Positions 1 through 48,568 of a stretch of DNA of 48,568 bases are shown piece by piece. The translations under genes and the position numbers were made by a program. Positions within the stretch are counted from its first letter, which is position 1; the number at the start of each line of letters is the position of its first letter. The DNA is taken from assembly GCF_964222135.1 (NCBI RefSeq), contig NZ_CAXQBR010000007.1, positions 1 to 48,568 on the forward strand, read 5' to 3'. The notes under the pieces are model-generated. The model saw only the letters and a list, made by a program, of their open reading frames with translations, had not been told where the DNA came from and did no database searches. This stretch comes from Euzebya sp. (GTDB taxonomy: Bacteria; Actinomycetota; Nitriliruptoria; Euzebyales; Euzebyaceae).

Positions 1-23
1 AGACCCGTCAGGATGACGGGTCT
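1..23. terminator. Perfect hairpin at the contig start
   Basis: A 10-bp perfect inverted repeat (AGACCCGTCA, loop GGA, TGACGGGTCT) occupies the first 23 bases, followed by TCCCG without a T-run. It ends 17 bases before the first start codon of priA. It could be the terminator of an upstream gene lying off the contig. Because it is exactly at the contig end it could also be a fold-back or assembly artefact. Nothing in the sequence decides between the two. Confidence 0.4.
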
Positions 24-40
24 CCCGACACACTGGTGGG

Positions 41-1987
41 GTGGTGGGAGTGACCGCTGACCGACCCCGGTACGTCCGGGTCGTCGTCGACGTCGGGCCG
101 GCGCACCTCGACCGGCCCTTCGACTACGCCCTCACCCCGGACATCGACCCCGCCGCCGACGTGGGCGTCGGCTCCCGCGTCAAGGTCAGCTTCAACGGCC
201 GGCCGCGCACCGCGTGGGTCGCGGAGGTCACCGACACCCCGTCGACCGACCCCGACCGGATCAAGCCGGTCGAGGCCGTCGACGGCGACGTCCGCTGGTT
301 CGACGACGACGACCTCGCGGTGTGGCGTTGGGTCGCCGACCGCTACGCGGGCACCCTGTCCGGCGCGATCCGGCACGCCCTCCCGCCACGGATCGTCCGG
401 GTGGAGCGCGAGGCCGCCACCTGGGGACCGCCCGCCCCACCGACGCCGGCGGATCGGCCGCCATGCCCGAGCGACCGCTGGCGGCCCTTCACCGCCTCAC
501 CCCTCCTGAAGGCCGCGAGCGACCCCGACGGCCGGGCCTACCACCTGCGGGCCCCCCTCCACCCGACGGAGGGGGAGGGACCGCTCCTGGTCGACCTCGT
601 CACCCGGTGCGTCGCCGCCGGCCACCAGGCCCTGGTCGTCGTCCCGTCCCCCGCGCCCGGCCCGGCGGACGACGTCCTGGCCGCCGTCGGCCCGCTCGCC
701 GCGGACCTGCGCGGGGACGTGGCCGACGCCGAGCGGTACCGGGTCTTCCTCCGCGCCCGCCGCGGTGAGATCGGGGTCCTCGTCGGCGAGCGCGGGCTGG
801 TGCTCACGCCGGTCCGCGACCTCGGCCTGGTCGTGGTCGTCGATGAGGCGAACCCGGCGTTCAAGGAGCAGCGCAACCCCCGCCACCACGTCCGCGAGGC
901 CGCGCTCGGGAGGGCGAGGATCAGCGGCGCGACGGCGGTGCTCACCTCGAGCGTGCTGTCCGCGCAGGCCAGACGGCACCTCGCCGGGGGCCACCTGATC
1001 GGTGTCCGCGCCGACCGGGCGACCGAGCGGGCCCACGCGCCGGAGGTCCGGGTCATCGACCGGCGCACGCTGCCGGTCAACGCGCGGCGGACCCGCCTGG
1101 TCGGCCCGATCGCCGACGCCCTCGCGGACGTGGTCGCGGTCGGCGGCACGGCGATCGTCCTGGCCGCGGCGAAGGGCAGCGGCACCTCGCTCGCCTGCGG
1201 ACGGTGCCGCTCGCGGTTCGAGTGCCCCACGTGCGGCGGCGGGATCGGGCCGACCGCCCACTCCACCGCCACGCCGGACGCGTGGCGCTGCGCCGCCTGC
1301 GGCTGGACCGGTGCCCCCCGCCCGTGCCCGGACTGCGGGAGCACCGACAGCTTCCCCCTCCGCGCGGGTGCGTCCCGGCTGGCCGGCGAGCTGGCGCGCA
1401 CCCACCCCGACGCCGACGTCGCGCACATGGAGGGCTTCGACCAGCCCGGCCCGACCCGCCGACCGGCGATCGCGGTGATGACCCGGGGCAGCGTCGTGGC
1501 ACGCCCGGACTGGTTGCGGTCCGACCCCGACGGGATGGCCGACCTGCTGGTGATCGCCGACCCCGACGTGCTGGTCGGCCGCCCGGTCGTCGACGCGACG
1601 GAGGACGCCCTGCGCCTGTGGCTCGACGCCGCCCGGCTGGCCCGCCGGGTCCTGGTGCAGACCGCCCACCCCGACCACCCAGGGCTCCAGGCGCTCGTGC
1701 GCGCCGATCCCGACGGCTTCTGGGACGGCGAGCACGAGCGGCGCGCCGTCCTCGGGTTCCCGCCGGCCGGGTCGCTCCTGCGCCTCACCAGCCTGGCCGA
1801 CGACGCCGCCGCGGCGGTCCGCGCCGCCGTGCCGGGCACCCTCCTCGGCCCGGACCCCGACGGCGTGGCCCTGCTGAAGACCGCCGACCTGCATGGCACG
1901 CTGACGGCGCTGGCACCCCTCCGACAGGCCTGGGCGCGCGACGACCGCCGCATCCGGGTGGACGTGGACCCCGTCCGGCTGGCCTGA
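41..1987 (+). CDS. priA: PriA-type primosomal protein N', helicase motifs degenerate
   Basis: Replication restart protein of the PriA family, 648 aa. Residues 10-115 match the DNA-binding N-terminal region. Eight cysteines in C-x2-C pairs (386/389, 395/398, 417/420, 429/432) form the two zinc-binding clusters that are diagnostic of PriA. The helicase core is broken: no GxGKT Walker A loop is visible in the expected region (about 165-195), and the DEAH-type motif reads DEAN (268-271). This is known for actinobacterial PriA, which is thought to act as a DNA-binding primosome protein without helicase activity. Start codons GTG at 41, 44 and 50 are all possible; an in-frame stop at 14 excludes anything further upstream. 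It heads a run with def, fmt and rsmB, an order common in actinobacteria. Confidence 0.88.
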   Translation: MVGVTADRPRYVRVVVDVGPAHLDRPFDYALTPDIDPAADVGVGSRVKVSFNGRPRTAWVAEVTDTPSTDPDRIKPVEAVDGDVRWFDDDDLAVWRWVADRYAGTLSGAIRHALPPRIVRVEREAATWGPPAPPTPADRPPCPSDRWRPFTASPLLKAASDPDGRAYHLRAPLHPTEGEGPLLVDLVTRCVAAGHQALVVVPSPAPGPADDVLAAVGPLAADLRGDVADAERYRVFLRARRGEIGVLVGERGLVLTPVRDLGLVVVVDEANPAFKEQRNPRHHVREAALGRARISGATAVLTSSVLSAQARRHLAGGHLIGVRADRATERAHAPEVRVIDRRTLPVNARRTRLVGPIADALADVVAVGGTAIVLAAAKGSGTSLACGRCRSRFECPTCGGGIGPTAHSTATPDAWRCAACGWTGAPRPCPDCGSTDSFPLRAGASRLAGELARTHPDADVAHMEGFDQPGPTRRPAIAVMTRGSVVARPDWLRSDPDGMADLLVIADPDVLVGRPVVDATEDALRLWLDAARLARRVLVQTAHPDHPGLQALVRADPDGFWDGEHERRAVLGFPPAGSLLRLTSLADDAAAAVRAAVPGTLLGPDPDGVALLKTADLHGTLTALAPLRQAWARDDRRIRVDVDPVRLA

Positions 1988-2012
1988 CCCCACCCCTGGA
2001 GACCTGCTGACC

Positions 2013-2585
2013 ATGGCCGAGCTGCCCATCCGCATCTTCGGCGACCCCGTCCTGCGCGAGCGGGCCCACGAGGTCACCGACTTCGACGACCGCCTGCGCC
2101 GCCTGGCCGGCGACATGCTCGAGACCATGCGTGCCGCGGCGGGTGCAGGCCTCGCGGCCAACCAGGTCGGGGTGCTCCAGCGCCTGTTCACCTGGGAGAC
2201 CGAGGACGCCCACGGCGCGGTCGTCAACCCGACGATCACCTTCGAGTCCGAGGAGGTGCAGGAGGGCGACGAGGGCTGCCTGTCCTTCCCCGGCCTCTTC
2301 TACCCGACGACCCGGCCGCTGCAGGTCCACATCGAGGCCCGGGACGTGTTCGGCGAGGAGCTGACCCTGGAGGGGGAGGGGCTGCTCGCGCGGATCATCG
2401 CCCACGAGATCGACCACCTGAACGGGATCCTCTTCATCGAGCACCTCGCCCGGCACGACCGGAAGGACGCGATGCGCCGCATCCGCAGGGGCGAGCTGGA
2501 GTACCCCCCACCGCCCGAGGAGCTCCCGGACGCCGAGGGCCCGGACGCCGAGCTCCCCAACGCCGAGGGCGGAGCGGTCGCCTGA
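2013..2585 (+). CDS. def: Peptide deformylase
   Basis: Removes the N-formyl group from new polypeptides (190 aa). All three family motifs are present: GAGLAANQVG (44-53), EGCLS with metal ligand Cys89, and HEIDH with ligands His131 and His135 and catalytic Glu132. The metal is normally iron or zinc. A GGAGA stretch about 11 bases upstream supports the ATG start. The C-terminal tail (about 170-190) is a low-complexity run of Asp-Ala-Glu-Gly/Leu-Pro units encoded by a degenerate 15-bp tandem repeat (2529-2573) beyond the catalytic fold. The stop overlaps the fmt start by one base (TGATG), so formyl removal and formyl addition are translationally coupled. Confidence 0.97.
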   Translation: MAELPIRIFGDPVLRERAHEVTDFDDRLRRLAGDMLETMRAAAGAGLAANQVGVLQRLFTWETEDAHGAVVNPTITFESEEVQEGDEGCLSFPGLFYPTTRPLQVHIEARDVFGEELTLEGEGLLARIIAHEIDHLNGILFIEHLARHDRKDAMRRIRRGELEYPPPPEELPDAEGPDAELPNAEGGAVA

Positions 2586-3523
2586 TGCGGATCGCCTTCT
2601 TCGGCACCCCGGCGCCGGCCGTCCCCGCCCTCGAGGCGTTCGTCGCCGCGGACGACGTCGAGGTCGTCGCGGTGGTGACCAACCCCGACCGTCCCGCCGG
2701 CCGCGGGTACGCGCTGACCCCGCCGCCGGTCAAGGTCGCCGCCCTCGACGCCGGCCTCGACGTCTGGCAGCCCACGACGCCGCGGGAGGTCGTCGAGGAC
2801 CTCCGCGCCGCACGGGTCGACGCCTGCGCGGTCGTCGCCTACGGCTCGATCCTGCCCCAGGACCTGCTCGACGCGGGCGGCGCCGGGTTCGTGAACCTGC
2901 ACTTCAGCCTCCTCCCCGCCCACCGGGGCGCCGCCCCGGTGCCCGCCAGCATCCTCGCCGGCGACACGGTCACCGGCGTCACGTGCTTCCGCCTGGACGC
3001 CGGCATGGACACCGGCGACGTGCTCGTGACCCACGAGACCCGCATCGCCGCGGACGAGACCGCCGGTGAGCTGACCGCCCGGCTGGCCGAGGCCGGCGCC
3101 CCCGTCCTGGTCGACGCCGTCCGAGGGCTGGTCGACGGCACGCTGCCGCTGGTCCCCCAGGACCACGACCGGGCCACCTACGCCCCGAAGATCGCCGCCG
3201 CCGACGCCGCGCTCGACTGGGCGCAGCCCGCGGCCGCGATCGACCGGGCCGTCCGGGCGTTCAACCCGATGCCGGGGGCCCACACCACCCTCGACGGCAG
3301 CCGCCTCAAGGTGCACCGGGTCACCCCGACCGACGCGAGCGGGGAACCCGGCCACGTCGTCGGTGAGCGCGACGGCCGCCCGGTCGTCGCCTGCGGCGAG
3401 GGGGCGGTCCGCCTGGACGAGGTCCAGCCCGCCGGCAAGCCCCGGATGGACGGCGCCGCCTTCGCCAACGGCTACCGCCCGACGGTCCTCGGCCGGACCG
3501 ACGACGCAGCCGACACCCGGTGA
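2585..3523 (+). CDS. fmt: Methionyl-tRNA formyltransferase
   Basis: Transfers a formyl group from 10-formyl-tetrahydrofolate to the methionine of initiator tRNA (312 aa, normal length). The N-terminal domain starts MRIAFFGTP and carries the catalytic triad Asn104, His106 and Asp142, spaced as in the E. coli enzyme, with the substrate loop SLLPAHRGAAPV (108-119). The C-terminal OB-like domain follows from about 205. The ATG overlaps the def stop by one base and the stop overlaps the rsmB start (GTGA), so the three genes form a tight translation-linked cluster. Confidence 0.97.
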   Translation: MRIAFFGTPAPAVPALEAFVAADDVEVVAVVTNPDRPAGRGYALTPPPVKVAALDAGLDVWQPTTPREVVEDLRAARVDACAVVAYGSILPQDLLDAGGAGFVNLHFSLLPAHRGAAPVPASILAGDTVTGVTCFRLDAGMDTGDVLVTHETRIAADETAGELTARLAEAGAPVLVDAVRGLVDGTLPLVPQDHDRATYAPKIAAADAALDWAQPAAAIDRAVRAFNPMPGAHTTLDGSRLKVHRVTPTDASGEPGHVVGERDGRPVVACGEGAVRLDEVQPAGKPRMDGAAFANGYRPTVLGRTDDAADTR

Positions 3524-4854
3524 GCGACCCGCAGCCCGGGAGCGACCCGCAGGCCCAGGGCACCGCGTCGCGCCGCACCGCGCTCACCGCCCTGCGCCGC
3601 ATCCACGACCAGCAGGCGTGGGCGTCGCCCGTCGTCGATGCGGTGCTCGGCGAGTCCGGCCTCGACGCCCGCGACCGGTCCTTCGCCGCCAACCTCACCT
3701 TCAGCACCCTGCGGGTGGAGGGGACCCTCGACTGGATCCTCTCCCACCTGGTCAGCCGCGGGCTCGACGCCGTCGAGGACGACCTGCTCGACATCCTGCG
3801 CCTGGGCACGTGGGAGCTGCGCTTCGGCGCCGCCCCCTCCCGCGCGGTCGTCAACGCCTGGGTCGAGGTCGCCCGGCAGGTCGTGGGCCAGCGGGCCACC
3901 GGCTTCGCCAACGGCGTGCTCCGCGGCGTCGCCCGACGCGCCGACGACCTGCCCTGGCCCGACGAGGCCACCGACGAGGGGCTCGGCCTGCGCCTGGGCT
4001 ACCCGGCCTGGATGGTCGCCCTCGCCCGCCAGCGCTTCGGCGACCCCCGCGCCCGGGCGGTCCTCGAGGCCGGCAACACCCCCGCCCCGCTGGTGCTCCG
4101 CGCCGTCGCCGACCGCGACGCGGTCATCGCCGCCCTCACCGGCGACGGGATCGCCGCCGCACCCGGTGCGCTGTCACCCCACGCGGTCGTCCTCGCCGAA
4201 CGGCACGTCCCGGGCGACCTCGCCGTCGTCCGCGACGGCCTGGCCGTGGTGCAGGACCAGGCCTCCCAGGTGGTCGGCGTGACCGCCGCGGAGGGCCTGC
4301 CCGCCGGCGCGCACGTCATCGACCTCTGCGCCGCGCCGGGCGGCAAGTCCACCCACCTCGCCCAGCAGGGCCTGACCGTCACCGCGGTCGACCGCCACCC
4401 CGGCCGGCTGCGTCGGGTGGCCGCCCTCGCCGACGGGCTGGGCATGGCCGTCACCACCCTGGCCGCGGACGGCATCGACCCCGGCCTGCCGGAGGGGCAG
4501 GCCGACGCCGTGCTGCTCGACGCGCCCTGCTCAGGGCTCGGCGTGGTCCGCCGCCGGCCCGAGCTGCGGTGGCGGAAGACCCCCGACGACGTGGACGCGC
4601 TGGCCCGCACCCAGGTCGACCTGCTCGCCTCCGCCGTCCGCCTGGTTCGCCCAGGGGGACGCGTCACCTACTCTGTGTGCACCTGGACCGAAGCTGAGAC
4701 CGATCTCGTCGTCGATGCAGTACGCTCCGTGGCCGCAGTGCGCAGTCTGCGACCCCCGGCGGTGGGCACTCCCACCCGGTGCGGCACGCAGCTGGCACCC
4801 GACCTCGACGACGGGGACGGGATGTTCGTGGCGGCGATGCTGAGAGAGGGATGA
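3520..4854 (+). CDS. rsmB: 16S rRNA (cytosine-5) methyltransferase RsmB
   Basis: SAM-dependent methyltransferase expected to make m5C967 in 16S rRNA (444 aa). The N-terminal NusB-like RNA-binding domain spans roughly 15-145 and the Rossmann methyltransferase domain 235-440. The SAM loop DLCAAPGGKS is at 268-277. The two family cysteines are Cys337 in DAPCSGLG and Cys387 in YSVCTWT (the usual form is YSTCT). The GTG start overlaps the fmt stop by four bases. The placement behind priA-def-fmt is the standard actinobacterial order. Confidence 0.95.
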   Translation: MSDPQPGSDPQAQGTASRRTALTALRRIHDQQAWASPVVDAVLGESGLDARDRSFAANLTFSTLRVEGTLDWILSHLVSRGLDAVEDDLLDILRLGTWELRFGAAPSRAVVNAWVEVARQVVGQRATGFANGVLRGVARRADDLPWPDEATDEGLGLRLGYPAWMVALARQRFGDPRARAVLEAGNTPAPLVLRAVADRDAVIAALTGDGIAAAPGALSPHAVVLAERHVPGDLAVVRDGLAVVQDQASQVVGVTAAEGLPAGAHVIDLCAAPGGKSTHLAQQGLTVTAVDRHPGRLRRVAALADGLGMAVTTLAADGIDPGLPEGQADAVLLDAPCSGLGVVRRRPELRWRKTPDDVDALARTQVDLLASAVRLVRPGGRVTYSVCTWTEAETDLVVDAVRSVAAVRSLRPPAVGTPTRCGTQLAPDLDDGDGMFVAAMLREG

Positions 4855-4860
4855 CGAGGC

Positions 4861-5799
4861 ATGGGCGGTGACCGGATCCTCGTGGTCGACAACGAGACGG
4901 ACATCCGCCGCTTCGTGGAGGTGAACCTCCGGCTGGAGGGGTTCGAGGTCGTCGTCGCCGGAGACGGGCCCGAGGGGCTCCAACGCGCGTTCGAGTCCGA
5001 CCCCGCCCTGGTCCTCCTCGACGTGATGATGCCCGGCATCGACGGGATCGAGGTGTGCCGTCGGCTGCGCGCCGACCCCCGCACCAGCCACATCCCGGTG
5101 ATCCTGCTGACCGCCAAGTCCATGACCGTCGACAAGGTCGTGGGCCTGGCCGCCGGCGCCGACGACTACGTCCTGAAGCCCTTCGACCCGATGGAGCTCG
5201 TCGCCCGCGTGCGCACCACCCTGCGGCGCGCCGCGGACCTCCGGGGCGCCTCGCCCCTCACCGGCCTGCCGGGCAACCACCGCATCGAGACCGAGATCTC
5301 CCGCCGGCTGGAGGACGACCAGCCCGTCGCGGGCGCCTACGTCGACCTGAACGACTTCAAGTCCTACAACGACCACTACGGCTTCCTCGAGGGCGACAAG
5401 GTCATCCAGGCCACCGCGCAGGTCCTCCGCGAGGCGCTCACCACCGGCGGGACCGCCGACTCGTTCCTCGGCCACATCGGCGGGGACGACTTCGTGATGG
5501 TGTTCCACCCCTCCCTCATCGACGACGTGTGCATCCAGGGGATCCGGCGCTTCGACGAGATGATCCCCGCCCTGTACGCCACCGAGGACCTCGAGCGCGG
5601 CCACCTCGAGCTGCAGGACCGCCGCGGCCAGACCCAGCGCTACGGGCTGATCAGCATGGCGATCGGGGCGACGTCCAACACCCAGCGGACCTTCATCGAC
5701 CACCGCCAGATGGTCTCGGTCGCCACCGAGATGAAGTCGCACGTCAAGCGGTCGAGCCCCGGCCGCTCCGCCTACGCCGTCGACGGCCGCTCGGGCTGA
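4861..5799 (+). CDS. Response regulator with GGDEF-type output domain (GGDDF)
   Basis: A 312-aa cytoplasmic protein with a receiver domain (4-122) and a GGDEF-family domain (about 131-300). Receiver residues are complete: Asp10, phosphoacceptor Asp54 in LLDVMMPG, Thr84 and Lys106 in LKPF. The second domain has SPLTGLPGN at its start, a D-x-N-x-F-K substrate region (162-167) and the signature GGDDF (207-211). The fourth signature residue is Asp where active diguanylate cyclases have Glu, so it may make c-di-GMP weakly or act only as a nucleotide-binding module. No RxxD inhibitory site is seen just upstream of the signature. It follows rsmB by 6 bases. No histidine kinase is adjacent; the nearest in the window is at 17513. 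Confidence 0.88.
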   Translation: MGGDRILVVDNETDIRRFVEVNLRLEGFEVVVAGDGPEGLQRAFESDPALVLLDVMMPGIDGIEVCRRLRADPRTSHIPVILLTAKSMTVDKVVGLAAGADDYVLKPFDPMELVARVRTTLRRAADLRGASPLTGLPGNHRIETEISRRLEDDQPVAGAYVDLNDFKSYNDHYGFLEGDKVIQATAQVLREALTTGGTADSFLGHIGGDDFVMVFHPSLIDDVCIQGIRRFDEMIPALYATEDLERGHLELQDRRGQTQRYGLISMAIGATSNTQRTFIDHRQMVSVATEMKSHVKRSSPGRSAYAVDGRSG

Positions 5800-5808
5800 C
5801 GCGCCGCG

Positions 5809-5814
5809 TACCGT
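5809..5814 (+). promoter_or_regulatory. Minus-10 box of a predicted leaderless ribD promoter
   Basis: TACCGT lies exactly 6 bases before the GTG start of ribD, in the short gap after the regulator gene. That spacing puts the transcription start on or next to the start codon. No Shine-Dalgarno sequence or FMN riboswitch is visible upstream. No convincing -35 box was found. Confidence 0.5.
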
Positions 5815-5820
5815 GGCGCG

Positions 5821-6858
5821 GTGGTGGACCACGACGACCTGAGCCGGCTGGACCGCGCCTTCGCGCTCGGTGAGCGGGGCCGCGGGCGGACCAGCCCCAA
5901 CCCGTTCGTCGGGTGCGTGCTCGTCGCCGGCCAGCAGGTCGTGGGGGAGGGGTGGACCCAGCCCCCGCCCGGTCCGCACGCCGAGGCGGTCGCCCTGGCC
6001 CAGGCCGGCGAGGCCGCCCGCGGCGCGACGGCCTACGTGACCCTCGAGCCGTGCGCCCACGTCGGTCGCACCCCGCCGTGCACCGAGGCGCTGATCGCCG
6101 CCGGCGTCCGCCGGGTGGTCGCCGCGCTGGCCGACCCCAACCCGATCGCGGGGGGAGGGGTGGATCGCCTCCGCGCCGCCGGGATCGCCGTCGACGTCGA
6201 CGTGGCCGCCGACCGGGCCCGCCGGGTCCACGAGGTGTTCCTGCACGGCCTGACCCACGACCGCCCGTTCGTCATCGCGAAGACCGCGAGCAGCATCGAC
6301 GGCTACATCGCCGACCACACCGGCGCGTCGCGATGGATCACCGGCCCGGGTGCCCGCGAGGCCGGCCACAGGCTGCGCGCCGAGGTCGATGCGGTCCTGG
6401 TCGGCAGCGGCACCGCCCTCGCCGACGACCCGGCCCTGACCGTCCGCCTGCCCGGGTGGGATGGACCGCAACCGCGTCGGGTGGTCCTCGACCGGCGGGG
6501 CAGGCTCCGCGGGCGGCCGGACCTGCGGCTCCTCACCGATCGCGCCGCCGACACCGTCGTGCTCGACTCCGCGACGCCGGAGGACGCCCTGGCCGCCCTG
6601 CACGCCGACGGGATCCGCAGCGTCCTGGTGGAGGGCGGGGCCGGCGTGATCGGCGGGTTCCTCGCCTCAGGGCTGATCGACCGCTTCGAGGTCCACCTGG
6701 CCGGCGTGGTCCTCGGGCAGGGCCTGTCACCGGTCGCCGGGCGGTTCGACCTGGCCGACGCGCCGCGGCTCGAGTTGGCGAGCGCGGTCGTGTGCGACGA
6801 CGATGTGCTGGTGACGGCGTACCCGCGCCGCGCAGATGCCGACGAACCCCAGGGCTGA
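5821..6858 (+). CDS. ribD: Bifunctional riboflavin deaminase/reductase RibD
   Basis: Second and third steps of riboflavin synthesis: deamination and then NADPH-dependent reduction of the pyrimidine intermediate (345 aa). The N-terminal cytidine-deaminase-like domain has the zinc site His53-Ala-Glu55 with Cys78 and Cys87 (EPCAH...TPPC). The reductase domain begins near 145 (KTASSIDG) and includes RWITG, an ADDP substrate loop and a late LVEGGAGVIGGF stretch. The first codon is GTG with a second GTG next to it. A TANNNT box 6 bases upstream and the lack of a Shine-Dalgarno point to a leaderless mRNA. It opens the rib operon. Confidence 0.95.
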   Translation: MVDHDDLSRLDRAFALGERGRGRTSPNPFVGCVLVAGQQVVGEGWTQPPPGPHAEAVALAQAGEAARGATAYVTLEPCAHVGRTPPCTEALIAAGVRRVVAALADPNPIAGGGVDRLRAAGIAVDVDVAADRARRVHEVFLHGLTHDRPFVIAKTASSIDGYIADHTGASRWITGPGAREAGHRLRAEVDAVLVGSGTALADDPALTVRLPGWDGPQPRRVVLDRRGRLRGRPDLRLLTDRAADTVVLDSATPEDALAALHADGIRSVLVEGGAGVIGGFLASGLIDRFEVHLAGVVLGQGLSPVAGRFDLADAPRLELASAVVCDDDVLVTAYPRRADADEPQG

Positions 6859-6871
6859 CAGAGGAGACGAC

Positions 6872-7498
6872 GTGTTCACCGGACTGGTCGAAGAGGTCGG
6901 CGAGGTCGCAGACCTCCGCCGGGCCGAGGGGTCCGCGGTGCTCGAGATCAGCTGCCAGGTGGTGCTCGACGGCTCGGAGGTCGGCGACTCGATCGCCGTG
7001 AACGGCTGCTGCCTGACCATCACCGACCTGCGCCCCGAGGGCTCGTTCACCTGCGACATGATGGGCGAGACCCTCGACCGCACCGCGCTCGGCGACCTCA
7101 CGCCGGGCGACCCGGTGAACCTCGAGCGGGCGATGCGCGCCGGCGGCCGGCTCGGCGGCCACCTGGTGCAGGGGCACGTCGACGGGGTCACGACGGTCCG
7201 GTCCATCGATCCGCACGAGGAGTGGACGACGGTCACCTACGCCCTGCCACCCCGCCTGTCCCGCTACGTCGTCGAGAAGGGCTCGATCACGATCGACGGG
7301 GTCTCCCTGACCGTCGCGGCGGTGGGCGACGACTGGTTCTCCGTCGGGCTGATCCCCCACACCCTCGAGGTGACGACCCACGGCATCCGCGGCGTCGGCG
7401 ACCGCGTCGACCTCGAGGTGGACGTCATCGCGAAGTACGTCGAGCGGATGCTGTCCGCCGGCGTCACCTCCCCCTACTCCCCGGGCGGTGACTCGTGA
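6872..7498 (+). CDS. ribE: Riboflavin synthase (alpha chain)
   Basis: Dismutates two molecules of 6,7-dimethyl-8-ribityllumazine to riboflavin (208 aa). GTG at 6872 is chosen because the protein then begins [12 protein letters not shown], the canonical start of the family, with GAGGAGA 5 bases upstream; an in-frame ATG at 6836 would give 12 unmatched residues overlapping ribD. Two homologous lumazine-binding domains are visible, the second starting [12 protein letters not shown]. The stop overlaps the GTG of ribBA (GTGA). Confidence 0.95.
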
Positions 7499-8769
7499 GC
7501 CGCGGCTTCAGCTCCATCCCCGACGCGATCGCCGCGGTCGGCCGCGGCGAGGTCGTCGTCGTCGTCGACGACGAGGACCGCGAGAACGAGGGCGACCTGA
7601 TCATGGCCGCCGAGGCCGTGACGCCGGAGAAGATCGCGTTCTTCCTCCACCACACGTCCGGCTACATCTGCGCCGCGATCACCAAGGAGCGCGCCAGCCA
7701 CCTCGAGCTGCCGCCGATGGTGACCGACAACACCGACCCGATGCGGACCAACTACCTTGTCACCGTCGACGCCAGGCAGGGCACGTCGACCGGCATCAGC
7801 GCCGCGGACCGCGCGACGACCATCCACGCGCTGATCGACCCGGCCACCCGCCCCCACGACCTGTCCCGACCCGGTCACGTGGTGCCCCTCGGCGCGGTGC
7901 CGGGCGGGGTGCTCAAGCGGGCCGGGCACACCGAGGCGGCCGTCGACCTCGCCCGCCTGGCGGGCCTCGCCCCGGCCGGTGTGCTGTGCGAGATCGTCGA
8001 CGCGAAGAAGACCGACATGGCCCGGCTGCCGGAGCTGCGGGACTTCGCCGCCGAGCACGACCTGCACATCATCTCCATCGCCGACCTGATCGCGTGGCGG
8101 CGACGGTCCGAGCGGCTCGTCCACCGGCTGGCCGAGGCGTCGATCCCCACGCCCTACGGGACCTTCCGGGCCGTCGGCTACCACTCGGACATGGACGGCC
8201 ACGACCACGTCGCCCTGGTCTACGGCAGCCCCGAGAACAAGCCGAACGTGCTGGTCCGGATGCACTCGGAGTGCCTCACCGGCGACATCTTCGGGTCCCT
8301 CCGCTGCGACTGCGGCCCGCAGCTGCACGACTCGATGCGCAAGATCGCCCAGGAGGGCGAGGGCGTGATCGTCTACATCCGCGGCCACGAGGGCCGCGGC
8401 ATCGGCATCATGCACAAGCTGCAGGCCTACAAGCTGCAGGACGACGGCCGCGACACGATCGAGGCGAACATCGAGCTCGGCTTCCCCGCCGACGCGCGCG
8501 ACTACGGCACCGGGGCGCAGATCCTCGTCGACCTGGGCCTGTCGACCCTCCGGCTGCTCAGCAACAACCCGGCGAAGCGCGCCGGCCTCGAGGGCTACGG
8601 CCTCGAGATCGTCGAGCGCGTGCCGATCGAGACCGCCCCGACGGCCGAGAACCTGCGGTACCTGCAGACCAAGCGGGACCGGATGGGGCATACCCTGACC
8701 CGACTGGACACCCTGAGCGACGTGGCGGGCGGGGCCGCCGGCGAGGACACCGACGATGCGAGTGCATGA
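7495..8769 (+). CDS. ribBA: Fused 3,4-dihydroxy-2-butanone-4-phosphate synthase / GTP cyclohydrolase II
   Basis: Bifunctional enzyme (424 aa) supplying both branches of the pathway. The RibB half (1-205) shows [15 protein letters not shown], the THTG-like catalytic region, and [14 protein letters not shown]. The RibA half (206-424) has the zinc cysteines in [15 protein letters not shown], a GHEGRGIG loop where QEGRGIG is more usual, and the guanine-binding LSNNPAKR region. The GTG start overlaps the ribE stop by four bases and the 3' end overlaps ribH by 14 bases, so ribE, ribBA and ribH should be translated in a coupled way. Confidence 0.96.
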
Positions 8770-9214
8770 GGGCAGCCTGGACGGCAGCGGCCTGCGGGTG
8801 GCGATCATCGCCAGCCGCTTCAACGACACGGTCGTGCAGCGGCTGGTCGACGGCGCCGCGTCGTGCCTGACCCGCCACGGCGTCGCCGACGACGACGTCG
8901 CGCTGTACTGGGTGCCGGGCGCCTGGGAGATCCCGCTGGTCGCCAAGCGGCTGGCGGACGGGGGAGGGGTGGATGCCGTCGTCGCCCTCGGCGCGGTCGT
9001 CCGCGGCCAGACCGCCCACTGCGACTACGTCGCCGGCGAGTCCGCCGCGCTCGGCCGGGTCGCGCTCGAGACCGGTGTCCCGATGGCCTTCGGCGTGCTG
9101 ACCACCGAGACGTGGGAGCAGGCGACCGACCGCTCCGGCGGCAAGCTCGGCAACAAGGGCTGGGAGGCCGCCCTCGCGGCCATCGAGACCGCCAACCTGC
9201 TGAAGGCGCTGTAG
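8756..9214 (+). CDS. ribH: 6,7-dimethyl-8-ribityllumazine synthase
   Basis: Condenses the ribityl pyrimidine with dihydroxybutanone phosphate to give lumazine, the substrate of RibE (152 aa, typical size). Family motifs: SRFND near the N-terminus, [16 protein letters not shown] with the proton-relay His in [18 protein letters not shown], and [12 protein letters not shown]. The usual GETPHFDYV stretch reads GQTAHCDYV here. It starts inside the end of ribBA and closes the rib operon. Confidence 0.96.
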
Positions 9215-9219
9215 CGGCC

Positions 9220-9948
9220 ATGCGGCGGGCGGCGGGACGCCGGTGGGTGGTCGCGGGACTGGTGGCGCTCGCGGCCCTGGCCACGACCCTCCCCGCCGCG
9301 GCCGCGCCGCTGCAGGCCGTCGCACCACCCGGCGCGCACTACGTGCGGGGAGGGGTGACCCCGCCCCTCGGGCCCTGGGCGGTGACGTGGGACGACGGCC
9401 GCACCGTCCACGAGACGGCCTTCGTCGCCTACGCGGACGCGGGCGCGGTCACCCTGGTGCACCCCGCGGCCGTCGTCGAGCGGATCGGCCTGCACCAGTC
9501 CAACCACGAGGGCGCCCGCGACCAGGTCCTCGCCGCGAGCGCGGCCGGCGGGATCGTGCTCGGGTCCAGGGGTCGGCTGTCGGGCCTGCAGAGCGCCGCG
9601 GACGTCGTCGTCGCGCCGGGCAGCGAGATCCGCGCGCCGGTCACGGGCACCGTCGTGCGGGCCGGCACCTACGAGCTGTACTGCCGGTTCGACGACGACT
9701 ACGCGGTCATCGCCCCGGACGACGAGCCGGCGTGGGAGGTCAAGCTGCTCCACATCCAGGGCCTCGCCGTCCAGGCGGGCGACCGGGTGGTCGCCGGCGA
9801 GACGGTCCTGGCCGCAGCCGCGCGGCCGCTGCCGTTCCGCTCGCAGGTGGACGACACGACGGCTGAGCCGTCCTGGCCCCACGTGCACGTCGAGGTCATC
9901 GACCCCTCGATCCCGAACGTGCCCAACGGCGGTTCGGGTGGCTGCTGA
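9220..9948 (+). CDS. Exported M23 (LytM)-like domain protein, degenerate
   Basis: A 242-aa protein starting 5 bases after the ribH stop. Residues 1-29 are a clear signal peptide: arginine-rich start, hydrophobic core, AAAAP cleavage region. Residues 130-240 look like a LytM/M23 beta fold: GSEIRAPVTGTVV, then VQAGDRVVAGETV, and a final WPHVHVEV supplying the H-x-H motif of M23 peptidases. The first zinc-ligand motif (HxxxD just before the fold) is not seen in its usual place; HQSNHEGARD around 92-101 is the only His/Asp-rich stretch. It may be a non-catalytic relative or a diverged endopeptidase. The start at 9220 is chosen because it gives the signal peptide. Confidence 0.65.
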   Translation: MRRAAGRRWVVAGLVALAALATTLPAAAAPLQAVAPPGAHYVRGGVTPPLGPWAVTWDDGRTVHETAFVAYADAGAVTLVHPAAVVERIGLHQSNHEGARDQVLAASAAGGIVLGSRGRLSGLQSAADVVVAPGSEIRAPVTGTVVRAGTYELYCRFDDDYAVIAPDDEPAWEVKLLHIQGLAVQAGDRVVAGETVLAAAARPLPFRSQVDDTTAEPSWPHVHVEVIDPSIPNVPNGGSGGC

Positions 9949-9953
9949 CCCGC

Positions 9954-9959
9954 TACCGT
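9954..9959 (+). promoter_or_regulatory. Minus-10 box upstream of the chorismate mutase gene
   Basis: TACCGT just after the upstream stop codon. A start about 7 bases downstream would give a leader of about 35 nt that ends with the Shine-Dalgarno ACGAGGAG 8 bases before the GTG at 10001. No clear -35 box. Confidence 0.35.
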
Positions 9960-10000
9960 GACCGCCGCCCCCGACAGGCCACAGACGAGGAGCACACCAC

Positions 10001-10303
10001 GTGACCGATGACCCCGTCCTGAGCGAGCTGCGCGCGCGCATCGACGAGCTCGACGCGGCGCTGATCCGGCTGATGGGGGAGCGCTTCGAGGTCACCCGCA
10101 AGGTCGGTGCCCACAAGCGCGAGGTCGGGCTGCCCCCCGCCGACCCGGCCCGCGAGGAGGTCCAGATCGCTCGCCTCCGCCTCCTGGCAGAGGAGGCCGA
10201 CCTCGACCCGACGTTCTCGGAGAAGCTGCTGCGGCTCATCATCGACGAGGTGATCCGCGACTACGCCCGCACGGGGGGCACCCCAGGGGGCTCCGCCCCC
10301 TGA
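10001..10303 (+). CDS. Chorismate mutase, AroQ (type II) class
   Basis: All-helical AroQ-fold mutase of 100 aa that converts chorismate to prephenate on the way to phenylalanine and tyrosine. The family pattern is visible: LRARIDELDAALIRLMGERF at the N-terminus, then a conserved Arg and Lys (TRKVGAHKRE), DPAREE, and the C-terminal helix with FSEKLLRLIIDEVIR. The GTG start has a good Shine-Dalgarno (ACGAGGAG). It stands alone rather than fused to prephenate dehydratase or dehydrogenase. The gene ends in a GC-rich 7-bp hairpin (AGGGGGC TCC GCCCCCT) that overlaps the last codons. Confidence 0.88.
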   Translation: MTDDPVLSELRARIDELDAALIRLMGERFEVTRKVGAHKREVGLPPADPAREEVQIARLRLLAEEADLDPTFSEKLLRLIIDEVIRDYARTGGTPGGSAP

Positions 10304-10368
10304 CCCCGTCGGGCGCTGCGCGCCTGACCCGACCCCCGTCGTGCCGCTCCGCGGCGCGTCCCCCCGTT

Positions 10369-10405
10369 CCGCCAGACCAGGCTCGCTCCGCTCGCGGTCT
10401 GGCGG
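10369..10405. terminator. Inverted repeat between two convergent genes
   Basis: CCGCCAGACC (10369-10378) and GGTCTGGCGG (10396-10405) form a perfect 10-bp stem around a 17-base loop. It directly abuts the stop codon of the minus-strand gene and follows the plus-strand chorismate mutase gene, so it is well placed as a bidirectional terminator. There is no T-run. Confidence 0.6.
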
Positions 10406-11917
10406 CTACCGGTCGATGTCGGGGCGGTCCTGGACCGCGCGGGTGCGGATGGTGTGGACCGAGTCGCCGGACAGGATCCCCCCGCGGCCGAACAGCCGGC
10501 CGCCCTCCCAGTTCGAGAGGCCGAGCTCGGGCTTGTCGAGCGCGTACTGGCCGTCGACCCACCGGGTCAGGCCGTTCCCCACGAACGGCGCGTCGACGGT
10601 GTCGAAGAACCGCTGGTGCTCGGCGGGGTCCTCGGCGATCAGGCTGGCGACGAACCGCGGGCTCTGGGCGTTGAACCGGGCGACGGCGTCGTCGACGGAC
10701 TCGACCACCACGAGGGTGACCTCGGGGGAGTCCTCCCACTCCCACTCCTCCCCCAGGCGGTCGGGCGCGATCGCCTCGGCCTGCGGTTCGACCACCTCGC
10801 CCCCGGCCCGCGCGATCGGGACCTCCCGGTCGAACCACGCGTCGGGCACGTGGGACCGCGACCCCTCCTCCACGTGGAGCTTCGCGTGCACCCCCCGGGC
10901 CTCGCCGGCCGCGGTCAGCGCGTCGAGGAAGACGCCGACCAGCTCGTCGGCGCGGTCCGCCGTGATCGCACAGGTGTTGAGGGTGTTGCACACCTTCCGG
11001 TCGAGCGACCGGCGGACCGCCTCGCCGAAGTCCGTCACCGACGCGGACGGGCCCGCGACGATCCACGCCCCGCCGGTGCCGTGCAGGCTGACCGGGATGC
11101 CCGCCAGCCGGGCCACCGCCCCCAACGTCGCCGTGGCCGGCCCCGACCCGCGGGCGACGGCGAGGGCCAGACGCGGGTCGCTGAACAGCGCCCACCCCGC
11201 CGAACGGGCCGGTGAGTCCACCAACGACGCCGCGCCCGACGGCAGGCCCGCGGCGGCGAGGGCCGGCTCGAGGGCGTGCGCGACGATCGCCCGCGCCGTG
11301 CCCAGCGCGTCGGAGCCGATGCGGAACACGACCGCGTTGCCGGTCCGGAGCACCCCGCAGGCGTCCGCGAACACGTTGGGCCGGCCCTCGAACACGAACC
11401 CGACGACGCCGAGGCGGTCGACGACCTGCTCGACCCTCCAGCCCTCGTGGGAGACCACCTCGGTGACCTGCCCCCGCTGGGAGGGCATGTCCCGCCAGCC
11501 GCGCAGGCCGGCGACCATGTCCGCGCGCATCCGCTCGCCGAGCACCAGCCGGGTGGTCGAGCGGCCCCGCGCACGGGCATCCGCGACGTCGCGCTCGTTG
11601 GCGGCGCGGATCGGCGCGAACGCGTCGTCGTCGGCCAGGGCGTCGGCGAACGCGTCGTAGAACGCCGAGACCTGCTCGTCGGTGACCGTGCCCATGGCGT
11701 CGAACGCACTGACGGCGGCATCGACGGCGCGGCGGGCGGCGTCGCGCTCGGGTGCGGGCAGGTGCAGCACCTCGCCGTGGACGCCGCGCGCGGGCGCGAC
11801 GACCAGGATCGCGTCGCCTGGCCTGAAGGCCTCGGCGACGTCCGGGGGCACGGTCGTCACCCGGTCCCCGCCCACGATGAGCGGCATGCCGGCGGTCAGC
11901 GTCTCCAAGCGGTCCAT
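10406..11917 (-). CDS. ProA-like glutamate-5-semialdehyde dehydrogenase family protein
   Basis: NAD(P)-dependent aldehyde dehydrogenase family protein of 503 aa. ProA-like signatures: GFVFEGRPNVFADACG (ProA has GVIYEARPNVTVDA), a TGNAVVFRIGSDA cofactor region, the likely catalytic Cys310 in KVCNTLNTC, and VGNGLTRWVDGQYAL...ELGLSN near the C-terminus. About 80 N-terminal residues precede the normal ProA domain, making it longer than the usual 410-430 aa. The ATG at 11917 is preceded by a TAGCGT box 8 bases away. Proline synthesis is the obvious role, but no proB is nearby and the long N-terminus leaves open another acyl-phosphate or aldehyde substrate. Confidence 0.75.
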   Translation of the reverse strand: MDRLETLTAGMPLIVGGDRVTTVPPDVAEAFRPGDAILVVAPARGVHGEVLHLPAPERDAARRAVDAAVSAFDAMGTVTDEQVSAFYDAFADALADDDAFAPIRAANERDVADARARGRSTTRLVLGERMRADMVAGLRGWRDMPSQRGQVTEVVSHEGWRVEQVVDRLGVVGFVFEGRPNVFADACGVLRTGNAVVFRIGSDALGTARAIVAHALEPALAAAGLPSGAASLVDSPARSAGWALFSDPRLALAVARGSGPATATLGAVARLAGIPVSLHGTGGAWIVAGPSASVTDFGEAVRRSLDRKVCNTLNTCAITADRADELVGVFLDALTAAGEARGVHAKLHVEEGSRSHVPDAWFDREVPIARAGGEVVEPQAEAIAPDRLGEEWEWEDSPEVTLVVVESVDDAVARFNAQSPRFVASLIAEDPAEHQRFFDTVDAPFVGNGLTRWVDGQYALDKPELGLSNWEGGRLFGRGGILSGDSVHTIRTRAVQDRPDIDR

Positions 11918-11925
11918 GGGCCCAG

Positions 11926-11931
11926 ACGCTA
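11926..11931 (-). promoter_or_regulatory. Minus-10 box of a predicted leaderless proA-like promoter
   Basis: Read on the minus strand, TAGCGT ends 8 bases before the ATG. No Shine-Dalgarno lies between them, so a leaderless transcript is likely. Confidence 0.5.
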
Positions 11932-11969
11932 CCGCCGCCCGCCGGGTCGACCGAACCGCACGGTCGCTT

Positions 11970-12003
11970 ACGGAACCGTGACCCCCCTTCCACCTCGTTC
12001 CGT
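11970..12003. promoter_or_regulatory. Inverted repeat in the divergent promoter region, possible operator
   Basis: ACGGAAC (11970-11976) and GTTCCGT (11997-12003) form a perfect 7-bp inverted repeat, 20 bases apart, in the 147-base space between the divergent ProA-like and lipoprotein genes. A TACGGT box (12012-12017) follows and may be the lipoprotein -10. Binding of a dimeric regulator is possible; no family can be named. Confidence 0.35.
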
Positions 12004-12064
12004 TACGTGCGTACGGTACCGCCGCCTGCGAGACCGCCACGATCCGGACGGGAGATCACCAGAG

Positions 12065-13345
12065 ATGACGCGCCTGCTGACGACCATCGCGCTCACCGCG
12101 CTGCTGCTGACCGCCTGCGGCGGGGACGACGCCGCCGACACCACCACCGAGCCGACCGAGCCGGCGGCCGAGGCAGCCGCCGCGGTCGCGAGCGAACCCG
12201 AGGCGATGGCCTCCTCCGAACCGGCCGCGGCCACCGAGCCCGCGGAGGCGATGACCGAGGAGGCGCCGGGCGACGACCCCCGTGCGGCTGATGCCGACGC
12301 CCTCGCCGCGACCTTCGACGGCGTCGCCTTCCCGTTCGACGCCCAGACCGAGGAGAACGCGCCGCTGTTCACCTACCTGGCCGCGACCGGAGAGGACCCC
12401 GCCCTCGTGGCGGGTGCGCTGCGTGGCATGGCCGCGACGCACCGGGCGGTGGAGGTCGAGGGGTACGTCCTGGTCGACGACGAGTACGCCGAGGTGGTCC
12501 TCACCCACCTCGTCCCCGACGCGGACCCCGCGGTCCTGCTGGCCGCCATCGACGCGGGCGCGACGCTGTTCAACCTCGACGCGGGACCGGACGCGCGGGT
12601 CCGCGACGCGATGATCGCCGCCGCCGAGGCGGTCGGGGACCCCGCCCTCACCACCGCCGTCGTCGACGAGATCTGGCAGGCGGACTGGGAGACCGACCCC
12701 GCGATCAGCGCCTTCATGCTCGACGCGGTCAGCTCCGGCGACCCGGTGCTCACGACCTCGGCGCTGTTCCGCGTCGAGACGGCCAACGCCTTCACCCTCG
12801 CCGAGCGGTCGGCGTTCGTCGACGCGATCCTGCCGCTGGTCGGCGCCCCCGATCCGGTGGTCCACGGCAGCGCCTTGCAGGCGCTCGGCAACCTCGCGCG
12901 GGAGATCGCGGGCGATCCGCGGGTCGACGCGATCCAGTCCGGCGCGGAGGCCGGTCTGGCCCACGCGGACGTCTACGTCCGCGGCTCCGCGGTCACCGCC
13001 CTCGAGGGCATCGGCCGCCTGTCGGCCGTGCCGCTGCTCATCGGCGTGCTCGGCGACGTGGAGGAGGGGGCGCTCGGGTCGGTCAGCACCACCGCCTACG
13101 ACGGCACCCAGACGAGCGTCGGCTACGACGTGTCGCCCTGGTCGACGGTGACCGACGCGGCGCTGGTGGCCATCTCGTCCCTCACCAGCGGGACCCCGTA
13201 CCACTTCGACTACTTCGGCTACGACATCGACCCCTCCCTGCCGACCCCGGTCGACGACCAGATCCTCGCCGTCGCGGCCGAGGCCGAGGCGTGGTTCGCC
13301 GCCAACGCCGCGGCCATCGAGGCGGACGCCGCCGCGCAGGCCTGA
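12065..13345 (+). CDS. Lipoprotein with HEAT-like repeats
   Basis: A 426-aa secreted lipoprotein. Residues 1-17 are a signal peptide ending in the lipobox LLTAC with Cys18. A linker rich in Glu, Pro, Ala and Thr follows (about 20-75). Residues 90-330 are helical repeats resembling HEAT units, with pairs such as DPVVHGSALQALGNLA and DVYVRGSAVTALEGIG typical of HEAT/PBS repeats. Such proteins serve as binding scaffolds; the ligand cannot be inferred. The ATG at 12065 has an ACGGGAGA Shine-Dalgarno. It converges with the hydrolase gene with only 6 bases between the stop codons. Confidence 0.75.
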   Translation: MTRLLTTIALTALLLTACGGDDAADTTTEPTEPAAEAAAAVASEPEAMASSEPAAATEPAEAMTEEAPGDDPRAADADALAATFDGVAFPFDAQTEENAPLFTYLAATGEDPALVAGALRGMAATHRAVEVEGYVLVDDEYAEVVLTHLVPDADPAVLLAAIDAGATLFNLDAGPDARVRDAMIAAAEAVGDPALTTAVVDEIWQADWETDPAISAFMLDAVSSGDPVLTTSALFRVETANAFTLAERSAFVDAILPLVGAPDPVVHGSALQALGNLAREIAGDPRVDAIQSGAEAGLAHADVYVRGSAVTALEGIGRLSAVPLLIGVLGDVEEGALGSVSTTAYDGTQTSVGYDVSPWSTVTDAALVAISSLTSGTPYHFDYFGYDIDPSLPTPVDDQILAVAAEAEAWFAANAAAIEADAAAQA

Positions 13346-13351
13346 TGGGCG

Positions 13352-14428
13352 CTAGCGGACGACCAGGTCCGCGAACGCCGCCAGCGCTGCGTCGTGGGGC
13401 AACCGGGGATCGCACGTCGTCAGGCCCACCAGCCGCGTGACCGGTGACAGGTACCCGAGGCACGTCAGGTCGGCGTGACGGGCCTCGGGGACCGCGCGGA
13501 GCTCGACGGTGGGCATCGCCGTCAGCAGCCGGTCGTTGCCGTTGCCGACCCACTCACCGCTCCGCACCGCGATCATCGGGACGTCCAGGGCGGCGCGGGC
13601 CTCCGACGGGACCGGCTGCACCCACGGGTCGAGGCCCAGCACCCCGCGGACGCGCGGGTCACGCGCGGCGAGGGCCGTCGCGGCCCCGCCGCCGGTCGAC
13701 TGGCCGATCAGCCAGACGCCGTCGGCGCGGGGGCGGAGGGGGCTCAGCGCCCCGGCCGCCACCGCGTCCACCACGGCCTCGAGGTCCTCGGCGTAGCGCG
13801 CGACCAGCGCGGCGGTGCGGAGCCGGTAGTCCGGCGCGTCATCGGGCGGCATCAGCGTCGCCTCGAGGCCGGTGACCCGTCCGTCGGGGTGCTGTGCGGC
13901 CAGCGCACCCCCGACGTGGTCCGGGGCGACGACGATCCACCCCTCGCTGGCGAGCTGCTCGGCCAGGTCGGCGTGCATCGTCCGGAACCCCAGCCAGCCG
14001 TGGCTGATCACGACGGCGCCGCGGACCGGCCCGTCGTCCGCCGGCGTCCAGGCGGGGGTCGCGTCCGCGATCGCCGTCCCGCGGCTGCGACGGATCGGTC
14101 GCAGGGTCCAGGCCGGGATCCGGTAGCGCGCCGCGAGGGCGCGGGCCACCCCGGCGCTCGCCGGGAACAGCGGTGCGCCCGGCCCGTTCGCAGCCCGCGC
14201 GGGGTACCAGACCTGGACCGGCAGGGTCCGCGGCCCCTCCAGCTCGACGATCGTCGTGCCCACGGGGTGCGGACCGGTCGGCGGGGGCAGCGGGCTGGCA
14301 GGCGCGGCCCAGCGGACGACGCCGCCGACGCCGGCCAGCGCCCCGATGCCCGCGGCGGCGCGGCCGGGCGTGGTGACGCGGCGGCGGGATCGCGCGGGAC
14401 GTGGGTCGGGGCGTCCGTGGGTGGCCAT
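13352..14428 (-). CDS. Alpha/beta hydrolase, PAF-acetylhydrolase/dienelactone hydrolase-like
   Basis: A 358-aa esterase-type protein. After an Arg-rich start with a possible Tat-type twin arginine (RSRRRVT) and one hydrophobic stretch (about 20-40), the hydrolase domain shows VVISHGWLGFR for the oxyanion region, the nucleophile elbow GQSTGGG, LGLDPWVQP for the acidic residue, and ARHADLTCLG for the catalytic His, the order seen in bacterial PAF-acetylhydrolase-like enzymes. It is probably an exported or membrane-anchored lipase/esterase. The ATG at 14428 is chosen because the upstream extension overlaps the divergent peptidase gene and has no family match. Confidence 0.75.
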   Translation of the reverse strand: MATHGRPDPRPARSRRRVTTPGRAAAGIGALAGVGGVVRWAAPASPLPPPTGPHPVGTTIVELEGPRTLPVQVWYPARAANGPGAPLFPASAGVARALAARYRIPAWTLRPIRRSRGTAIADATPAWTPADDGPVRGAVVISHGWLGFRTMHADLAEQLASEGWIVVAPDHVGGALAAQHPDGRVTGLEATLMPPDDAPDYRLRTAALVARYAEDLEAVVDAVAAGALSPLRPRADGVWLIGQSTGGGAATALAARDPRVRGVLGLDPWVQPVPSEARAALDVPMIAVRSGEWVGNGNDRLLTAMPTVELRAVPEARHADLTCLGYLSPVTRLVGLTTCDPRLPHDAALAAFADLVVR

Positions 14429-14506
14429 GGCGGACAGTTGTACCCGCGCGGTGCGCCTGTGGACGATCGGCCGCCGCGCCGCGCGCACCAGGCATGATGG
14501 CCCGCG

Positions 14507-15307
14507 ATGGCAGGACTGGTCGCGCTGCTCGCCGGGGTGCTCGGACTCGCGTTCGGGTCCTTCGCCAACGTCGTGATCCACCGGGTCCCCGAGGGGCGCA
14601 GCGTCGCCCGGCCGCCCTCCGCCTGCCCGCGGTGCGGGACCGAGATCCGGCCGCGCGACAACATCCCCGTCGTGTCCTGGCTGCTGCTACGGGGTCGTTG
14701 CCGCGACTGCGGTGCGCCGATCAGCCCTAGGTACCCGGTGGTCGAGCTGGTCTGCGGGGCCCTGTTCGCCGGGACGGCGTGGTGGCTCGCGTCGGCGGAC
14801 CCGCCGGACTGGTGGGCACTGCCCGCCATGGGCCTGTTCGTGTGGATGCTCCTGGTCGTCACCGTCATCGACTACGAGACCCGCCGGATCCCGAACGCCC
14901 TGACCTACCCGCTGACGCCGGCCCTGGCGGTCCTGCTGGTGGTCGCGGCGCTGGCGAACGGCGAGCCGGGCCGGATCGTCGACGTGCTCATCGGCGGGGC
15001 GGGGGCGTTCGCGTTCCTGCTGGTGCTCGCGCTGATCAACCCGCGCGGGATGGGCATGGGCGACGTCAAGTACGCGGCGTTCCTCGGGCTGGGCCTCGGC
15101 TACGTCGGGCTCGGCGCCGTCGTGATCGGGATCTTCGGGGCGTTCCTGATCGGGTCGGTCATCTCGATCGGCCTCATCGTCACCCGGCTCCGCGGGCGCA
15201 AGGACATGATCCCGTTCGGCCCGTTCCTCAGCATCGGGGCGCTGCTGGCGCTGCTGTTCGGCTCGCAGATCGCCGACGCGTACCTGTCGGCGGTCGGGCT
15301 GGCCTGA
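14507..15307 (+). CDS. Type IV prepilin leader peptidase/methyltransferase
   Basis: Polytopic membrane aspartyl protease (266 aa) that cleaves the leader of type IV prepilin-like proteins and methylates the new N-terminus. The GSFANVVIHRVP motif, two C-x2-C pairs (Cys40/43 and Cys65/68) and RDNIPVVSWL belong to the methylase part. The protease aspartates are Asp122 in DYETRRIPN and Asp186 in GMGMGDVK. About seven hydrophobic segments fit the PilD topology. No pilin or pilus assembly gene is in the window, so its substrates are encoded elsewhere. CATGAT 8 bases before the ATG may be a weak -10 box. Confidence 0.93.
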   Translation: MAGLVALLAGVLGLAFGSFANVVIHRVPEGRSVARPPSACPRCGTEIRPRDNIPVVSWLLLRGRCRDCGAPISPRYPVVELVCGALFAGTAWWLASADPPDWWALPAMGLFVWMLLVVTVIDYETRRIPNALTYPLTPALAVLLVVAALANGEPGRIVDVLIGGAGAFAFLLVLALINPRGMGMGDVKYAAFLGLGLGYVGLGAVVIGIFGAFLIGSVISIGLIVTRLRGRKDMIPFGPFLSIGALLALLFGSQIADAYLSAVGLA

Positions 15308-15314
15308 GGCCCGA

Positions 15315-15320
15315 TAGCAT
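15315..15320 (+). promoter_or_regulatory. Minus-10 box, predicted leaderless promoter
   Basis: TAGCAT ends 9 bases before ATG 15330 and only 3 bases before GTG 15324. A start point about 7 bases downstream of the box favours the ATG. No Shine-Dalgarno is visible. Confidence 0.5.
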
Positions 15321-15329
15321 CCGGTGGCG

Positions 15330-15776
15330 ATGAGCGATCCATCCGCACAGGGACAGCCCACCCAGGAGGAGATCGAGGCGTACTACGCCCAGCTCCGCGA
15401 GGCCCCGGCAGGCGACCTGCTGATGCAGTGCGTCGGCATGCTGGCCTCGGGGGCCGAGGCCAAGCTCGGCCGCGGCGACGCCCGCCTCCTGATCGACGCG
15501 CTGGCGGCGATGGTCGGCGCGGCCGAACCCCACCTGGGGTCGGGCGTCGAGCAGCTCAAGACCGCCGTCAGCCAGCTGCAGATGGCCCAGGTCCAGCTCG
15601 AGCGCCAGCAGGCGTCCGGCGGCGAGCAGCCCGCCGAGGGGGAGGGGACATCGACGCCCCCACCCGGACAGGCGTCAGGTGGGCAGGCGTCCAGCGGGCC
15701 GGCACCGGGTGGGCCGGCACCGGGTGGCCAACCCAAGCAGACCGACAAGCTCTGGATCCCCGGCCGGGACGGGTAG
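15330..15776 (+). CDS. DUF1844-like small protein
   Basis: A 148-aa cytoplasmic protein. Residues 8-90 are helical and resemble DUF1844: a GDLLMQCVGMLASGAEAKLG segment, then DARLLIDALAAMVGAAEP and a C-terminal helix with QLKTAVSQLQMAQVQLER. Function is unknown. The tail is Gly/Pro/Ala/Gln-rich and contains an exact 15-bp tandem duplication (15696-15725). In other actinobacteria a DUF1844 gene sits just before infC-rpmI-rplT; here it precedes rpmI-rplT but infC is missing. GTG at 15324 is an alternative start adding two residues. Confidence 0.6.
   Translation: MSDPSAQGQPTQEEIEAYYAQLREAPAGDLLMQCVGMLASGAEAKLGRGDARLLIDALAAMVGAAEPHLGSGVEQLKTAVSQLQMAQVQLERQQASGGEQPAEGEGTSTPPPGQASGGQASSGPAPGGPAPGGQPKQTDKLWIPGRDG
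15696..15725 (+). repeat. Exact 15-bp tandem duplication near a gene 3' end
   Basis: GGGCCGGCACCGGGT occurs twice head to tail, adding a Gly-Pro-Ala-Pro-Gly type unit to the low-complexity tail of the DUF1844-like protein. A looser GGGCAGGCGTC repeat lies just upstream. Confidence 0.85.
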
Positions 15777-15803
15777 CGGGGCCGAGCCGCCCCCCACCCC
15801 CGG

Positions 15804-15832
15804 TGGACAACGGTGGGCGCCGGACCTACCCT
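15804..15832 (+). promoter_or_regulatory. Sigma-70-like promoter for the rpmI operon
   Basis: TGGACA (15804-15809) and TACCCT (15827-15832) are separated by 17 bases, the best -35/-10 pair I see in the window. Transcription would begin near 15839 and give a leader of about 177 nt before rpmI. Confidence 0.6.
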
Positions 15833-15838
15833 TGTCGG

Positions 15839-16015
15839 TCCAGACCAAGTGGGCGCGGCGCCCCACCTGCCAGGTCACGTCCTCGCGCAGGTCCATCACC
15901 TCCTCCGACCACCCCTCCCCGGGGTCGGTCACGGATGTGTCGCACGGCCGCTGCTCCCGCAGCGGCCGTCGCTGTTCCGGGCGGCCGAGCAGACCACCGA
16001 CCGGAAGGCCCCGCC
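15839..16015 (+). promoter_or_regulatory. Structured leader of rpmI-rplT
   Basis: This 177-base gene-free stretch follows the predicted promoter and ends at the rpmI start. It contains a GTGGG...CCCAC hairpin early on and a strong 11-bp perfect hairpin (15944-15954 with 15959-15969, loop TCCC) 46 bases before the rpmI ATG. Leaders in this position usually mediate autoregulation by L20 and normally precede infC. I see no infC reading frame here in any frame. Alternatively the 11-bp hairpin terminates transcription from upstream. Confidence 0.45.
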
Positions 16016-16213
16016 ATGCCGAAGCAGAAGACCCACTCGGGCACCAAGGACCGCTTCCGCGTGACCCGCAACGGCAAGGTCATGCACCGCCGCCAGAACC
16101 GCAACCACCTGGCCGAGCACAAGCCGCAGCGCCGCAAGCTGCGCCTGCGCCGCGACGAGCCGCTCCAGAACACCGCCGAGGCCAAGACCATCAAGCGGAT
16201 GCTGGGCCGCTAG
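16016..16213 (+). CDS. rpmI: Large ribosomal subunit protein bL35
   Basis: A 65-aa very basic ribosomal protein beginning MPKQKTHSGTKDRFRVTRNG and ending TIKRMLGR, matching bL35 over its whole length. Shine-Dalgarno GGAAGG lies 8 bases before the ATG. It is followed after 62 bases by rplT, the invariant partner. The usual upstream gene infC is absent from this locus. Confidence 0.96.
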   Translation: MPKQKTHSGTKDRFRVTRNGKVMHRRQNRNHLAEHKPQRRKLRLRRDEPLQNTAEAKTIKRMLGR

Positions 16214-16275
16214 GTCGCAGTCCGACGGGGCCCGCGACGTGGCCCCGCCCACCACACCTGAGGAGAAGCTGAGAC

Positions 16276-16629
16276 ATGGCACGCGTCAAGCGCGGCGTCC
16301 ACGGCCGCAAGCAGCGCCGCACCGTCCTGAACCGGGCGAAGGGGTTCCGCGGAGCCCGCAGCCGCCGCTACCGGATCGCCAACGAGACGATCCTGCACGC
16401 CGACCGGTACGCGACCCGGGACCGCCGGGCCAAGAAGCGGGACTTCCGCAAGCTCTGGATCACCCGCATCAACGCGGCGGCACGGCAGGAGGGCATGAGC
16501 TACAGCCGGTTCATGCACGGCCTGAAGCAGGCCGAGATCGAGCTCGACCGCAAGGTCCTGGCCGAGCTGGCCGTCAACGACCCGAAGGCGTTCGCCGCGC
16601 TGGTCACGGCCGCGAAGGCCGCGCTCTAG
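16276..16629 (+). CDS. rplT: Large ribosomal subunit protein bL20
   Basis: A 117-aa basic protein of the 50S subunit required for its early assembly. The start [15 protein letters not shown], the stretch [11 protein letters not shown] and the C-terminal globular part with [11 protein letters not shown] and [10 protein letters not shown] match bL20 throughout. AGGAGA about 9 bases upstream is a strong ribosome binding site. In many bacteria L20 represses its own operon through the leader. Confidence 0.97.
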
Positions 16630-16664
16630 CACGTCCGGCACCCCCGAGGGGGAGGAAGGGCGAC

Positions 16665-17516
16665 ATGAGCCTGGCGCACCAGCTCACGACCGCGCCGGTC
16701 ATCACCTCGACGGCGAACCCCGCCGTCAAGGCCGCCGCGAAGCTCGCGGCGCGGAAGGGCCGGCGTGACGAGCGCGCCTTCCTGGTCGAGGGGCCGCAGG
16801 CGGTCAGCGAGGCGCTGGGCCAGCTCATCGAGGTCTTCGCCACCCCGCAAGCCCTCGACGACCATGCCGAGCTGCTGCGCCAGGCCGCCGGGGCGGGGGC
16901 GGAGGTCCGGGCCGTCACCCCCGAGGTGCTGCGGGTCCTCGCCGACACCGTCACGCCCCAGGGCCTGGTCGGCGTCGCGCCGATCCGCGACGTCGCGCTG
17001 GTCGACGTCCTCCCCACCGCCCGCTTCCTGGTCGTGCTCGACGGGGTCAGCGATCCGGGCAACGCCGGCACGATCATCCGCACCGCGGACGCGGCGGGCG
17101 CCGACGCGGTCGTGTTCCTCGCCGGCAGCGTCGACCCGTACAACCCGAAGGCCGTCCGAGCGTCGACGGGGTCGGTCTTCCACCTGCCGATCGTCACCGG
17201 CGCCGCGCCGGAGGCCCTGGCCGACCTCGCTGCGGCCGGCCTGCAGGTCCTGGCTGCCGACGTGCGGGCCTCGGTCCCCCTCGCGGAGGTGGACCTGTCG
17301 GTCCCGACCGCGCTCGTCTTCGGGGGTGAGGCGGCGGGCCTCTCGGCGACGGTGCTCGCGGGATGTAGCGTGTCAGTCCACATCCCAATCGCTCGCCCCG
17401 AACGCCCTGGCCACCACGGACACGCGGAGAGCCTCAACCTGGCTGCAGCAGTCGCGGTCATGGCGTACGCGGTGCACGACGCGCAGCAGCACGCCACGGC
17501 TCACACGGAGACATGA
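16665..17516 (+). CDS. SpoU/TrmH-family RNA 2'-O-methyltransferase
   Basis: SAM-dependent 2'-O-ribose methyltransferase of the SPOUT class, 283 aa. The N-terminal L30e-like substrate-binding domain is at about 10-105 (KGRRDERAFLVEGPQAV). The knotted SPOUT domain carries all three motifs: DPGNAGTIIRTADAAG, FGGEAAGLS and ESLNLAAAVAVMAY. It is the TrmH/TsnR-like gene that follows rplT in many actinobacteria; rRNA or tRNA as substrate cannot be told from sequence. GGAGGAAGG lies 7 bases before the ATG. The stop overlaps the histidine kinase start (ATGA). Confidence 0.92.
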   Translation: MSLAHQLTTAPVITSTANPAVKAAAKLAARKGRRDERAFLVEGPQAVSEALGQLIEVFATPQALDDHAELLRQAAGAGAEVRAVTPEVLRVLADTVTPQGLVGVAPIRDVALVDVLPTARFLVVLDGVSDPGNAGTIIRTADAAGADAVVFLAGSVDPYNPKAVRASTGSVFHLPIVTGAAPEALADLAAAGLQVLAADVRASVPLAEVDLSVPTALVFGGEAAGLSATVLAGCSVSVHIPIARPERPGHHGHAESLNLAAAVAVMAYAVHDAQQHATAHTET

Positions 17517-18685
17517 CCACCACGTCGGGATCGCCACGACCGCCAGCCGAGCTCGCTGGCCTGGAGCTCCTGCCCGACCCGGCGGTCGCCGTGGACGCCC
17601 ACGGGGTGATCGCGTACGCCAACCCCCTGGCGCGGCGGCTGCTCGCCGACGGCGGCGGCGAGCTCGTCGGCGCCCCGGCGCCCCGCACGCTGCGCCTGCG
17701 CACCGAGGACGGGTCGGACTGGTGGAGCTGCGCCGAGCCCCTGGCCGGCGACGCGACGGTGATCCGGCGCCTCGCCGAGCAGGAGCTGAACCTGCAGGTC
17801 GGCTCCACGAACCGGGCGGTCGCGGTCAACGGCACGCGGCTGACCACCGGCCCGCTGGCCGGGGGGCTGCTGCTCACCGTGCGGCGCGCCGAGGCGCGCC
17901 GGCGACGTGACACCGCGCGCAGCGACCTCGTGTCCACCGTCAGCCACGAGCTGCGCAGCCCGCTGACCAGCGTGAAGGGGTTCACGAAGACGCTCCTCGC
18001 GAAGTGGGACCGGTTCAGCGACGACCAGAAGAAGCAGATGCTGGCGACGGTCAACGAGGACGCGGACCGGGTGACCCGCCTGCTGGGCGAGCTGCTGGCC
18101 GTGTCCCGGATCGACGCCGGCCGCCTGCAGCTCAAGCGGCAGATGGTGCGCCTGCCCCAGCTCATCGACGGGGTGGTGACCCGCACCGCCGCCGGGATCG
18201 GCCAGGGTCGCGCGGTCGACGTCGTCGTCGGCGACGTGCCCGACCTCTACGCCGACCCCGACCGCCTCGAGCAGGTCCTCGGCAACCTCCTCGAGAACGC
18301 GATCAAGTACACCGACGGGCCGATCGAGATCGCCGCGGAGGAGGGGGCGGACGTCGTCACCGTGACCGTCAGCGATCACGGGGCGGGCATCGAGCCGGAG
18401 GTCCGCAACGCCGTCTTCACGAAGTTCTACCGCCGCCCGGGTGAGAAGCGGCAGGGCACCGGCCTCGGCCTCTACATCACCAAGGGCCTCGTGGAGGCGC
18501 ACGGCGGCGAGATCTGGGTCACCTCCGACGTCGGACGCGGGTCCACCTTCGCCTTCACGATCCCGAAGGGCGGCCTCGAGCTCGCCGGCATCGACATGGA
18601 CGCCCTCCGCGCCAGCGTGATGACGACCCAGGACAGCGTCGCCTCCCCCTCCTCCCACGGATCTCCGAACGGACCGCCGCAGTGA
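17513..18685 (+). CDS. Cytoplasmic PAS-type sensor histidine kinase
   Basis: A 390-aa two-component sensor without membrane segments. Residues 15-125 look like a PAS domain (DPAVAVDAHGVIAYANPLARRLL). The HisKA domain has the H-box VSTVSHELRSPLTS with phosphoacceptor His145. The ATPase domain shows the N box NLLENAIKY, G1 SDHGAGI, F-box FTKFYR and G2 GTGLGLYI. It has no cognate regulator next to it. The ATG overlaps the methyltransferase stop and its own stop overlaps the pheS GTG, so it is translationally locked into the rplT-pheST operon. I recall a similar kinase upstream of pheS in Streptomyces, so this may be a conserved actinobacterial arrangement. Confidence 0.92.
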   Translation: MTTTSGSPRPPAELAGLELLPDPAVAVDAHGVIAYANPLARRLLADGGGELVGAPAPRTLRLRTEDGSDWWSCAEPLAGDATVIRRLAEQELNLQVGSTNRAVAVNGTRLTTGPLAGGLLLTVRRAEARRRRDTARSDLVSTVSHELRSPLTSVKGFTKTLLAKWDRFSDDQKKQMLATVNEDADRVTRLLGELLAVSRIDAGRLQLKRQMVRLPQLIDGVVTRTAAGIGQGRAVDVVVGDVPDLYADPDRLEQVLGNLLENAIKYTDGPIEIAAEEGADVVTVTVSDHGAGIEPEVRNAVFTKFYRRPGEKRQGTGLGLYITKGLVEAHGGEIWVTSDVGRGSTFAFTIPKGGLELAGIDMDALRASVMTTQDSVASPSSHGSPNGPPQ

Positions 18686-19737
18686 ACGACACCGCCCAGC
18701 CGCTGACCGAGACCCTCGAGGCGCTCGGGTCCGAGGCGCTGGCCGCCATCGCCGCCGCCCCCGACCTCGACGCGCTCGACGAGGTCCGCCAGACCTTCAT
18801 GGGCAAGAAGGGCCGGGTCAGCCTCATCAAGCGCCAGCTCGGCGGCCTCGACCACGAGGACCGGAGAGTCGTCGGCCAGGCCGTCAACGACGTGAACGCC
18901 CGGTTCGCCGCGGCGTTCGACGCCCGCCGGACCCAGCTCGAGCTCGAGCGGGACGCCGAGATCCTGGCGGCCGAGTCGATCGACATCACCCTGCCGCCCC
19001 GCGTGCCGCGGACCGGGTCGCTCCACCCGCTGCGCCAGACCCTCGACGCGATCCTCGACGTGTTCGTCGGGCTCGGCTACGAGGTCGTCACCGGCCCGGA
19101 GGTCGAGTCGGACTGGTTCAACTTCGACGCCCTCAACACGCCGATGGACCACCCGGCCCGCACCCTGCAGGACACGATCTACGTCCAGGGGCTGGACGAG
19201 GCCCCCCGCCGAGATGACGGCACGACCGGCCTGCTGCTCCGGACCCAGACCTCCCCGATGCAGATCCGGACCATGCTCGACCGCGAGCCGCCGGTGTACG
19301 TGGCGGTCCCCGGCCGCGTGTACCGCCAGGACACGCCGGACGCGACCCACCTGCCGGTCTTCCACCAGATCGAGGGGCTGGCGCTCGACACCGACCTCTC
19401 CCTCGCCGACCTGTACGGGACGCTGATGGCCTTCGCCCGGGCGCTGGTCGGCGAGGACGTGCAGCTGCGCTTCCGCCCCCACTACTTCCCGTTCACCGAG
19501 CCGTCGGCCGAGCTCGACGCCTGGGTCCCCGACGGCCGCGGCGGCGGGCGCTGGACCGAGCTGCTGGGCTCCGGCATGGTGCACCCGAACGTGCTCGCGG
19601 CCGGCGGCCACGACCCCGAGGTCGTGCAGGGGTTCGCGTTCGGCATCGGCATCGAGCGGACCGCGATGGTGCGCTACGGCGTGCCGGACCTGCGGCTCTT
19701 CGCCGACAACGACATCCGGCTGCTGTCCAGCTTCTAG
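18682..19737 (+). CDS. pheS: Phenylalanyl-tRNA synthetase alpha subunit
   Basis: Catalytic subunit (351 aa) that charges tRNA-Phe together with PheT. The N-terminal coiled-coil arm (1-95) includes FMGKKGRVSLIKRQLG. The class II core includes HPLRQTLDAILDVF, LLLRTQTSPMQIR (motif 2 region), the FHQIEGLALD strand, RPHYFPFTEPSAE, and motif 3 GFAFGIGIERTAMVRYG. The GTG start overlaps the kinase stop by four bases. The gene is 89 bases ahead of pheT. Confidence 0.97.
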   Translation: MNDTAQPLTETLEALGSEALAAIAAAPDLDALDEVRQTFMGKKGRVSLIKRQLGGLDHEDRRVVGQAVNDVNARFAAAFDARRTQLELERDAEILAAESIDITLPPRVPRTGSLHPLRQTLDAILDVFVGLGYEVVTGPEVESDWFNFDALNTPMDHPARTLQDTIYVQGLDEAPRRDDGTTGLLLRTQTSPMQIRTMLDREPPVYVAVPGRVYRQDTPDATHLPVFHQIEGLALDTDLSLADLYGTLMAFARALVGEDVQLRFRPHYFPFTEPSAELDAWVPDGRGGGRWTELLGSGMVHPNVLAAGGHDPEVVQGFAFGIGIERTAMVRYGVPDLRLFADNDIRLLSSF

Positions 19738-19750
19738 CCCACCGACTGAA

Positions 19751-19801
19751 GGGTCCGTCCCCGCGCGCCTGCCACGCCGCGGCCCGGCCGGGCTCGGACC
19801 C
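19751..19801. promoter_or_regulatory. Structured gap between pheS and pheT
   Basis: GGGTCCG (19751-19757) pairs with CGGACCC (19795-19801), and the enclosed region contains a perfect 12-bp palindrome GCCCGGCCGGGC (19782-19793). The gap is longer than other intra-operon gaps here. It could be an RNA stem limiting read-through or a processing site; no Phe-rich leader peptide is visible. Confidence 0.35.
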
Positions 19802-19826
19802 CTCCACCGATCCGAGGAGCACCGCG

Positions 19827-22256
19827 ATGCGCGTCCCCATCTCGTGGCTGTACGAGTACGTCGACCTCGACCAGTCGCCCGAGCGGCTGGCCGACACCCT
19901 CACCCTGGGCGGGCTCGAGGTCGACGCCGTCCACCGGCCCACGGCCGGCACCCGCGGCGTCCGGGTCGTCGAGGTCGTCGAGGTCGGCGACGTGCCCGGC
20001 TCGGACAAGCTGTCGCTGGTCCAGGCCGACGACGGCGAGCAGGTCTGGGAGATCGTCTGCGGCGCGCGCAACTTCACCGTCGGCGACCGGGTCCCCGCCG
20101 CACTGCCCGGGGCGGTCCTGCCGGGCGGGTTCGAGATCGGCCGCAAGCAGCTGATGGGGGTCACCTCGAACGGGATGCTGGCGAGCGCCCGGGAGCTCGG
20201 CGTCGGCGACGACCACACCGGCATCTGGCTGCTCGGCCCCGACGCGCCCGTCGGCGCGGACCTGACCGGCTGGCTGGACCTCGACGAGGCCGTCCTCGAC
20301 ATCGAGCTCACCCCGGACCGCGGGTACGGCGCGTCGTTGTGGGGGCTCGCCCGCGACCTGTCGGCGCTCACCGGCGCCGAGCTGCGCATCCCCGAGCTGG
20401 CTGGCAACCCCGACGGCGACCCGGGCATCGGCGTGACCATCGACGAGGGGTCGGGCTGCCGGCGCTGGGACGGCCGCGGCATCGCGGGCGTGTCGGTCCG
20501 GCCGTCGCCCGCGCTGGTGCAGAAGCGGCTGGCGCTGGCCGGGATGCGCCCGATCTCGAACGTCGTCGACGCCACCAACTACGCGATGCTCGAGACGGGG
20601 TACCCGGTCCACGCCTACGACACGTCGCTGCTGACCGGCGACCTGGTCGTGCGGCCGGCCGAGCCGGGCGAGACCCTCACCACCCTCGACGGGGTGGCGC
20701 GCACCCTGGACGGCGAGGACGTCGTCATCGCCGACGCGTCCGGACCCATCGGCCTGGCAGGGATCATGGGTGGCGAGGCGACCGAGATCAACGCGCTCAC
20801 CACCGACCTCTACGTCGAGGTCGCCGCCTGGGACCCGGTCAAGGTGCTGCGGACCGGCCGCCGCCACCAGCTGTTCACCGAGGCGCGGTCCCGCTTCGAG
20901 CGGACCGTTTCCGCCCAGTGGCTGCCCGCCGGCGCGTCCCGGGTCAACGACCTGATCGTCGAGTGGGCCGGCGGCACCGTCGTGGGCGGCCACGACCACC
21001 ACGTCATCCGCGACCAGCGGCCCAAGATCGCCCTGCGCAGCGAGCGCATCCGCTCGCTGCTCGGCATCGACGTCGACGCCGACGCGCAGGCGGACCTGCT
21101 CCGCCGCATCGGGTGCACCGTGAAGGGCGAGGGACCCGAGCGGACCGTGACGCCGCCGCCGTACCGCCCCGACCTCACCATCGAGGCGGACCTGGCCGAG
21201 GAGGTCGCCCGGCTGCACGGCTACGACAAGATCACCCCGACCGTGCCGTCGACGGGCCGCGCAGGGCGCCGGTCGCCGGAGGACCTCGCGGCCCTCGCGA
21301 TCCGGCGGGCGCTCGCGGGCGCCGGCTGGACCGAGGCGCTGCTGTACCCCTTCATCGCCGACGAGGACCTGGCCGCGCTCGGCCTCTCGCCCGACGACCC
21401 GCGCCGGCGGACCGTGAAGCTGGTCAACCCCCTCAGCAAGGAGGAGTCGGTGCTGCGCACCACCCTCCTCCCCGGCCTCCTCGCCACCGTCCGCCGGAAC
21501 GTCAACCGCCAGCAGGGTGACGTGGCGCTGTTCGAGACCGGCCACGTGTTCGTGCCCCCCAGCGCCGACCACCCCGCGGCCGACAGCGGCACCGAGGGTG
21601 TCTCGCTGCCCGCCGAGCCGGATCACCTGGCCCTCGTGGCCTGCGGCGCGTTCGAGGTGCGACGCCACGACCGGTCCGCCCGGCAGGTCGACGTCGCCGA
21701 CGTCCTCGGCGCGGTCGAGGTGATCCGCCACACCGTCGGCGCGGACGCCCTGTCGGTCGAGCGGACCACCGAGATGCCGTTCCACCCGGGCCGCGCGGCG
21801 CGGGTCTCGTTCGGGGGGACGCCCGTGGGCGTGGTCGGTGAGCTCCACCCGCGGGTGTGCGACGCCTTCGAGGTGCCGCGCCGCACCGTGGCCGCTGAGC
21901 TCCGCCTCGACGTCATCGTCGCGGGCGGGGCGGCCCTGCCGACGGCGACGGTCCCCTCGTCCCTCCCCAGCCTGCGCTTCGACGTCGCGGCCCTGGTCGA
22001 CGCCGACCTCGACCACGCGACACTGCGCACGGCCGTCGCCGAGGCGGCGGGGGACCGCCTCACGGCGATCGAGCTGTTCGACGTCTTCGCCGGCGAGCAG
22101 CTGGGGGAGGGGAAGAAGTCCCTCGCCTTCAGCCTCGTCCTCGACGACCCGGAGACCCAGCTCACCGACGCGGAGGAGGCCGCCGCGATCGAGCGGATCG
22201 CGACCGCGATCGAGCGGCTGGGCGGGGAGATGCGGGGCGGCCCGGCGCGCAGCTGA
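19827..22256 (+). CDS. pheT: Phenylalanyl-tRNA synthetase beta subunit
   Basis: Large subunit (809 aa) for tRNA binding and editing. Domains in order: N-terminal MRVPISWLYEYVDL segment, EMAP/tRNA-binding domain (about 40-155, KLSLVQADDGEQVWEIVCGA), B3/B4 editing domain (about 205-375, with LIVEW at its end), B5 domain (about 395-470), a catalytic-like domain (480-690) and the anticodon-binding FDX-ACB domain (about 715-809, SSLPSLRFDVAALVD). ATG 19827 has a GAGGAGC Shine-Dalgarno. It ends 22 bases from a convergent lipoprotein gene. Confidence 0.97.
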   Translation: MRVPISWLYEYVDLDQSPERLADTLTLGGLEVDAVHRPTAGTRGVRVVEVVEVGDVPGSDKLSLVQADDGEQVWEIVCGARNFTVGDRVPAALPGAVLPGGFEIGRKQLMGVTSNGMLASARELGVGDDHTGIWLLGPDAPVGADLTGWLDLDEAVLDIELTPDRGYGASLWGLARDLSALTGAELRIPELAGNPDGDPGIGVTIDEGSGCRRWDGRGIAGVSVRPSPALVQKRLALAGMRPISNVVDATNYAMLETGYPVHAYDTSLLTGDLVVRPAEPGETLTTLDGVARTLDGEDVVIADASGPIGLAGIMGGEATEINALTTDLYVEVAAWDPVKVLRTGRRHQLFTEARSRFERTVSAQWLPAGASRVNDLIVEWAGGTVVGGHDHHVIRDQRPKIALRSERIRSLLGIDVDADAQADLLRRIGCTVKGEGPERTVTPPPYRPDLTIEADLAEEVARLHGYDKITPTVPSTGRAGRRSPEDLAALAIRRALAGAGWTEALLYPFIADEDLAALGLSPDDPRRRTVKLVNPLSKEESVLRTTLLPGLLATVRRNVNRQQGDVALFETGHVFVPPSADHPAADSGTEGVSLPAEPDHLALVACGAFEVRRHDRSARQVDVADVLGAVEVIRHTVGADALSVERTTEMPFHPGRAARVSFGGTPVGVVGELHPRVCDAFEVPRRTVAAELRLDVIVAGGAALPTATVPSSLPSLRFDVAALVDADLDHATLRTAVAEAAGDRLTAIELFDVFAGEQLGEGKKSLAFSLVLDDPETQLTDAEEAAAIERIATAIERLGGEMRGGPARS

Positions 22257-22278
22257 CGCGGGCCGGGCGGGGGAGGGG

Positions 22279-22878
22279 TCAGGCGGCCCCGTCGACCAGC
22301 TCGCGGTCCCCGAGGGGAGCGTCGAGGGTGATGGTGTGCTGCGTGGCGATCGCCTGCTCGGTGCAGTAGACGTCGGCCTCCGGCGGGTGCTCGCTCGCCT
22401 GGACGAGCGTGATCGTGACCGTGGTGTCGGTCTCGACGACCCGGACGTCGGCGAGCACGGTGCAGGGCGCGACGCCGGACCACCAGCGCAGCGTGACCTC
22501 GGTGCCGTCCGCCGAGACGTCCGCTGACTCCCACGGGATCTCGCGCGGCTCCCCCTGGGCGGTCGGGACGATCTCGACGGGTTCGTAGGTGACCGCCGGC
22601 CCCTCGCCGGTGCACCCCTCCGGGGGGCACGGGGCCGCGGAGGGGTCCGGGGCGGTGTCCGAGCACTCGGTCGAGTCGGGCGCGCAGATCGTGGCGTCCG
22701 GGGCCGAGGAGACGGGTGCGTCCGGATCCGGGGTGGTCGGCGGGTCGCTTGTCGGCGCGGGTTCGGTGGCCGGCGGGGGGGCCGCGCCGACGCCCGTGCC
22801 CTCCTGGGGGCCGCAGGCGACGAGCACCAGTGCGAGGGAGGCGATCAGGACGGTCAGCAGGGGGCGGGGGGAGGTCAT
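22279..22878 (-). CDS. Lipoprotein of unknown function
   Basis: A 199-aa secreted lipoprotein. Signal peptide 1-21, lipobox LVLVAC with Cys22, then a Pro/Thr/Ala/Asp-rich linker (about 25-90) that includes several cysteines (CAPDSTECSD, CPPEGCTGEG) which may form disulfides. The C-terminal 90 residues contain WWSGVAPCTVLADVRVVETDTTVTITL and end with LDAPLGDRELVDGA, a beta-rich tail I recognise as recurrent in uncharacterised actinobacterial secreted proteins. The ATG at 22878 is chosen because it gives the signal peptide. It converges with pheT. Confidence 0.75.
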   Translation of the reverse strand: MTSPRPLLTVLIASLALVLVACGPQEGTGVGAAPPPATEPAPTSDPPTTPDPDAPVSSAPDATICAPDSTECSDTAPDPSAAPCPPEGCTGEGPAVTYEPVEIVPTAQGEPREIPWESADVSADGTEVTLRWWSGVAPCTVLADVRVVETDTTVTITLVQASEHPPEADVYCTEQAIATQHTITLDAPLGDRELVDGAA

Positions 22879-22959
22879 GTGCGGTCCGACGTCTGCCGAC
22901 CCGCCGGCGTTCCGTCCCCCCGCGTGCCGTCCCCCGGCGTGATGGAGGAGACTGGGCAC

Positions 22960-23238
22960 ATGTGCCGCAACATCACCGAGCTGCGGGGCCTCGAGCCCCC
23001 GGCGACCGAGGACGAGATCACCGCAGCCGCCCGCCAGTACATCCGCAAGGTGACCGGCATCCGGTCGCCGAACGCCGTGGTGTCGCCCGGCTACGAGGCC
23101 GCCGTCGCGCAGGTCGCCGAGGTCACCAGCGCCCTGCTGGCCGACCTGCCCGACCGACGGCAACCGCCGCAGACCGTGCCGCCCCTGCGCCGCCCGCAGG
23201 TCCGCGCCCGGATGGGCCTGCCGCCCTTCGAGGGTTGA
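22960..23238 (+). CDS. DUF2277 family protein
   Basis: A 92-aa cytoplasmic protein that matches the DUF2277 pattern: it opens MCRNITELRGLEPPATEDEI, continues with ARQYIRKVTG and a helical AQVAEVTSALLADL segment, and has a basic tail. The function of this family is unknown. The ATG at 22960 is chosen because the conserved MCRNI begins there and GGAGGAG lies 10-16 bases upstream. It is divergent from the lipoprotein gene and convergent with the ROK kinase gene. Confidence 0.85.
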   Translation: MCRNITELRGLEPPATEDEITAAARQYIRKVTGIRSPNAVVSPGYEAAVAQVAEVTSALLADLPDRRQPPQTVPPLRRPQVRARMGLPPFEG

Positions 23239-23258
23239 GGGGCCACGGCTCCCGCGTG

Positions 23259-23306
23259 CTCAGACGGCCAGGTTCTCAGACGGCCAGGGTTGCTCAGACC
23301 GCCAGG
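23259..23306. repeat. Triplicated gene 3' end including a stop codon
   Basis: CTCAGACGGCCAGG occurs at 23259-23272 and 23275-23288, and as CTCAGACCGCCAGG at 23293-23306. The last copy contains the stop codon (23294-23296) and last codons of the ROK kinase gene on the minus strand. The two outer copies are therefore duplicates of the gene end lying downstream of the real stop, each with an intact stop. Confidence 0.85.
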
Positions 23307-24244
23307 GTCACTGAGCGGGCCAGCTCGGCCGCGCCGACTACGCCGGCGTCGTCGCCCAGGGTCGCCACGACCCAGCGACGCTCGACGTCGGGCGCCATGA
23401 GCCGTGGCCTGGTCGCCTCGGCGATCCAGTCGACGTGGTCCTGCCCGAACTTCTCGGTCAGCCCGCCGCCGAAGACCACGGTGTCGACGTCGAGGATGTT
23501 GAGCGCCCCGCCGAGGGCCACGCTGAGGGCGGCGACGGCCTCCTCGATGATGACGACCGCGACCTCGTCACGGTCCTTCCAGGCGGCCTTCCAGACGCTC
23601 GACGTGATGCGGTCCTTGCCCTTCTCCGCCATGATCTCCGGGATCCGGGTCAACCGGCCCTCGGCGCGGAACCGGTCGATCGCGGACTCCATGCCCGCAC
23701 GGCCGGCGTAGGCCTCCAGGCAGCCCCACCGCCCGCAGGCGCAGCGCCGGGGGTTGGCCTTGGCGACCGGCACGTGCCCGAGCTCGCCGGCCACGCCGTG
23801 CACGCCCTGGTGCATGCGCCCGTCGAGGACCAGCCCACCGCCGACGCCCGTGCCGAGCCAGCAGCCCAGCACGTCCGTGCTGCCCTGCCCCGCACCGTGG
23901 CGGGCCTCGCCGAGCGTGCCGAGGTTCGCGTCGTTGCCCACCACGACCGGGGCCCCGCCGATCCGGGGGGAGATCATGTCCGCCAACGGGACGTCACGCC
24001 CCCACCCGACCAGGTTCGGGGCCTCCAGCACGATCCCGTCGATCACCGGACCGGGCACGCCGAGGCCGATCGCCGCCGGCTCCGGGTCGAGCTCGAGGAC
24101 CGACTCGACGATCAGCTCGACGACCGCCTCCGGCCCCTCCGTCGGTGTCGCGTGCTTGATGTGCTCGGTCGCGCTGCCGGTCTCGTCGACGGCGGCCACC
24201 AAGATCTTGGTGCCGCCCAGGTCCACACCGATCACAGATCCCAT
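23294..24244 (-). CDS. ROK-family glucokinase
   Basis: Sugar kinase of the ROK family, 316 aa, probably forming glucose-6-phosphate from glucose and ATP. Residues: phosphate loop IGVDLGGTKI (5-14), catalytic Asp105 in VVGNDANLGTLGEA, the GTGVGGGLV loop, Glu154 and His157 in GELGHVPV, and the zinc cluster with Cys168, Cys170 and Cys175 in CACGRWGCLEAYAG. No helix-turn-helix domain precedes it, so it is a kinase and not a ROK repressor. A TAGGCT box 6 bases before the ATG predicts a leaderless mRNA. Confidence 0.92.
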   Translation of the reverse strand: MGSVIGVDLGGTKILVAAVDETGSATEHIKHATPTEGPEAVVELIVESVLELDPEPAAIGLGVPGPVIDGIVLEAPNLVGWGRDVPLADMISPRIGGAPVVVGNDANLGTLGEARHGAGQGSTDVLGCWLGTGVGGGLVLDGRMHQGVHGVAGELGHVPVAKANPRRCACGRWGCLEAYAGRAGMESAIDRFRAEGRLTRIPEIMAEKGKDRITSSVWKAAWKDRDEVAVVIIEEAVAALSVALGGALNILDVDTVVFGGGLTEKFGQDHVDWIAEATRPRLMAPDVERRWVVATLGDDAGVVGAAELARSVTLAV

Positions 24245-24250
24245 GGCCGG

Positions 24251-24256
24251 AGCCTA
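24251..24256 (-). promoter_or_regulatory. Minus-10 box of the ROK kinase gene
   Basis: On the minus strand TAGGCT lies exactly 6 bases before the ATG with no Shine-Dalgarno in between, giving a leaderless arrangement. Confidence 0.5.
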
Positions 24257-24296
24257 ACCGCCACCCGCGCCGGCCAACCGGCCGGAGGGCTCGCGG

Positions 24297-24428
24297 TGCA
24301 CGGATCGACCACCGCTCGTCCGCACTGCGCGCGCCCGAGATCCCAGAACCCGCGCCGACGGTGACGGGACCGCACGGATCGACCACGCCGGACCGCTCTC
24401 CGCAGCGGGTTCGTGGTCGATCCGTGCA
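24297..24428. repeat. Intergenic element: 16-bp motif, two forward and one inverted copy
   Basis: TGCACGGATCGACCAC occurs at 24297-24312, again as a 15-bp core at 24372-24386, and inverted and complete at 24413-24428. A degenerate forward copy (CACGGTCGACC) starts near 24463. It fills most of the 280-base space between the divergent ROK kinase and the small gene at 24525. The second and third copies can pair as a 15-bp stem with a 26-base loop. I see no other gene in the space. Confidence 0.85.
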
Positions 24429-24524
24429 ACGGCGTGGGGAGGGGGGCCGGACGTGAGGTCCCACGGTCGACCGGACACCTCGGGTCATGGTTGGCGGGGT
24501 GGTGCGGCGGGCAAGAACCTCCAC

Positions 24525-24779
24525 ATGACCACCACGATCGACACCGTCCACCTCGCGAGCCAGCTGGCCCTGAGCGCGGCCTGGCAGCACCTGGACGAGG
24601 ACGTCTCCCCGGTCGACGCCGCGTGCGAGGTCCTCGAGATCACCCCTGACGACGGCCGCCGGGCCGAGGTGGCCGGCGCGGTCGCCGCCACCGGCGAGAT
24701 GGACTGGACCGCGCAGGTCGCCATGGCCGTCCACCTGCTGCTGTTCGCCGCCGACTCGCCGATGCCGTTCGCGGCCTGA
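24525..24779 (+). CDS. Small protein of unknown function
   Basis: An 84-aa acidic, mostly helical protein (MTTTIDTVHLASQLALSAAW at the start, ending in a hydrophobic AMAVHLLLFAADS). No family recognised. Codon use is normal for the genome. The ATG at 24525 is preferred over earlier GTG codons because the upstream part reads as repeat-containing intergenic DNA. No good Shine-Dalgarno is seen. It converges with the E1 gene with an 18-base gap. Confidence 0.5.
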   Translation: MTTTIDTVHLASQLALSAAWQHLDEDVSPVDAACEVLEITPDDGRRAEVAGAVAATGEMDWTAQVAMAVHLLLFAADSPMPFAA

Positions 24780-24797
24780 CCCGCAGCCGATCCCGAC

Positions 24798-27038
24798 CTA
24801 CCCCCGGCGGCGGCTGACGGTGATCCCGGCGGTCACGATCTCGTCGACGCCGACCAGGACCGTGTCGGCCGCCGGACCGAGGGGCACGTAGGAGTCGGCG
24901 GCGCGGACCGTCCGGATCACGGCGTCCGCCCCGCCCTCCACCAGCCCGGCGACCAGCGCATCGGCGATGCCCCCGCCGGTCGCGCGGCACTCGTCCACCA
25001 CCAGCACCCGTCCGGTCGCGGCCGCCCGCTCTGCCACCGCCTCGACGGGCAGCGGGTTCAGCCAGCGCAGGTCGACGACCTCGGTGTGGACGTCCAGGGC
25101 AGCCAGACGCCGGGCCGCCTGCAGCGACATCCGGACCCCGTTGCCGTACGTCGCGATCGTGAGCGCGGGCTCCGCGCCCTCCGCCGCCGGGTAGACCCCG
25201 ACCTCGCCGGGCAGCAGCGGATCGGCGCCCGGGGGCGGGTAGCCGAAGAGCCAGCGGCCGTCCCCCTCGGCGTGCAGGTCCTTCTCGTGGTACAGCGCGA
25301 TCGGCTCGAGGAACGCCACGACCCGACCGTCGACGGCCGCCATCGCCACGGCGGTCCGCAACATCCGGGCGGCATCGTCGCCGCGCGACGGGCAGGCGAT
25401 CGCGAGGCCCGGGATGTCCCGCAGCGCGCCGATCGCGTTGTCGTTGTGGAAGTGGCCGCCGAACCCCTTCTGGTAGGCCAGGCCGGCGATGCGGATCACC
25501 ATCGGGTTGGTGAACTGGCCGGCGGAGAAGAACGACAGCGACGCCGCCTCGCCACGGACCTGGTCGAGGGCGTTGTGGACGTAGGCGAGGTACTGGATCT
25601 CGGGGATCGGGAGGAACCCGAGCAGGCCGGCGCCCTGGGCCATGCCCAGGATGGTGGTCTCGTCGAGGAGCGTGTCGAAGACCCGGTCCAGCCCGAACCG
25701 GGCCTGGAGCCCCGCGGTCACGTGGTAGACGCCGCCCTTGCGCCCGACGTCCTCGCCGAAGACCAGCGCCTCGGGTCGGCGGGCAAGCTCGTCGTGCAGG
25801 GCCGCGTTGATGTGCGCCGCCATGGTGCGCCGGGGCGGGGCGTTCGCGTCCTCGGGCAGCGCCCCCTCCCACACGGCCGCACGGGCCGCCGGGTCGAGGG
25901 CGCCACGTGCGTCCACGGCCACCTCGTCCGGTGAGTGCGGTGCGAGCGGCGCCACCACCGTCGCGCGGTCGGTGAGGGTGGCCCCGCCCGCCAACCGGTC
26001 CGCGGTCGACTGGACGTGCTCGTCGACCTCGGCGACGAGCATCGCCGCGTCGACGGCGCTGAGGGCGCCGAGGGCGACCAGGCGCCGGCCGGCCTGGGCG
26101 AGGGGGTCGCGGTCCTCGTCGGCGCGGATCGCCTCGGCCGTGCGGTAGGTCGACTCGACGTCGGAGCCGGCGTGGCCCCACAGGCGGACGGTGTCGAGGT
26201 GGAGGAACACCGGGGCGCGCGACCGCCGGCACCAGGCGACGGCGTCCTCGACGGTGGCCCACACCTCGTCGACCTCTCCGCGGGCGTGGACGTAGCGCAG
26301 GTGCGGCAGGTCGCCGAAGGTGCTGGCGATCCACCGGCGGGGGGTGTCGACGCTGATGCCGAGCCCGTTGTCCTCGCAGACGAACAGCACCGGCGCGCGG
26401 GCCCCGCGCCGTTGGGCGTACCGTGCGGCGTTGATGCCGGCCAGCGCCGAGGCGTGGTTGGCGGAGGCGTCCCCGAAGCTGCACACGACGATGGCGTCCT
26501 CGGGGACGTCGAGGACGTACCCGAGCCGCCGGGCCCGTTCGATCGCGACGGCGGTGCCGACCGCTTTGGGCAGGTGGCTCGCGATCGTGGAGGTCTGCGG
26601 CGGGATCCACAGCGGCACCGAGCCCCAGACCTTGTGGCGGCCCTGGGCGATCGGGTCGTCGGCGGCGGCGGTGAAGGACCGGACGGTGTCGCCGACCGCG
26701 TCGGTGCCGGGGACCTGGCGGCTGCGGGCCATGACGAACCCGCCGGAGCGGTAGTGCAGGAACGCCGGGTCGGTCGGCCGGGTCAGCGCACCGACCACCG
26801 CGTTCACCTCGTGGCCCGCCGAGGAGATCGTGTAGTAGGAGTGCCCGGTCGCCTTCAGCCGCCGCGCCGCCACGTCGAGGGACCGCGAGGTGAGCATGTC
26901 GGCCAGCAGGTCGCGCGCCCCGGCGGCGGTGAGCGATCCGGTGATCGGCTGGGCGTCCGCCAGCGGGCTGTGCGCCTCGGGGGCCCGTGCCAGGGCCTGC
27001 ACCAGCCGCTCGGAGACGATGTCGACGCGTGACCGCAT
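24798..27038 (-). CDS. 2-oxoacid dehydrogenase E1, alpha and beta subunits fused
   Basis: Thiamine-diphosphate enzyme of 746 aa combining the two subunits that are usually separate in branched-chain or pyruvate dehydrogenase. The alpha half (about 30-345) has HYRSGGF and the thiamine-diphosphate motif FGDASANH...GIN (about 188-203). The beta half (about 400-746) has FGEDVGRKGGVYHVTAGL, DTLLDETTILGMAQGAGLLG, PIPEIQYLAYVHNALDQ and the late VVDLRWLNPLP region. No E2 or E3 gene is near, so the rest of the complex is elsewhere. Substrate preference cannot be called from sequence. The ATG is preceded by a TATCGT box 7 bases away. Confidence 0.85.
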   Translation of the reverse strand: MRSRVDIVSERLVQALARAPEAHSPLADAQPITGSLTAAGARDLLADMLTSRSLDVAARRLKATGHSYYTISSAGHEVNAVVGALTRPTDPAFLHYRSGGFVMARSRQVPGTDAVGDTVRSFTAAADDPIAQGRHKVWGSVPLWIPPQTSTIASHLPKAVGTAVAIERARRLGYVLDVPEDAIVVCSFGDASANHASALAGINAARYAQRRGARAPVLFVCEDNGLGISVDTPRRWIASTFGDLPHLRYVHARGEVDEVWATVEDAVAWCRRSRAPVFLHLDTVRLWGHAGSDVESTYRTAEAIRADEDRDPLAQAGRRLVALGALSAVDAAMLVAEVDEHVQSTADRLAGGATLTDRATVVAPLAPHSPDEVAVDARGALDPAARAAVWEGALPEDANAPPRRTMAAHINAALHDELARRPEALVFGEDVGRKGGVYHVTAGLQARFGLDRVFDTLLDETTILGMAQGAGLLGFLPIPEIQYLAYVHNALDQVRGEAASLSFFSAGQFTNPMVIRIAGLAYQKGFGGHFHNDNAIGALRDIPGLAIACPSRGDDAARMLRTAVAMAAVDGRVVAFLEPIALYHEKDLHAEGDGRWLFGYPPPGADPLLPGEVGVYPAAEGAEPALTIATYGNGVRMSLQAARRLAALDVHTEVVDLRWLNPLPVEAVAERAAATGRVLVVDECRATGGGIADALVAGLVEGGADAVIRTVRAADSYVPLGPAADTVLVGVDEIVTAGITVSRRRG

Positions 27039-27045
27039 GCGCGGG

Positions 27046-27051
27046 ACGATA
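27046..27051 (-). promoter_or_regulatory. Minus-10 box of the fused E1 gene
   Basis: TATCGT on the minus strand, 7 bases before the ATG, without a Shine-Dalgarno: predicted leaderless promoter. Confidence 0.5.
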
Positions 27052-27080
27052 GCCAGGGGAGGGGGACGCGCAGCGGAGGG

Positions 27081-28160
27081 TCAGACGCCCGGCTCGTCTC
27101 CCGGTGGGTCGTGGGCCGGGGTGTCGTGGGCCGATGTGTCATGGGCCGGTGTGTCGTCGTGGGCATGGCGCTCCAGCCAGTCGCCCAGCGGGGTGGGCAG
27201 GCTCGCCGGCCGGTCGCCCCAGTCGTAGACGACCGTGGAGCCGGCGGCGAGGTCGTGCCAGCCCAGCCGCTCGCGGCTGAGGAGCAGGCCGAGGAACCCG
27301 AGCCCGAACGCCAGCGCGCTGAGGGGCAGGACCAGGGTCCGGATCGCCGCGCGCGTCGTGGACAGGGGACGCCCCTGCCGCGAGACCACCCGCAACCCGA
27401 GGACGGCCATCGCCGGCGTGCGCCCCGCCACGGCCACCGACAGCCAGCTGTAGGCGAACAGGACCACCACGAGCGCCGCGGTGCCCCAGCTGCCCGACAC
27501 GCCCTGCGGGTCGAACTCGATCCCGAGCAGCAGCGAGGCCAGGTAGCCCGCGCCCGCGGACAGCGCGGTGAACAGCCCGAACGCGGCGGCCACGTCCGCG
27601 CCGTTCGCGAGCAGCCGGCTGACCGGCCCGGCGTAGCGGCCGGTCACCTCGTAGCGGCCGCGCTCGCCACCGTCCTCGACCAGGGCCGGCGGGCCGTCCG
27701 GGATCGTGGTCAGGTCGATCCCGCGGAGCCGGAGGACGGTGCGGACCAGGATCGTGTCCAGGCCGACGACCTGGCGGCGGGCGATGTCGACCAGCCGCGC
27801 CAGCATCCCGCCGGTCGAGGCCGCGACGATCCGGTCCACGTCCACCCGTCGGACCACCCGGTCCACATCGACCCGGTCCATGAGCCGGTCGACGTCGACG
27901 CGGTCCAGCAGCCGGTCCACATCGACCCGGTCGAGCAGCCGGTTGACGTCGACCCGCTCAAGCAGCCGGTCGGGATCGACGCGGTCCAGCAGCGCGTCCG
28001 GATCCACCCGGTCGAGCAGGGCGTTGGGGTCGACGCGGTCGAGCACCGCGTTCGGGTCGACCCGGGCGAGGATGTCGTCGGGGTCGATCTGGTCGAGGAT
28101 CGCGTCGCGGACCGGCCCGACCAGCCGGTCGACGGGAGAGCGGTGCGGACCGTCGGCCAT
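27081..28160 (-). CDS. RDD-family membrane protein with N-terminal nonapeptide repeats
   Basis: A 359-aa protein. Residues 24-113 are ten consecutive 9-residue repeats of the type R-V-D-[PV]-[DN]-x-[LV]-L-[DE]. A linker with IARRQVVGLDTILVRTVLRLRG follows. The RDD domain (about 170-320) has RLLANGADVAAAFGLF with the Arg/Asp signature, three or four hydrophobic segments, and GRTPAMAVLGLRVV between them. The C-terminal tail is a His/Asp/Thr/Pro/Ala repeat encoded by 15-bp tandem units. I recall similar repeat-plus-RDD proteins in other actinobacteria; the function is unknown. A TACGCT box lies 9 bases before the ATG. Confidence 0.8.
   Translation of the reverse strand: MADGPHRSPVDRLVGPVRDAILDQIDPDDILARVDPNAVLDRVDPNALLDRVDPDALLDRVDPDRLLERVDVNRLLDRVDVDRLLDRVDVDRLMDRVDVDRVVRRVDVDRIVAASTGGMLARLVDIARRQVVGLDTILVRTVLRLRGIDLTTIPDGPPALVEDGGERGRYEVTGRYAGPVSRLLANGADVAAAFGLFTALSAGAGYLASLLLGIEFDPQGVSGSWGTAALVVVLFAYSWLSVAVAGRTPAMAVLGLRVVSRQGRPLSTTRAAIRTLVLPLSALAFGLGFLGLLLSRERLGWHDLAAGSTVVYDWGDRPASLPTPLGDWLERHAHDDTPAHDTSAHDTPAHDPPGDEPGV
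27106..27150 (-). repeat. 15-bp tandem repeats at the 3' end of the RDD gene
   Basis: Three clear 15-bp units (about 27106-27120, 27121-27135, 27136-27150; plus-strand consensus GTGTCGTGGGCCGRT) plus a partial fourth encode the DTPAHDTSAHDTPAHD tail. Confidence 0.8.
27822..28091 (-). repeat. 27-bp tandem repeats coding for ten nonapeptides
   Basis: Ten head-to-tail 27-bp units inside the RDD gene. Units 2-5 carry Pro and units 6-10 carry Val at the fourth position, suggesting that two sub-blocks expanded separately. Confidence 0.9.
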
Positions 28161-28169
28161 CTGCGCCGG

Positions 28170-28175
28170 AGCGTA
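28170..28175 (-). promoter_or_regulatory. Minus-10 box of the RDD gene
   Basis: TACGCT on the minus strand, 9 bases before the ATG, no Shine-Dalgarno. Confidence 0.45.
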
Positions 28176-28194
28176 GAGGGCGGCCCGCCACGGG

Positions 28195-28384
28195 GATGGA
28201 TTCGACACCGTGGCCGACCTCCACGGGATGGATTCGACACCGAGACGCGGGCACACCCACCCCTCCACCCCCTCCGGGTCACTCAAGCCACGTGGGACCT
28301 CATCTCTGCGAGGGGTGGAGGCACGACGGTGTCGAATCCATCCACGGTGGCCCGACCCCACCCCCCAGAGATGTCGAATCCATC
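28195..28384. repeat. Intergenic element A: two forward and two inverted copies of GATGGATTCGACACCG
   Basis: Forward copies at 28195-28210 and 28227-28242 (exact, both preceded by CCACGG or CCACGGG) and inverted copies at 28327-28342 (exact) and 28371-28384 (ending ...CAT instead of ...CACCG). The forward pair is spaced 32 bases. The arms can pair so that the whole 190 bases fold as a nested hairpin. It fills the 268-base space between the divergent RDD and O-antigen-ligase-like genes. The same motif and layout recur at 46861-47008. Confidence 0.92.
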
Positions 28385-28412
28385 CGCGGTCGGGGAACCT
28401 CCGGTCGAGTCG

Positions 28413-28418
28413 TAGCGT
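28413..28418 (+). promoter_or_regulatory. Minus-10 box of the ligase-like gene
   Basis: TAGCGT, 10 bases before GTG 28429. No Shine-Dalgarno precedes either candidate GTG, so a leaderless start at 28429 is favoured. Confidence 0.45.
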
Positions 28419-28428
28419 GTACCCGCAG

Positions 28429-30285
28429 GTGGCCACACTCGTCGAGGAGCGCACGGGGCTCGCGCCGGTCTCCGCGGACGCCGGGCGACCGGTCGCGCTC
28501 GCGGTCGTCGCGCTCGCGGTGCTGAGCGTCGTGGCCGTGGACCCGTGGGGGTTCGTGCCGCACGGGCCGCTCCGCTGGGCCAGCACGACCACGGCGTTGC
28601 TGACCGCCGTCGCCCTGACCCGGGGGACCCTCCACCTGCCGCGCGGCATGGCCACGGCCTGGCTGGTGCTGCTGGCCGCGCTGGGTGTCTCCGCGGCGAC
28701 CGGCCTGGACCCCCTCCACGCGTGGATCGGGACCCCCGACCGCCGGATGGGCTGGCTCGCCTGGTTGGGCCTGGCCGCGGCCTGGGTGGTTGGCACGACG
28801 CTGTGGCCGCACCGCCGCACCGTCCTGCGGGGACTGGTCGTCGCCGGCGGGCTGCTCGTCCTCGGGGCCGGTGCCGACGCCCTCGGCTGGCTCCCCGATG
28901 ACGGGGTCACCGGCAGGATCGGCGGCACCTACGGCCAGCCGGCGCACCTCGCGGCGATGTGCACCCTCCTCCTGCCCGTCGCGGTCGGGGTTGCCCTGGC
29001 CCGTGACGACCCACCTCCGTGGAGGGGTGGCGCTGCCGTCGTCACCGTCGGGCTGGTGATCACGACGCTGGCCACCCAGACCCGCGGCGCCTGGATCGGG
29101 CTGCTCGTGGCGAGCGCGCTGGTCGCCCGGCCGGCAGCCGACCGCGTGCGATCCCGCCCTCTCGTCGCGGTCGCGGTCGGGGTCGTGGCGGGCGCGGTCG
29201 TGCTCCTGACGCCCATCGGGGCGAGGGTCGTCGCGGCGTTCGACCTCGAGGACGGCGGGACGGCGGGGGGCCGCCTCGCGGAGTGGGCCGTGGCCGCACG
29301 CGTCGTCGCGGACCACCCCTGGACCGGCGTGGGGCCCGAGGGGTACCGCATCGCCTTCCCCGCCGCCGTCGACGTGGGCTACGCGGCCACCTACGGCCGC
29401 GACGTCATCACCGACCGCGCCCACAACGGCCTGCTGGACGTCACCGTCGCCGGGGGGCTCCCCGCCGGCGCCGCCCACCTGGTCCTGACCGCGCTGGCCC
29501 TGCGCCTCGCCTGGCGCGCCCGGTCCGACCTCGACACCCGGACGGCGGGTATCGCCGTCGCCGTCGTGGCGTACGTCGTCCAGCAGCAGGCGCTCTTCCC
29601 GCTGGCCGAGGTGGATCCGGTCCACTGGGTCCTCGTCGGGCTCCTGACCGCCCGCGACCTGACCGCCCGCGACCTGACCGGCCACGAGACCCCGCCGACG
29701 GTCGGTCTGCGCGCCGCGGCCCTCCGGCTGCCCGCCCTGGCGCTTCTGGTCGCCGTGGTCGCCGCGGGCACCCTCGGCGTCGTCGCCGACCACCGGATGG
29801 CGAGGGCAGCCGACCTCGCGGTCCCGCCCACGACCGGGCGGGCGCTCGCGGTGGCCGACGCCGCGGTCCGACTGCGGCCCGACGACATCCGCCTGCGCTT
29901 CGCCGCAGCGCGGATCGCGGCACGCGGGGGCCGGATCGTCGACGTGGACGCCGCCCTCGATCGCATCGACGCCGGTCTGGAGTTGAGCCCTCGCGACCCC
30001 GCCCTGCGCGCAGAGCGCGCCGACCTCCTCCTCGAGCGGGCCCGGCGATCCGGCCTGCCGGGCGACCTGACCGCCGCCGTGACCACCGCCCGGACCGAGG
30101 TGGCGGCCGACCCGACCGATCCCGCAGCCCACGTCCGGCTGGGCACGGTCCTCGCCTACGCCGGCGAGCACGACCAGGCCTCCCGCGCTGCGGACGCCGC
30201 CGCGGCCATCGACCCCGACGCCGACGGGATCGCAGCCCTCCGCGCGCTGCTCGCCCTGGACCTCGACGCAGCGGACGGGTCATGA
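28429..30285 (+). CDS. O-antigen ligase/polymerase-like membrane protein with TPR tail
   Basis: A 618-aa membrane protein. About twelve hydrophobic segments cover residues 20-440. A conserved-looking Wzy_C/O-antigen-ligase region includes TQTRGAWIGLLVA, GRLAEWAVAARVVADHPWTGVGPEGYRIAFP and DRAHNGLLDVTVAGG (the R-x-x-W and H-N-x-L-x-x motif order of the family). The soluble C-terminal part (about 485-618) is alpha-helical with TPR-like units (LRPDDIRLRFAAARIAARGG, TDPAAHVRLGTVLAYAGEHDQA). It probably joins or polymerises surface glycans. It overlaps the sigma gene (ATGA). A 15-bp tandem repeat lies at 29644-29673. GTG 28417 is an alternative start. Confidence 0.75.
   Translation: MATLVEERTGLAPVSADAGRPVALAVVALAVLSVVAVDPWGFVPHGPLRWASTTTALLTAVALTRGTLHLPRGMATAWLVLLAALGVSAATGLDPLHAWIGTPDRRMGWLAWLGLAAAWVVGTTLWPHRRTVLRGLVVAGGLLVLGAGADALGWLPDDGVTGRIGGTYGQPAHLAAMCTLLLPVAVGVALARDDPPPWRGGAAVVTVGLVITTLATQTRGAWIGLLVASALVARPAADRVRSRPLVAVAVGVVAGAVVLLTPIGARVVAAFDLEDGGTAGGRLAEWAVAARVVADHPWTGVGPEGYRIAFPAAVDVGYAATYGRDVITDRAHNGLLDVTVAGGLPAGAAHLVLTALALRLAWRARSDLDTRTAGIAVAVVAYVVQQQALFPLAEVDPVHWVLVGLLTARDLTARDLTGHETPPTVGLRAAALRLPALALLVAVVAAGTLGVVADHRMARAADLAVPPTTGRALAVADAAVRLRPDDIRLRFAAARIAARGGRIVDVDAALDRIDAGLELSPRDPALRAERADLLLERARRSGLPGDLTAAVTTARTEVAADPTDPAAHVRLGTVLAYAGEHDQASRAADAAAAIDPDADGIAALRALLALDLDAADGS
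29644..29673 (+). repeat. 15-bp tandem duplication inside the ligase-like gene
   Basis: CTGACCGCCCGCGAC is present twice in tandem with a partial third copy, encoding LTARDLTARDLTGH in a cytoplasmic or periplasmic loop. Confidence 0.85.
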
Positions 30286-30926
30286 CCGCCGTGGACGAGC
30301 CGTCCCGAGATCGACGGAACCCCGCGGGTGGCTCGTGCGTGCACGGGGTGATGACCAACGCCCCACCGACCCCCGCCACCGGGTTGCGCCTGCCGGTCCA
30401 CGCCCTGGCGGCCCACCCCCACGACCCCGGCCGTGCCGCCGTCCGCGAGGCGGGCACCGCGGTCCGCGACTTCACCACCTTCTACGCCGACGCCTACGAC
30501 GGCGTCGCCCGCGCCCTCGTGCTCACCCTCGCCGACGCCGACCTCGGCGTCGAGGCCGCCGACGAGGCGATGGTCCGGGCCTACCAGCGCTGGGACACCG
30601 TCAGCGGCTACGACAACCCCGGCGGCTGGGCCTACCGCGTCGGCCTCAACTGGGCGCTGTCGCTGCGCCGCAAGCTGATCCGCCGCCTGTCGTTCGGCAC
30701 GCCTCCGGCGATCCCCGTCGAGGACGCCGAGATCGCCGACCCCTCCGTCATGGCCGCACTCCGCCGCCTCGACGTCAAGCTCCGCGCCGTCGTCGTGTGC
30801 CGCCTGCTCCTCGACTGGTCCGTCGAGGACACCGCCGCCGCCCTCGACCTCAAGCCCGGCACCGTCAAGAGCCGGCTCCACCGCGCCCTCGCGACCCTCG
30901 AACGATCCCTGGAGGACCCCCGATGA
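30282..30926 (+). CDS. ECF-type RNA polymerase sigma factor
   Basis: A 214-aa sigma-70 family protein. Region 2 (about 64-130) includes FTTFYADAYDGVARAL and EAADEAMVRAYQRWDTV, typical of SigE-like factors. Region 4 (about 155-210) includes the helix-turn-helix DWSVEDTAAALDLKPGTVKSRLHRAL. The ATG at 30282 overlaps the upstream stop (ATGA); ATG 30351 would remove 23 unmatched residues and is also possible. The next gene overlaps by four bases and encodes a protein with one membrane helix, as expected for a sigma/anti-sigma pair. Confidence 0.87.
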   Translation: MTAVDEPSRDRRNPAGGSCVHGVMTNAPPTPATGLRLPVHALAAHPHDPGRAAVREAGTAVRDFTTFYADAYDGVARALVLTLADADLGVEAADEAMVRAYQRWDTVSGYDNPGGWAYRVGLNWALSLRRKLIRRLSFGTPPAIPVEDAEIADPSVMAALRRLDVKLRAVVVCRLLLDWSVEDTAAALDLKPGTVKSRLHRALATLERSLEDPR

Positions 30927-32536
30927 CCCGCACCGACCTCCCCGACCACCCCGAGACCGCCGCACGGGTCCGCAGCGCCCTGCAGCGCACCGCCGCCGGC
31001 GTCCACCTCGACGTCCCCGGCGCCGACGCGGCTCGTGAGACCGCCCACCACCGAGCCCGACGCCAGCAGCGCGTCACCGCCGGCATCGCGGCGCTGGCCG
31101 TCGTGGCCGGCGGCCTCGCCGCGACCACCTGGGTCACCCGGGACCCCGAGGTCCAGCTCGCCGCCGGCGCGGGCGCCCCGCAGGCCGCGGACGTCGACCT
31201 GACGTGGACCGACGGCCCGCACTCCCTGACCAGCGCGCCGACGATCGTCCAGGACGCCGACGGGGTCCTCTACGCGCTGTCCACCGCTCCCGGCACCACC
31301 TGGGACGGGCCCGAACCGCCCGCCCAGGCCATCTACCGGTCGACCGACGGCACCACCTGGGAGCAGGTCGACGCCGACGGCGCCCCGCCGCTCGCCACCT
31401 TCGAGGTCGGCGGCGACGGCCTGCTCTACGGCCTGTCCACCGCCCCCGGGGGGGTCGTGCTCGCCTCGTCCGTCGATGGCGGCACGACCTGGCAGACCGA
31501 GCCGCTCCCGGCCGAGGCGGACATCCGCCCGGACGTCGCCGAGGGGATCCAGCTGTCCTCCGGTGGCCACCAGCTCGACGTGGTCCGCGCCGGCGAGACC
31601 ACCGTCGCCGCGGTGTCCACGCAGTGGTTCGTCGAGGCCGACGGTCTGGTCGACCCGGCCGATGAGGACATCGCCTACGTCGACGCCACCGACGCGGGCC
31701 TCGAGGTCCGGCGGATCCCCGTCGACCGCCGCGAGGCCGCGCCCGAACCGGCCGGCGTCCCCGCGGCCGACGCCACGCCCGCGCCATCGGCTGCGCCGGC
31801 GCCCGCCGTCGACGTGCCCGTCGAGGCGACCGAGGAGGTCGTCCGCACCATCCCCTGGTCCGAGGTCGGCCTGACCGGTCCCGCCGACCTCGTCACCCGC
31901 CGGGTGCTCACCGCCAACGGTGACGAGGGGTGGACCGCAGCCGACATCCCCGTCGAGGGGAGCGTCCGCGGGATGGCCGCCACGGCGGACGGGATCGTCG
32001 CGCTGGTGCAGGTCGGACCGACCGAGGGTCCGACGTCCCCGGTCCGCGTCGCCCGGTCGACGGACGGCGTCGCCTGGAGCGTGGACCCCGACCCGGTCGC
32101 GGACCTCAGCTACGTCGAGGTCGTCCAGACCGTCGGCGACGCCGTGGTCGCGGTGGGCCACACCTGGACCGAGGCGGAGACGAACGCGACCGTGCTGGCG
32201 AGCCACGACGGCGGGGTCACCTGGACGTCGACGTCGGTCGCCGACCTCGTCGAGGTGGCACCTGGCCGCCAGCTCGGGGTCGGCTCGGTCGGGATCGGAC
32301 CCCTCGGCGTCGCCCTCGCCACCTACGCGGTGGAGCGCGAGGGCGCCGATCCCGCGGTCGACACCTCGGTGCTGTTCAGCCCCGACGGCGTGGCCTGGGA
32401 CGTGATCGGCCTCGAGGAGATCGATCCCGATGCCACCGAGCTGCGGTGGACCGCCGTCACCGCCGACCGGGTGATCGTCGACGTGGTCCGCGCTGACGAC
32501 AGCCGCGCGACGGTGGTCGGCATCCCGACCTCCTGA
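30923..32536 (+). CDS. Membrane-anchored BNR-repeat protein, possible anti-sigma factor
   Basis: A 537-aa protein with a short cytoplasmic part (1-50, Arg/His-rich), one transmembrane helix (about 51-72, VTAGIAALAVVAGGLAATTWV without its first and last residues) and a large extracellular domain. The latter contains at least five Asp-box/BNR repeats of the sialidase-like beta-propeller: RSTDGTTWE, SSVDGGTTWQ, RSTDGVAWS, SHDGGVTWT, SPDGVAWD. No HxxxCxxC zinc anti-sigma motif is visible in the cytoplasmic part. Its overlap with the ECF sigma gene (ATGA) suggests it controls or reports to that sigma factor; this is inference from context. Confidence 0.7.
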   Translation: MTRTDLPDHPETAARVRSALQRTAAGVHLDVPGADAARETAHHRARRQQRVTAGIAALAVVAGGLAATTWVTRDPEVQLAAGAGAPQAADVDLTWTDGPHSLTSAPTIVQDADGVLYALSTAPGTTWDGPEPPAQAIYRSTDGTTWEQVDADGAPPLATFEVGGDGLLYGLSTAPGGVVLASSVDGGTTWQTEPLPAEADIRPDVAEGIQLSSGGHQLDVVRAGETTVAAVSTQWFVEADGLVDPADEDIAYVDATDAGLEVRRIPVDRREAAPEPAGVPAADATPAPSAAPAPAVDVPVEATEEVVRTIPWSEVGLTGPADLVTRRVLTANGDEGWTAADIPVEGSVRGMAATADGIVALVQVGPTEGPTSPVRVARSTDGVAWSVDPDPVADLSYVEVVQTVGDAVVAVGHTWTEAETNATVLASHDGGVTWTSTSVADLVEVAPGRQLGVGSVGIGPLGVALATYAVEREGADPAVDTSVLFSPDGVAWDVIGLEEIDPDATELRWTAVTADRVIVDVVRADDSRATVVGIPTS

Positions 32537-32590
32537 GCCCGGCCGGAGGCCCAGCCCGACGTGGGGGCGCGCCGCCCACCTGGCCACGCA

Positions 32591-32611
32591 TAGCATTTGC
32601 ATATGCATGCA
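32591..32611 (+). promoter_or_regulatory. argC promoter with overlapping ARG box (ArgR operator)
   Basis: TAGCAT (32591-32596) is a -10 box exactly 6 bases before ATG 32603. It overlaps an AT-rich palindromic island, TTTGCATATGCATGCA (32596-32611), which contains the perfect palindrome TGCATATGCA (32598-32607). Actinobacterial ARG boxes are built around TTGCAT/ATGCA half sites. ArgR bound here would cover the transcription start and initiation codon. Confidence 0.65.
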
Positions 32612-33643
32612 CGACCCGGCAGACTGCCTCGCATGGACGTCGGCATCGTAGGGGGATCCGGGTACGGGGGGGCGGAGCTGCTCCGGCTGCTCGCCAGCCA
32701 CCCCACCCTCTCGGTCAGGACCGTCGCGGCGGGGTCCGCAGCCGGGCAGGACCTGGCCGACGTGTTCCCACACCTTGGGCTCAGCGGGACCCTCGTCCCC
32801 TCCACCCCCGAGGCCCTGGCCGGGTGCGAGCTGGTGTTCCTGGCCACCCCCCACGCGGTGTCCCTCGACCTCGCCCCGCCGCTCAGGGCAGCGGGTGCGA
32901 CGGTCGTCGACCTGTCCGGGGCGTTCCGGCTGGACCCCGACACCTTCGAGGCCTGGTACGGCCTCGACCACACCGCCCGCGACGACAGCCCGGCCCCCTA
33001 CGGCCTCCCTGAGCTCTTCCGCGCCGACCTGGTCGGCGCCGGGCTGGTCGCCGGGCCGGGGTGCTACCCGACCGCGGCGCTGCTCGCCCTCGCCCCCCTC
33101 GCCGGGCTGGTCGACGCGGACAGCGTCACGATCGTCGGCATGTCGGGCACCAGCGGCGCCGGGAAGGGGCTCCGGGACGACCTCCACGTCAGCCACGCGC
33201 TCGGCAACACCGGCGCGTACGGGGCGCCGACGCACCGCCACACGCCCGAGATCGAGGCGCAGTGGAGCCGACTGACCGGCGCGTCGGCCACCGTCAGCTT
33301 CACCCCGCACCTCGTGCCGCAGGTCCGCGGCATGGTCGTCACCCTGAACGCCACCCTGGTCGACGACGCCGCCGACGTCCGCGCCGCCTACGCCGACCGC
33401 TACGCCGCCGAGCCGTTCGTCACCCTGCTGCCGCACGGCACCTGGCCGCAGTCGACGCACACGATCGGGGCCAACACCGCCCACGTGAACGTCGCCGTCG
33501 ATCCGCGGACCGGCCGCGTCACGGCCAGCTGCGCGATCGACAACCTCGCCAAGGGCGCCGCCGGACAGGCGCTGCAGGCCGCCAACGTCGCCCTCGGCCT
33601 GCCCGAGACCGCCGGCCTGCCGACGATGGCGGTGTACCCCTAG
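32603..33643 (+). CDS. argC: N-acetyl-gamma-glutamyl-phosphate reductase
   Basis: NADPH-dependent third step of arginine synthesis. The Rossmann start VGIVGGSGYGGAELLRLL, the catalytic Cys154 in GPGCYPTAAL and HRHTPEIEAQW match ArgC. Two starts are plausible: ATG 32603 (346 aa), which fits the leaderless geometry seen elsewhere (TAGCAT plus 6 bases), and ATG 32633 (336 aa), which fits the usual family N-terminus but has no Shine-Dalgarno. I chose 32603; the extra ten residues are basic and lie before the first strand. First gene of the arg operon, touching argJ directly. Confidence 0.93.
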   Translation: MHARPGRLPRMDVGIVGGSGYGGAELLRLLASHPTLSVRTVAAGSAAGQDLADVFPHLGLSGTLVPSTPEALAGCELVFLATPHAVSLDLAPPLRAAGATVVDLSGAFRLDPDTFEAWYGLDHTARDDSPAPYGLPELFRADLVGAGLVAGPGCYPTAALLALAPLAGLVDADSVTIVGMSGTSGAGKGLRDDLHVSHALGNTGAYGAPTHRHTPEIEAQWSRLTGASATVSFTPHLVPQVRGMVVTLNATLVDDAADVRAAYADRYAAEPFVTLLPHGTWPQSTHTIGANTAHVNVAVDPRTGRVTASCAIDNLAKGAAGQALQAANVALGLPETAGLPTMAVYP

Positions 33644-34855
33644 ATGGCCATCCCCTTCGAGATCGCCCCGCTCGACGACGGCGTCACCGCCCCGTGGGGG
33701 TTCACCGCCGCGGGGGTCACCGCCGGCCTCAAGGCCAGCGGCCGGCCTGACCTCGCGATCGTGGCCACCGACACCCCGGTCACGGCCGCCGCGGTCCTGA
33801 CCACCAACCAGGTGAAGGCGGCGCCCGTGGTCGTGACCGCCGAGCACCTCGCCGCGAGCGGCGGCCGGGCGCGCGCGGTGCTGCTGAACGCCGGGTCCGC
33901 CAACGCCTGCACCGGCCTCGAGGGGCTCGCGACCGCCCGGGAGGCCTGCGACCTCGTCGCCCACCACCTGGGCTGTGACGCCCATGAGGTCCTGATCTGC
34001 TCCACCGGCGTCATCGGCGTCCCGATCGACCGTCCCGCCTACCTCGCCGGCATCCCCAAGGTCGTCGCCGCGGCCGCCCCCGAGGGCGGTGCGGACGCCG
34101 CCGAGGCGATCATGACCACCGACCTCGTGGCGAAGGAGGCGGCGGTCCACGTCACCGACGCCGAGGGCGGCTCGGCCACGGTCGGCGGGATGTGCAAGGG
34201 CTCGGGGATGATCGCCCCCACGATGGCGACGATGCTGTGCGTGGTCACCACCGACGCGCCGCTCGAGGGGGAGGAGGCGGCGGCGATCCTCCGGCGGGCG
34301 ACGGACCGGACCTTCAACCGGATCAGCGTCGACGGGGTCATGTCGACCAACGACACGATCGTGCTGCTCGCGAGCGGCACCGCCGTCACCCCACCGGACG
34401 CCGACGCGGTCGAGGCGGGGATCACCGCCGTGCTCGGCGACCTCGCCACCCAGGTCGTCCGCGACGGGGAGGGGGCGCAGCGGCTCGTCCGCATCACCGT
34501 CCGCGGGGCGCTGGCCGAGGACGACGCCCTCGCCGTCGCCCGGCAGGTCGGCACCGACGACCTGGTGAAGACCGCCGTCGCCGGCGGCGACCCCAACTGG
34601 GGCCGCATCATCGCCGCGGTCGGCGCCTCGCCGGTCCTGATCGACCCCGGCTCTGTCGACATCGCCGTCGGCGACGTCACCGTCTGCACCGGCGGGATGG
34701 CCGCGCCGTTCGACCGGGCGGCGGCCGAGGCGGTGATGGCCGCCGACGAGGTCCAGGTGACCATCGACCTCGGGCTCGGCGACGCCGAGGCGACCTTCCT
34801 CACCTGCGACCTGACCCACGGGTACATCACGATCAACGCGGAGTACACGACGTGA
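33644..34855 (+). CDS. argJ: Bifunctional ornithine acetyltransferase/N-acetylglutamate synthase
   Basis: Transfers acetyl from N-acetylornithine to glutamate, closing the acetyl cycle (403 aa). The autoprocessing site is KGSGMIAPTMATML, with cleavage expected between Ala195 and Thr196; the new Thr196 is the nucleophile. GNPNWGR-like GDPNWGRIIAA in the C-terminal half is also conserved. The ATG follows the argC stop with no gap and the stop overlaps the argB GTG. Presence of ArgJ explains why no argE is seen. Confidence 0.96.
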   Translation: MAIPFEIAPLDDGVTAPWGFTAAGVTAGLKASGRPDLAIVATDTPVTAAAVLTTNQVKAAPVVVTAEHLAASGGRARAVLLNAGSANACTGLEGLATAREACDLVAHHLGCDAHEVLICSTGVIGVPIDRPAYLAGIPKVVAAAAPEGGADAAEAIMTTDLVAKEAAVHVTDAEGGSATVGGMCKGSGMIAPTMATMLCVVTTDAPLEGEEAAAILRRATDRTFNRISVDGVMSTNDTIVLLASGTAVTPPDADAVEAGITAVLGDLATQVVRDGEGAQRLVRITVRGALAEDDALAVARQVGTDDLVKTAVAGGDPNWGRIIAAVGASPVLIDPGSVDIAVGDVTVCTGGMAAPFDRAAAEAVMAADEVQVTIDLGLGDAEATFLTCDLTHGYITINAEYTT

Positions 34856-35796
34856 GCGGTGGGCTGGTGATGACCGGCCGTGCGCTCGAGGCGCAGGGCA
34901 AGGCGCGGATCCTCCAGGAGGCGCTGCCGTGGATGACCCGCTGGGCCGGGCGGACCGTCGTGGTCAAGTACGGCGGCAACGCGCTGTCCGACGGCGATGC
35001 GACGGTCGAGCACCCGGGGGAGGACCCCTCCTTCGCCGCCGACGTGGCCCTGCTCCGCTCGGTCGGCGTCCGGGTGGTCGTGGTGCACGGCGGCGGCCCG
35101 CAGATCAGCGCGCTGTCCGAGCGGCTCGGGCTCGAGACCCGATTCGTCGACGGCAAGCGCGTCACCGACGAGGCGACCCTGCAGGCGGTCCAGATGGCAC
35201 TGCTCGGCCAGGTGAACCCGATGCTGGTCCGGATGATCTCCGAGGCGGGCACGCCGGCGGTCGGGGTCGCTGGCACCGACTCGAACCTGGTCCTGGCCCG
35301 CCAGCACGACCCCCGCCTCGGGCTGGTCGGCGAGGTCGAGTCCGTCGACCCCACGTACCTCCACCAGCTGCTCGACTCGGGTCGGGTGCCGGTCATGGCG
35401 ACGCTGTGCGCGACCGCGGAGGGTCGGGTGGTCAACGTCAACGCCGACACCGTCGCCGGCGCGGTCGCCGTCGCCCTCCGCGCCGACAAGCTGATCTACC
35501 TGACCAACGTCGCCGGCCTGTACGAGCACTTCGGCACGCCGGATTCGACCCTCCTCAGCGAGGTCGGCATCGACCGGCTGGCCCAGATGGTCGACGGCGG
35601 CGAGCTCGTGACCGGCATGATCCCGAAGATCGCCAGCATCATCGGTGCGCTGCGCGGCGGCGTCCCGCAGGCCCACCTGCTCGACGGCCGGATCGAGCAC
35701 GCCCTGCTGCTCGAGATCTTCACCGACTCGGGCGTCGGCACGATGGTGACCGCCGGCACCGCCGCGGAGGACACCGACCGGATGGAGCTCGCATGA
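34852..35796 (+). CDS. argB: Acetylglutamate kinase
   Basis: Phosphorylates N-acetylglutamate, normally the arginine-inhibited step (314 aa). Motifs: VVKYGGNAL near the N-terminus, VVVHGGGPQI, NVNADTVAGAVAVAL and LTNVAGLYE. The N-terminal helix ahead of the fold (about 7-28) fits the arginine-sensitive hexameric class. GTG 34852 is preferred because it overlaps the argJ stop (GTGA) with GGAG 8 bases upstream; ATG 34870 is an alternative. The stop overlaps argD (ATGA). Confidence 0.95.
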   Translation: MSGGLVMTGRALEAQGKARILQEALPWMTRWAGRTVVVKYGGNALSDGDATVEHPGEDPSFAADVALLRSVGVRVVVVHGGGPQISALSERLGLETRFVDGKRVTDEATLQAVQMALLGQVNPMLVRMISEAGTPAVGVAGTDSNLVLARQHDPRLGLVGEVESVDPTYLHQLLDSGRVPVMATLCATAEGRVVNVNADTVAGAVAVALRADKLIYLTNVAGLYEHFGTPDSTLLSEVGIDRLAQMVDGGELVTGMIPKIASIIGALRGGVPQAHLLDGRIEHALLLEIFTDSGVGTMVTAGTAAEDTDRMELA

Positions 35797-37055
35797 TCGA
35801 GGACCAGCTCACCGAGGACGACGTCCTCCTGCCCACCTACGGCCCACGGCCGGTCACCTTCACCAGCGGCGCCGGGTCGTGGCTGACCGCCACCGACGGC
35901 GGCCGCTACCTCGACTTCCTCTGCGGGCTGGCCGTCACGGGGCTCGGCCACGCCCACCCGGTCGTCACCCAGGCCGTGGCCGACCAGGCAGCACGGCTGA
36001 CCCACACCTCCAACCTGTTCGGCACCCGACCGGTGCTCGAGCTCGCCGACCGGCTGCGCCGCACCCTCGGCTGGGATGACGGACGGGCGTTCTTCTGCAA
36101 CTCCGGCGCCGAGGCCAACGAGGCGGCCCTCAAGCTGGCCCGCCGCCACGGCAAGCACGCCGACCCCCAGAAGGTCCACGTCGTCGCCCTGGACAAGGGC
36201 TTCCACGGCCGGCTCATGGGCGCGCTGAAGCTGACCGGCAACCCGGCCAAGCACGCCCCGTTCGAGCCGCTCGGCACCTGGGCCACCCACGTGCCCGCCG
36301 ACGACCCCGACGCCATCGCCGCGGCGGTCGACGACCGCACCTGCGCGGTGTGGCTCGAGGTCGTCCAGGGCGAGGGAGGGGTCCGCCCCCTGTCCGAGGA
36401 GGTCCTCGCCGCCGCCAGGGCGGCCTGCGACGACCACGACGCGCTGCTGGTCGTCGACGAGGTCCAGACCGGCGTCGGCCGCCTGGGGGAGTGGTACGGC
36501 TGGCAGACCACCACCGTCGAGCCCGACGTCGTCTGCCTCGCCAAGGGCCTCGCCAACGGCCTGCCGATCGGCGCGATCGTCGCCCGGGGCGTCGCGGCCA
36601 AGGCGTTCCAGCTCGGGGACCACGCCACCACCTTCGGCGGCGGGCCGGTCGTGTGCGCCGCCGCGAACGCCGTCCTCGACACGATCGAGTCCGACGGCCT
36701 GCTGGCCCACACCCGGGCCATGGGCTCGCGGTTGGCGGCCGGCCTGGAGGCGCTCGCCGCCGACAGCCCGCTGGTCACCGGTCAGCGGGGCCGCGGCCTG
36801 CTGCGCGCCATGACGCTCTCCGGCGACTTCGCGCCCGCGGTGGCCGACGCCGCCCTGCGCCACCACCTGGTCGTCAACGCCGTCGCACCCGACGCCGTCC
36901 GCCTGGCCCCGCCGCTCAACGTCACCCCCGACGAGGTCGACGAGGCCCTCAGCCGGCTGCGCGCCGCGGTCGCCGACGTCGCCAGCCCGACCGGTGCCAG
37001 CCCGACCGGTGCCAGCCCGACCGGCGCCGCACCCGCCGAGACCGATGGCCGATGA
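35793..37055 (+). CDS. argD: Acetylornithine aminotransferase
   Basis: PLP enzyme of 420 aa that forms N-acetylornithine from the semialdehyde. The class III aminotransferase pattern is complete: NSGAEANEAALKLAR (103-117), VDEVQTGVGR (221-230) and PLP Lys251 in CLAKGLANGLPIGA. The C-terminal end carries three 15-bp tandem repeats giving SPTGASPTGASPTGA, beyond the fold. The end overlaps the CheY-like gene by 11 bases. Confidence 0.95.
   Translation: MIEDQLTEDDVLLPTYGPRPVTFTSGAGSWLTATDGGRYLDFLCGLAVTGLGHAHPVVTQAVADQAARLTHTSNLFGTRPVLELADRLRRTLGWDDGRAFFCNSGAEANEAALKLARRHGKHADPQKVHVVALDKGFHGRLMGALKLTGNPAKHAPFEPLGTWATHVPADDPDAIAAAVDDRTCAVWLEVVQGEGGVRPLSEEVLAAARAACDDHDALLVVDEVQTGVGRLGEWYGWQTTTVEPDVVCLAKGLANGLPIGAIVARGVAAKAFQLGDHATTFGGGPVVCAAANAVLDTIESDGLLAHTRAMGSRLAAGLEALAADSPLVTGQRGRGLLRAMTLSGDFAPAVADAALRHHLVVNAVAPDAVRLAPPLNVTPDEVDEALSRLRAAVADVASPTGASPTGASPTGAAPAETDGR
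36981..37025 (+). repeat. Three 15-bp tandem repeats at the 3' end of argD
   Basis: GCCAGCCCGACCGGT at 36981-36995 and 36996-37010, and with one change (final C) at 37011-37025. They add three A-S-P-T-G units to the tail of ArgD, just before the overlapping regulator gene. Confidence 0.93.
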
Positions 37056-37413
37056 CCGCCCGACCGTGCTGGTCGTCGAGGACGACGACTCCGTCCGCGC
37101 CCTGGTGGAGATGCTGCTCACCGACTCCGGCGTCGCCGTCACCACCGCCCGCGACGGGCTGGAGGGGCTCCTCAAGCTGTCCTTCGCCCGCCCCGCCGCC
37201 GTCGTGCTCGACATCATGATGCCGGACGTGAGCGGCATGCGGGTCCTCGACGAGCTCGCCGCCCAGCACGACGACATCCCGGTCGTCGTCGTCACCGGCA
37301 AGCCCGAGGCCGCTGCCGAAGCCCGCCGGCGCCTCGGCGACGAGAACGTCTTCGACAAGCCGTTCGACCCCGACCACCTCATCCGCCGCATCACCCAGAT
37401 CGTGGGGACCTGA
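37045..37413 (+). CDS. CheY-like single-domain response regulator inside the arg operon
   Basis: A 122-aa receiver domain with no output domain. All phosphorylation residues are visible: acidic pair Asp13/Asp14, phosphoacceptor Asp56 in VLDIMMPD, the Thr in VVVTGK and the Lys in FDKPF. The ATG lies inside the end of argD (11-base overlap) and the stop is 4 bases before the argF ATG, so it is cotranscribed with arginine genes. No kinase is adjacent. I know of no standard role for a receiver protein in this operon. Confidence 0.9.
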   Translation: MADDRPTVLVVEDDDSVRALVEMLLTDSGVAVTTARDGLEGLLKLSFARPAAVVLDIMMPDVSGMRVLDELAAQHDDIPVVVVTGKPEAAAEARRRLGDENVFDKPFDPDHLIRRITQIVGT

Positions 37414-37417
37414 AGCC

Positions 37418-38389
37418 ATGTCCACGCCCCTGTCGTCCACCACCCCCATCCGCCACTTCCTGACCGTCGACGACCTGCAGCCCGACGAGCTGCTCGCCGT
37501 CCTCGACCTGGCCGACGACCTCAAGGCCCAGCGGCCCCGCCCGGGTCGCGGTCCGGTGTCGGATTTCGGCACCGCGCTGGCGGGCCACTCGATCGCGCTG
37601 ATCTTCGAGAAGTCCTCGACGCGGACGAGGGTCAGCTTCGAGGTGGGCGTCCGCGAGCTCGGCGGCCACCCGCTCGTGCTGAACCGCGACCAGCTGCAGC
37701 TCGGCCGTGGCGAGACCGTCGCCGACACCGCCAAGGTCCTGTCGCGCTACGTCCACGCGATCGTGCTGCGCACCTTCGGCCAGGACCGGTTGGAGACCCT
37801 CGCGGAGGCCGGCAGCGTCCCGGTCGTCAACGCGCTCAGCGACCTCGCCCACCCCTGCCAGGCCGTCGCCGACCTCCAGACGATCCGTGAGTACAAGGGC
37901 GGGCTGTCCGGCCTCAAGCTCGCCTACGTCGGCGACGGCAACAACGTCGCCCACTCGCTGCTCAAGGCCGGCGCGATGATGGGCATGCACGTCGCGGTCG
38001 CCACCCCGCCGGGCTACGCCCCAGACGCCCAGGTCGTCGACGAGGCGATCGAGCTGGCCGATCCCTCCGACGGCCGCATCACCATCACCACCGACCCGGT
38101 CCAGGCGGTCGAGGACGCCGACGTCCTCTACACCGACGTGTGGGCGTCGATGGGCCAGGAGGCCGAGGCCGCCGAGCGCGCCGCCGTCTTCGCCGGGTAC
38201 CAGCTGAACACGGCCTCGCTCGACCTCGCCCGCCCCGACGCGATCGTCATGCACTGCCTCCCCGCCCACCGCGGCGAGGAGATCACCGAGGAGGTCCTCG
38301 AGGGCGACGCCTCCGTCGTGTTCACCCAGGCGGAGAACCGCCTGCACGCCCAGAAGGCGTTGCTGCTGACCCTCCTCGGGCGGGCCTAG
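37418..38389 (+). CDS. argF: Ornithine carbamoyltransferase
   Basis: Makes citrulline from ornithine and carbamoyl phosphate (323 aa). Carbamoyl-phosphate motif SSTRTRVSF, the HPCQAVADLQT motif and the ornithine loop MHCLPAHRGEE with its Cys are all present. The start ATG 37418 is four bases after the regulator stop. Eight bases separate the stop from the argR ATG. Confidence 0.97.
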   Translation: MSTPLSSTTPIRHFLTVDDLQPDELLAVLDLADDLKAQRPRPGRGPVSDFGTALAGHSIALIFEKSSTRTRVSFEVGVRELGGHPLVLNRDQLQLGRGETVADTAKVLSRYVHAIVLRTFGQDRLETLAEAGSVPVVNALSDLAHPCQAVADLQTIREYKGGLSGLKLAYVGDGNNVAHSLLKAGAMMGMHVAVATPPGYAPDAQVVDEAIELADPSDGRITITTDPVQAVEDADVLYTDVWASMGQEAEAAERAAVFAGYQLNTASLDLARPDAIVMHCLPAHRGEEITEEVLEGDASVVFTQAENRLHAQKALLLTLLGRA

Positions 38390-38397
38390 GGGTGGTC

Positions 38398-38859
38398 ATG
38401 GCCACCGACGAGCGCACCGCCCGGCACGAGCTGATCCGCGAGCTGGTGGCGACCTACCAGATCAGCGCCCAGAGCGAGCTGGTGGAGCTGCTCGCCGCCC
38501 ACGACGTCGAGGTGAACCAGGCCACGGTGTCGCGTGATCTCGAGCAGCTCGGCATCGGCAAGCTGCGAGGCGCCGACGGGACGGTCGCCTACAGCCTGCC
38601 CGAGCGGTCCGGCCTGGCCCAGCTGCTCCGCCAGTTCGTCACCCACGTCGACGCGAGCGGGAACCTGGCGGTCCTCCGCACCCCGCCCGGCGCGGCCGCG
38701 ACCGTCGCCAGCGCGATCGACACCTCTGCAGTCGACGGGGTCCTCGCCACCCTCCAGGGCGACGACACCGTCCTGGTCGTCGCCCGCGAGCCGGCGACCG
38801 GCCGGGACGTCGCCACGACCCTCTCCCGCCTCAAGACACCCCCGATCCCCACACGCTAG
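38398..38859 (+). CDS. argR: Arginine repressor ArgR
   Basis: Arginine-responsive hexameric repressor (153 aa). The N-terminal winged helix has RHELIRELVATYQISAQSEL and the recognition region NQATVSRDLEQLGIGKLR. The C-terminal oligomerisation and arginine-binding domain includes NLAVLRTPPGAAATVASAID and GDDTVLVVAR. ATG 38398 follows AGGGG; GTG 38392 is a possible earlier start. It sits in the operon it is expected to control; its likely operator overlaps the argC start. Confidence 0.95.
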   Translation: MATDERTARHELIRELVATYQISAQSELVELLAAHDVEVNQATVSRDLEQLGIGKLRGADGTVAYSLPERSGLAQLLRQFVTHVDASGNLAVLRTPPGAAATVASAIDTSAVDGVLATLQGDDTVLVVAREPATGRDVATTLSRLKTPPIPTR

Positions 38860-38872
38860 GAGCACCAGTCCA

Positions 38873-40108
38873 ATGGCCTCAACAGTGACACCGCGCACCT
38901 CCGGTGCGACGACCCTCGTCCTCGCCTACTCCGGCGGCCTCGACACCTCCGTCGCCATCCGCTGGCTGAAGGAGAACAAGGGCTACGACGTGATCGCCTG
39001 CGCCGCCGACATCGGCCAGGCCCAACCCGGCGAGATGGACCGCGTCCGCCAGCGCGCCCTCGACTGCGGGGCCGTCGAATCGGTCGTGGTCGACGCGAAG
39101 GAGGAGTACGCCCGCGACTTCGTCGCCCCGGCCATCGCCGCCAACGCGATGTACATGGGCAAGTACCCGCTCGTCAGCGCGCTGTCCCGGCCCCTCATCA
39201 CCCGCCACCTCGTCGCCACGGCCGAGGAGTACGGGGCCACCGCGATCGGGCACGGCTGCACGGGCAAGGGCAACGACCAGGCCCGCTTCGAGGTCACCGC
39301 GATGGCGATCGCCCCGCAGCTGACCGTGGAGGCGCCGATCCGCGAGTGGGGCCTGTCGCGCGAGGAGTCGATCGGCTGGGCGACGGAGCGGGGCATCCCG
39401 ATCCCGGTGAAGAAGGACTCGCCGTACTCCTTCGACGAGAACCTCTGGGGGCGGACCGCCGAGTGCGGGATCCTCGAGGACCCCTGGGCCAGCCCGCCCG
39501 AGGAGGTCTTCGAGCGCTCCGCCGCGCTGGCCGACACCCCCGACGAGCCCGAGGACCTCGTCATCCGCTTCGAGCGCGGCCTGCCGGTCGCGGTCGACGG
39601 GCGCGAGATGGCGATGGTGGACCTGGTCGCCGAGGTCGACCGGCGGGCCGGCGCCCACGGGGTCGGGCGGATCGACATGGTCGAGGACCGCCTGGTCGGC
39701 ATCAAGAGCCGCGAGATCTACGAGTGCCCCGGCGCGATCACCCTGCTGACCGCCCACCGGGACCTCGAGGACCTGACCCTCGAGCAGGAGCTCGCCCAGG
39801 AGAAGCGCGCCGTCGAGGGCCGCTACGCCCAGCTGATCTACAACGGGCTCTGGTACACCCCGCTCAAGCGGGCGCTCGACGCGTTCATCGAGGTGTCCCA
39901 GCGCTACGTCACCGGCGAGGTGCGGATGACCCTGTTCAAGGGCCAGGCCTGGGTGGCAGGTCGCCGCAGCGAGCTGGCGCTCTACGACCACGACCTCGCC
40001 ACCTACGACGCCGAGGACGCCTTCGACCACACCCAGTCCGAGGGGTTCGTGAAGCTGTGGGGCCTGCCCACCAAGGTCTGGTCGGAGAAGCAGGCCCACG
40101 TCCAGTAG
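38873..40108 (+). CDS. argG: Argininosuccinate synthase
   Basis: ATP-dependent joining of citrulline and aspartate (411 aa). The PP-loop LVLAYSGGLDTSV lies at about 15-27; GHGCTGKGNDQARFE and KKDSPYSFDENLWGRT are family signatures. TAGGAGCA, overlapping the argR stop, is a strong Shine-Dalgarno 8 bases from the ATG. A short Ser/Thr-rich extension (1-13) precedes the core. Downstream comes a repeat-filled gap, then a lipoprotein gene and argH. Confidence 0.97.
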   Translation: MASTVTPRTSGATTLVLAYSGGLDTSVAIRWLKENKGYDVIACAADIGQAQPGEMDRVRQRALDCGAVESVVVDAKEEYARDFVAPAIAANAMYMGKYPLVSALSRPLITRHLVATAEEYGATAIGHGCTGKGNDQARFEVTAMAIAPQLTVEAPIREWGLSREESIGWATERGIPIPVKKDSPYSFDENLWGRTAECGILEDPWASPPEEVFERSAALADTPDEPEDLVIRFERGLPVAVDGREMAMVDLVAEVDRRAGAHGVGRIDMVEDRLVGIKSREIYECPGAITLLTAHRDLEDLTLEQELAQEKRAVEGRYAQLIYNGLWYTPLKRALDAFIEVSQRYVTGEVRMTLFKGQAWVAGRRSELALYDHDLATYDAEDAFDHTQSEGFVKLWGLPTKVWSEKQAHVQ

Positions 40109-40154
40109 CGGCGACGGCGCGTGCGGCGCGTGCGGCGTGTGCGCGGCCGTGCAG

Positions 40155-40278
40155 CTCAGATCTGAGGGGTGGGTCCGCCGGCGTCGCCGGGGCTCGGATC
40201 TGAGCGGTGGGTCGGGCACCCGGACTCCCAGATCTGGGGGCTAGGGTCGCTGAGCCACCCAACTCCCAGATCTGAGGA
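40155..40278. repeat. Intergenic element: four copies of an AGATCTG-centred motif
   Basis: Two forward 21-bp copies, CTCAGATCTGAGGGGTGGGTC (40155-40175, first 20 bases here without the last C) and a copy with two changes (40193-40213), are followed by two copies in the other orientation, ACTCCCAGATCTGGGGG (40224-40240) and ACTCCCAGATCTGAGGA (40262-40278). The last copy supplies the Shine-Dalgarno GAGGA of the lipoprotein gene at 40283. The element fills most of the 174-base space between argG and that gene. Confidence 0.82.
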
Positions 40279-40282
40279 CCGC

Positions 40283-40873
40283 ATGCGACATCGACAGGTC
40301 AGCCCCGCCAGGGCCGGGGTGGTGGCCCTGACCGGCCTGGCGGTCCTGACCGGCTGCGGGGGCGGAGGGGCGGGCCTGGCCGAGGGGCCGATCCCCACGG
40401 TGCCGGACGCCACCGCACCGCCGGTGCCCGAGCTGGACCTGGCGGTGACGGCACCGGCGGCGTCCACTCCACCGCCGGCACCGACCGCGCCGGCGGCCAC
40501 GTCGCCGCCGCCGGACGACGCCGCGGCCACGGCGCCTCCCGCCCCACCACCGCCTGCAGCGGACGTGCCCGACGACCCGGCCGCCTTCGGGCGCGAGGCC
40601 GGCGTGGCCGGGGTCCGCGACGCGGTCGCCACCGACCCCGAGGCCGCCGGGCCGCGCGGCCAGGAGCTGGTCGAACGGCTCGGCCAGGTGCTGGACCAGC
40701 CCACCCGGCAGCGGATCGACCAAGTCCGCCGGCAGGTCGAGCGGTGGGCCGAGCGCGACGAGCTGGCCGACGAGGTCGCGATCGCGGCCCTGGCGGCGCT
40801 CGAGCAGGCCCGTGAGGACGCGCCACCCCGCGGCGGTGACGACCGAGACCGTGACGACGACGAGGACGACTGA
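40283..40873 (+). CDS. Lipoprotein of unknown function between argG and argH
   Basis: A 196-aa secreted lipoprotein: signal peptide 1-24, lipobox LAVLTGC with Cys25, then a long Pro/Ala/Thr linker (about 40-100) of the kind that spans the cell wall. Residues 105-180 are a charged helical domain (DQPTRQRIDQVRRQVERWAE), and the tail is acidic (DDRDRDDDEDD). No family recognised. It lies 3 bases ahead of argH and so is probably cotranscribed with it, but a role in arginine synthesis is not evident. Confidence 0.65.
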   Translation: MRHRQVSPARAGVVALTGLAVLTGCGGGGAGLAEGPIPTVPDATAPPVPELDLAVTAPAASTPPPAPTAPAATSPPPDDAAATAPPAPPPPAADVPDDPAAFGREAGVAGVRDAVATDPEAAGPRGQELVERLGQVLDQPTRQRIDQVRRQVERWAERDELADEVAIAALAALEQAREDAPPRGGDDRDRDDDEDD

Positions 40874-40876
40874 CAC

Positions 40877-42313
40877 ATGAGCGACGCGAGCACCACCCCG
40901 ACCACCCCCGCGACCGGCGAGGGACGGCTGTGGGGCGGGCGGTTCGCCGCCGGCCCCGACCAGGCCGCCTGGGCGCTGGGGGTCTCCACCCACTTCGAGG
41001 GGCGGCTCTGGCCCTACGACCTGGCCGGCTCGGCCGCGCACGCCGACGAGCTGCGCCGCCTCGACCTGCTGACCGCCGACGACCACGCGGCGATCACCCG
41101 CGCGCTGACGCGGATCAGGGGTGAGTTCGAGGACGGCTCGTTCGCGTTCCTCCCCGACGACGAGGACATCCACGGCGCGATCGAGCGGCGGCTCATCGCC
41201 CTGGCCGGCGAGGCCGGAGGACGCCTGCGCGCCGGCCGCTCCCGCAACGACCAGATCGTCAACGACCTGCGGATGTACCTGGCCGATGCGATCGCGGCGA
41301 TCACCACCGACGTCCGGGCCGTGCAGACGGTCCTGGCCGACCAGGCCGAGCTGACCCTCGACGCCCTCGCGCCCGGTTACACCCACGTCCAGCGCGCCCA
41401 GCCCGTCACCCTCGCCCACCACCTGCTGGCCCACGCCTGGGGGCTCGATAGGGACGCGGGTCGGCTGCTCGACTGCCGGCGCCGGCTGCTCGACAGCTCC
41501 CCGCTGGCCTCGGGCGCGATGGCCGGGCTCACGCTGCCACTCGACCCGCAGCGGTACGCCGACGCGCTCGGCTACACCGGGACCGCCCCGAACACGATGG
41601 ACGCCGTCGCCGACCGCGACTTCGCCGTCGAGTTCCTGAGCGCCGCCGCCATGCTCGGCGTCCACCTCTCCCGGCTCTGCGAGGACGTCGTGCTGTGGGC
41701 GTCGGTCGAGTTCGGCTGGGCCCGCGTCGGCGACGCGTTCTCCACCGGCTCGTCGATCATGCCGCAGAAGCGCAACCCCGACGTGGCCGAGCTCGTCCGC
41801 GGCAAGACCGGCCGGCTCGTGGGCGACCTCGTCGGGCTGCTCGTGGTCCTGAAGGGCCTGCCGATGACGTACAACCGCGACCTGCAGGAGGACAAGGAGC
41901 TGGTCTTCGACGCCGTCGACACCCTCGCGCTGTCCCTGCCGGCCGTGACCGGCATGATCGCGTCGCTGACCTTCGACACCGAGCGCATCGCGGGCACGGC
42001 CGCCGGCGGGTTCGCCCTGGCGACCGACGTGGCGGAGGCGCTGGTCGTCGCCGGCGTCCCCTTCCGCAGCGCCCACGAGCGGGTCGGCGCCCTGGTCGCG
42101 GAGTGCGAGCGGCAGGGCATCGACATCACCGACCTGGCCCCCGAGGCCTTCGCCGCCGCGATGCCCGAGCTGGCCGGCGAGACGACCGCCGACCTGCTCG
42201 ACCCCGCGGGCGCGGTGCGTCGACGCAACGCTCCGCACGGGCCGGCGCCGGACGCGGTCGCCGGCCAGCTCGCCGCCCTCCGCGATCGGCTTGCCGCCGT
42301 GCCGCGCACGTGA
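40877..42313 (+). CDS. argH: Argininosuccinate lyase
   Basis: Splits argininosuccinate to arginine and fumarate (478 aa). Fumarase/aspartase superfamily motifs: WGGRFAAGPDQ at the start, RLRAGRSRNDQIVND, the His in YTHVQRAQPVTLAHHL, and the signature loop GSSIMPQKRNPDVAELVRGK with the catalytic Ser. It closes the arg set. The stop overlaps the GTG of the next gene. Confidence 0.97.
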   Translation: MSDASTTPTTPATGEGRLWGGRFAAGPDQAAWALGVSTHFEGRLWPYDLAGSAAHADELRRLDLLTADDHAAITRALTRIRGEFEDGSFAFLPDDEDIHGAIERRLIALAGEAGGRLRAGRSRNDQIVNDLRMYLADAIAAITTDVRAVQTVLADQAELTLDALAPGYTHVQRAQPVTLAHHLLAHAWGLDRDAGRLLDCRRRLLDSSPLASGAMAGLTLPLDPQRYADALGYTGTAPNTMDAVADRDFAVEFLSAAAMLGVHLSRLCEDVVLWASVEFGWARVGDAFSTGSSIMPQKRNPDVAELVRGKTGRLVGDLVGLLVVLKGLPMTYNRDLQEDKELVFDAVDTLALSLPAVTGMIASLTFDTERIAGTAAGGFALATDVAEALVVAGVPFRSAHERVGALVAECERQGIDITDLAPEAFAAAMPELAGETTADLLDPAGAVRRRNAPHGPAPDAVAGQLAALRDRLAAVPRT

Positions 42314-43500
42314 CCGCGGTCCGCCACGTCGACGACGACGAGCGTCGCCGGCGGCTGGTCCGCCGCCACCACCTGGGCCGCACCGCGGCGACGTGCCGGC
42401 AGGCCGTCGCCGATGTGCTGGCGATGCACTCGAGCGATCCGCTGACGCCGTTCCTGGGCCTGCGCGCACGGGTCCCGGACCTCACGATCGCGGCCATCGA
42501 CGCCGCCCTGTACGAGGAGCGGGGTCTCTGGCGCCTACACGCCATGCGCCGGACGCTGTGGATCGTCGACCGCGACGACGCCCCCGCGGTGCTGGCGGGC
42601 TCGACGGCCAAGGTGGCGGCCGCCGAGCGCCGGCGCCTGCACGGCTGGCTGGGCGCTCTGGACGACCACCCGGCTGCCGCGGACCCGGCGGCCTGGTTGG
42701 CGGATCTCGAAGCGGCGGTCCACGCCCAGCTCGCCGACGGCCCGATGGCGACCCGCGAGCTGTCGACCACCGTCCCGGGGTTCGCGACCAAGGTGACGCT
42801 CGGCACCGGCAGGTGGGCGCAGGAGGCGGCCATCGGTCCGCGGCTCCTGTTCCTCATGGCCATGGACGGCGATCCCGTGCGGGGCGCCCCGCTCGGCACC
42901 TGGCGGGCCAGCCAGTACGTCTGGCACGCCCACCGCCAGCGGTTCGGCACCGACCCGCCGACCCGGCCGTCGACCGATCAGGCGCAGGCCCAGCTCGCCC
43001 GCCGCCACCTGGACCGCTTCGGCCCGGTGACCGAGGAGGACCTCGCCTGGTGGATGGGCTGGACGAAGGCCGAGACCCGCCGCGCCCTGTCAGCCGTCAG
43101 CCCGGTCGAGGTCACCACCGACGCCGGGCCGGCGTGGGTCCTGCCCGGTGACGACGGACCGGAGCCACCGCTCGACGCCCCCGCCGTGGCCCTGCTGCCG
43201 GGACTCGACCCCTCGACGATGGGGTGGAAGGCGCGGGACTTCTACCTCGGCGACCACGGGGCCGCGCTCTTCGACCGCAACGGCAACGCCGGGCCGACGA
43301 TCTGGCTCGACGGGCGCGTCGTGGGCGGGTGGGCACAGGGACCCGACGGCGGCGTCCGCACGCGCCTGCTCGAAGACGTCGGCGCGGACGCCGCCGCCCT
43401 GGTGGACGCCGAGGCCGCCGCGGTCGGCGCCTGGATCGGTGACGACGGCGTCACGCCGCGCTTCCGCACCCCGCTCGAGCGCGAGCTCAGCGGGGCGTGA
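42310..43500 (+). CDS. Winged-helix DNA-binding protein, AlkZ/YcaQ (HTH_42) superfamily
   Basis: A 396-aa protein of the HTH_42 superfamily, whose studied members are DNA glycosylases that unhook crosslinks or remove alkylated bases. Typical elements: ATCRQAVADVLAMHSSDPLTPFL near the N-terminus, LHAMRRTLWIVDRDD, the tandem winged-helix middle with FGPVTEEDLAWWMGW, and LLPGLDPSTMGWKARDFYL late. Where characterised glycosylases have a Q-x-D/Q catalytic motif, this one has MHSSD, as in a common actinobacterial subgroup, so catalysis is not assured. The GTG start overlaps the argH stop. Two polymerase/glycosylase genes follow nearby. Confidence 0.75.
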   Translation: MTAVRHVDDDERRRRLVRRHHLGRTAATCRQAVADVLAMHSSDPLTPFLGLRARVPDLTIAAIDAALYEERGLWRLHAMRRTLWIVDRDDAPAVLAGSTAKVAAAERRRLHGWLGALDDHPAAADPAAWLADLEAAVHAQLADGPMATRELSTTVPGFATKVTLGTGRWAQEAAIGPRLLFLMAMDGDPVRGAPLGTWRASQYVWHAHRQRFGTDPPTRPSTDQAQAQLARRHLDRFGPVTEEDLAWWMGWTKAETRRALSAVSPVEVTTDAGPAWVLPGDDGPEPPLDAPAVALLPGLDPSTMGWKARDFYLGDHGAALFDRNGNAGPTIWLDGRVVGGWAQGPDGGVRTRLLEDVGADAAALVDAEAAAVGAWIGDDGVTPRFRTPLERELSGA

Positions 43501-43526
43501 CAGCGGGGCCTGACAGCCGGGCCTGA
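43488..43526 (+). repeat. Triplicated 13-bp gene end including the stop codon
   Basis: CAGCGGGGCGTGA (43488-43500, the real end of the winged-helix gene), CAGCGGGGCCTGA (43501-43513) and CAGCCGGGCCTGA (43514-43526) are head to tail, with a decayed fourth copy starting at 43527. Each full copy contains a TGA. Confidence 0.9.
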
Positions 43527-43579
43527 CAACCGGGTCGGCCGTGGAGCCTGACCCGGCTGCCGTCGCCGACGGCCCGGAG

Positions 43580-43585
43580 TAGCCT
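43580..43585 (+). promoter_or_regulatory. Minus-10 box of the gene at 43596
   Basis: TAGCCT, 10 bases before the ATG, no Shine-Dalgarno: predicted leaderless. Confidence 0.45.
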
Positions 43586-43595
43586 CGCCCGCGCC

Positions 43596-44009
43596 ATGTC
43601 CTCCCCGCGCCCCTCCAACTCCTCCAAGCGGTCCGGCAGCCAGGTCCAGCTGCTGGCCCGGGTCGACGAGCTGGCGCGACGGGAGGGCCTCATCGCCGCC
43701 GACACCGCCAAGGCGCGGATCTACCGCGACCGCATCGGCGGCACCGTCATGTGGCTGCCGCACGGGCAGGGCCGTCTCGAGCTCACGCTGATCCAGGTGC
43801 GCATGGCGTCAGAGCAGCGCGCCGACCTGCTCCACGAACTGCTGGCCCGGTGCGCGGCGAAGTCCACCGAGGACATCCCCGCCCACGAGCTCGGCCTGAG
43901 CGCCGACGACGCGTGCGCCCACTGGGCCACCCTCGAGCGGGAGTTCTTCGGCGAGTACCTGATGGCCCACCGCGAGGTGCAGGCCGGCCACGGTCCCCGC
44001 TCGGCCTGA
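43596..44009 (+). CDS. Protein of unknown function
   Basis: A 137-aa cytoplasmic protein. Basic, Ser-rich N-terminus (1-15), then a region with LLARVDELARREGLI, an IYRDRIGGTVMWLPHGQGRLELTLIQVRM stretch of predicted beta structure, and C-terminal helices ending LEREFFGEYLMAHREVQAG. I do not recognise the family. It converges with the next minus-strand gene with a 6-base gap. Confidence 0.6.
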   Translation: MSSPRPSNSSKRSGSQVQLLARVDELARREGLIAADTAKARIYRDRIGGTVMWLPHGQGRLELTLIQVRMASEQRADLLHELLARCAAKSTEDIPAHELGLSADDACAHWATLEREFFGEYLMAHREVQAGHGPRSA

Positions 44010-44015
44010 TCGCGC

Positions 44016-44375
44016 CTACCCCGGGCCTGGCCCCCCGGTCTCGAGCTCCCGCACGTCGACGGTCGGCTCGGCGTCGAACGCGCCGGTGTCGAAGCCAGCC
44101 TCCTCGAGGCTCTCCCGGCCCTTGGACCGCAGGACCGGGTCGATCAGCGCGGCGGTCCACCGCCGCAGCGACTCCTCCGCCAGGCCGTGCGGCACCTCCA
44201 CGTCGAGGGTCACCGTGACCCGGACCGTCCCCGTCGGCAGGGGTTGGACCGTCCCCGGCGTCGCCCGCAGGACCTGGCGGTCGCCCGGGTTGAACAGCAC
44301 GAGCGTGCCGTCGTCGTCCACCGCGGCGACCTTGCCGACGAAGCCGCTGGCCCTGACCCACCTGCCGATCTCCAT
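44016..44375 (-). CDS. Protein of unknown function with small beta-barrel-like N-terminus
   Basis: A 119-aa cytoplasmic protein. Residues 1-45 (IGRWVRASGFVGKVAAVDDDGTLVLFNPGD) read like a short SH3-like barrel; the rest has TVRVTVTLDVEV strands and an acidic C-terminus. Family not recognised. ATG 44375 is preceded on its strand by TATCCT 6 bases away. It is divergent from polX and may share its promoter region. Confidence 0.6.
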   Translation of the reverse strand: MEIGRWVRASGFVGKVAAVDDDGTLVLFNPGDRQVLRATPGTVQPLPTGTVRVTVTLDVEVPHGLAEESLRRWTAALIDPVLRSKGRESLEEAGFDTGAFDAEPTVDVRELETGGPGPG

Positions 44376-44381
44376 GGGGCG

Positions 44382-44387
44382 AGGATA
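44382..44387 (-). promoter_or_regulatory. Minus-10 box of the minus-strand gene ending at 44016
   Basis: TATCCT read on the minus strand, 6 bases before the ATG, no Shine-Dalgarno. Confidence 0.5.
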
Positions 44388-44417
44388 GGCGCGAGGTGCT
44401 GCGTCACAGGTCGCCGC

Positions 44418-44423
44418 TAGAGT
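44418..44423 (+). promoter_or_regulatory. Minus-10 box of polX
   Basis: TAGAGT, 9 bases before the ATG, no Shine-Dalgarno; divergent to the box at 44382. Confidence 0.5.
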
Positions 44424-44432
44424 CCCGCAGCG

Positions 44433-46187
44433 ATGGCTTGGGTGAACGAGGAGCTGTCGCGTCGCTTCGGCGAGATCGCGACGCTCCTGAAGATCAGCGG
44501 CGCCGACCGCTTCCGGGTCCGCGCCTACGAGCGCGCGGCCGACGCGATCCTGGCCGCCCCGGTCGACCTCGGGGAGATCGAGCGCGCGGCGCTGTCGGAC
44601 GTCAAGGGCATCGGCGAGTCGACGGCCAAGAAGATCGTCGAGTACCTCGACACCGGCACGATCGGGATGCTCGAGGAGCTGCGCGGCGAGGTCCCCGCCG
44701 GCGTGGTCGAGCTGACCCGCATCCCCGGCCTCGGCCCGAAGACCGCCGTCCTGGTGCACTCCCAGCTGGGCGTCGACTCGATCGCCGGGCTGCAGGAGGC
44801 GATGGACGACGGCCGCGTCGCCCAGCTGAAGGGCCTGGGCGCGAAGACGGTCGAGAACCTGCGCGAGTCCCTCCGCCGCATGGGCGCGAAGGACACCGAC
44901 CGGGTACCCGCCGCCGACGCGATCGCCCTCGCCGAGGAGATCTGCGCCCGGCTGCGGATCCGCGACGACATCCAGCAGGTCACCTACGCCGGCAGCCTCC
45001 GCCGGATGCGCGAGACGATCGGCGACATCGACGTGCTGGTCGCCTCCGACGCCGACCCGGTGCCCATCCACGAGGCGTTCCGCGCCCTCGACCTGGTCGA
45101 GTCCGTCATCGCGGCGGGGGAGAAGAAGTCCTCGGTCATCACCGTCCGCGGCATCCAGGCCGACCTGCGGGTGGTCGAGCCGGTCGCCTGGGGTGCGGCG
45201 CTGCAGTACTTCACCGGCTCGAAGGCCCACAACGTCCGCGTGCGCGAGCGGGCGGTGCGCCGGGGGCTCCTGCTCAACGAGTACGGGATCTTCCACCGCG
45301 ACGAGGAGGGACAGGCCGGCGAGCGCATCGCGAGCGAGACCGAGGCGGACGTGTACGCCGCCGTCGACCTGGCGTACGTGCCGCCGGCCATGCGCGAGGA
45401 CACCGGTGAGGTGGACCGCGCGGCGGACGGCACCCTCCCCCGCGTCGTCGAGATCGCTGACCTGGTCGGCGATCTGCACGGCCACTCCGACTGGTCGGGA
45501 GACGGCAAGGCCACCCTCGCGGACATGGTGGCCGCGGCGGCGGCCAAGGGGTACGCGTACTGGGCGGTCACGGACCACGCCCTGCCCCTCCTCCCGATGA
45601 ACGGCATCAGCGCCGCCCAGCTGCGCGAGCGCCGCGAGGCCATCCGCGCGCTCCAGGACGACCACGAGATGGCGATCCTCGACGCCTCGGAGCTGAACAT
45701 CGGGTTCGACGGGGAGGTGGACTACGACCTCGACGTCCTCCTCGAGCTGGACTGGACCGTGGCGAGCGTCCACACCGGCCTCGAGAAGGGCGAGGCGGTC
45801 CAGACCGCGCGGATCCTGCACGCCATCGAGAACCCCGGGGTGAACGCCATCGGGCACCTCACCGGGCGCAAGATCGGCAAGCGGCCCGGCTACGAGGTCG
45901 ACCTGGCCGCCATCCTGGAGGCCTGCCGCGAGACGGGGACGGCGCTCGAGGTCAACGCCTCCCCCCGCCGCCTGGACCTGTCCGGCGAGATGGTCCGCCG
46001 GGCGGTGGAGGCCGGTGTGACGCTCACGATCAGCTGCGACGCCCACTCGGTCGGCGACCTCGACAGCATGCGCTACGGGGTGTGGACCGCCCAGCGGGGG
46101 TGGGCGACGCCGGCGGACGTGCTGAACACCCGCGGGGTCGACGACCTCCGCGCGTTCGTGGCCGCCAAGCGGGAGCGGCTGCTCTGA
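44433..46187 (+). CDS. polX: Family X DNA polymerase with PHP domain
   Basis: Bacterial PolX (584 aa), a gap-filling repair polymerase with a metal-dependent PHP nuclease. Helix-hairpin-helix segments at about 52-70 (LSDVKGIGESTAKKI) and 92-105 (LTRIPGLGPKTA). The polymerase site has YAGSLRR and GDIDVLV with metal ligands Asp198 and Asp200, plus Asp244. The PHP domain (about 345-575) begins GDLHGHSDWSGDG with its His/Asp ligands and continues with VTDHAL, SVHTG, GHLTG and CDAH. Likely works in base excision repair, consistent with the glycosylase gene directly downstream. Confidence 0.95.
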   Translation: MAWVNEELSRRFGEIATLLKISGADRFRVRAYERAADAILAAPVDLGEIERAALSDVKGIGESTAKKIVEYLDTGTIGMLEELRGEVPAGVVELTRIPGLGPKTAVLVHSQLGVDSIAGLQEAMDDGRVAQLKGLGAKTVENLRESLRRMGAKDTDRVPAADAIALAEEICARLRIRDDIQQVTYAGSLRRMRETIGDIDVLVASDADPVPIHEAFRALDLVESVIAAGEKKSSVITVRGIQADLRVVEPVAWGAALQYFTGSKAHNVRVRERAVRRGLLLNEYGIFHRDEEGQAGERIASETEADVYAAVDLAYVPPAMREDTGEVDRAADGTLPRVVEIADLVGDLHGHSDWSGDGKATLADMVAAAAAKGYAYWAVTDHALPLLPMNGISAAQLRERREAIRALQDDHEMAILDASELNIGFDGEVDYDLDVLLELDWTVASVHTGLEKGEAVQTARILHAIENPGVNAIGHLTGRKIGKRPGYEVDLAAILEACRETGTALEVNASPRRLDLSGEMVRRAVEAGVTLTISCDAHSVGDLDSMRYGVWTAQRGWATPADVLNTRGVDDLRAFVAAKRERLL

Positions 46188-46210
46188 CCTCCCCCGGTTG
46201 GGGGGATCCG

Positions 46211-46807
46211 GTGGACCTCGCGTTCCTGGCCCGACCCTCCACCGCGGTGGCGCCCGACCTGCTCGGCTGCGTGCTGGTCTGCCCCGGGGAGGGGACGGCC
46301 GCACGGATCGTCGAGGTGGAGGCGTACGACTCCACCGACCCGGCCGCGCACACCTTCCGCGGCCGCACGCCCGGCAACGCGGTCATGTGGGAGCGCGCCG
46401 GACACCTCTACACCTACTTCACCTACGGCATGCACTGGTGCGCGAACGTGGTCACGGGCGAGGTGGGGGAGGGGCAGGCGGTGCTGCTCCGCGCGGCCGA
46501 GCCGCTGGCGGGGGAGGAGGTGTTCCGCGCCCGGCGGGGTGACCGCCCGTCGCGGCGTGATCTGCTGCGCGGTCCGGCGCGCCTGGCCCAGGCCTTCGGG
46601 CTCGGACGGGACCATGACGGACTGGACCTGCTCGCGCCTGACGCCCCCTTGCGCGTGCACCGGCGGGTCGGGCCGGCACCGGAGGTCGTGGCGGGCCCCC
46701 GCGTCGGCGTCCGCCGGGCTGCCGACGTGCCGTGGCGCTTCGCCGTCGCGGACAGCCCGTGGGTCTCGCGGTACGTGCGGCACCCGAAGGCCCCTCCCGC
46801 GAGCTGA
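46211..46807 (+). CDS. DNA-3-methyladenine glycosylase, AAG/MPG family
   Basis: Removes alkylated purines from DNA (198 aa). The active site IVEVEAYDSTDPAAHTFRG contains the catalytic Glu37 and Tyr39; WERAGHLYTYFTYGMHWCANVV forms the family beta core, and LLRGPARLAQAFGL the conserved helix. GTG 46211 has GGGGGGAT as Shine-Dalgarno and gives the correct family start. It follows polX by 23 bases, which makes a glycosylase-polymerase repair pair. Confidence 0.92.
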   Translation: MDLAFLARPSTAVAPDLLGCVLVCPGEGTAARIVEVEAYDSTDPAAHTFRGRTPGNAVMWERAGHLYTYFTYGMHWCANVVTGEVGEGQAVLLRAAEPLAGEEVFRARRGDRPSRRDLLRGPARLAQAFGLGRDHDGLDLLAPDAPLRVHRRVGPAPEVVAGPRVGVRRAADVPWRFAVADSPWVSRYVRHPKAPPAS

Positions 46808-46860
46808 GCGACCCTCCCCCTCCCCCGGGTGGCGGGGTGGCGTGGTGGTGGGTCAGCGGG

Positions 46861-47008
46861 GATGGATTCGACACCGTCAGGGGGCCCCACGGGATGGAAT
46901 CGACATCTCACCCGCCTCACGCGCCACTGCAGTGGACCCTGGCCACGTGCGCGACCCGAACGGGGCAGGAGGGTGTCGAATCCATCCCGGCACGGTGTCG
47001 AATCCATC
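46861..47008. repeat. Intergenic element D: second locus of the GATGGATTCGACACCG element
   Basis: Forward copies at 46861-46876 (exact) and 46893-46906 (GATGGAATCGACAT), inverted copies at 46972-46986 and 46993-47008 (exact). Forward spacing is 32 bases, the same as at 28195. Both loci also hold a GCCACGTG in the central spacer. It fills the 246-base space between the convergent glycosylase and penicillin-binding protein genes; no gene is seen there. GC-rich hairpins around 46810-46830 and 47015-47030 may help terminate transcription. Confidence 0.92.
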
Positions 47009-47053
47009 CCATCGGGGGGGTGCGCCCCCCGACCCCCGCGGGGGAGGGGTGGG

Positions 47054-48545
47054 TCAGGCCGGGTAGACGTCCAGGGTGACGGGGGAGTGGACGGGCACGT
47101 CGGCGCCGACGTCGGGGTGCTGCTGCCACACCACACCGGGGCGGGCGGCCGCGCCGGTGCACGACGCGACGCCGTCGGGGCAGCCGACGCGGACCTGGAC
47201 GGTGAACCCCTGGGACTCGAGGTTCTGGCGGGCCAGGTCGAGGGTGAGGCCGAGCACGTCGGGCACGACCGTGCCGGTGCGGTCCGCGCTCGACACCCGC
47301 AGGGTCGCGACGAACCCGTCCGGTCCGAGCACCTGCCCCGCGCCGGCGGGCGGCTCCTGGGCCAGCACCCGGCCCGGCGGGACGGTGGTGGAGTGCTCCG
47401 GCTCCTCGACGACGGTGAACCCGGCCGCGTGCAGCGCCTCGCGGGCCTCGGCCACCCCCAGCCCGGTCCCCGGCGGCACGTCGACGGTCGGCGGACCGGC
47501 GGGCTCGGCGCAGGCCGTCGTCGGCTCCGTCCCGGGCAGGTAGCTGCGCTCCCCGATCAACCGGCGCGGCGTCCACGGGTTCGGCAGGCAGTCCCGGGTC
47601 AGGTCCACGGTGACGGTGACCAGGTCGACGCCCGGCCCGGCGAAGGGCGTGGCGACGGTGTCGGCCAGCGCGGCGGTCCCGAACCGCGCGAAGATCTCCG
47701 CGGGCCAGCCGCCTCCCTGCACCTCCACCCGCGTCCGCGGGGGGACCATGGGCACACGGCCCTCGGGGAAGCCGACCCACACCGCCACGGCGAGGTCCGG
47801 GGTGTACCCGGTGAACCAGGCGTCGGCGTTGTCCTGGGACGTCCCGGTCTTCCCGGCGGTCGGACGGCCCAGCTGCGCGCCGACGCCGGTCCCCGACGCG
47901 ACGACGTCCTGCAGCGCCAACGTGACCTGCTCGGCGACGGCGGGGTCGACGACCTGCGCACCTGCCGCGTCGGGACGCTCCCAGATCACCACCCCGTCCG
48001 CGTCGGTGATCCGGCGGATGATCGAGGGGTCGTGGCGGACGCCGCCGGTCGCGAGCGTGGCGGTGGCGCCCGCCATCTCGAGGGGGCTGACCTCCTGGCT
48101 GCCGAGCGCGATCGAGCCCAGGGCGCTGAGGGGGCTGGTGATGCCGACGCGCCGGGCGACGTCGACGACGGCCTCAGGACCGATGTCGGCCACGAGCTGG
48201 GCGAAGACGGTGTTCACGCTGAGCGCCGTGGCCGTCCTGAGGGTGAGGTCGTCGTAGCCCTGACCGGCGGCGTTCGACACCTCCCACGTCCGTCCGTCGC
48301 CCAGGGGGACGGCGATCGACGCGGGCGCGGGGAGGGTGTCGGTCAGCTGCCAGCCGGCCTCCAGCGCCGCGGCCAGGACCAGGGACTTGAAGGCGGACCC
48401 GGGCTGGCGGCGCCCGTCCGTGGCCAGGTTGAAGCGCGCCACCGGGTCCAGCGGGTCGGTGTAGTCCCGACCGCCGACGAGCGCGCGGATCTCCCCGGTG
48501 GAGGGGTCGATCGCGACGACGGCCCCGCGGGGGTCCCCCGCGGGG
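47054..48545 (-). CDS. Class A penicillin-binding protein, C-terminal part (5' end off the contig)
   Basis: Partial gene; the frame stays open to the last genomic base and the N-terminus is missing. The first visible part reads GAVVAIDPSTGEIRALVGG, typical of bifunctional PBPs just before the active site. Transpeptidase motifs: S-x-x-K as PGSAFK, S-x-N as SVNTVF, and K-T-G as AGKTGTSQDNADAW. Two PASTA-like domains follow at the C-terminus (VDVPPGTGLGVAEAREALHAAG and VVPDVLGLTLDLARQNLESQG), separated from the enzyme by a short linker. The missing part would hold the membrane anchor and probably the glycosyltransferase. A GTG at 48442 is internal and not the real start. Confidence 0.93.
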
Positions 48546-48568
48546 AGATCGGAAGAGCGTCGTGTAGG
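48546..48568. other. Illumina adapter sequence at the contig end
   Basis: The last 23 bases start AGATCGGAAGAGC and continue exactly as the Illumina TruSeq-type adapter. They interrupt the penicillin-binding protein frame and are not genomic. The true sequence ends at 48545. Confidence 0.97.

Follow-up and report, generated by a model that had tools for sequence, protein, structure and literature searches.

What are two intergenic loci that carry the same short motif in the same arrangement within a single stretch of bacterial DNA, and what maintains them? The stretch (the window) comprises 48,568 nucleotides from Euzebya sp., and a sequence-only reading of it had considered a REP/BIME-type palindrome, a MITE remnant or a protein-binding array.

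The window loci belong to a dispersed intergenic family

Both loci (F1 elements A and B in Table 1) contain four sites in the ++ -- layout described in that reading, and the motif it gave corresponds to a real site, although the site is better written as GGATGGAWTCGACAYC. One locus lies between divergent genes and the other between convergent genes, in agreement with the observation that the element is not tied to promoters. The motif was confirmed at 28195 and 28227 (+) and at 28327 and 28369 (-) in the first locus, and at 46861 and 46893 (+) and at 46971 and 46993 (-) in the second. With up to three mismatches, the motif matched nine times in the window, a count that no shuffle out of 100 attained; 0.47 matches were expected.

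Table 1. Positions and arrangement of the dispersed elements, their sites and the adjoining genes in the window
Feature	Position	Strand	Remarks
F1 element A	28194..28385	.	192 bp; divergent genes either side; four sites ordered ++ --; pair spacings 32 and 42, centre 102
F1 site, element A outer left	28194..28209	+	GGATGGATTCGACACC
F1 site, element A inner left	28226..28241	+	GGATGGATTCGACACC
F1 site, element A inner right	28328..28343	-	GGATGGATTCGACACC, read on the - strand
F1 site, element A outer right	28370..28385	-	GGATGGATTCGACATC, read on the - strand
F1 element B	46860..47009	.	150 bp; convergent genes either side; four sites ordered ++ --; pair spacings 32 and 22, centre 80
F1 site, element B outer left	46860..46875	+	GGATGGATTCGACACC
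F1 site, element B inner left	46892..46907	+	GGATGGAATCGACATC
F1 site, element B inner right	46972..46987	-	GGATGGATTCGACACC, read on the - strand
F1 site, element B outer right	46994..47009	-	GGATGGATTCGACACC, read on the - strand
F3 element (second dispersed family)	24298..24427	.	site GCACGGATCGACCAC; arrangement + 74 + 41 -; its cognate gene lies on a different contig (C41)
RDD family membrane protein, neighbour of element A	27081..28160	-	context only
O-antigen ligase-like, neighbour of element A	28417..30285	+	context only
Methylpurine-DNA glycosylase, neighbour of element B	46211..46807	+	context only
Penicillin-binding protein with PASTA domains, neighbour of element B	47054..48442	-	context only

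A search of the whole genome for GGATGGAWTCGACAYC with up to two mismatches returned 47+48 occurrences, compared with 1 for the reversed control, and nearly all of them fell in about 22 clusters, as the expectation of many genomic copies had implied. The F1 family thus defined usually consists of two forward and two inverted copies of the 16-bp site. All 22 elements lie between genes (4 convergent, 4 divergent and 14 tandem intergenic regions), so the family is neither confined to the two window loci nor scattered in coding sequence, and the suspected intergenic bias was borne out. The adjoining genes have housekeeping functions with no common theme, one element being situated between cofD-like and cofE-like genes, and across the 22 intergenic regions the sites were not found at promoters of functionally related genes in the manner of a transcription-factor regulon.

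The sites within F1 elements are separated by 22, 32–34, 42–45 or 53–54 bp, that is, by steps of approximately 10.5 bp. The 32-base interval reported for the forward copies holds in both window loci and is only one of these spacings in the family as a whole. Over 41 pair spacings, the phasing at 10.5 bp reached R=0.92, a value matched by none of 20,000 uniform simulations, and the linkers have mostly diverged while the sites are nearly perfect. The stepwise spacing together with the unconserved linkers indicates protein-DNA phasing rather than an RNA hairpin. The GCCACGTG spacer is likewise shared by both window loci, as had been noted; it recurs as looser variants in one or two other elements and is not general to the family.

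It is extremely unlikely that the elements are dispersed RNA elements acting after genes as terminator-like or structured hairpins. The inverted copies could pair and many elements lie directly 3' of stop codons; however, variable site positions show no covariation between the arms, only 4 of 19 elements have the same pair spacing on the left as on the right, the spacing steps fit B-DNA, elements in G001 and G003 have three sites in one orientation and one in the opposite orientation, and no Rfam match was found, and this candidate was rejected. The REP/BIME identity was not upheld either: the 16-bp site forms no hairpin palindrome of the 20-40-bp REP type, bears no GTAG/CGTC tag and shows no arm covariation, and the protein linked to the elements is of a type other than the Y1/RAYT transposases.

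The linked gene encodes an AbiEi-type protein fused to a nuclease

A DNA-binding gene does co-occur with the elements, which was one of the partners that the sequence-only reading had envisaged, but it is not the RAYT/Y1 gene also named there. The F1 gene (L076:5241-6245, - strand; contig C104) has an F1 element on either side and encodes a 334-aa AbiEi-type DNA-binding protein, with a winged helix and an antitoxin-like domain, fused to a C-terminal EDxHD/Vsr-like nuclease. Pfam assigned only AbiEi_4 and DUF559/REase domains to it, AbiEi profiles matched in PADLOC, and the Pfam and fold evidence excluded a Y1/HUH (RAYT) transposase identity. In the AF2 model (pLDDT 91.7), residues 2-206 have the AbiEi fold (6y8q, Z 11.5 over 188 residues), and the nuclease domain resembles I-Bth0305I (3r3p, Z 11.6) and 3hrl (Z 11.4), the latter also being recovered by a profile match (E 9e-6). 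The conserved EDxHD-type residues E212, D240, E251, H257 and D264 are invariant, and the dN/dS value of the protein is approximately 0.22.

The genome contains four such genes, and no AbiEii/DUF1814 partner was found adjoining any of them. Their neighbours encode a HAD hydrolase, ALDH, polyphosphate kinase, GlpX, RpiB, a permease, DUF3072, SDR and patatin.

Four paralogous genes are paired with their own site families

Instead of the one repeat family that had been described, the dispersed extragenic elements make up four gene/element pairs (F1-F4), and each gene is flanked on both sides by elements. CCACGGATCGACTCC sites flank the paralog on C45, GCACGGATCGACCAC sites the one on C41 and GTGCACCGAGAGT sites the one on C55, and those site families that were examined also occur dispersed between genes. 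Across the families, the sites measure 13-16 bp and occur as three to several phased copies per element. Sister-species homologs likewise have different sites of their own on their flanks. In G002, GTGTACCGARAGT elements occur together with a homolog 55% identical to the C55 gene, so that site kinship and protein kinship agree there. At the sequence level, these flanks demonstrate a pairing between gene and site family.

A shuffle-based flank test gave a very strong signal, but controls with real genes were noisier; we therefore quote the stricter test, in which repeats shared across the two flanks (at least 5 shared 12-mers) were compared with 267 control genes. Such repeats were present in 6 of 8 homologs in the genus, 5 of 14 in the class and 3 of 13 in the phylum, and in 0 of the 267 controls. 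No clear array was seen at the L198 (G002) or C83 homologs, and in the rest of the phylum most homologs lack one. Several families share a core motif, CAGGTCA, which lies inside 26 of 89 elements, compared with 1.6 expected; it is rare in F1 (1/22) and F3 (1/11).

Elements turn over between species

The element at L144 is absent from the orthologous place in G003, and it is 80% identical from tip to tip to an element at an unrelated G003 locus, with the identity confined to the element. The two sister species thus differ in element presence, and further presence/absence differences were found at L151, L126 and L133. These differences, together with the occurrence of one subfamily at unrelated loci in both species, indicate that the elements move or turn over, the polymorphisms being unpolarised with respect to gain and loss. 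Neither a target-site duplication nor a base-precise empty site was visible at the polymorphic loci, so no insertion event was cleanly caught.

Such polymorphism might be expected of MITEs derived from an ordinary insertion sequence of the DDE-transposase type, as would the short, non-coding nature of the elements and the outermost sites, which are inverted at both tips and form terminal inverted repeats. We consider this very improbable, since no transposase gene bounded by these ends turned up among the genes examined, no target duplication was seen at the polymorphic loci, and the linkers have diverged while the sites remain unchanged. The one candidate partner, an IS256-type element within L127, simply splits an element of which the sister species has an intact copy and was rejected as an autonomous partner. 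The elements are probably not remnants of a recognised insertion sequence, in contrast to the MITE remnant that had been considered.

At least 8 of 13 G001 elements occupy the same place in G003. These kept positions, with near-perfect sites amid diverging linkers, resemble the outcome of selection acting on existing sites no less than that of mobility. They also accord with a scenario in which an autoregulated AbiEi-like nuclease, serving as a toxin or in defence or repair, has its operators in the arrays next to its gene and is titrated, anchored or restrained by the dispersed arrays, which undergo only ordinary turnover. AbiEi proteins cooperatively bind inverted repeats at their own promoter, near their own gene (PMC7319586), and arrays occur on both sides of the genes here. 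However, the genes lack the adjoining AbiEii/DUF1814 partner, there are arrays downstream of the gene and in convergent intergenic regions as well, the neighbours share no function, and members of one subfamily sit at unlinked loci and are alike only within the element; this scenario is thus unlikely.

Less probable still is a role in chromosome architecture, in which the arrays would anchor a nucleoid, segregation or nucleoid-occlusion-like protein and be kept for DNA looping. Helical phasing and the strictly intergenic, promoter-independent placement are consistent with such a role, and no elements were found in G003 from 2.12 to 3.77 Mb, around the point opposite dnaA. Nevertheless, this terminus gap is statistically weak, element orientation does not follow the replichores, and an essential architecture system would hardly be expected to comprise, in one genome, four parallel families that differ in their sites, or to have positions that are species-specific. 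Replichore polarity was rejected because the asymmetric G003 elements, although arranged in same-orientation runs, show no switch at the origin (dnaA lies at C1 position 34), and GC skew is weak.

Proposed explanation and comparison with known systems

We favour, with moderate confidence, the explanation that the two window loci are non-autonomous copies in one of four paralogous systems of a gene plus dispersed elements, similar to REPIN/RAYT and built on an unrelated enzyme. Each system comprises one gene for an AbiEi-type protein with an EDxHD/Vsr-like nuclease, an element on each side of it, and dispersed intergenic arrays of the cognate 13-16-bp site. Each paralog would use its winged helix to bind its own sites, several protomers aligned along the same face of the DNA would build an inverted, bent complex over the core, and the nuclease domain would cut at the core or at the tips. 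Break repair may then, on rare occasions, carry elements or copies of them to new intergenic positions, leaving a vertically kept, long-lived enzyme gene alongside a small set of short passenger elements, as in REPIN/RAYT.

REPIN/RAYT systems consist of short inverted-repeat elements with diverse spacers, dispersed between genes and persisting for long periods, and an enzyme gene that has these repeats on its flanks (PMC8049555, PMC3733652). The many intergenic copies and the flanked cognate gene are alike here, whereas the enzyme is an AbiEi-EDxHD nuclease and not a Y1 HUH protein, the sites are 13-16 bp and not GTAG-tagged hairpins, each element has three to several phased sites, and four families coexist in one genome. 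The AbiE type IV toxin-antitoxin systems (S. agalactiae AbiEi, 6y8q; M. tuberculosis Rv2827c) share the fold of residues 2-206; in contrast to them, the genes described here have no adjacent AbiEii toxin, an extra C-terminal nuclease, and arrays both at their sides and genome-wide. The C-terminal fold and its conserved acidic, His and Asp residues are those of EDxHD homing endonucleases such as I-Bth0305I, which dimerises on a very long target (PMC3943268), and of Vsr/DUF559 nucleases (NGO0050, 3hrl), but here their partners are an AbiEi DNA-binding module and cognate arrays in multiple copies rather than an intron. Helical phasing is a further point of comparison. Phage attP-type recombination sites, which contain arm and core sites, similarly have phased outer sites in opposite orientation round a different core; unlike them, the elements are linked to no tyrosine or serine integrase, combine family-specific arms with a core common to several families, and occur in many copies.

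More tentatively, these systems may represent a widespread actinobacterial class, mobile or domesticated, with an AbiEi-EDxHD mobilising enzyme, phased family-specific arms round a common core, and several co-diverging enzyme/site pairs per genome. We found no earlier description of such a repeat/protein pairing in the open-access literature on DUF559, AbiEi and EDxHD (subscription papers were outside this scope). A direct-repeat pair scan of 84,980 genomes returned 12 stretches in scattered, unrelated taxa, which were taken as chance; the direct-repeat pattern was not found in viral contigs, a protein search of a plasmid collection gave no hit, and PHROGs gave no match. If the proposal is correct, a toxin-antitoxin repressor fold combined with a homing-enzyme nuclease would constitute a second route, unrelated to the first, to the kind of arrangement seen in REPIN/RAYT, and one genome would contain several such systems in parallel, each differing in specificity. 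They would provide at least five natural protein/site pairs for decoding AbiEi winged-helix recognition, suggest a testable role for DUF559-type genes across Actinomycetota, and constitute an independent case for why bacteria retain small intergenic-repeat populations.

The window also contains the F3 element, which the sequence-only reading had missed: three perfect GCACGGATCGACCAC sites, at 24298 (+), 24372 (+) and 24413 (-), lie between the genes at 23294-24235 (-) and 24525-24779 (+).

Dispersal and architecture of the F1 elements

The sequence-only reading had described a 16-bp motif in two elements of the window, and the motif was found at all of the positions described, far above chance. 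Across all 111 contigs of the assembly (5.06 Mb), a search for GGATGGAWTCGACAYC with up to 2 mismatches returned 95 places, versus 1 for the reversed control. These fall into approximately 22 clusters, nearly all of which hold two forward and two inverted copies, one copy having been lost or gained in a few. When placement was judged with a purpose-written codon-usage gene caller, 22/22 clusters were intergenic (4 divergent, 4 convergent, 14 tandem), and their neighbours were unrelated housekeeping genes, including gyrA, clpX, hisA, purL, and alaS-like and cofD/cofE-like genes. Thus, the claim that the element is dispersed, extragenic and promoter-independent was borne out.

Across 84 sites, the F1 sequence is near-invariant except at the W and Y positions, and the linkers look mostly unrelated. 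Pair spacings are 22, 32-34, 42-45 and 53-54 bp, and centre spacings are 80, 91-92, 101-105 and 113-117 bp. At 10.5 bp, the Rayleigh R reached 0.92 over the 41 pair spacings and 0.69 over the 22 centres, the centres by themselves fitting best a period nearer 11.7 bp; 0 of 20000 uniform simulations matched either value. This phasing indicates that F1 sites keep one helix face. An RNA hairpin reading found no support, as there was no arm covariation and equal arm spacings were rare.

A gene family with cognate site families

The co-occurring DNA-binding gene envisaged by the sequence-only reading was found: an AbiEi-nuclease gene with one F1 element on either side. Its homolog in G003, a species of the same genus, likewise lies between two elements. 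Three more paralogs in the Euzebya sp. genome, approximately 38-40% identical to the F1 protein, each carry on both flanks a site family differing from F1, which is also dispersed in extragenic elements.

Locations of genes, elements and related features
Feature	Location	Site or layout	Remark
F1 element	window, 28194-28385	GGATGGAWTCGACAYC	
F1 element	window, 46860-47009	GGATGGAWTCGACAYC	
F3 element	window, 24298-24427	GCACGGATCGACCAC; + 74 + 41 -	third element of window; cognate gene on contig C41
F1 gene	contig C104, L076:5241-6245-		
F2 gene	contig C45	CCACGGATCGACTCC, flanking	
F3 gene	contig C41	GCACGGATCGACCAC, flanking	
F4 gene	contig C55	GTGCACCGAGAGT, flanking	
Fifth, divergent homolog	L282 (G000:C83:46634-47518)		own genome; no recognisable flanking array
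IS256-family insertion sequence	L127:4001-5685 (G003)		410-aa Mutator-type transposase; inside an element

The relative G002 has no F1 sites; a GTGTACCGARAGT family, resembling the F4 site, is dispersed there and flanks G002's own copy of the gene, whose product shares 55% identity with the F4 protein. In F2 elements the core spans 92-93 bp and further sites lie at 21, 33, 43 and 53 bp, and F3 and F4 elements mostly show 73-75 plus 39-41 bp. The 7-mer CAGGTCA occurs inside 26/89 elements versus 1.6 expected; it ranks first or nearly first among 7-mers in F2, G002 and G001/G003 elements taken separately, and is rare in F1 and F3.

Family members match AbiEi_4 N-terminally and DUF559 or REase_MTES_1575 C-terminally in Pfam. 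In an AF2 model (pLDDT 91.7), residues 2-206 match S. agalactiae AbiEi (Z 11.5, rmsd 6.1 over 188 residues), and residues 209-305 match the catalytic domain of the homing endonuclease I-Bth0305I (Z 11.6, rmsd 2.2 over 94); 3hrl was matched by the model (Z 11.4) and also by sequence profile. All 12 aligned members share E212, D240, E251, H257 and D264, in keeping with a predicted EDxHD active site. The G001-G003 comparison gave dN 0.33 and dS 1.46, which places the gene under purifying selection. No AbiEii partner adjoins any of the four genes, and AbiE identity was rejected because there is no toxin gene; a classic homing intron system was also ruled out.

The gene-plus-element system works like REPIN/RAYT (PMC8049555, PMC3733652). 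However, it is not a member, because its enzyme does not belong to the Y1 class and its repeat lacks the form of a tagged hairpin, and the REP-type palindrome that the sequence-only reading listed among its options fails on these grounds too. The open-access literature searched, whose coverage was incomplete, yielded no account of dispersed arrays accompanying an AbiEi-nuclease gene, so any claim to priority would be provisional.

Turnover in sister species

G001, also of this genus, and G003 carry related elements with sites GGATGGAATCGMCTCC in a rigid layout (+ 22 + 53/64 + 41 -), and 8/13 G001 elements share orthologous intergenic places with G003. Element L144 of G001 is absent in G003, where its flanking genes stand approximately 17 bp apart; L151 (G001) is likewise absent in G003, and L126 and L133 (G003) are absent in G001. 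The counterpart place of L130 retains a single site, and those of L140, L141 and L129 hold an element of another site subtype. L144 is 80% identical to L131, at an unrelated G003 locus, the likeness being confined to the element from tip to tip, and also aligns with L141 elsewhere in G001. Together, the presence/absence differences and the likeness at unlinked loci indicate that each element moves or turns over as a whole, whether by gain or loss. No target duplication was seen at species-differing loci, where flanks are not base-precise.

Most likely, we infer, the winged helix of each paralog binds its own sites, several protomers align on one helix face, folding the element about its core, and cleavage by the nuclease at the core or the tips would let repair copy or move elements, rarely. 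The site families, phasing, gene-family pairing and turnover themselves are evident from genome comparison. In the main rival, the arrays serve a regulated nuclease as operators or decoys: AbiEi proteins are known to occupy inverted repeats in their own promoter (PMC7319586), which favours this reading as well, element positions common to species persist, and sites are conserved while linkers drift.

In G001/G003 elements (L131, L140, L141, L144, L210, L211), one subtype ending (CCCC, CTCC, CTCA/G) tends to prevail per element and can differ at orthologous places, as though homogenisation of sites or replacement of entire elements had taken place. The G001 orthologue of the IS256-interrupted element, L142, lacks the insertion. 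The divergent region beside a SpoU methylase gene holds an element in the Euzebya sp. genome, G001 and G003 alike (L071, L134, L146) with differing layouts, as if the position were old and shared or a hot spot. Two statistically weak observations concern G003: no F1-type element was found over 1.65 Mb roughly opposite dnaA (contig C1, ~2.12-3.77 Mb), and asymmetric elements form long runs in one orientation.

Distribution of the pairing

Of 396 genomes from the phylum, 67 encode homologs (E <1e-20), often with several copies each. Defining a flank repeat as at least 5 exact 12-mers common to both 350-bp flanks, 6/8 genus, 5/14 class and 3/13 phylum homologs passed, versus 0/267 control genes taken from the genomes analysed. 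An array is missing in many distant homologs; thus, the pairing is common close to the Euzebya sp. genome and patchy farther out. Periods close to 62 and 73 bp recur in some arrays at class and phylum level. Beside the distant homologs L263, L257, L264, L274 and L279 lie regular arrays repeating every ~62 or 73 bp, or pairs of inverted sites at a spacing of 36 bp, with unrelated site sequences.

Follow-up and report, generated by a model that had tools for sequence, protein, structure and literature searches.

A leftover Illumina adapter at the end of a Euzebya contig and the penicillin-binding protein gene that it adjoins

The last 23 bases of the DNA analysed here (the window, 48,568 nucleotides, which is the whole of contig C7 of the Euzebya sp. 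assembly G000) are almost certainly an artefact, namely a leftover Illumina adapter from read-through. This reading follows from the identity of the sequence to the adapter, its terminal position, its outward orientation, the occurrence of both adapter sides in G000, and its absence from the orthologue of the interrupted gene in a genome of the same genus. On this reading, the library fragment would have been shorter than the read length, so that sequencing would have passed the insert end at position 48,545 into the ligated adapter; the adapter would have been left untrimmed, and the assembler would have used this read to extend the contig to its present end. Such contamination is ordinary and has been described in print, and the tail itself offers no novel reading. 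It matters for data hygiene only: the 23 bases are to be trimmed, as are the tails of six more G000 contigs.

Identity of the terminal 23 bases

The tail, AGATCGGAAGAGCGTCGTGTAGG as read from the window, occupies positions 48,546 to 48,568 on the forward strand and runs up to the last base of the contig (48,568 of 48,568). It was identical at 23 of 23 positions, with no mismatch, to the first 23 bases of the P5-side TruSeq read-through string, which bears out the claim of the first-pass annotation that the contig ends in an exact Illumina adapter. Two parts of the full P5-side string, AGATCGGAAGAG and CGTCGTGTAGGGAAAGAGTGT, are printed in PMC11536531. The 13-base core, AGATCGGAAGAGC, lies at 48,546 to 48,558 with no mismatch and was the single copy in the window when up to one mismatch was allowed, with 0.04 expected. 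At 74.7% GC, the chance of AGATCGGAAGAGCGTCGTGTAGG at any given place is about 3e-15. No Nextera adapter was found in the window at up to three mismatches. At the junction, position 48,544 opens the first codon that is wholly genomic, and base 48,545 likewise belongs to the insert; base 48,546 (A) is presumably an A-tail or an adapter base, given the library chemistry.

Adapter copies in the assembly and in other records

The assembly comprises 5,061,039 bases (5.06 Mb) in 111 contigs. The 13-base core was found in it seven times, on seven of the 111 contigs, where about 0.04 (0.042) copies were expected from composition, and all seven copies faced outward, none of them more than 41 bases from a contig end. 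The orientation was forward at the right ends of C2, C7, C29, C87, and C100 and reverse at the left ends of C76 and C102. Five of the tails continued as the P5-side adapter, exactly in C7 (23 bases), C29 (17), and C100 (25) and with one mismatch each in C87 (26 bases) and C102 (19). The other two, in C2 (41 bases) and C76 (36), continued as the P7-side adapter, of which the first 34 fixed bases were exact. These 34 bases were followed, at the place of the sample index, by AGCATAC in C2 and AG in C76; the shared AG start would be expected from the use of a single index. Taken together, the tails form the pattern left by light read-through into adapters across the genome in one paired-end library. 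A looser search with a 12-base core and one mismatch gave five more places in G000, none of them at a contig end, and the reversed control pattern gave 11, indicating that the five matches are background. The six contigs other than C7 (loci L009-L014) end in 17 to 41 adapter bases.

The same tails bear on whether the adapter was joined to genomic DNA by chimeric ligation during library preparation instead of being reached by simple read-through. The order of insert and then adapter is expected either way, and the fragment end of C7 coincides precisely with the base of an 11-bp hairpin, as chimeric ligation might have it. However, all seven tails had the normal read-through order (insert, A, adapter) and pointed outward, and none of the seven carried genomic sequence past the adapter. 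Chimeric ligation is thus very improbable, and read-through is preferred.

In other genomes, the core gave no match in the three same-genus genomes searched. Among 40 relatives (G000 not counted), it was present in five genomes as seven copies, six of which were at contig ends. The sole internal copy (G037:C257:58313-58325) was a bare 13-mer without a side-specific continuation and may be due to chance. Accordingly, the 13-mer by itself is no proof of an adapter, whereas a longer side-specific match is. In IMG/VR, the same 23-mer occurred in at least 120 stretches, at the ends of unrelated contigs, and among the matches listed 126 of 128 copies were on the expected side and no more than 200 bases from the end of the stretch. 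The earlier statement that C7 ends in an untrimmed read is consequently supported by the adapter identity, by the terminal position of all seven copies, by the orthologue without the tail, and by the IMG/VR copies.

Some further records are of note. One IMG/VR contig (3300004448_000234; L157) has a reverse-strand adapter copy at 14,343, near its right end and in inward orientation, which may come from a chimera or a concatemer and not from simple read-through. Seven GenBank phage records (PQ571273.1, KT254133.1, OU509537.1, MW202825.1, OR360270.1, PQ462667.1, and OQ703102.1) contain 32-33 adapter bases, and in two of them an annotated gene overlies the adapter, a hypothetical protein in MW202825.1 and an endonuclease in PQ462667.1. 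Plasmids gave no match to the 33-base adapter string.

In 2024, Moeller et al. described and quantified TruSeq adapter contamination at the contig extremities of microbial assemblies, involving the core and the side-specific continuations seen here; the count was 1,110 at p < 0.01 among 15,657 species assemblies from MGnify (PMC11536531). The present case resembles what is described in the relevant parts of that paper in that the core AGATCGGAAGAG is followed by CGTCGTGTAGG..., forward at the right contig end and as the reverse complement at the left, in a draft microbial assembly. Unlike the worst case given there (805 copies), G000 is only lightly affected (7 of 222 contig ends). In another paper, SKESA detected a TruSeq adaptor k-mer of 19 bases, AGATCGGAAGAGCGTCGTG, in a read set (PMC6172800). 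The C7 tail continues the core on the P5 side in the same way; in that study the adapter was in the reads before assembly, whereas here it survived into the contig.

The truncated penicillin-binding protein gene

The adapter adjoins a gene on the minus strand for a class A penicillin-binding protein (PBP), whose genuine 3' part (47,054 to 48,545) encodes the transpeptidase and PASTA regions and whose 5' side is cut by the contig end. Including the adapter, the open frame extends from 47,054 to 48,568 (504 aa) and is 5'-open. The fragment matched PF00905 (transpeptidase; E = 2.4e-37) and PF03793 (E = 1.8e-20) in Pfam. NCBIfam gave its best matches to PbpC and to models of the PBP1A type; these stayed under the model cut-offs, which is expected for a fragment.

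The PBP frame had been described as perfect up to 48,545 and then broken. This was not the case; the frame remains open across the adapter as far as the last base of C7 and reads PTRRSSDL there (48,545 to 48,568, minus strand), all of which is adapter apart from the third base of the L codon. What breaks at the junction is homology and not the reading frame. Since the frame is open, a gene caller would add PTRRSSDL without warning, and the warning in the first-pass annotation that any gene call into the last 23 bases is false holds good in that an open-ended call would add these spurious residues. Plasmids gave no match to the junction peptide, and no paper on PTRRSSDL was found in a literature search.

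The homology was followed in another genome of the genus (G003), whose orthologue is 69% identical over residues 416-911 of a 912-aa frame. The alignment opens at the first codon past the adapter, with PAGDPRG in the window vs PASDPRA in the orthologue. Opposite the PTRRSSDL of the window, the orthologue has AIDAILIA, so that the 23 bases do not carry on into the PBP gene of this relative, a continuation that had been named as what would speak against an adapter. Base 48,545 (C) agrees with the base of the orthologue, and the genomic sequence therefore plausibly ends at 48,545. The G003 gene runs on for about 327 residues N-terminally from a plausible start, which is itself inferred from the frame. 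A protein search of the genome contigs further gave five more distant PBP relatives with 35-46% identity.

These results also bear on whether the 23 bases are genomic, i.e., true upstream PBP sequence that resembles the adapter by chance. The reading frame open across them could be cited for such an origin; it removes one argument of the earlier annotation, yet does not tip the balance towards a genomic source. Against it stand the minute probability of meeting the 23-mer at one particular place, the six more terminal copies at unrelated loci, and the other residues at that place in the orthologue. A genomic origin has next to no probability left and was rejected because of the repeated terminal occurrence and the difference from the orthologue.

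With the tail taken as adapter, the predicted PBP is best annotated as a 5'-truncated fragment that omits PTRRSSDL. As the PBP frame has no stop within the adapter, adapter-derived residues can enter protein databases unflagged; such a false N-terminus from an adapter in an open frame is not discussed in the relevant parts of PMC11536531.

The break at the end of C7 and hairpins at contig ends

Directly adjoining the adapter is a perfect inverted repeat (48,523 to 48,545), with arms of 11 bp around a single central base. Its distal arm (48,535 to 48,545) could be a fold-back artefact, with the genomic end lying a few bases before 48,545. Both the position of the perfect repeat next to the adapter and the orthologue DNA, which has no such perfect repeat, would fit this, but the codons of the arm, P-A-G-(D), align with P-A-S-(D) of the orthologue, as genuine coding DNA would, and the extra base C at 48,545 is also the base of the orthologue. 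A fold-back is therefore improbable, and we regard the arm as genomic.

The hairpin may have thinned the coverage at this end of C7. We infer that thin coverage would have left one short-insert read to define the contig end, and that the GC-rich hairpin together with an rRNA operon a short way beyond, as in the relative, would have been its causes. In G003 (contig G003:C2), a complete 16S rRNA gene (L046, 5631-7151) lies just upstream of the PBP gene, divergently oriented and about 0.3 kb past the farthest possible start of the orthologue's frame. In G000, no 16S rRNA gene was found. The assembly may truly have a gap there, or the contig concerned may be masked or absent; two G000 contigs of less than 3 kb start with N.

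Nor was a partner for the trimmed contig found, as the only other G000 sequence resembling the last 86 genomic bases of C7 was a paralogous stretch (78%) in C45. A search of G000 for the missing 5' half of the PBP gene was likewise negative, since the N-terminal half of the orthologue matched other PBP genes only (40-51% identity). The N-terminal transglycosylase domain (PF00912) occurs at five places in G000, all in other long open frames, and this PBP's own N-terminal region lies beyond the contig end. Since the N-terminal half, the 16S gene, and the last 86 bases are without a match in G000, there is a gap of about 1 kb or more past the end of C7, which probably contains the rRNA operon, and trimming alone will not join C7 to another contig. 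It had been predicted that trimming and reassembly would either extend the contig or end it at 48,545. At the contig level, the second outcome would hold, as no other contig shares the last 86 genomic bases.

The other end of C7 (1 to 23) opens exactly on a perfect 10-bp inverted repeat, AGACCCGTCA GGA TGACGGGTCT, which is terminator-like. At the seven adapter-bearing ends, the longest stems within the 60 bases that precede the adapter were 11, 5, 4, 6, 6, 6, and 9 bp; taken together, these ends are not strongly enriched in hairpins.

We tentatively consider, at somewhat less than even confidence, that strong hairpins help decide where short-read assemblies of high-GC genomes break. Contig starts in G000, taken as the leading 500 bases of contigs 1-60 (out of 111), were compared with internal stretches. 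Two masked ends, the start of the window itself (which had given rise to the test), and 10 ends that had a repeat in common with an earlier end were dropped before counting, leaving 47. The starts were moderately enriched in perfect hairpins, with stems of at least 7 bp at 14 of these 47 starts vs 31 of 282 internal stretches (p about 0.001, exploratory). With stems of at least 8, 9, and 10 bp, the p values were 0.022, 0.009, and 0.022, respectively, uncorrected across thresholds.
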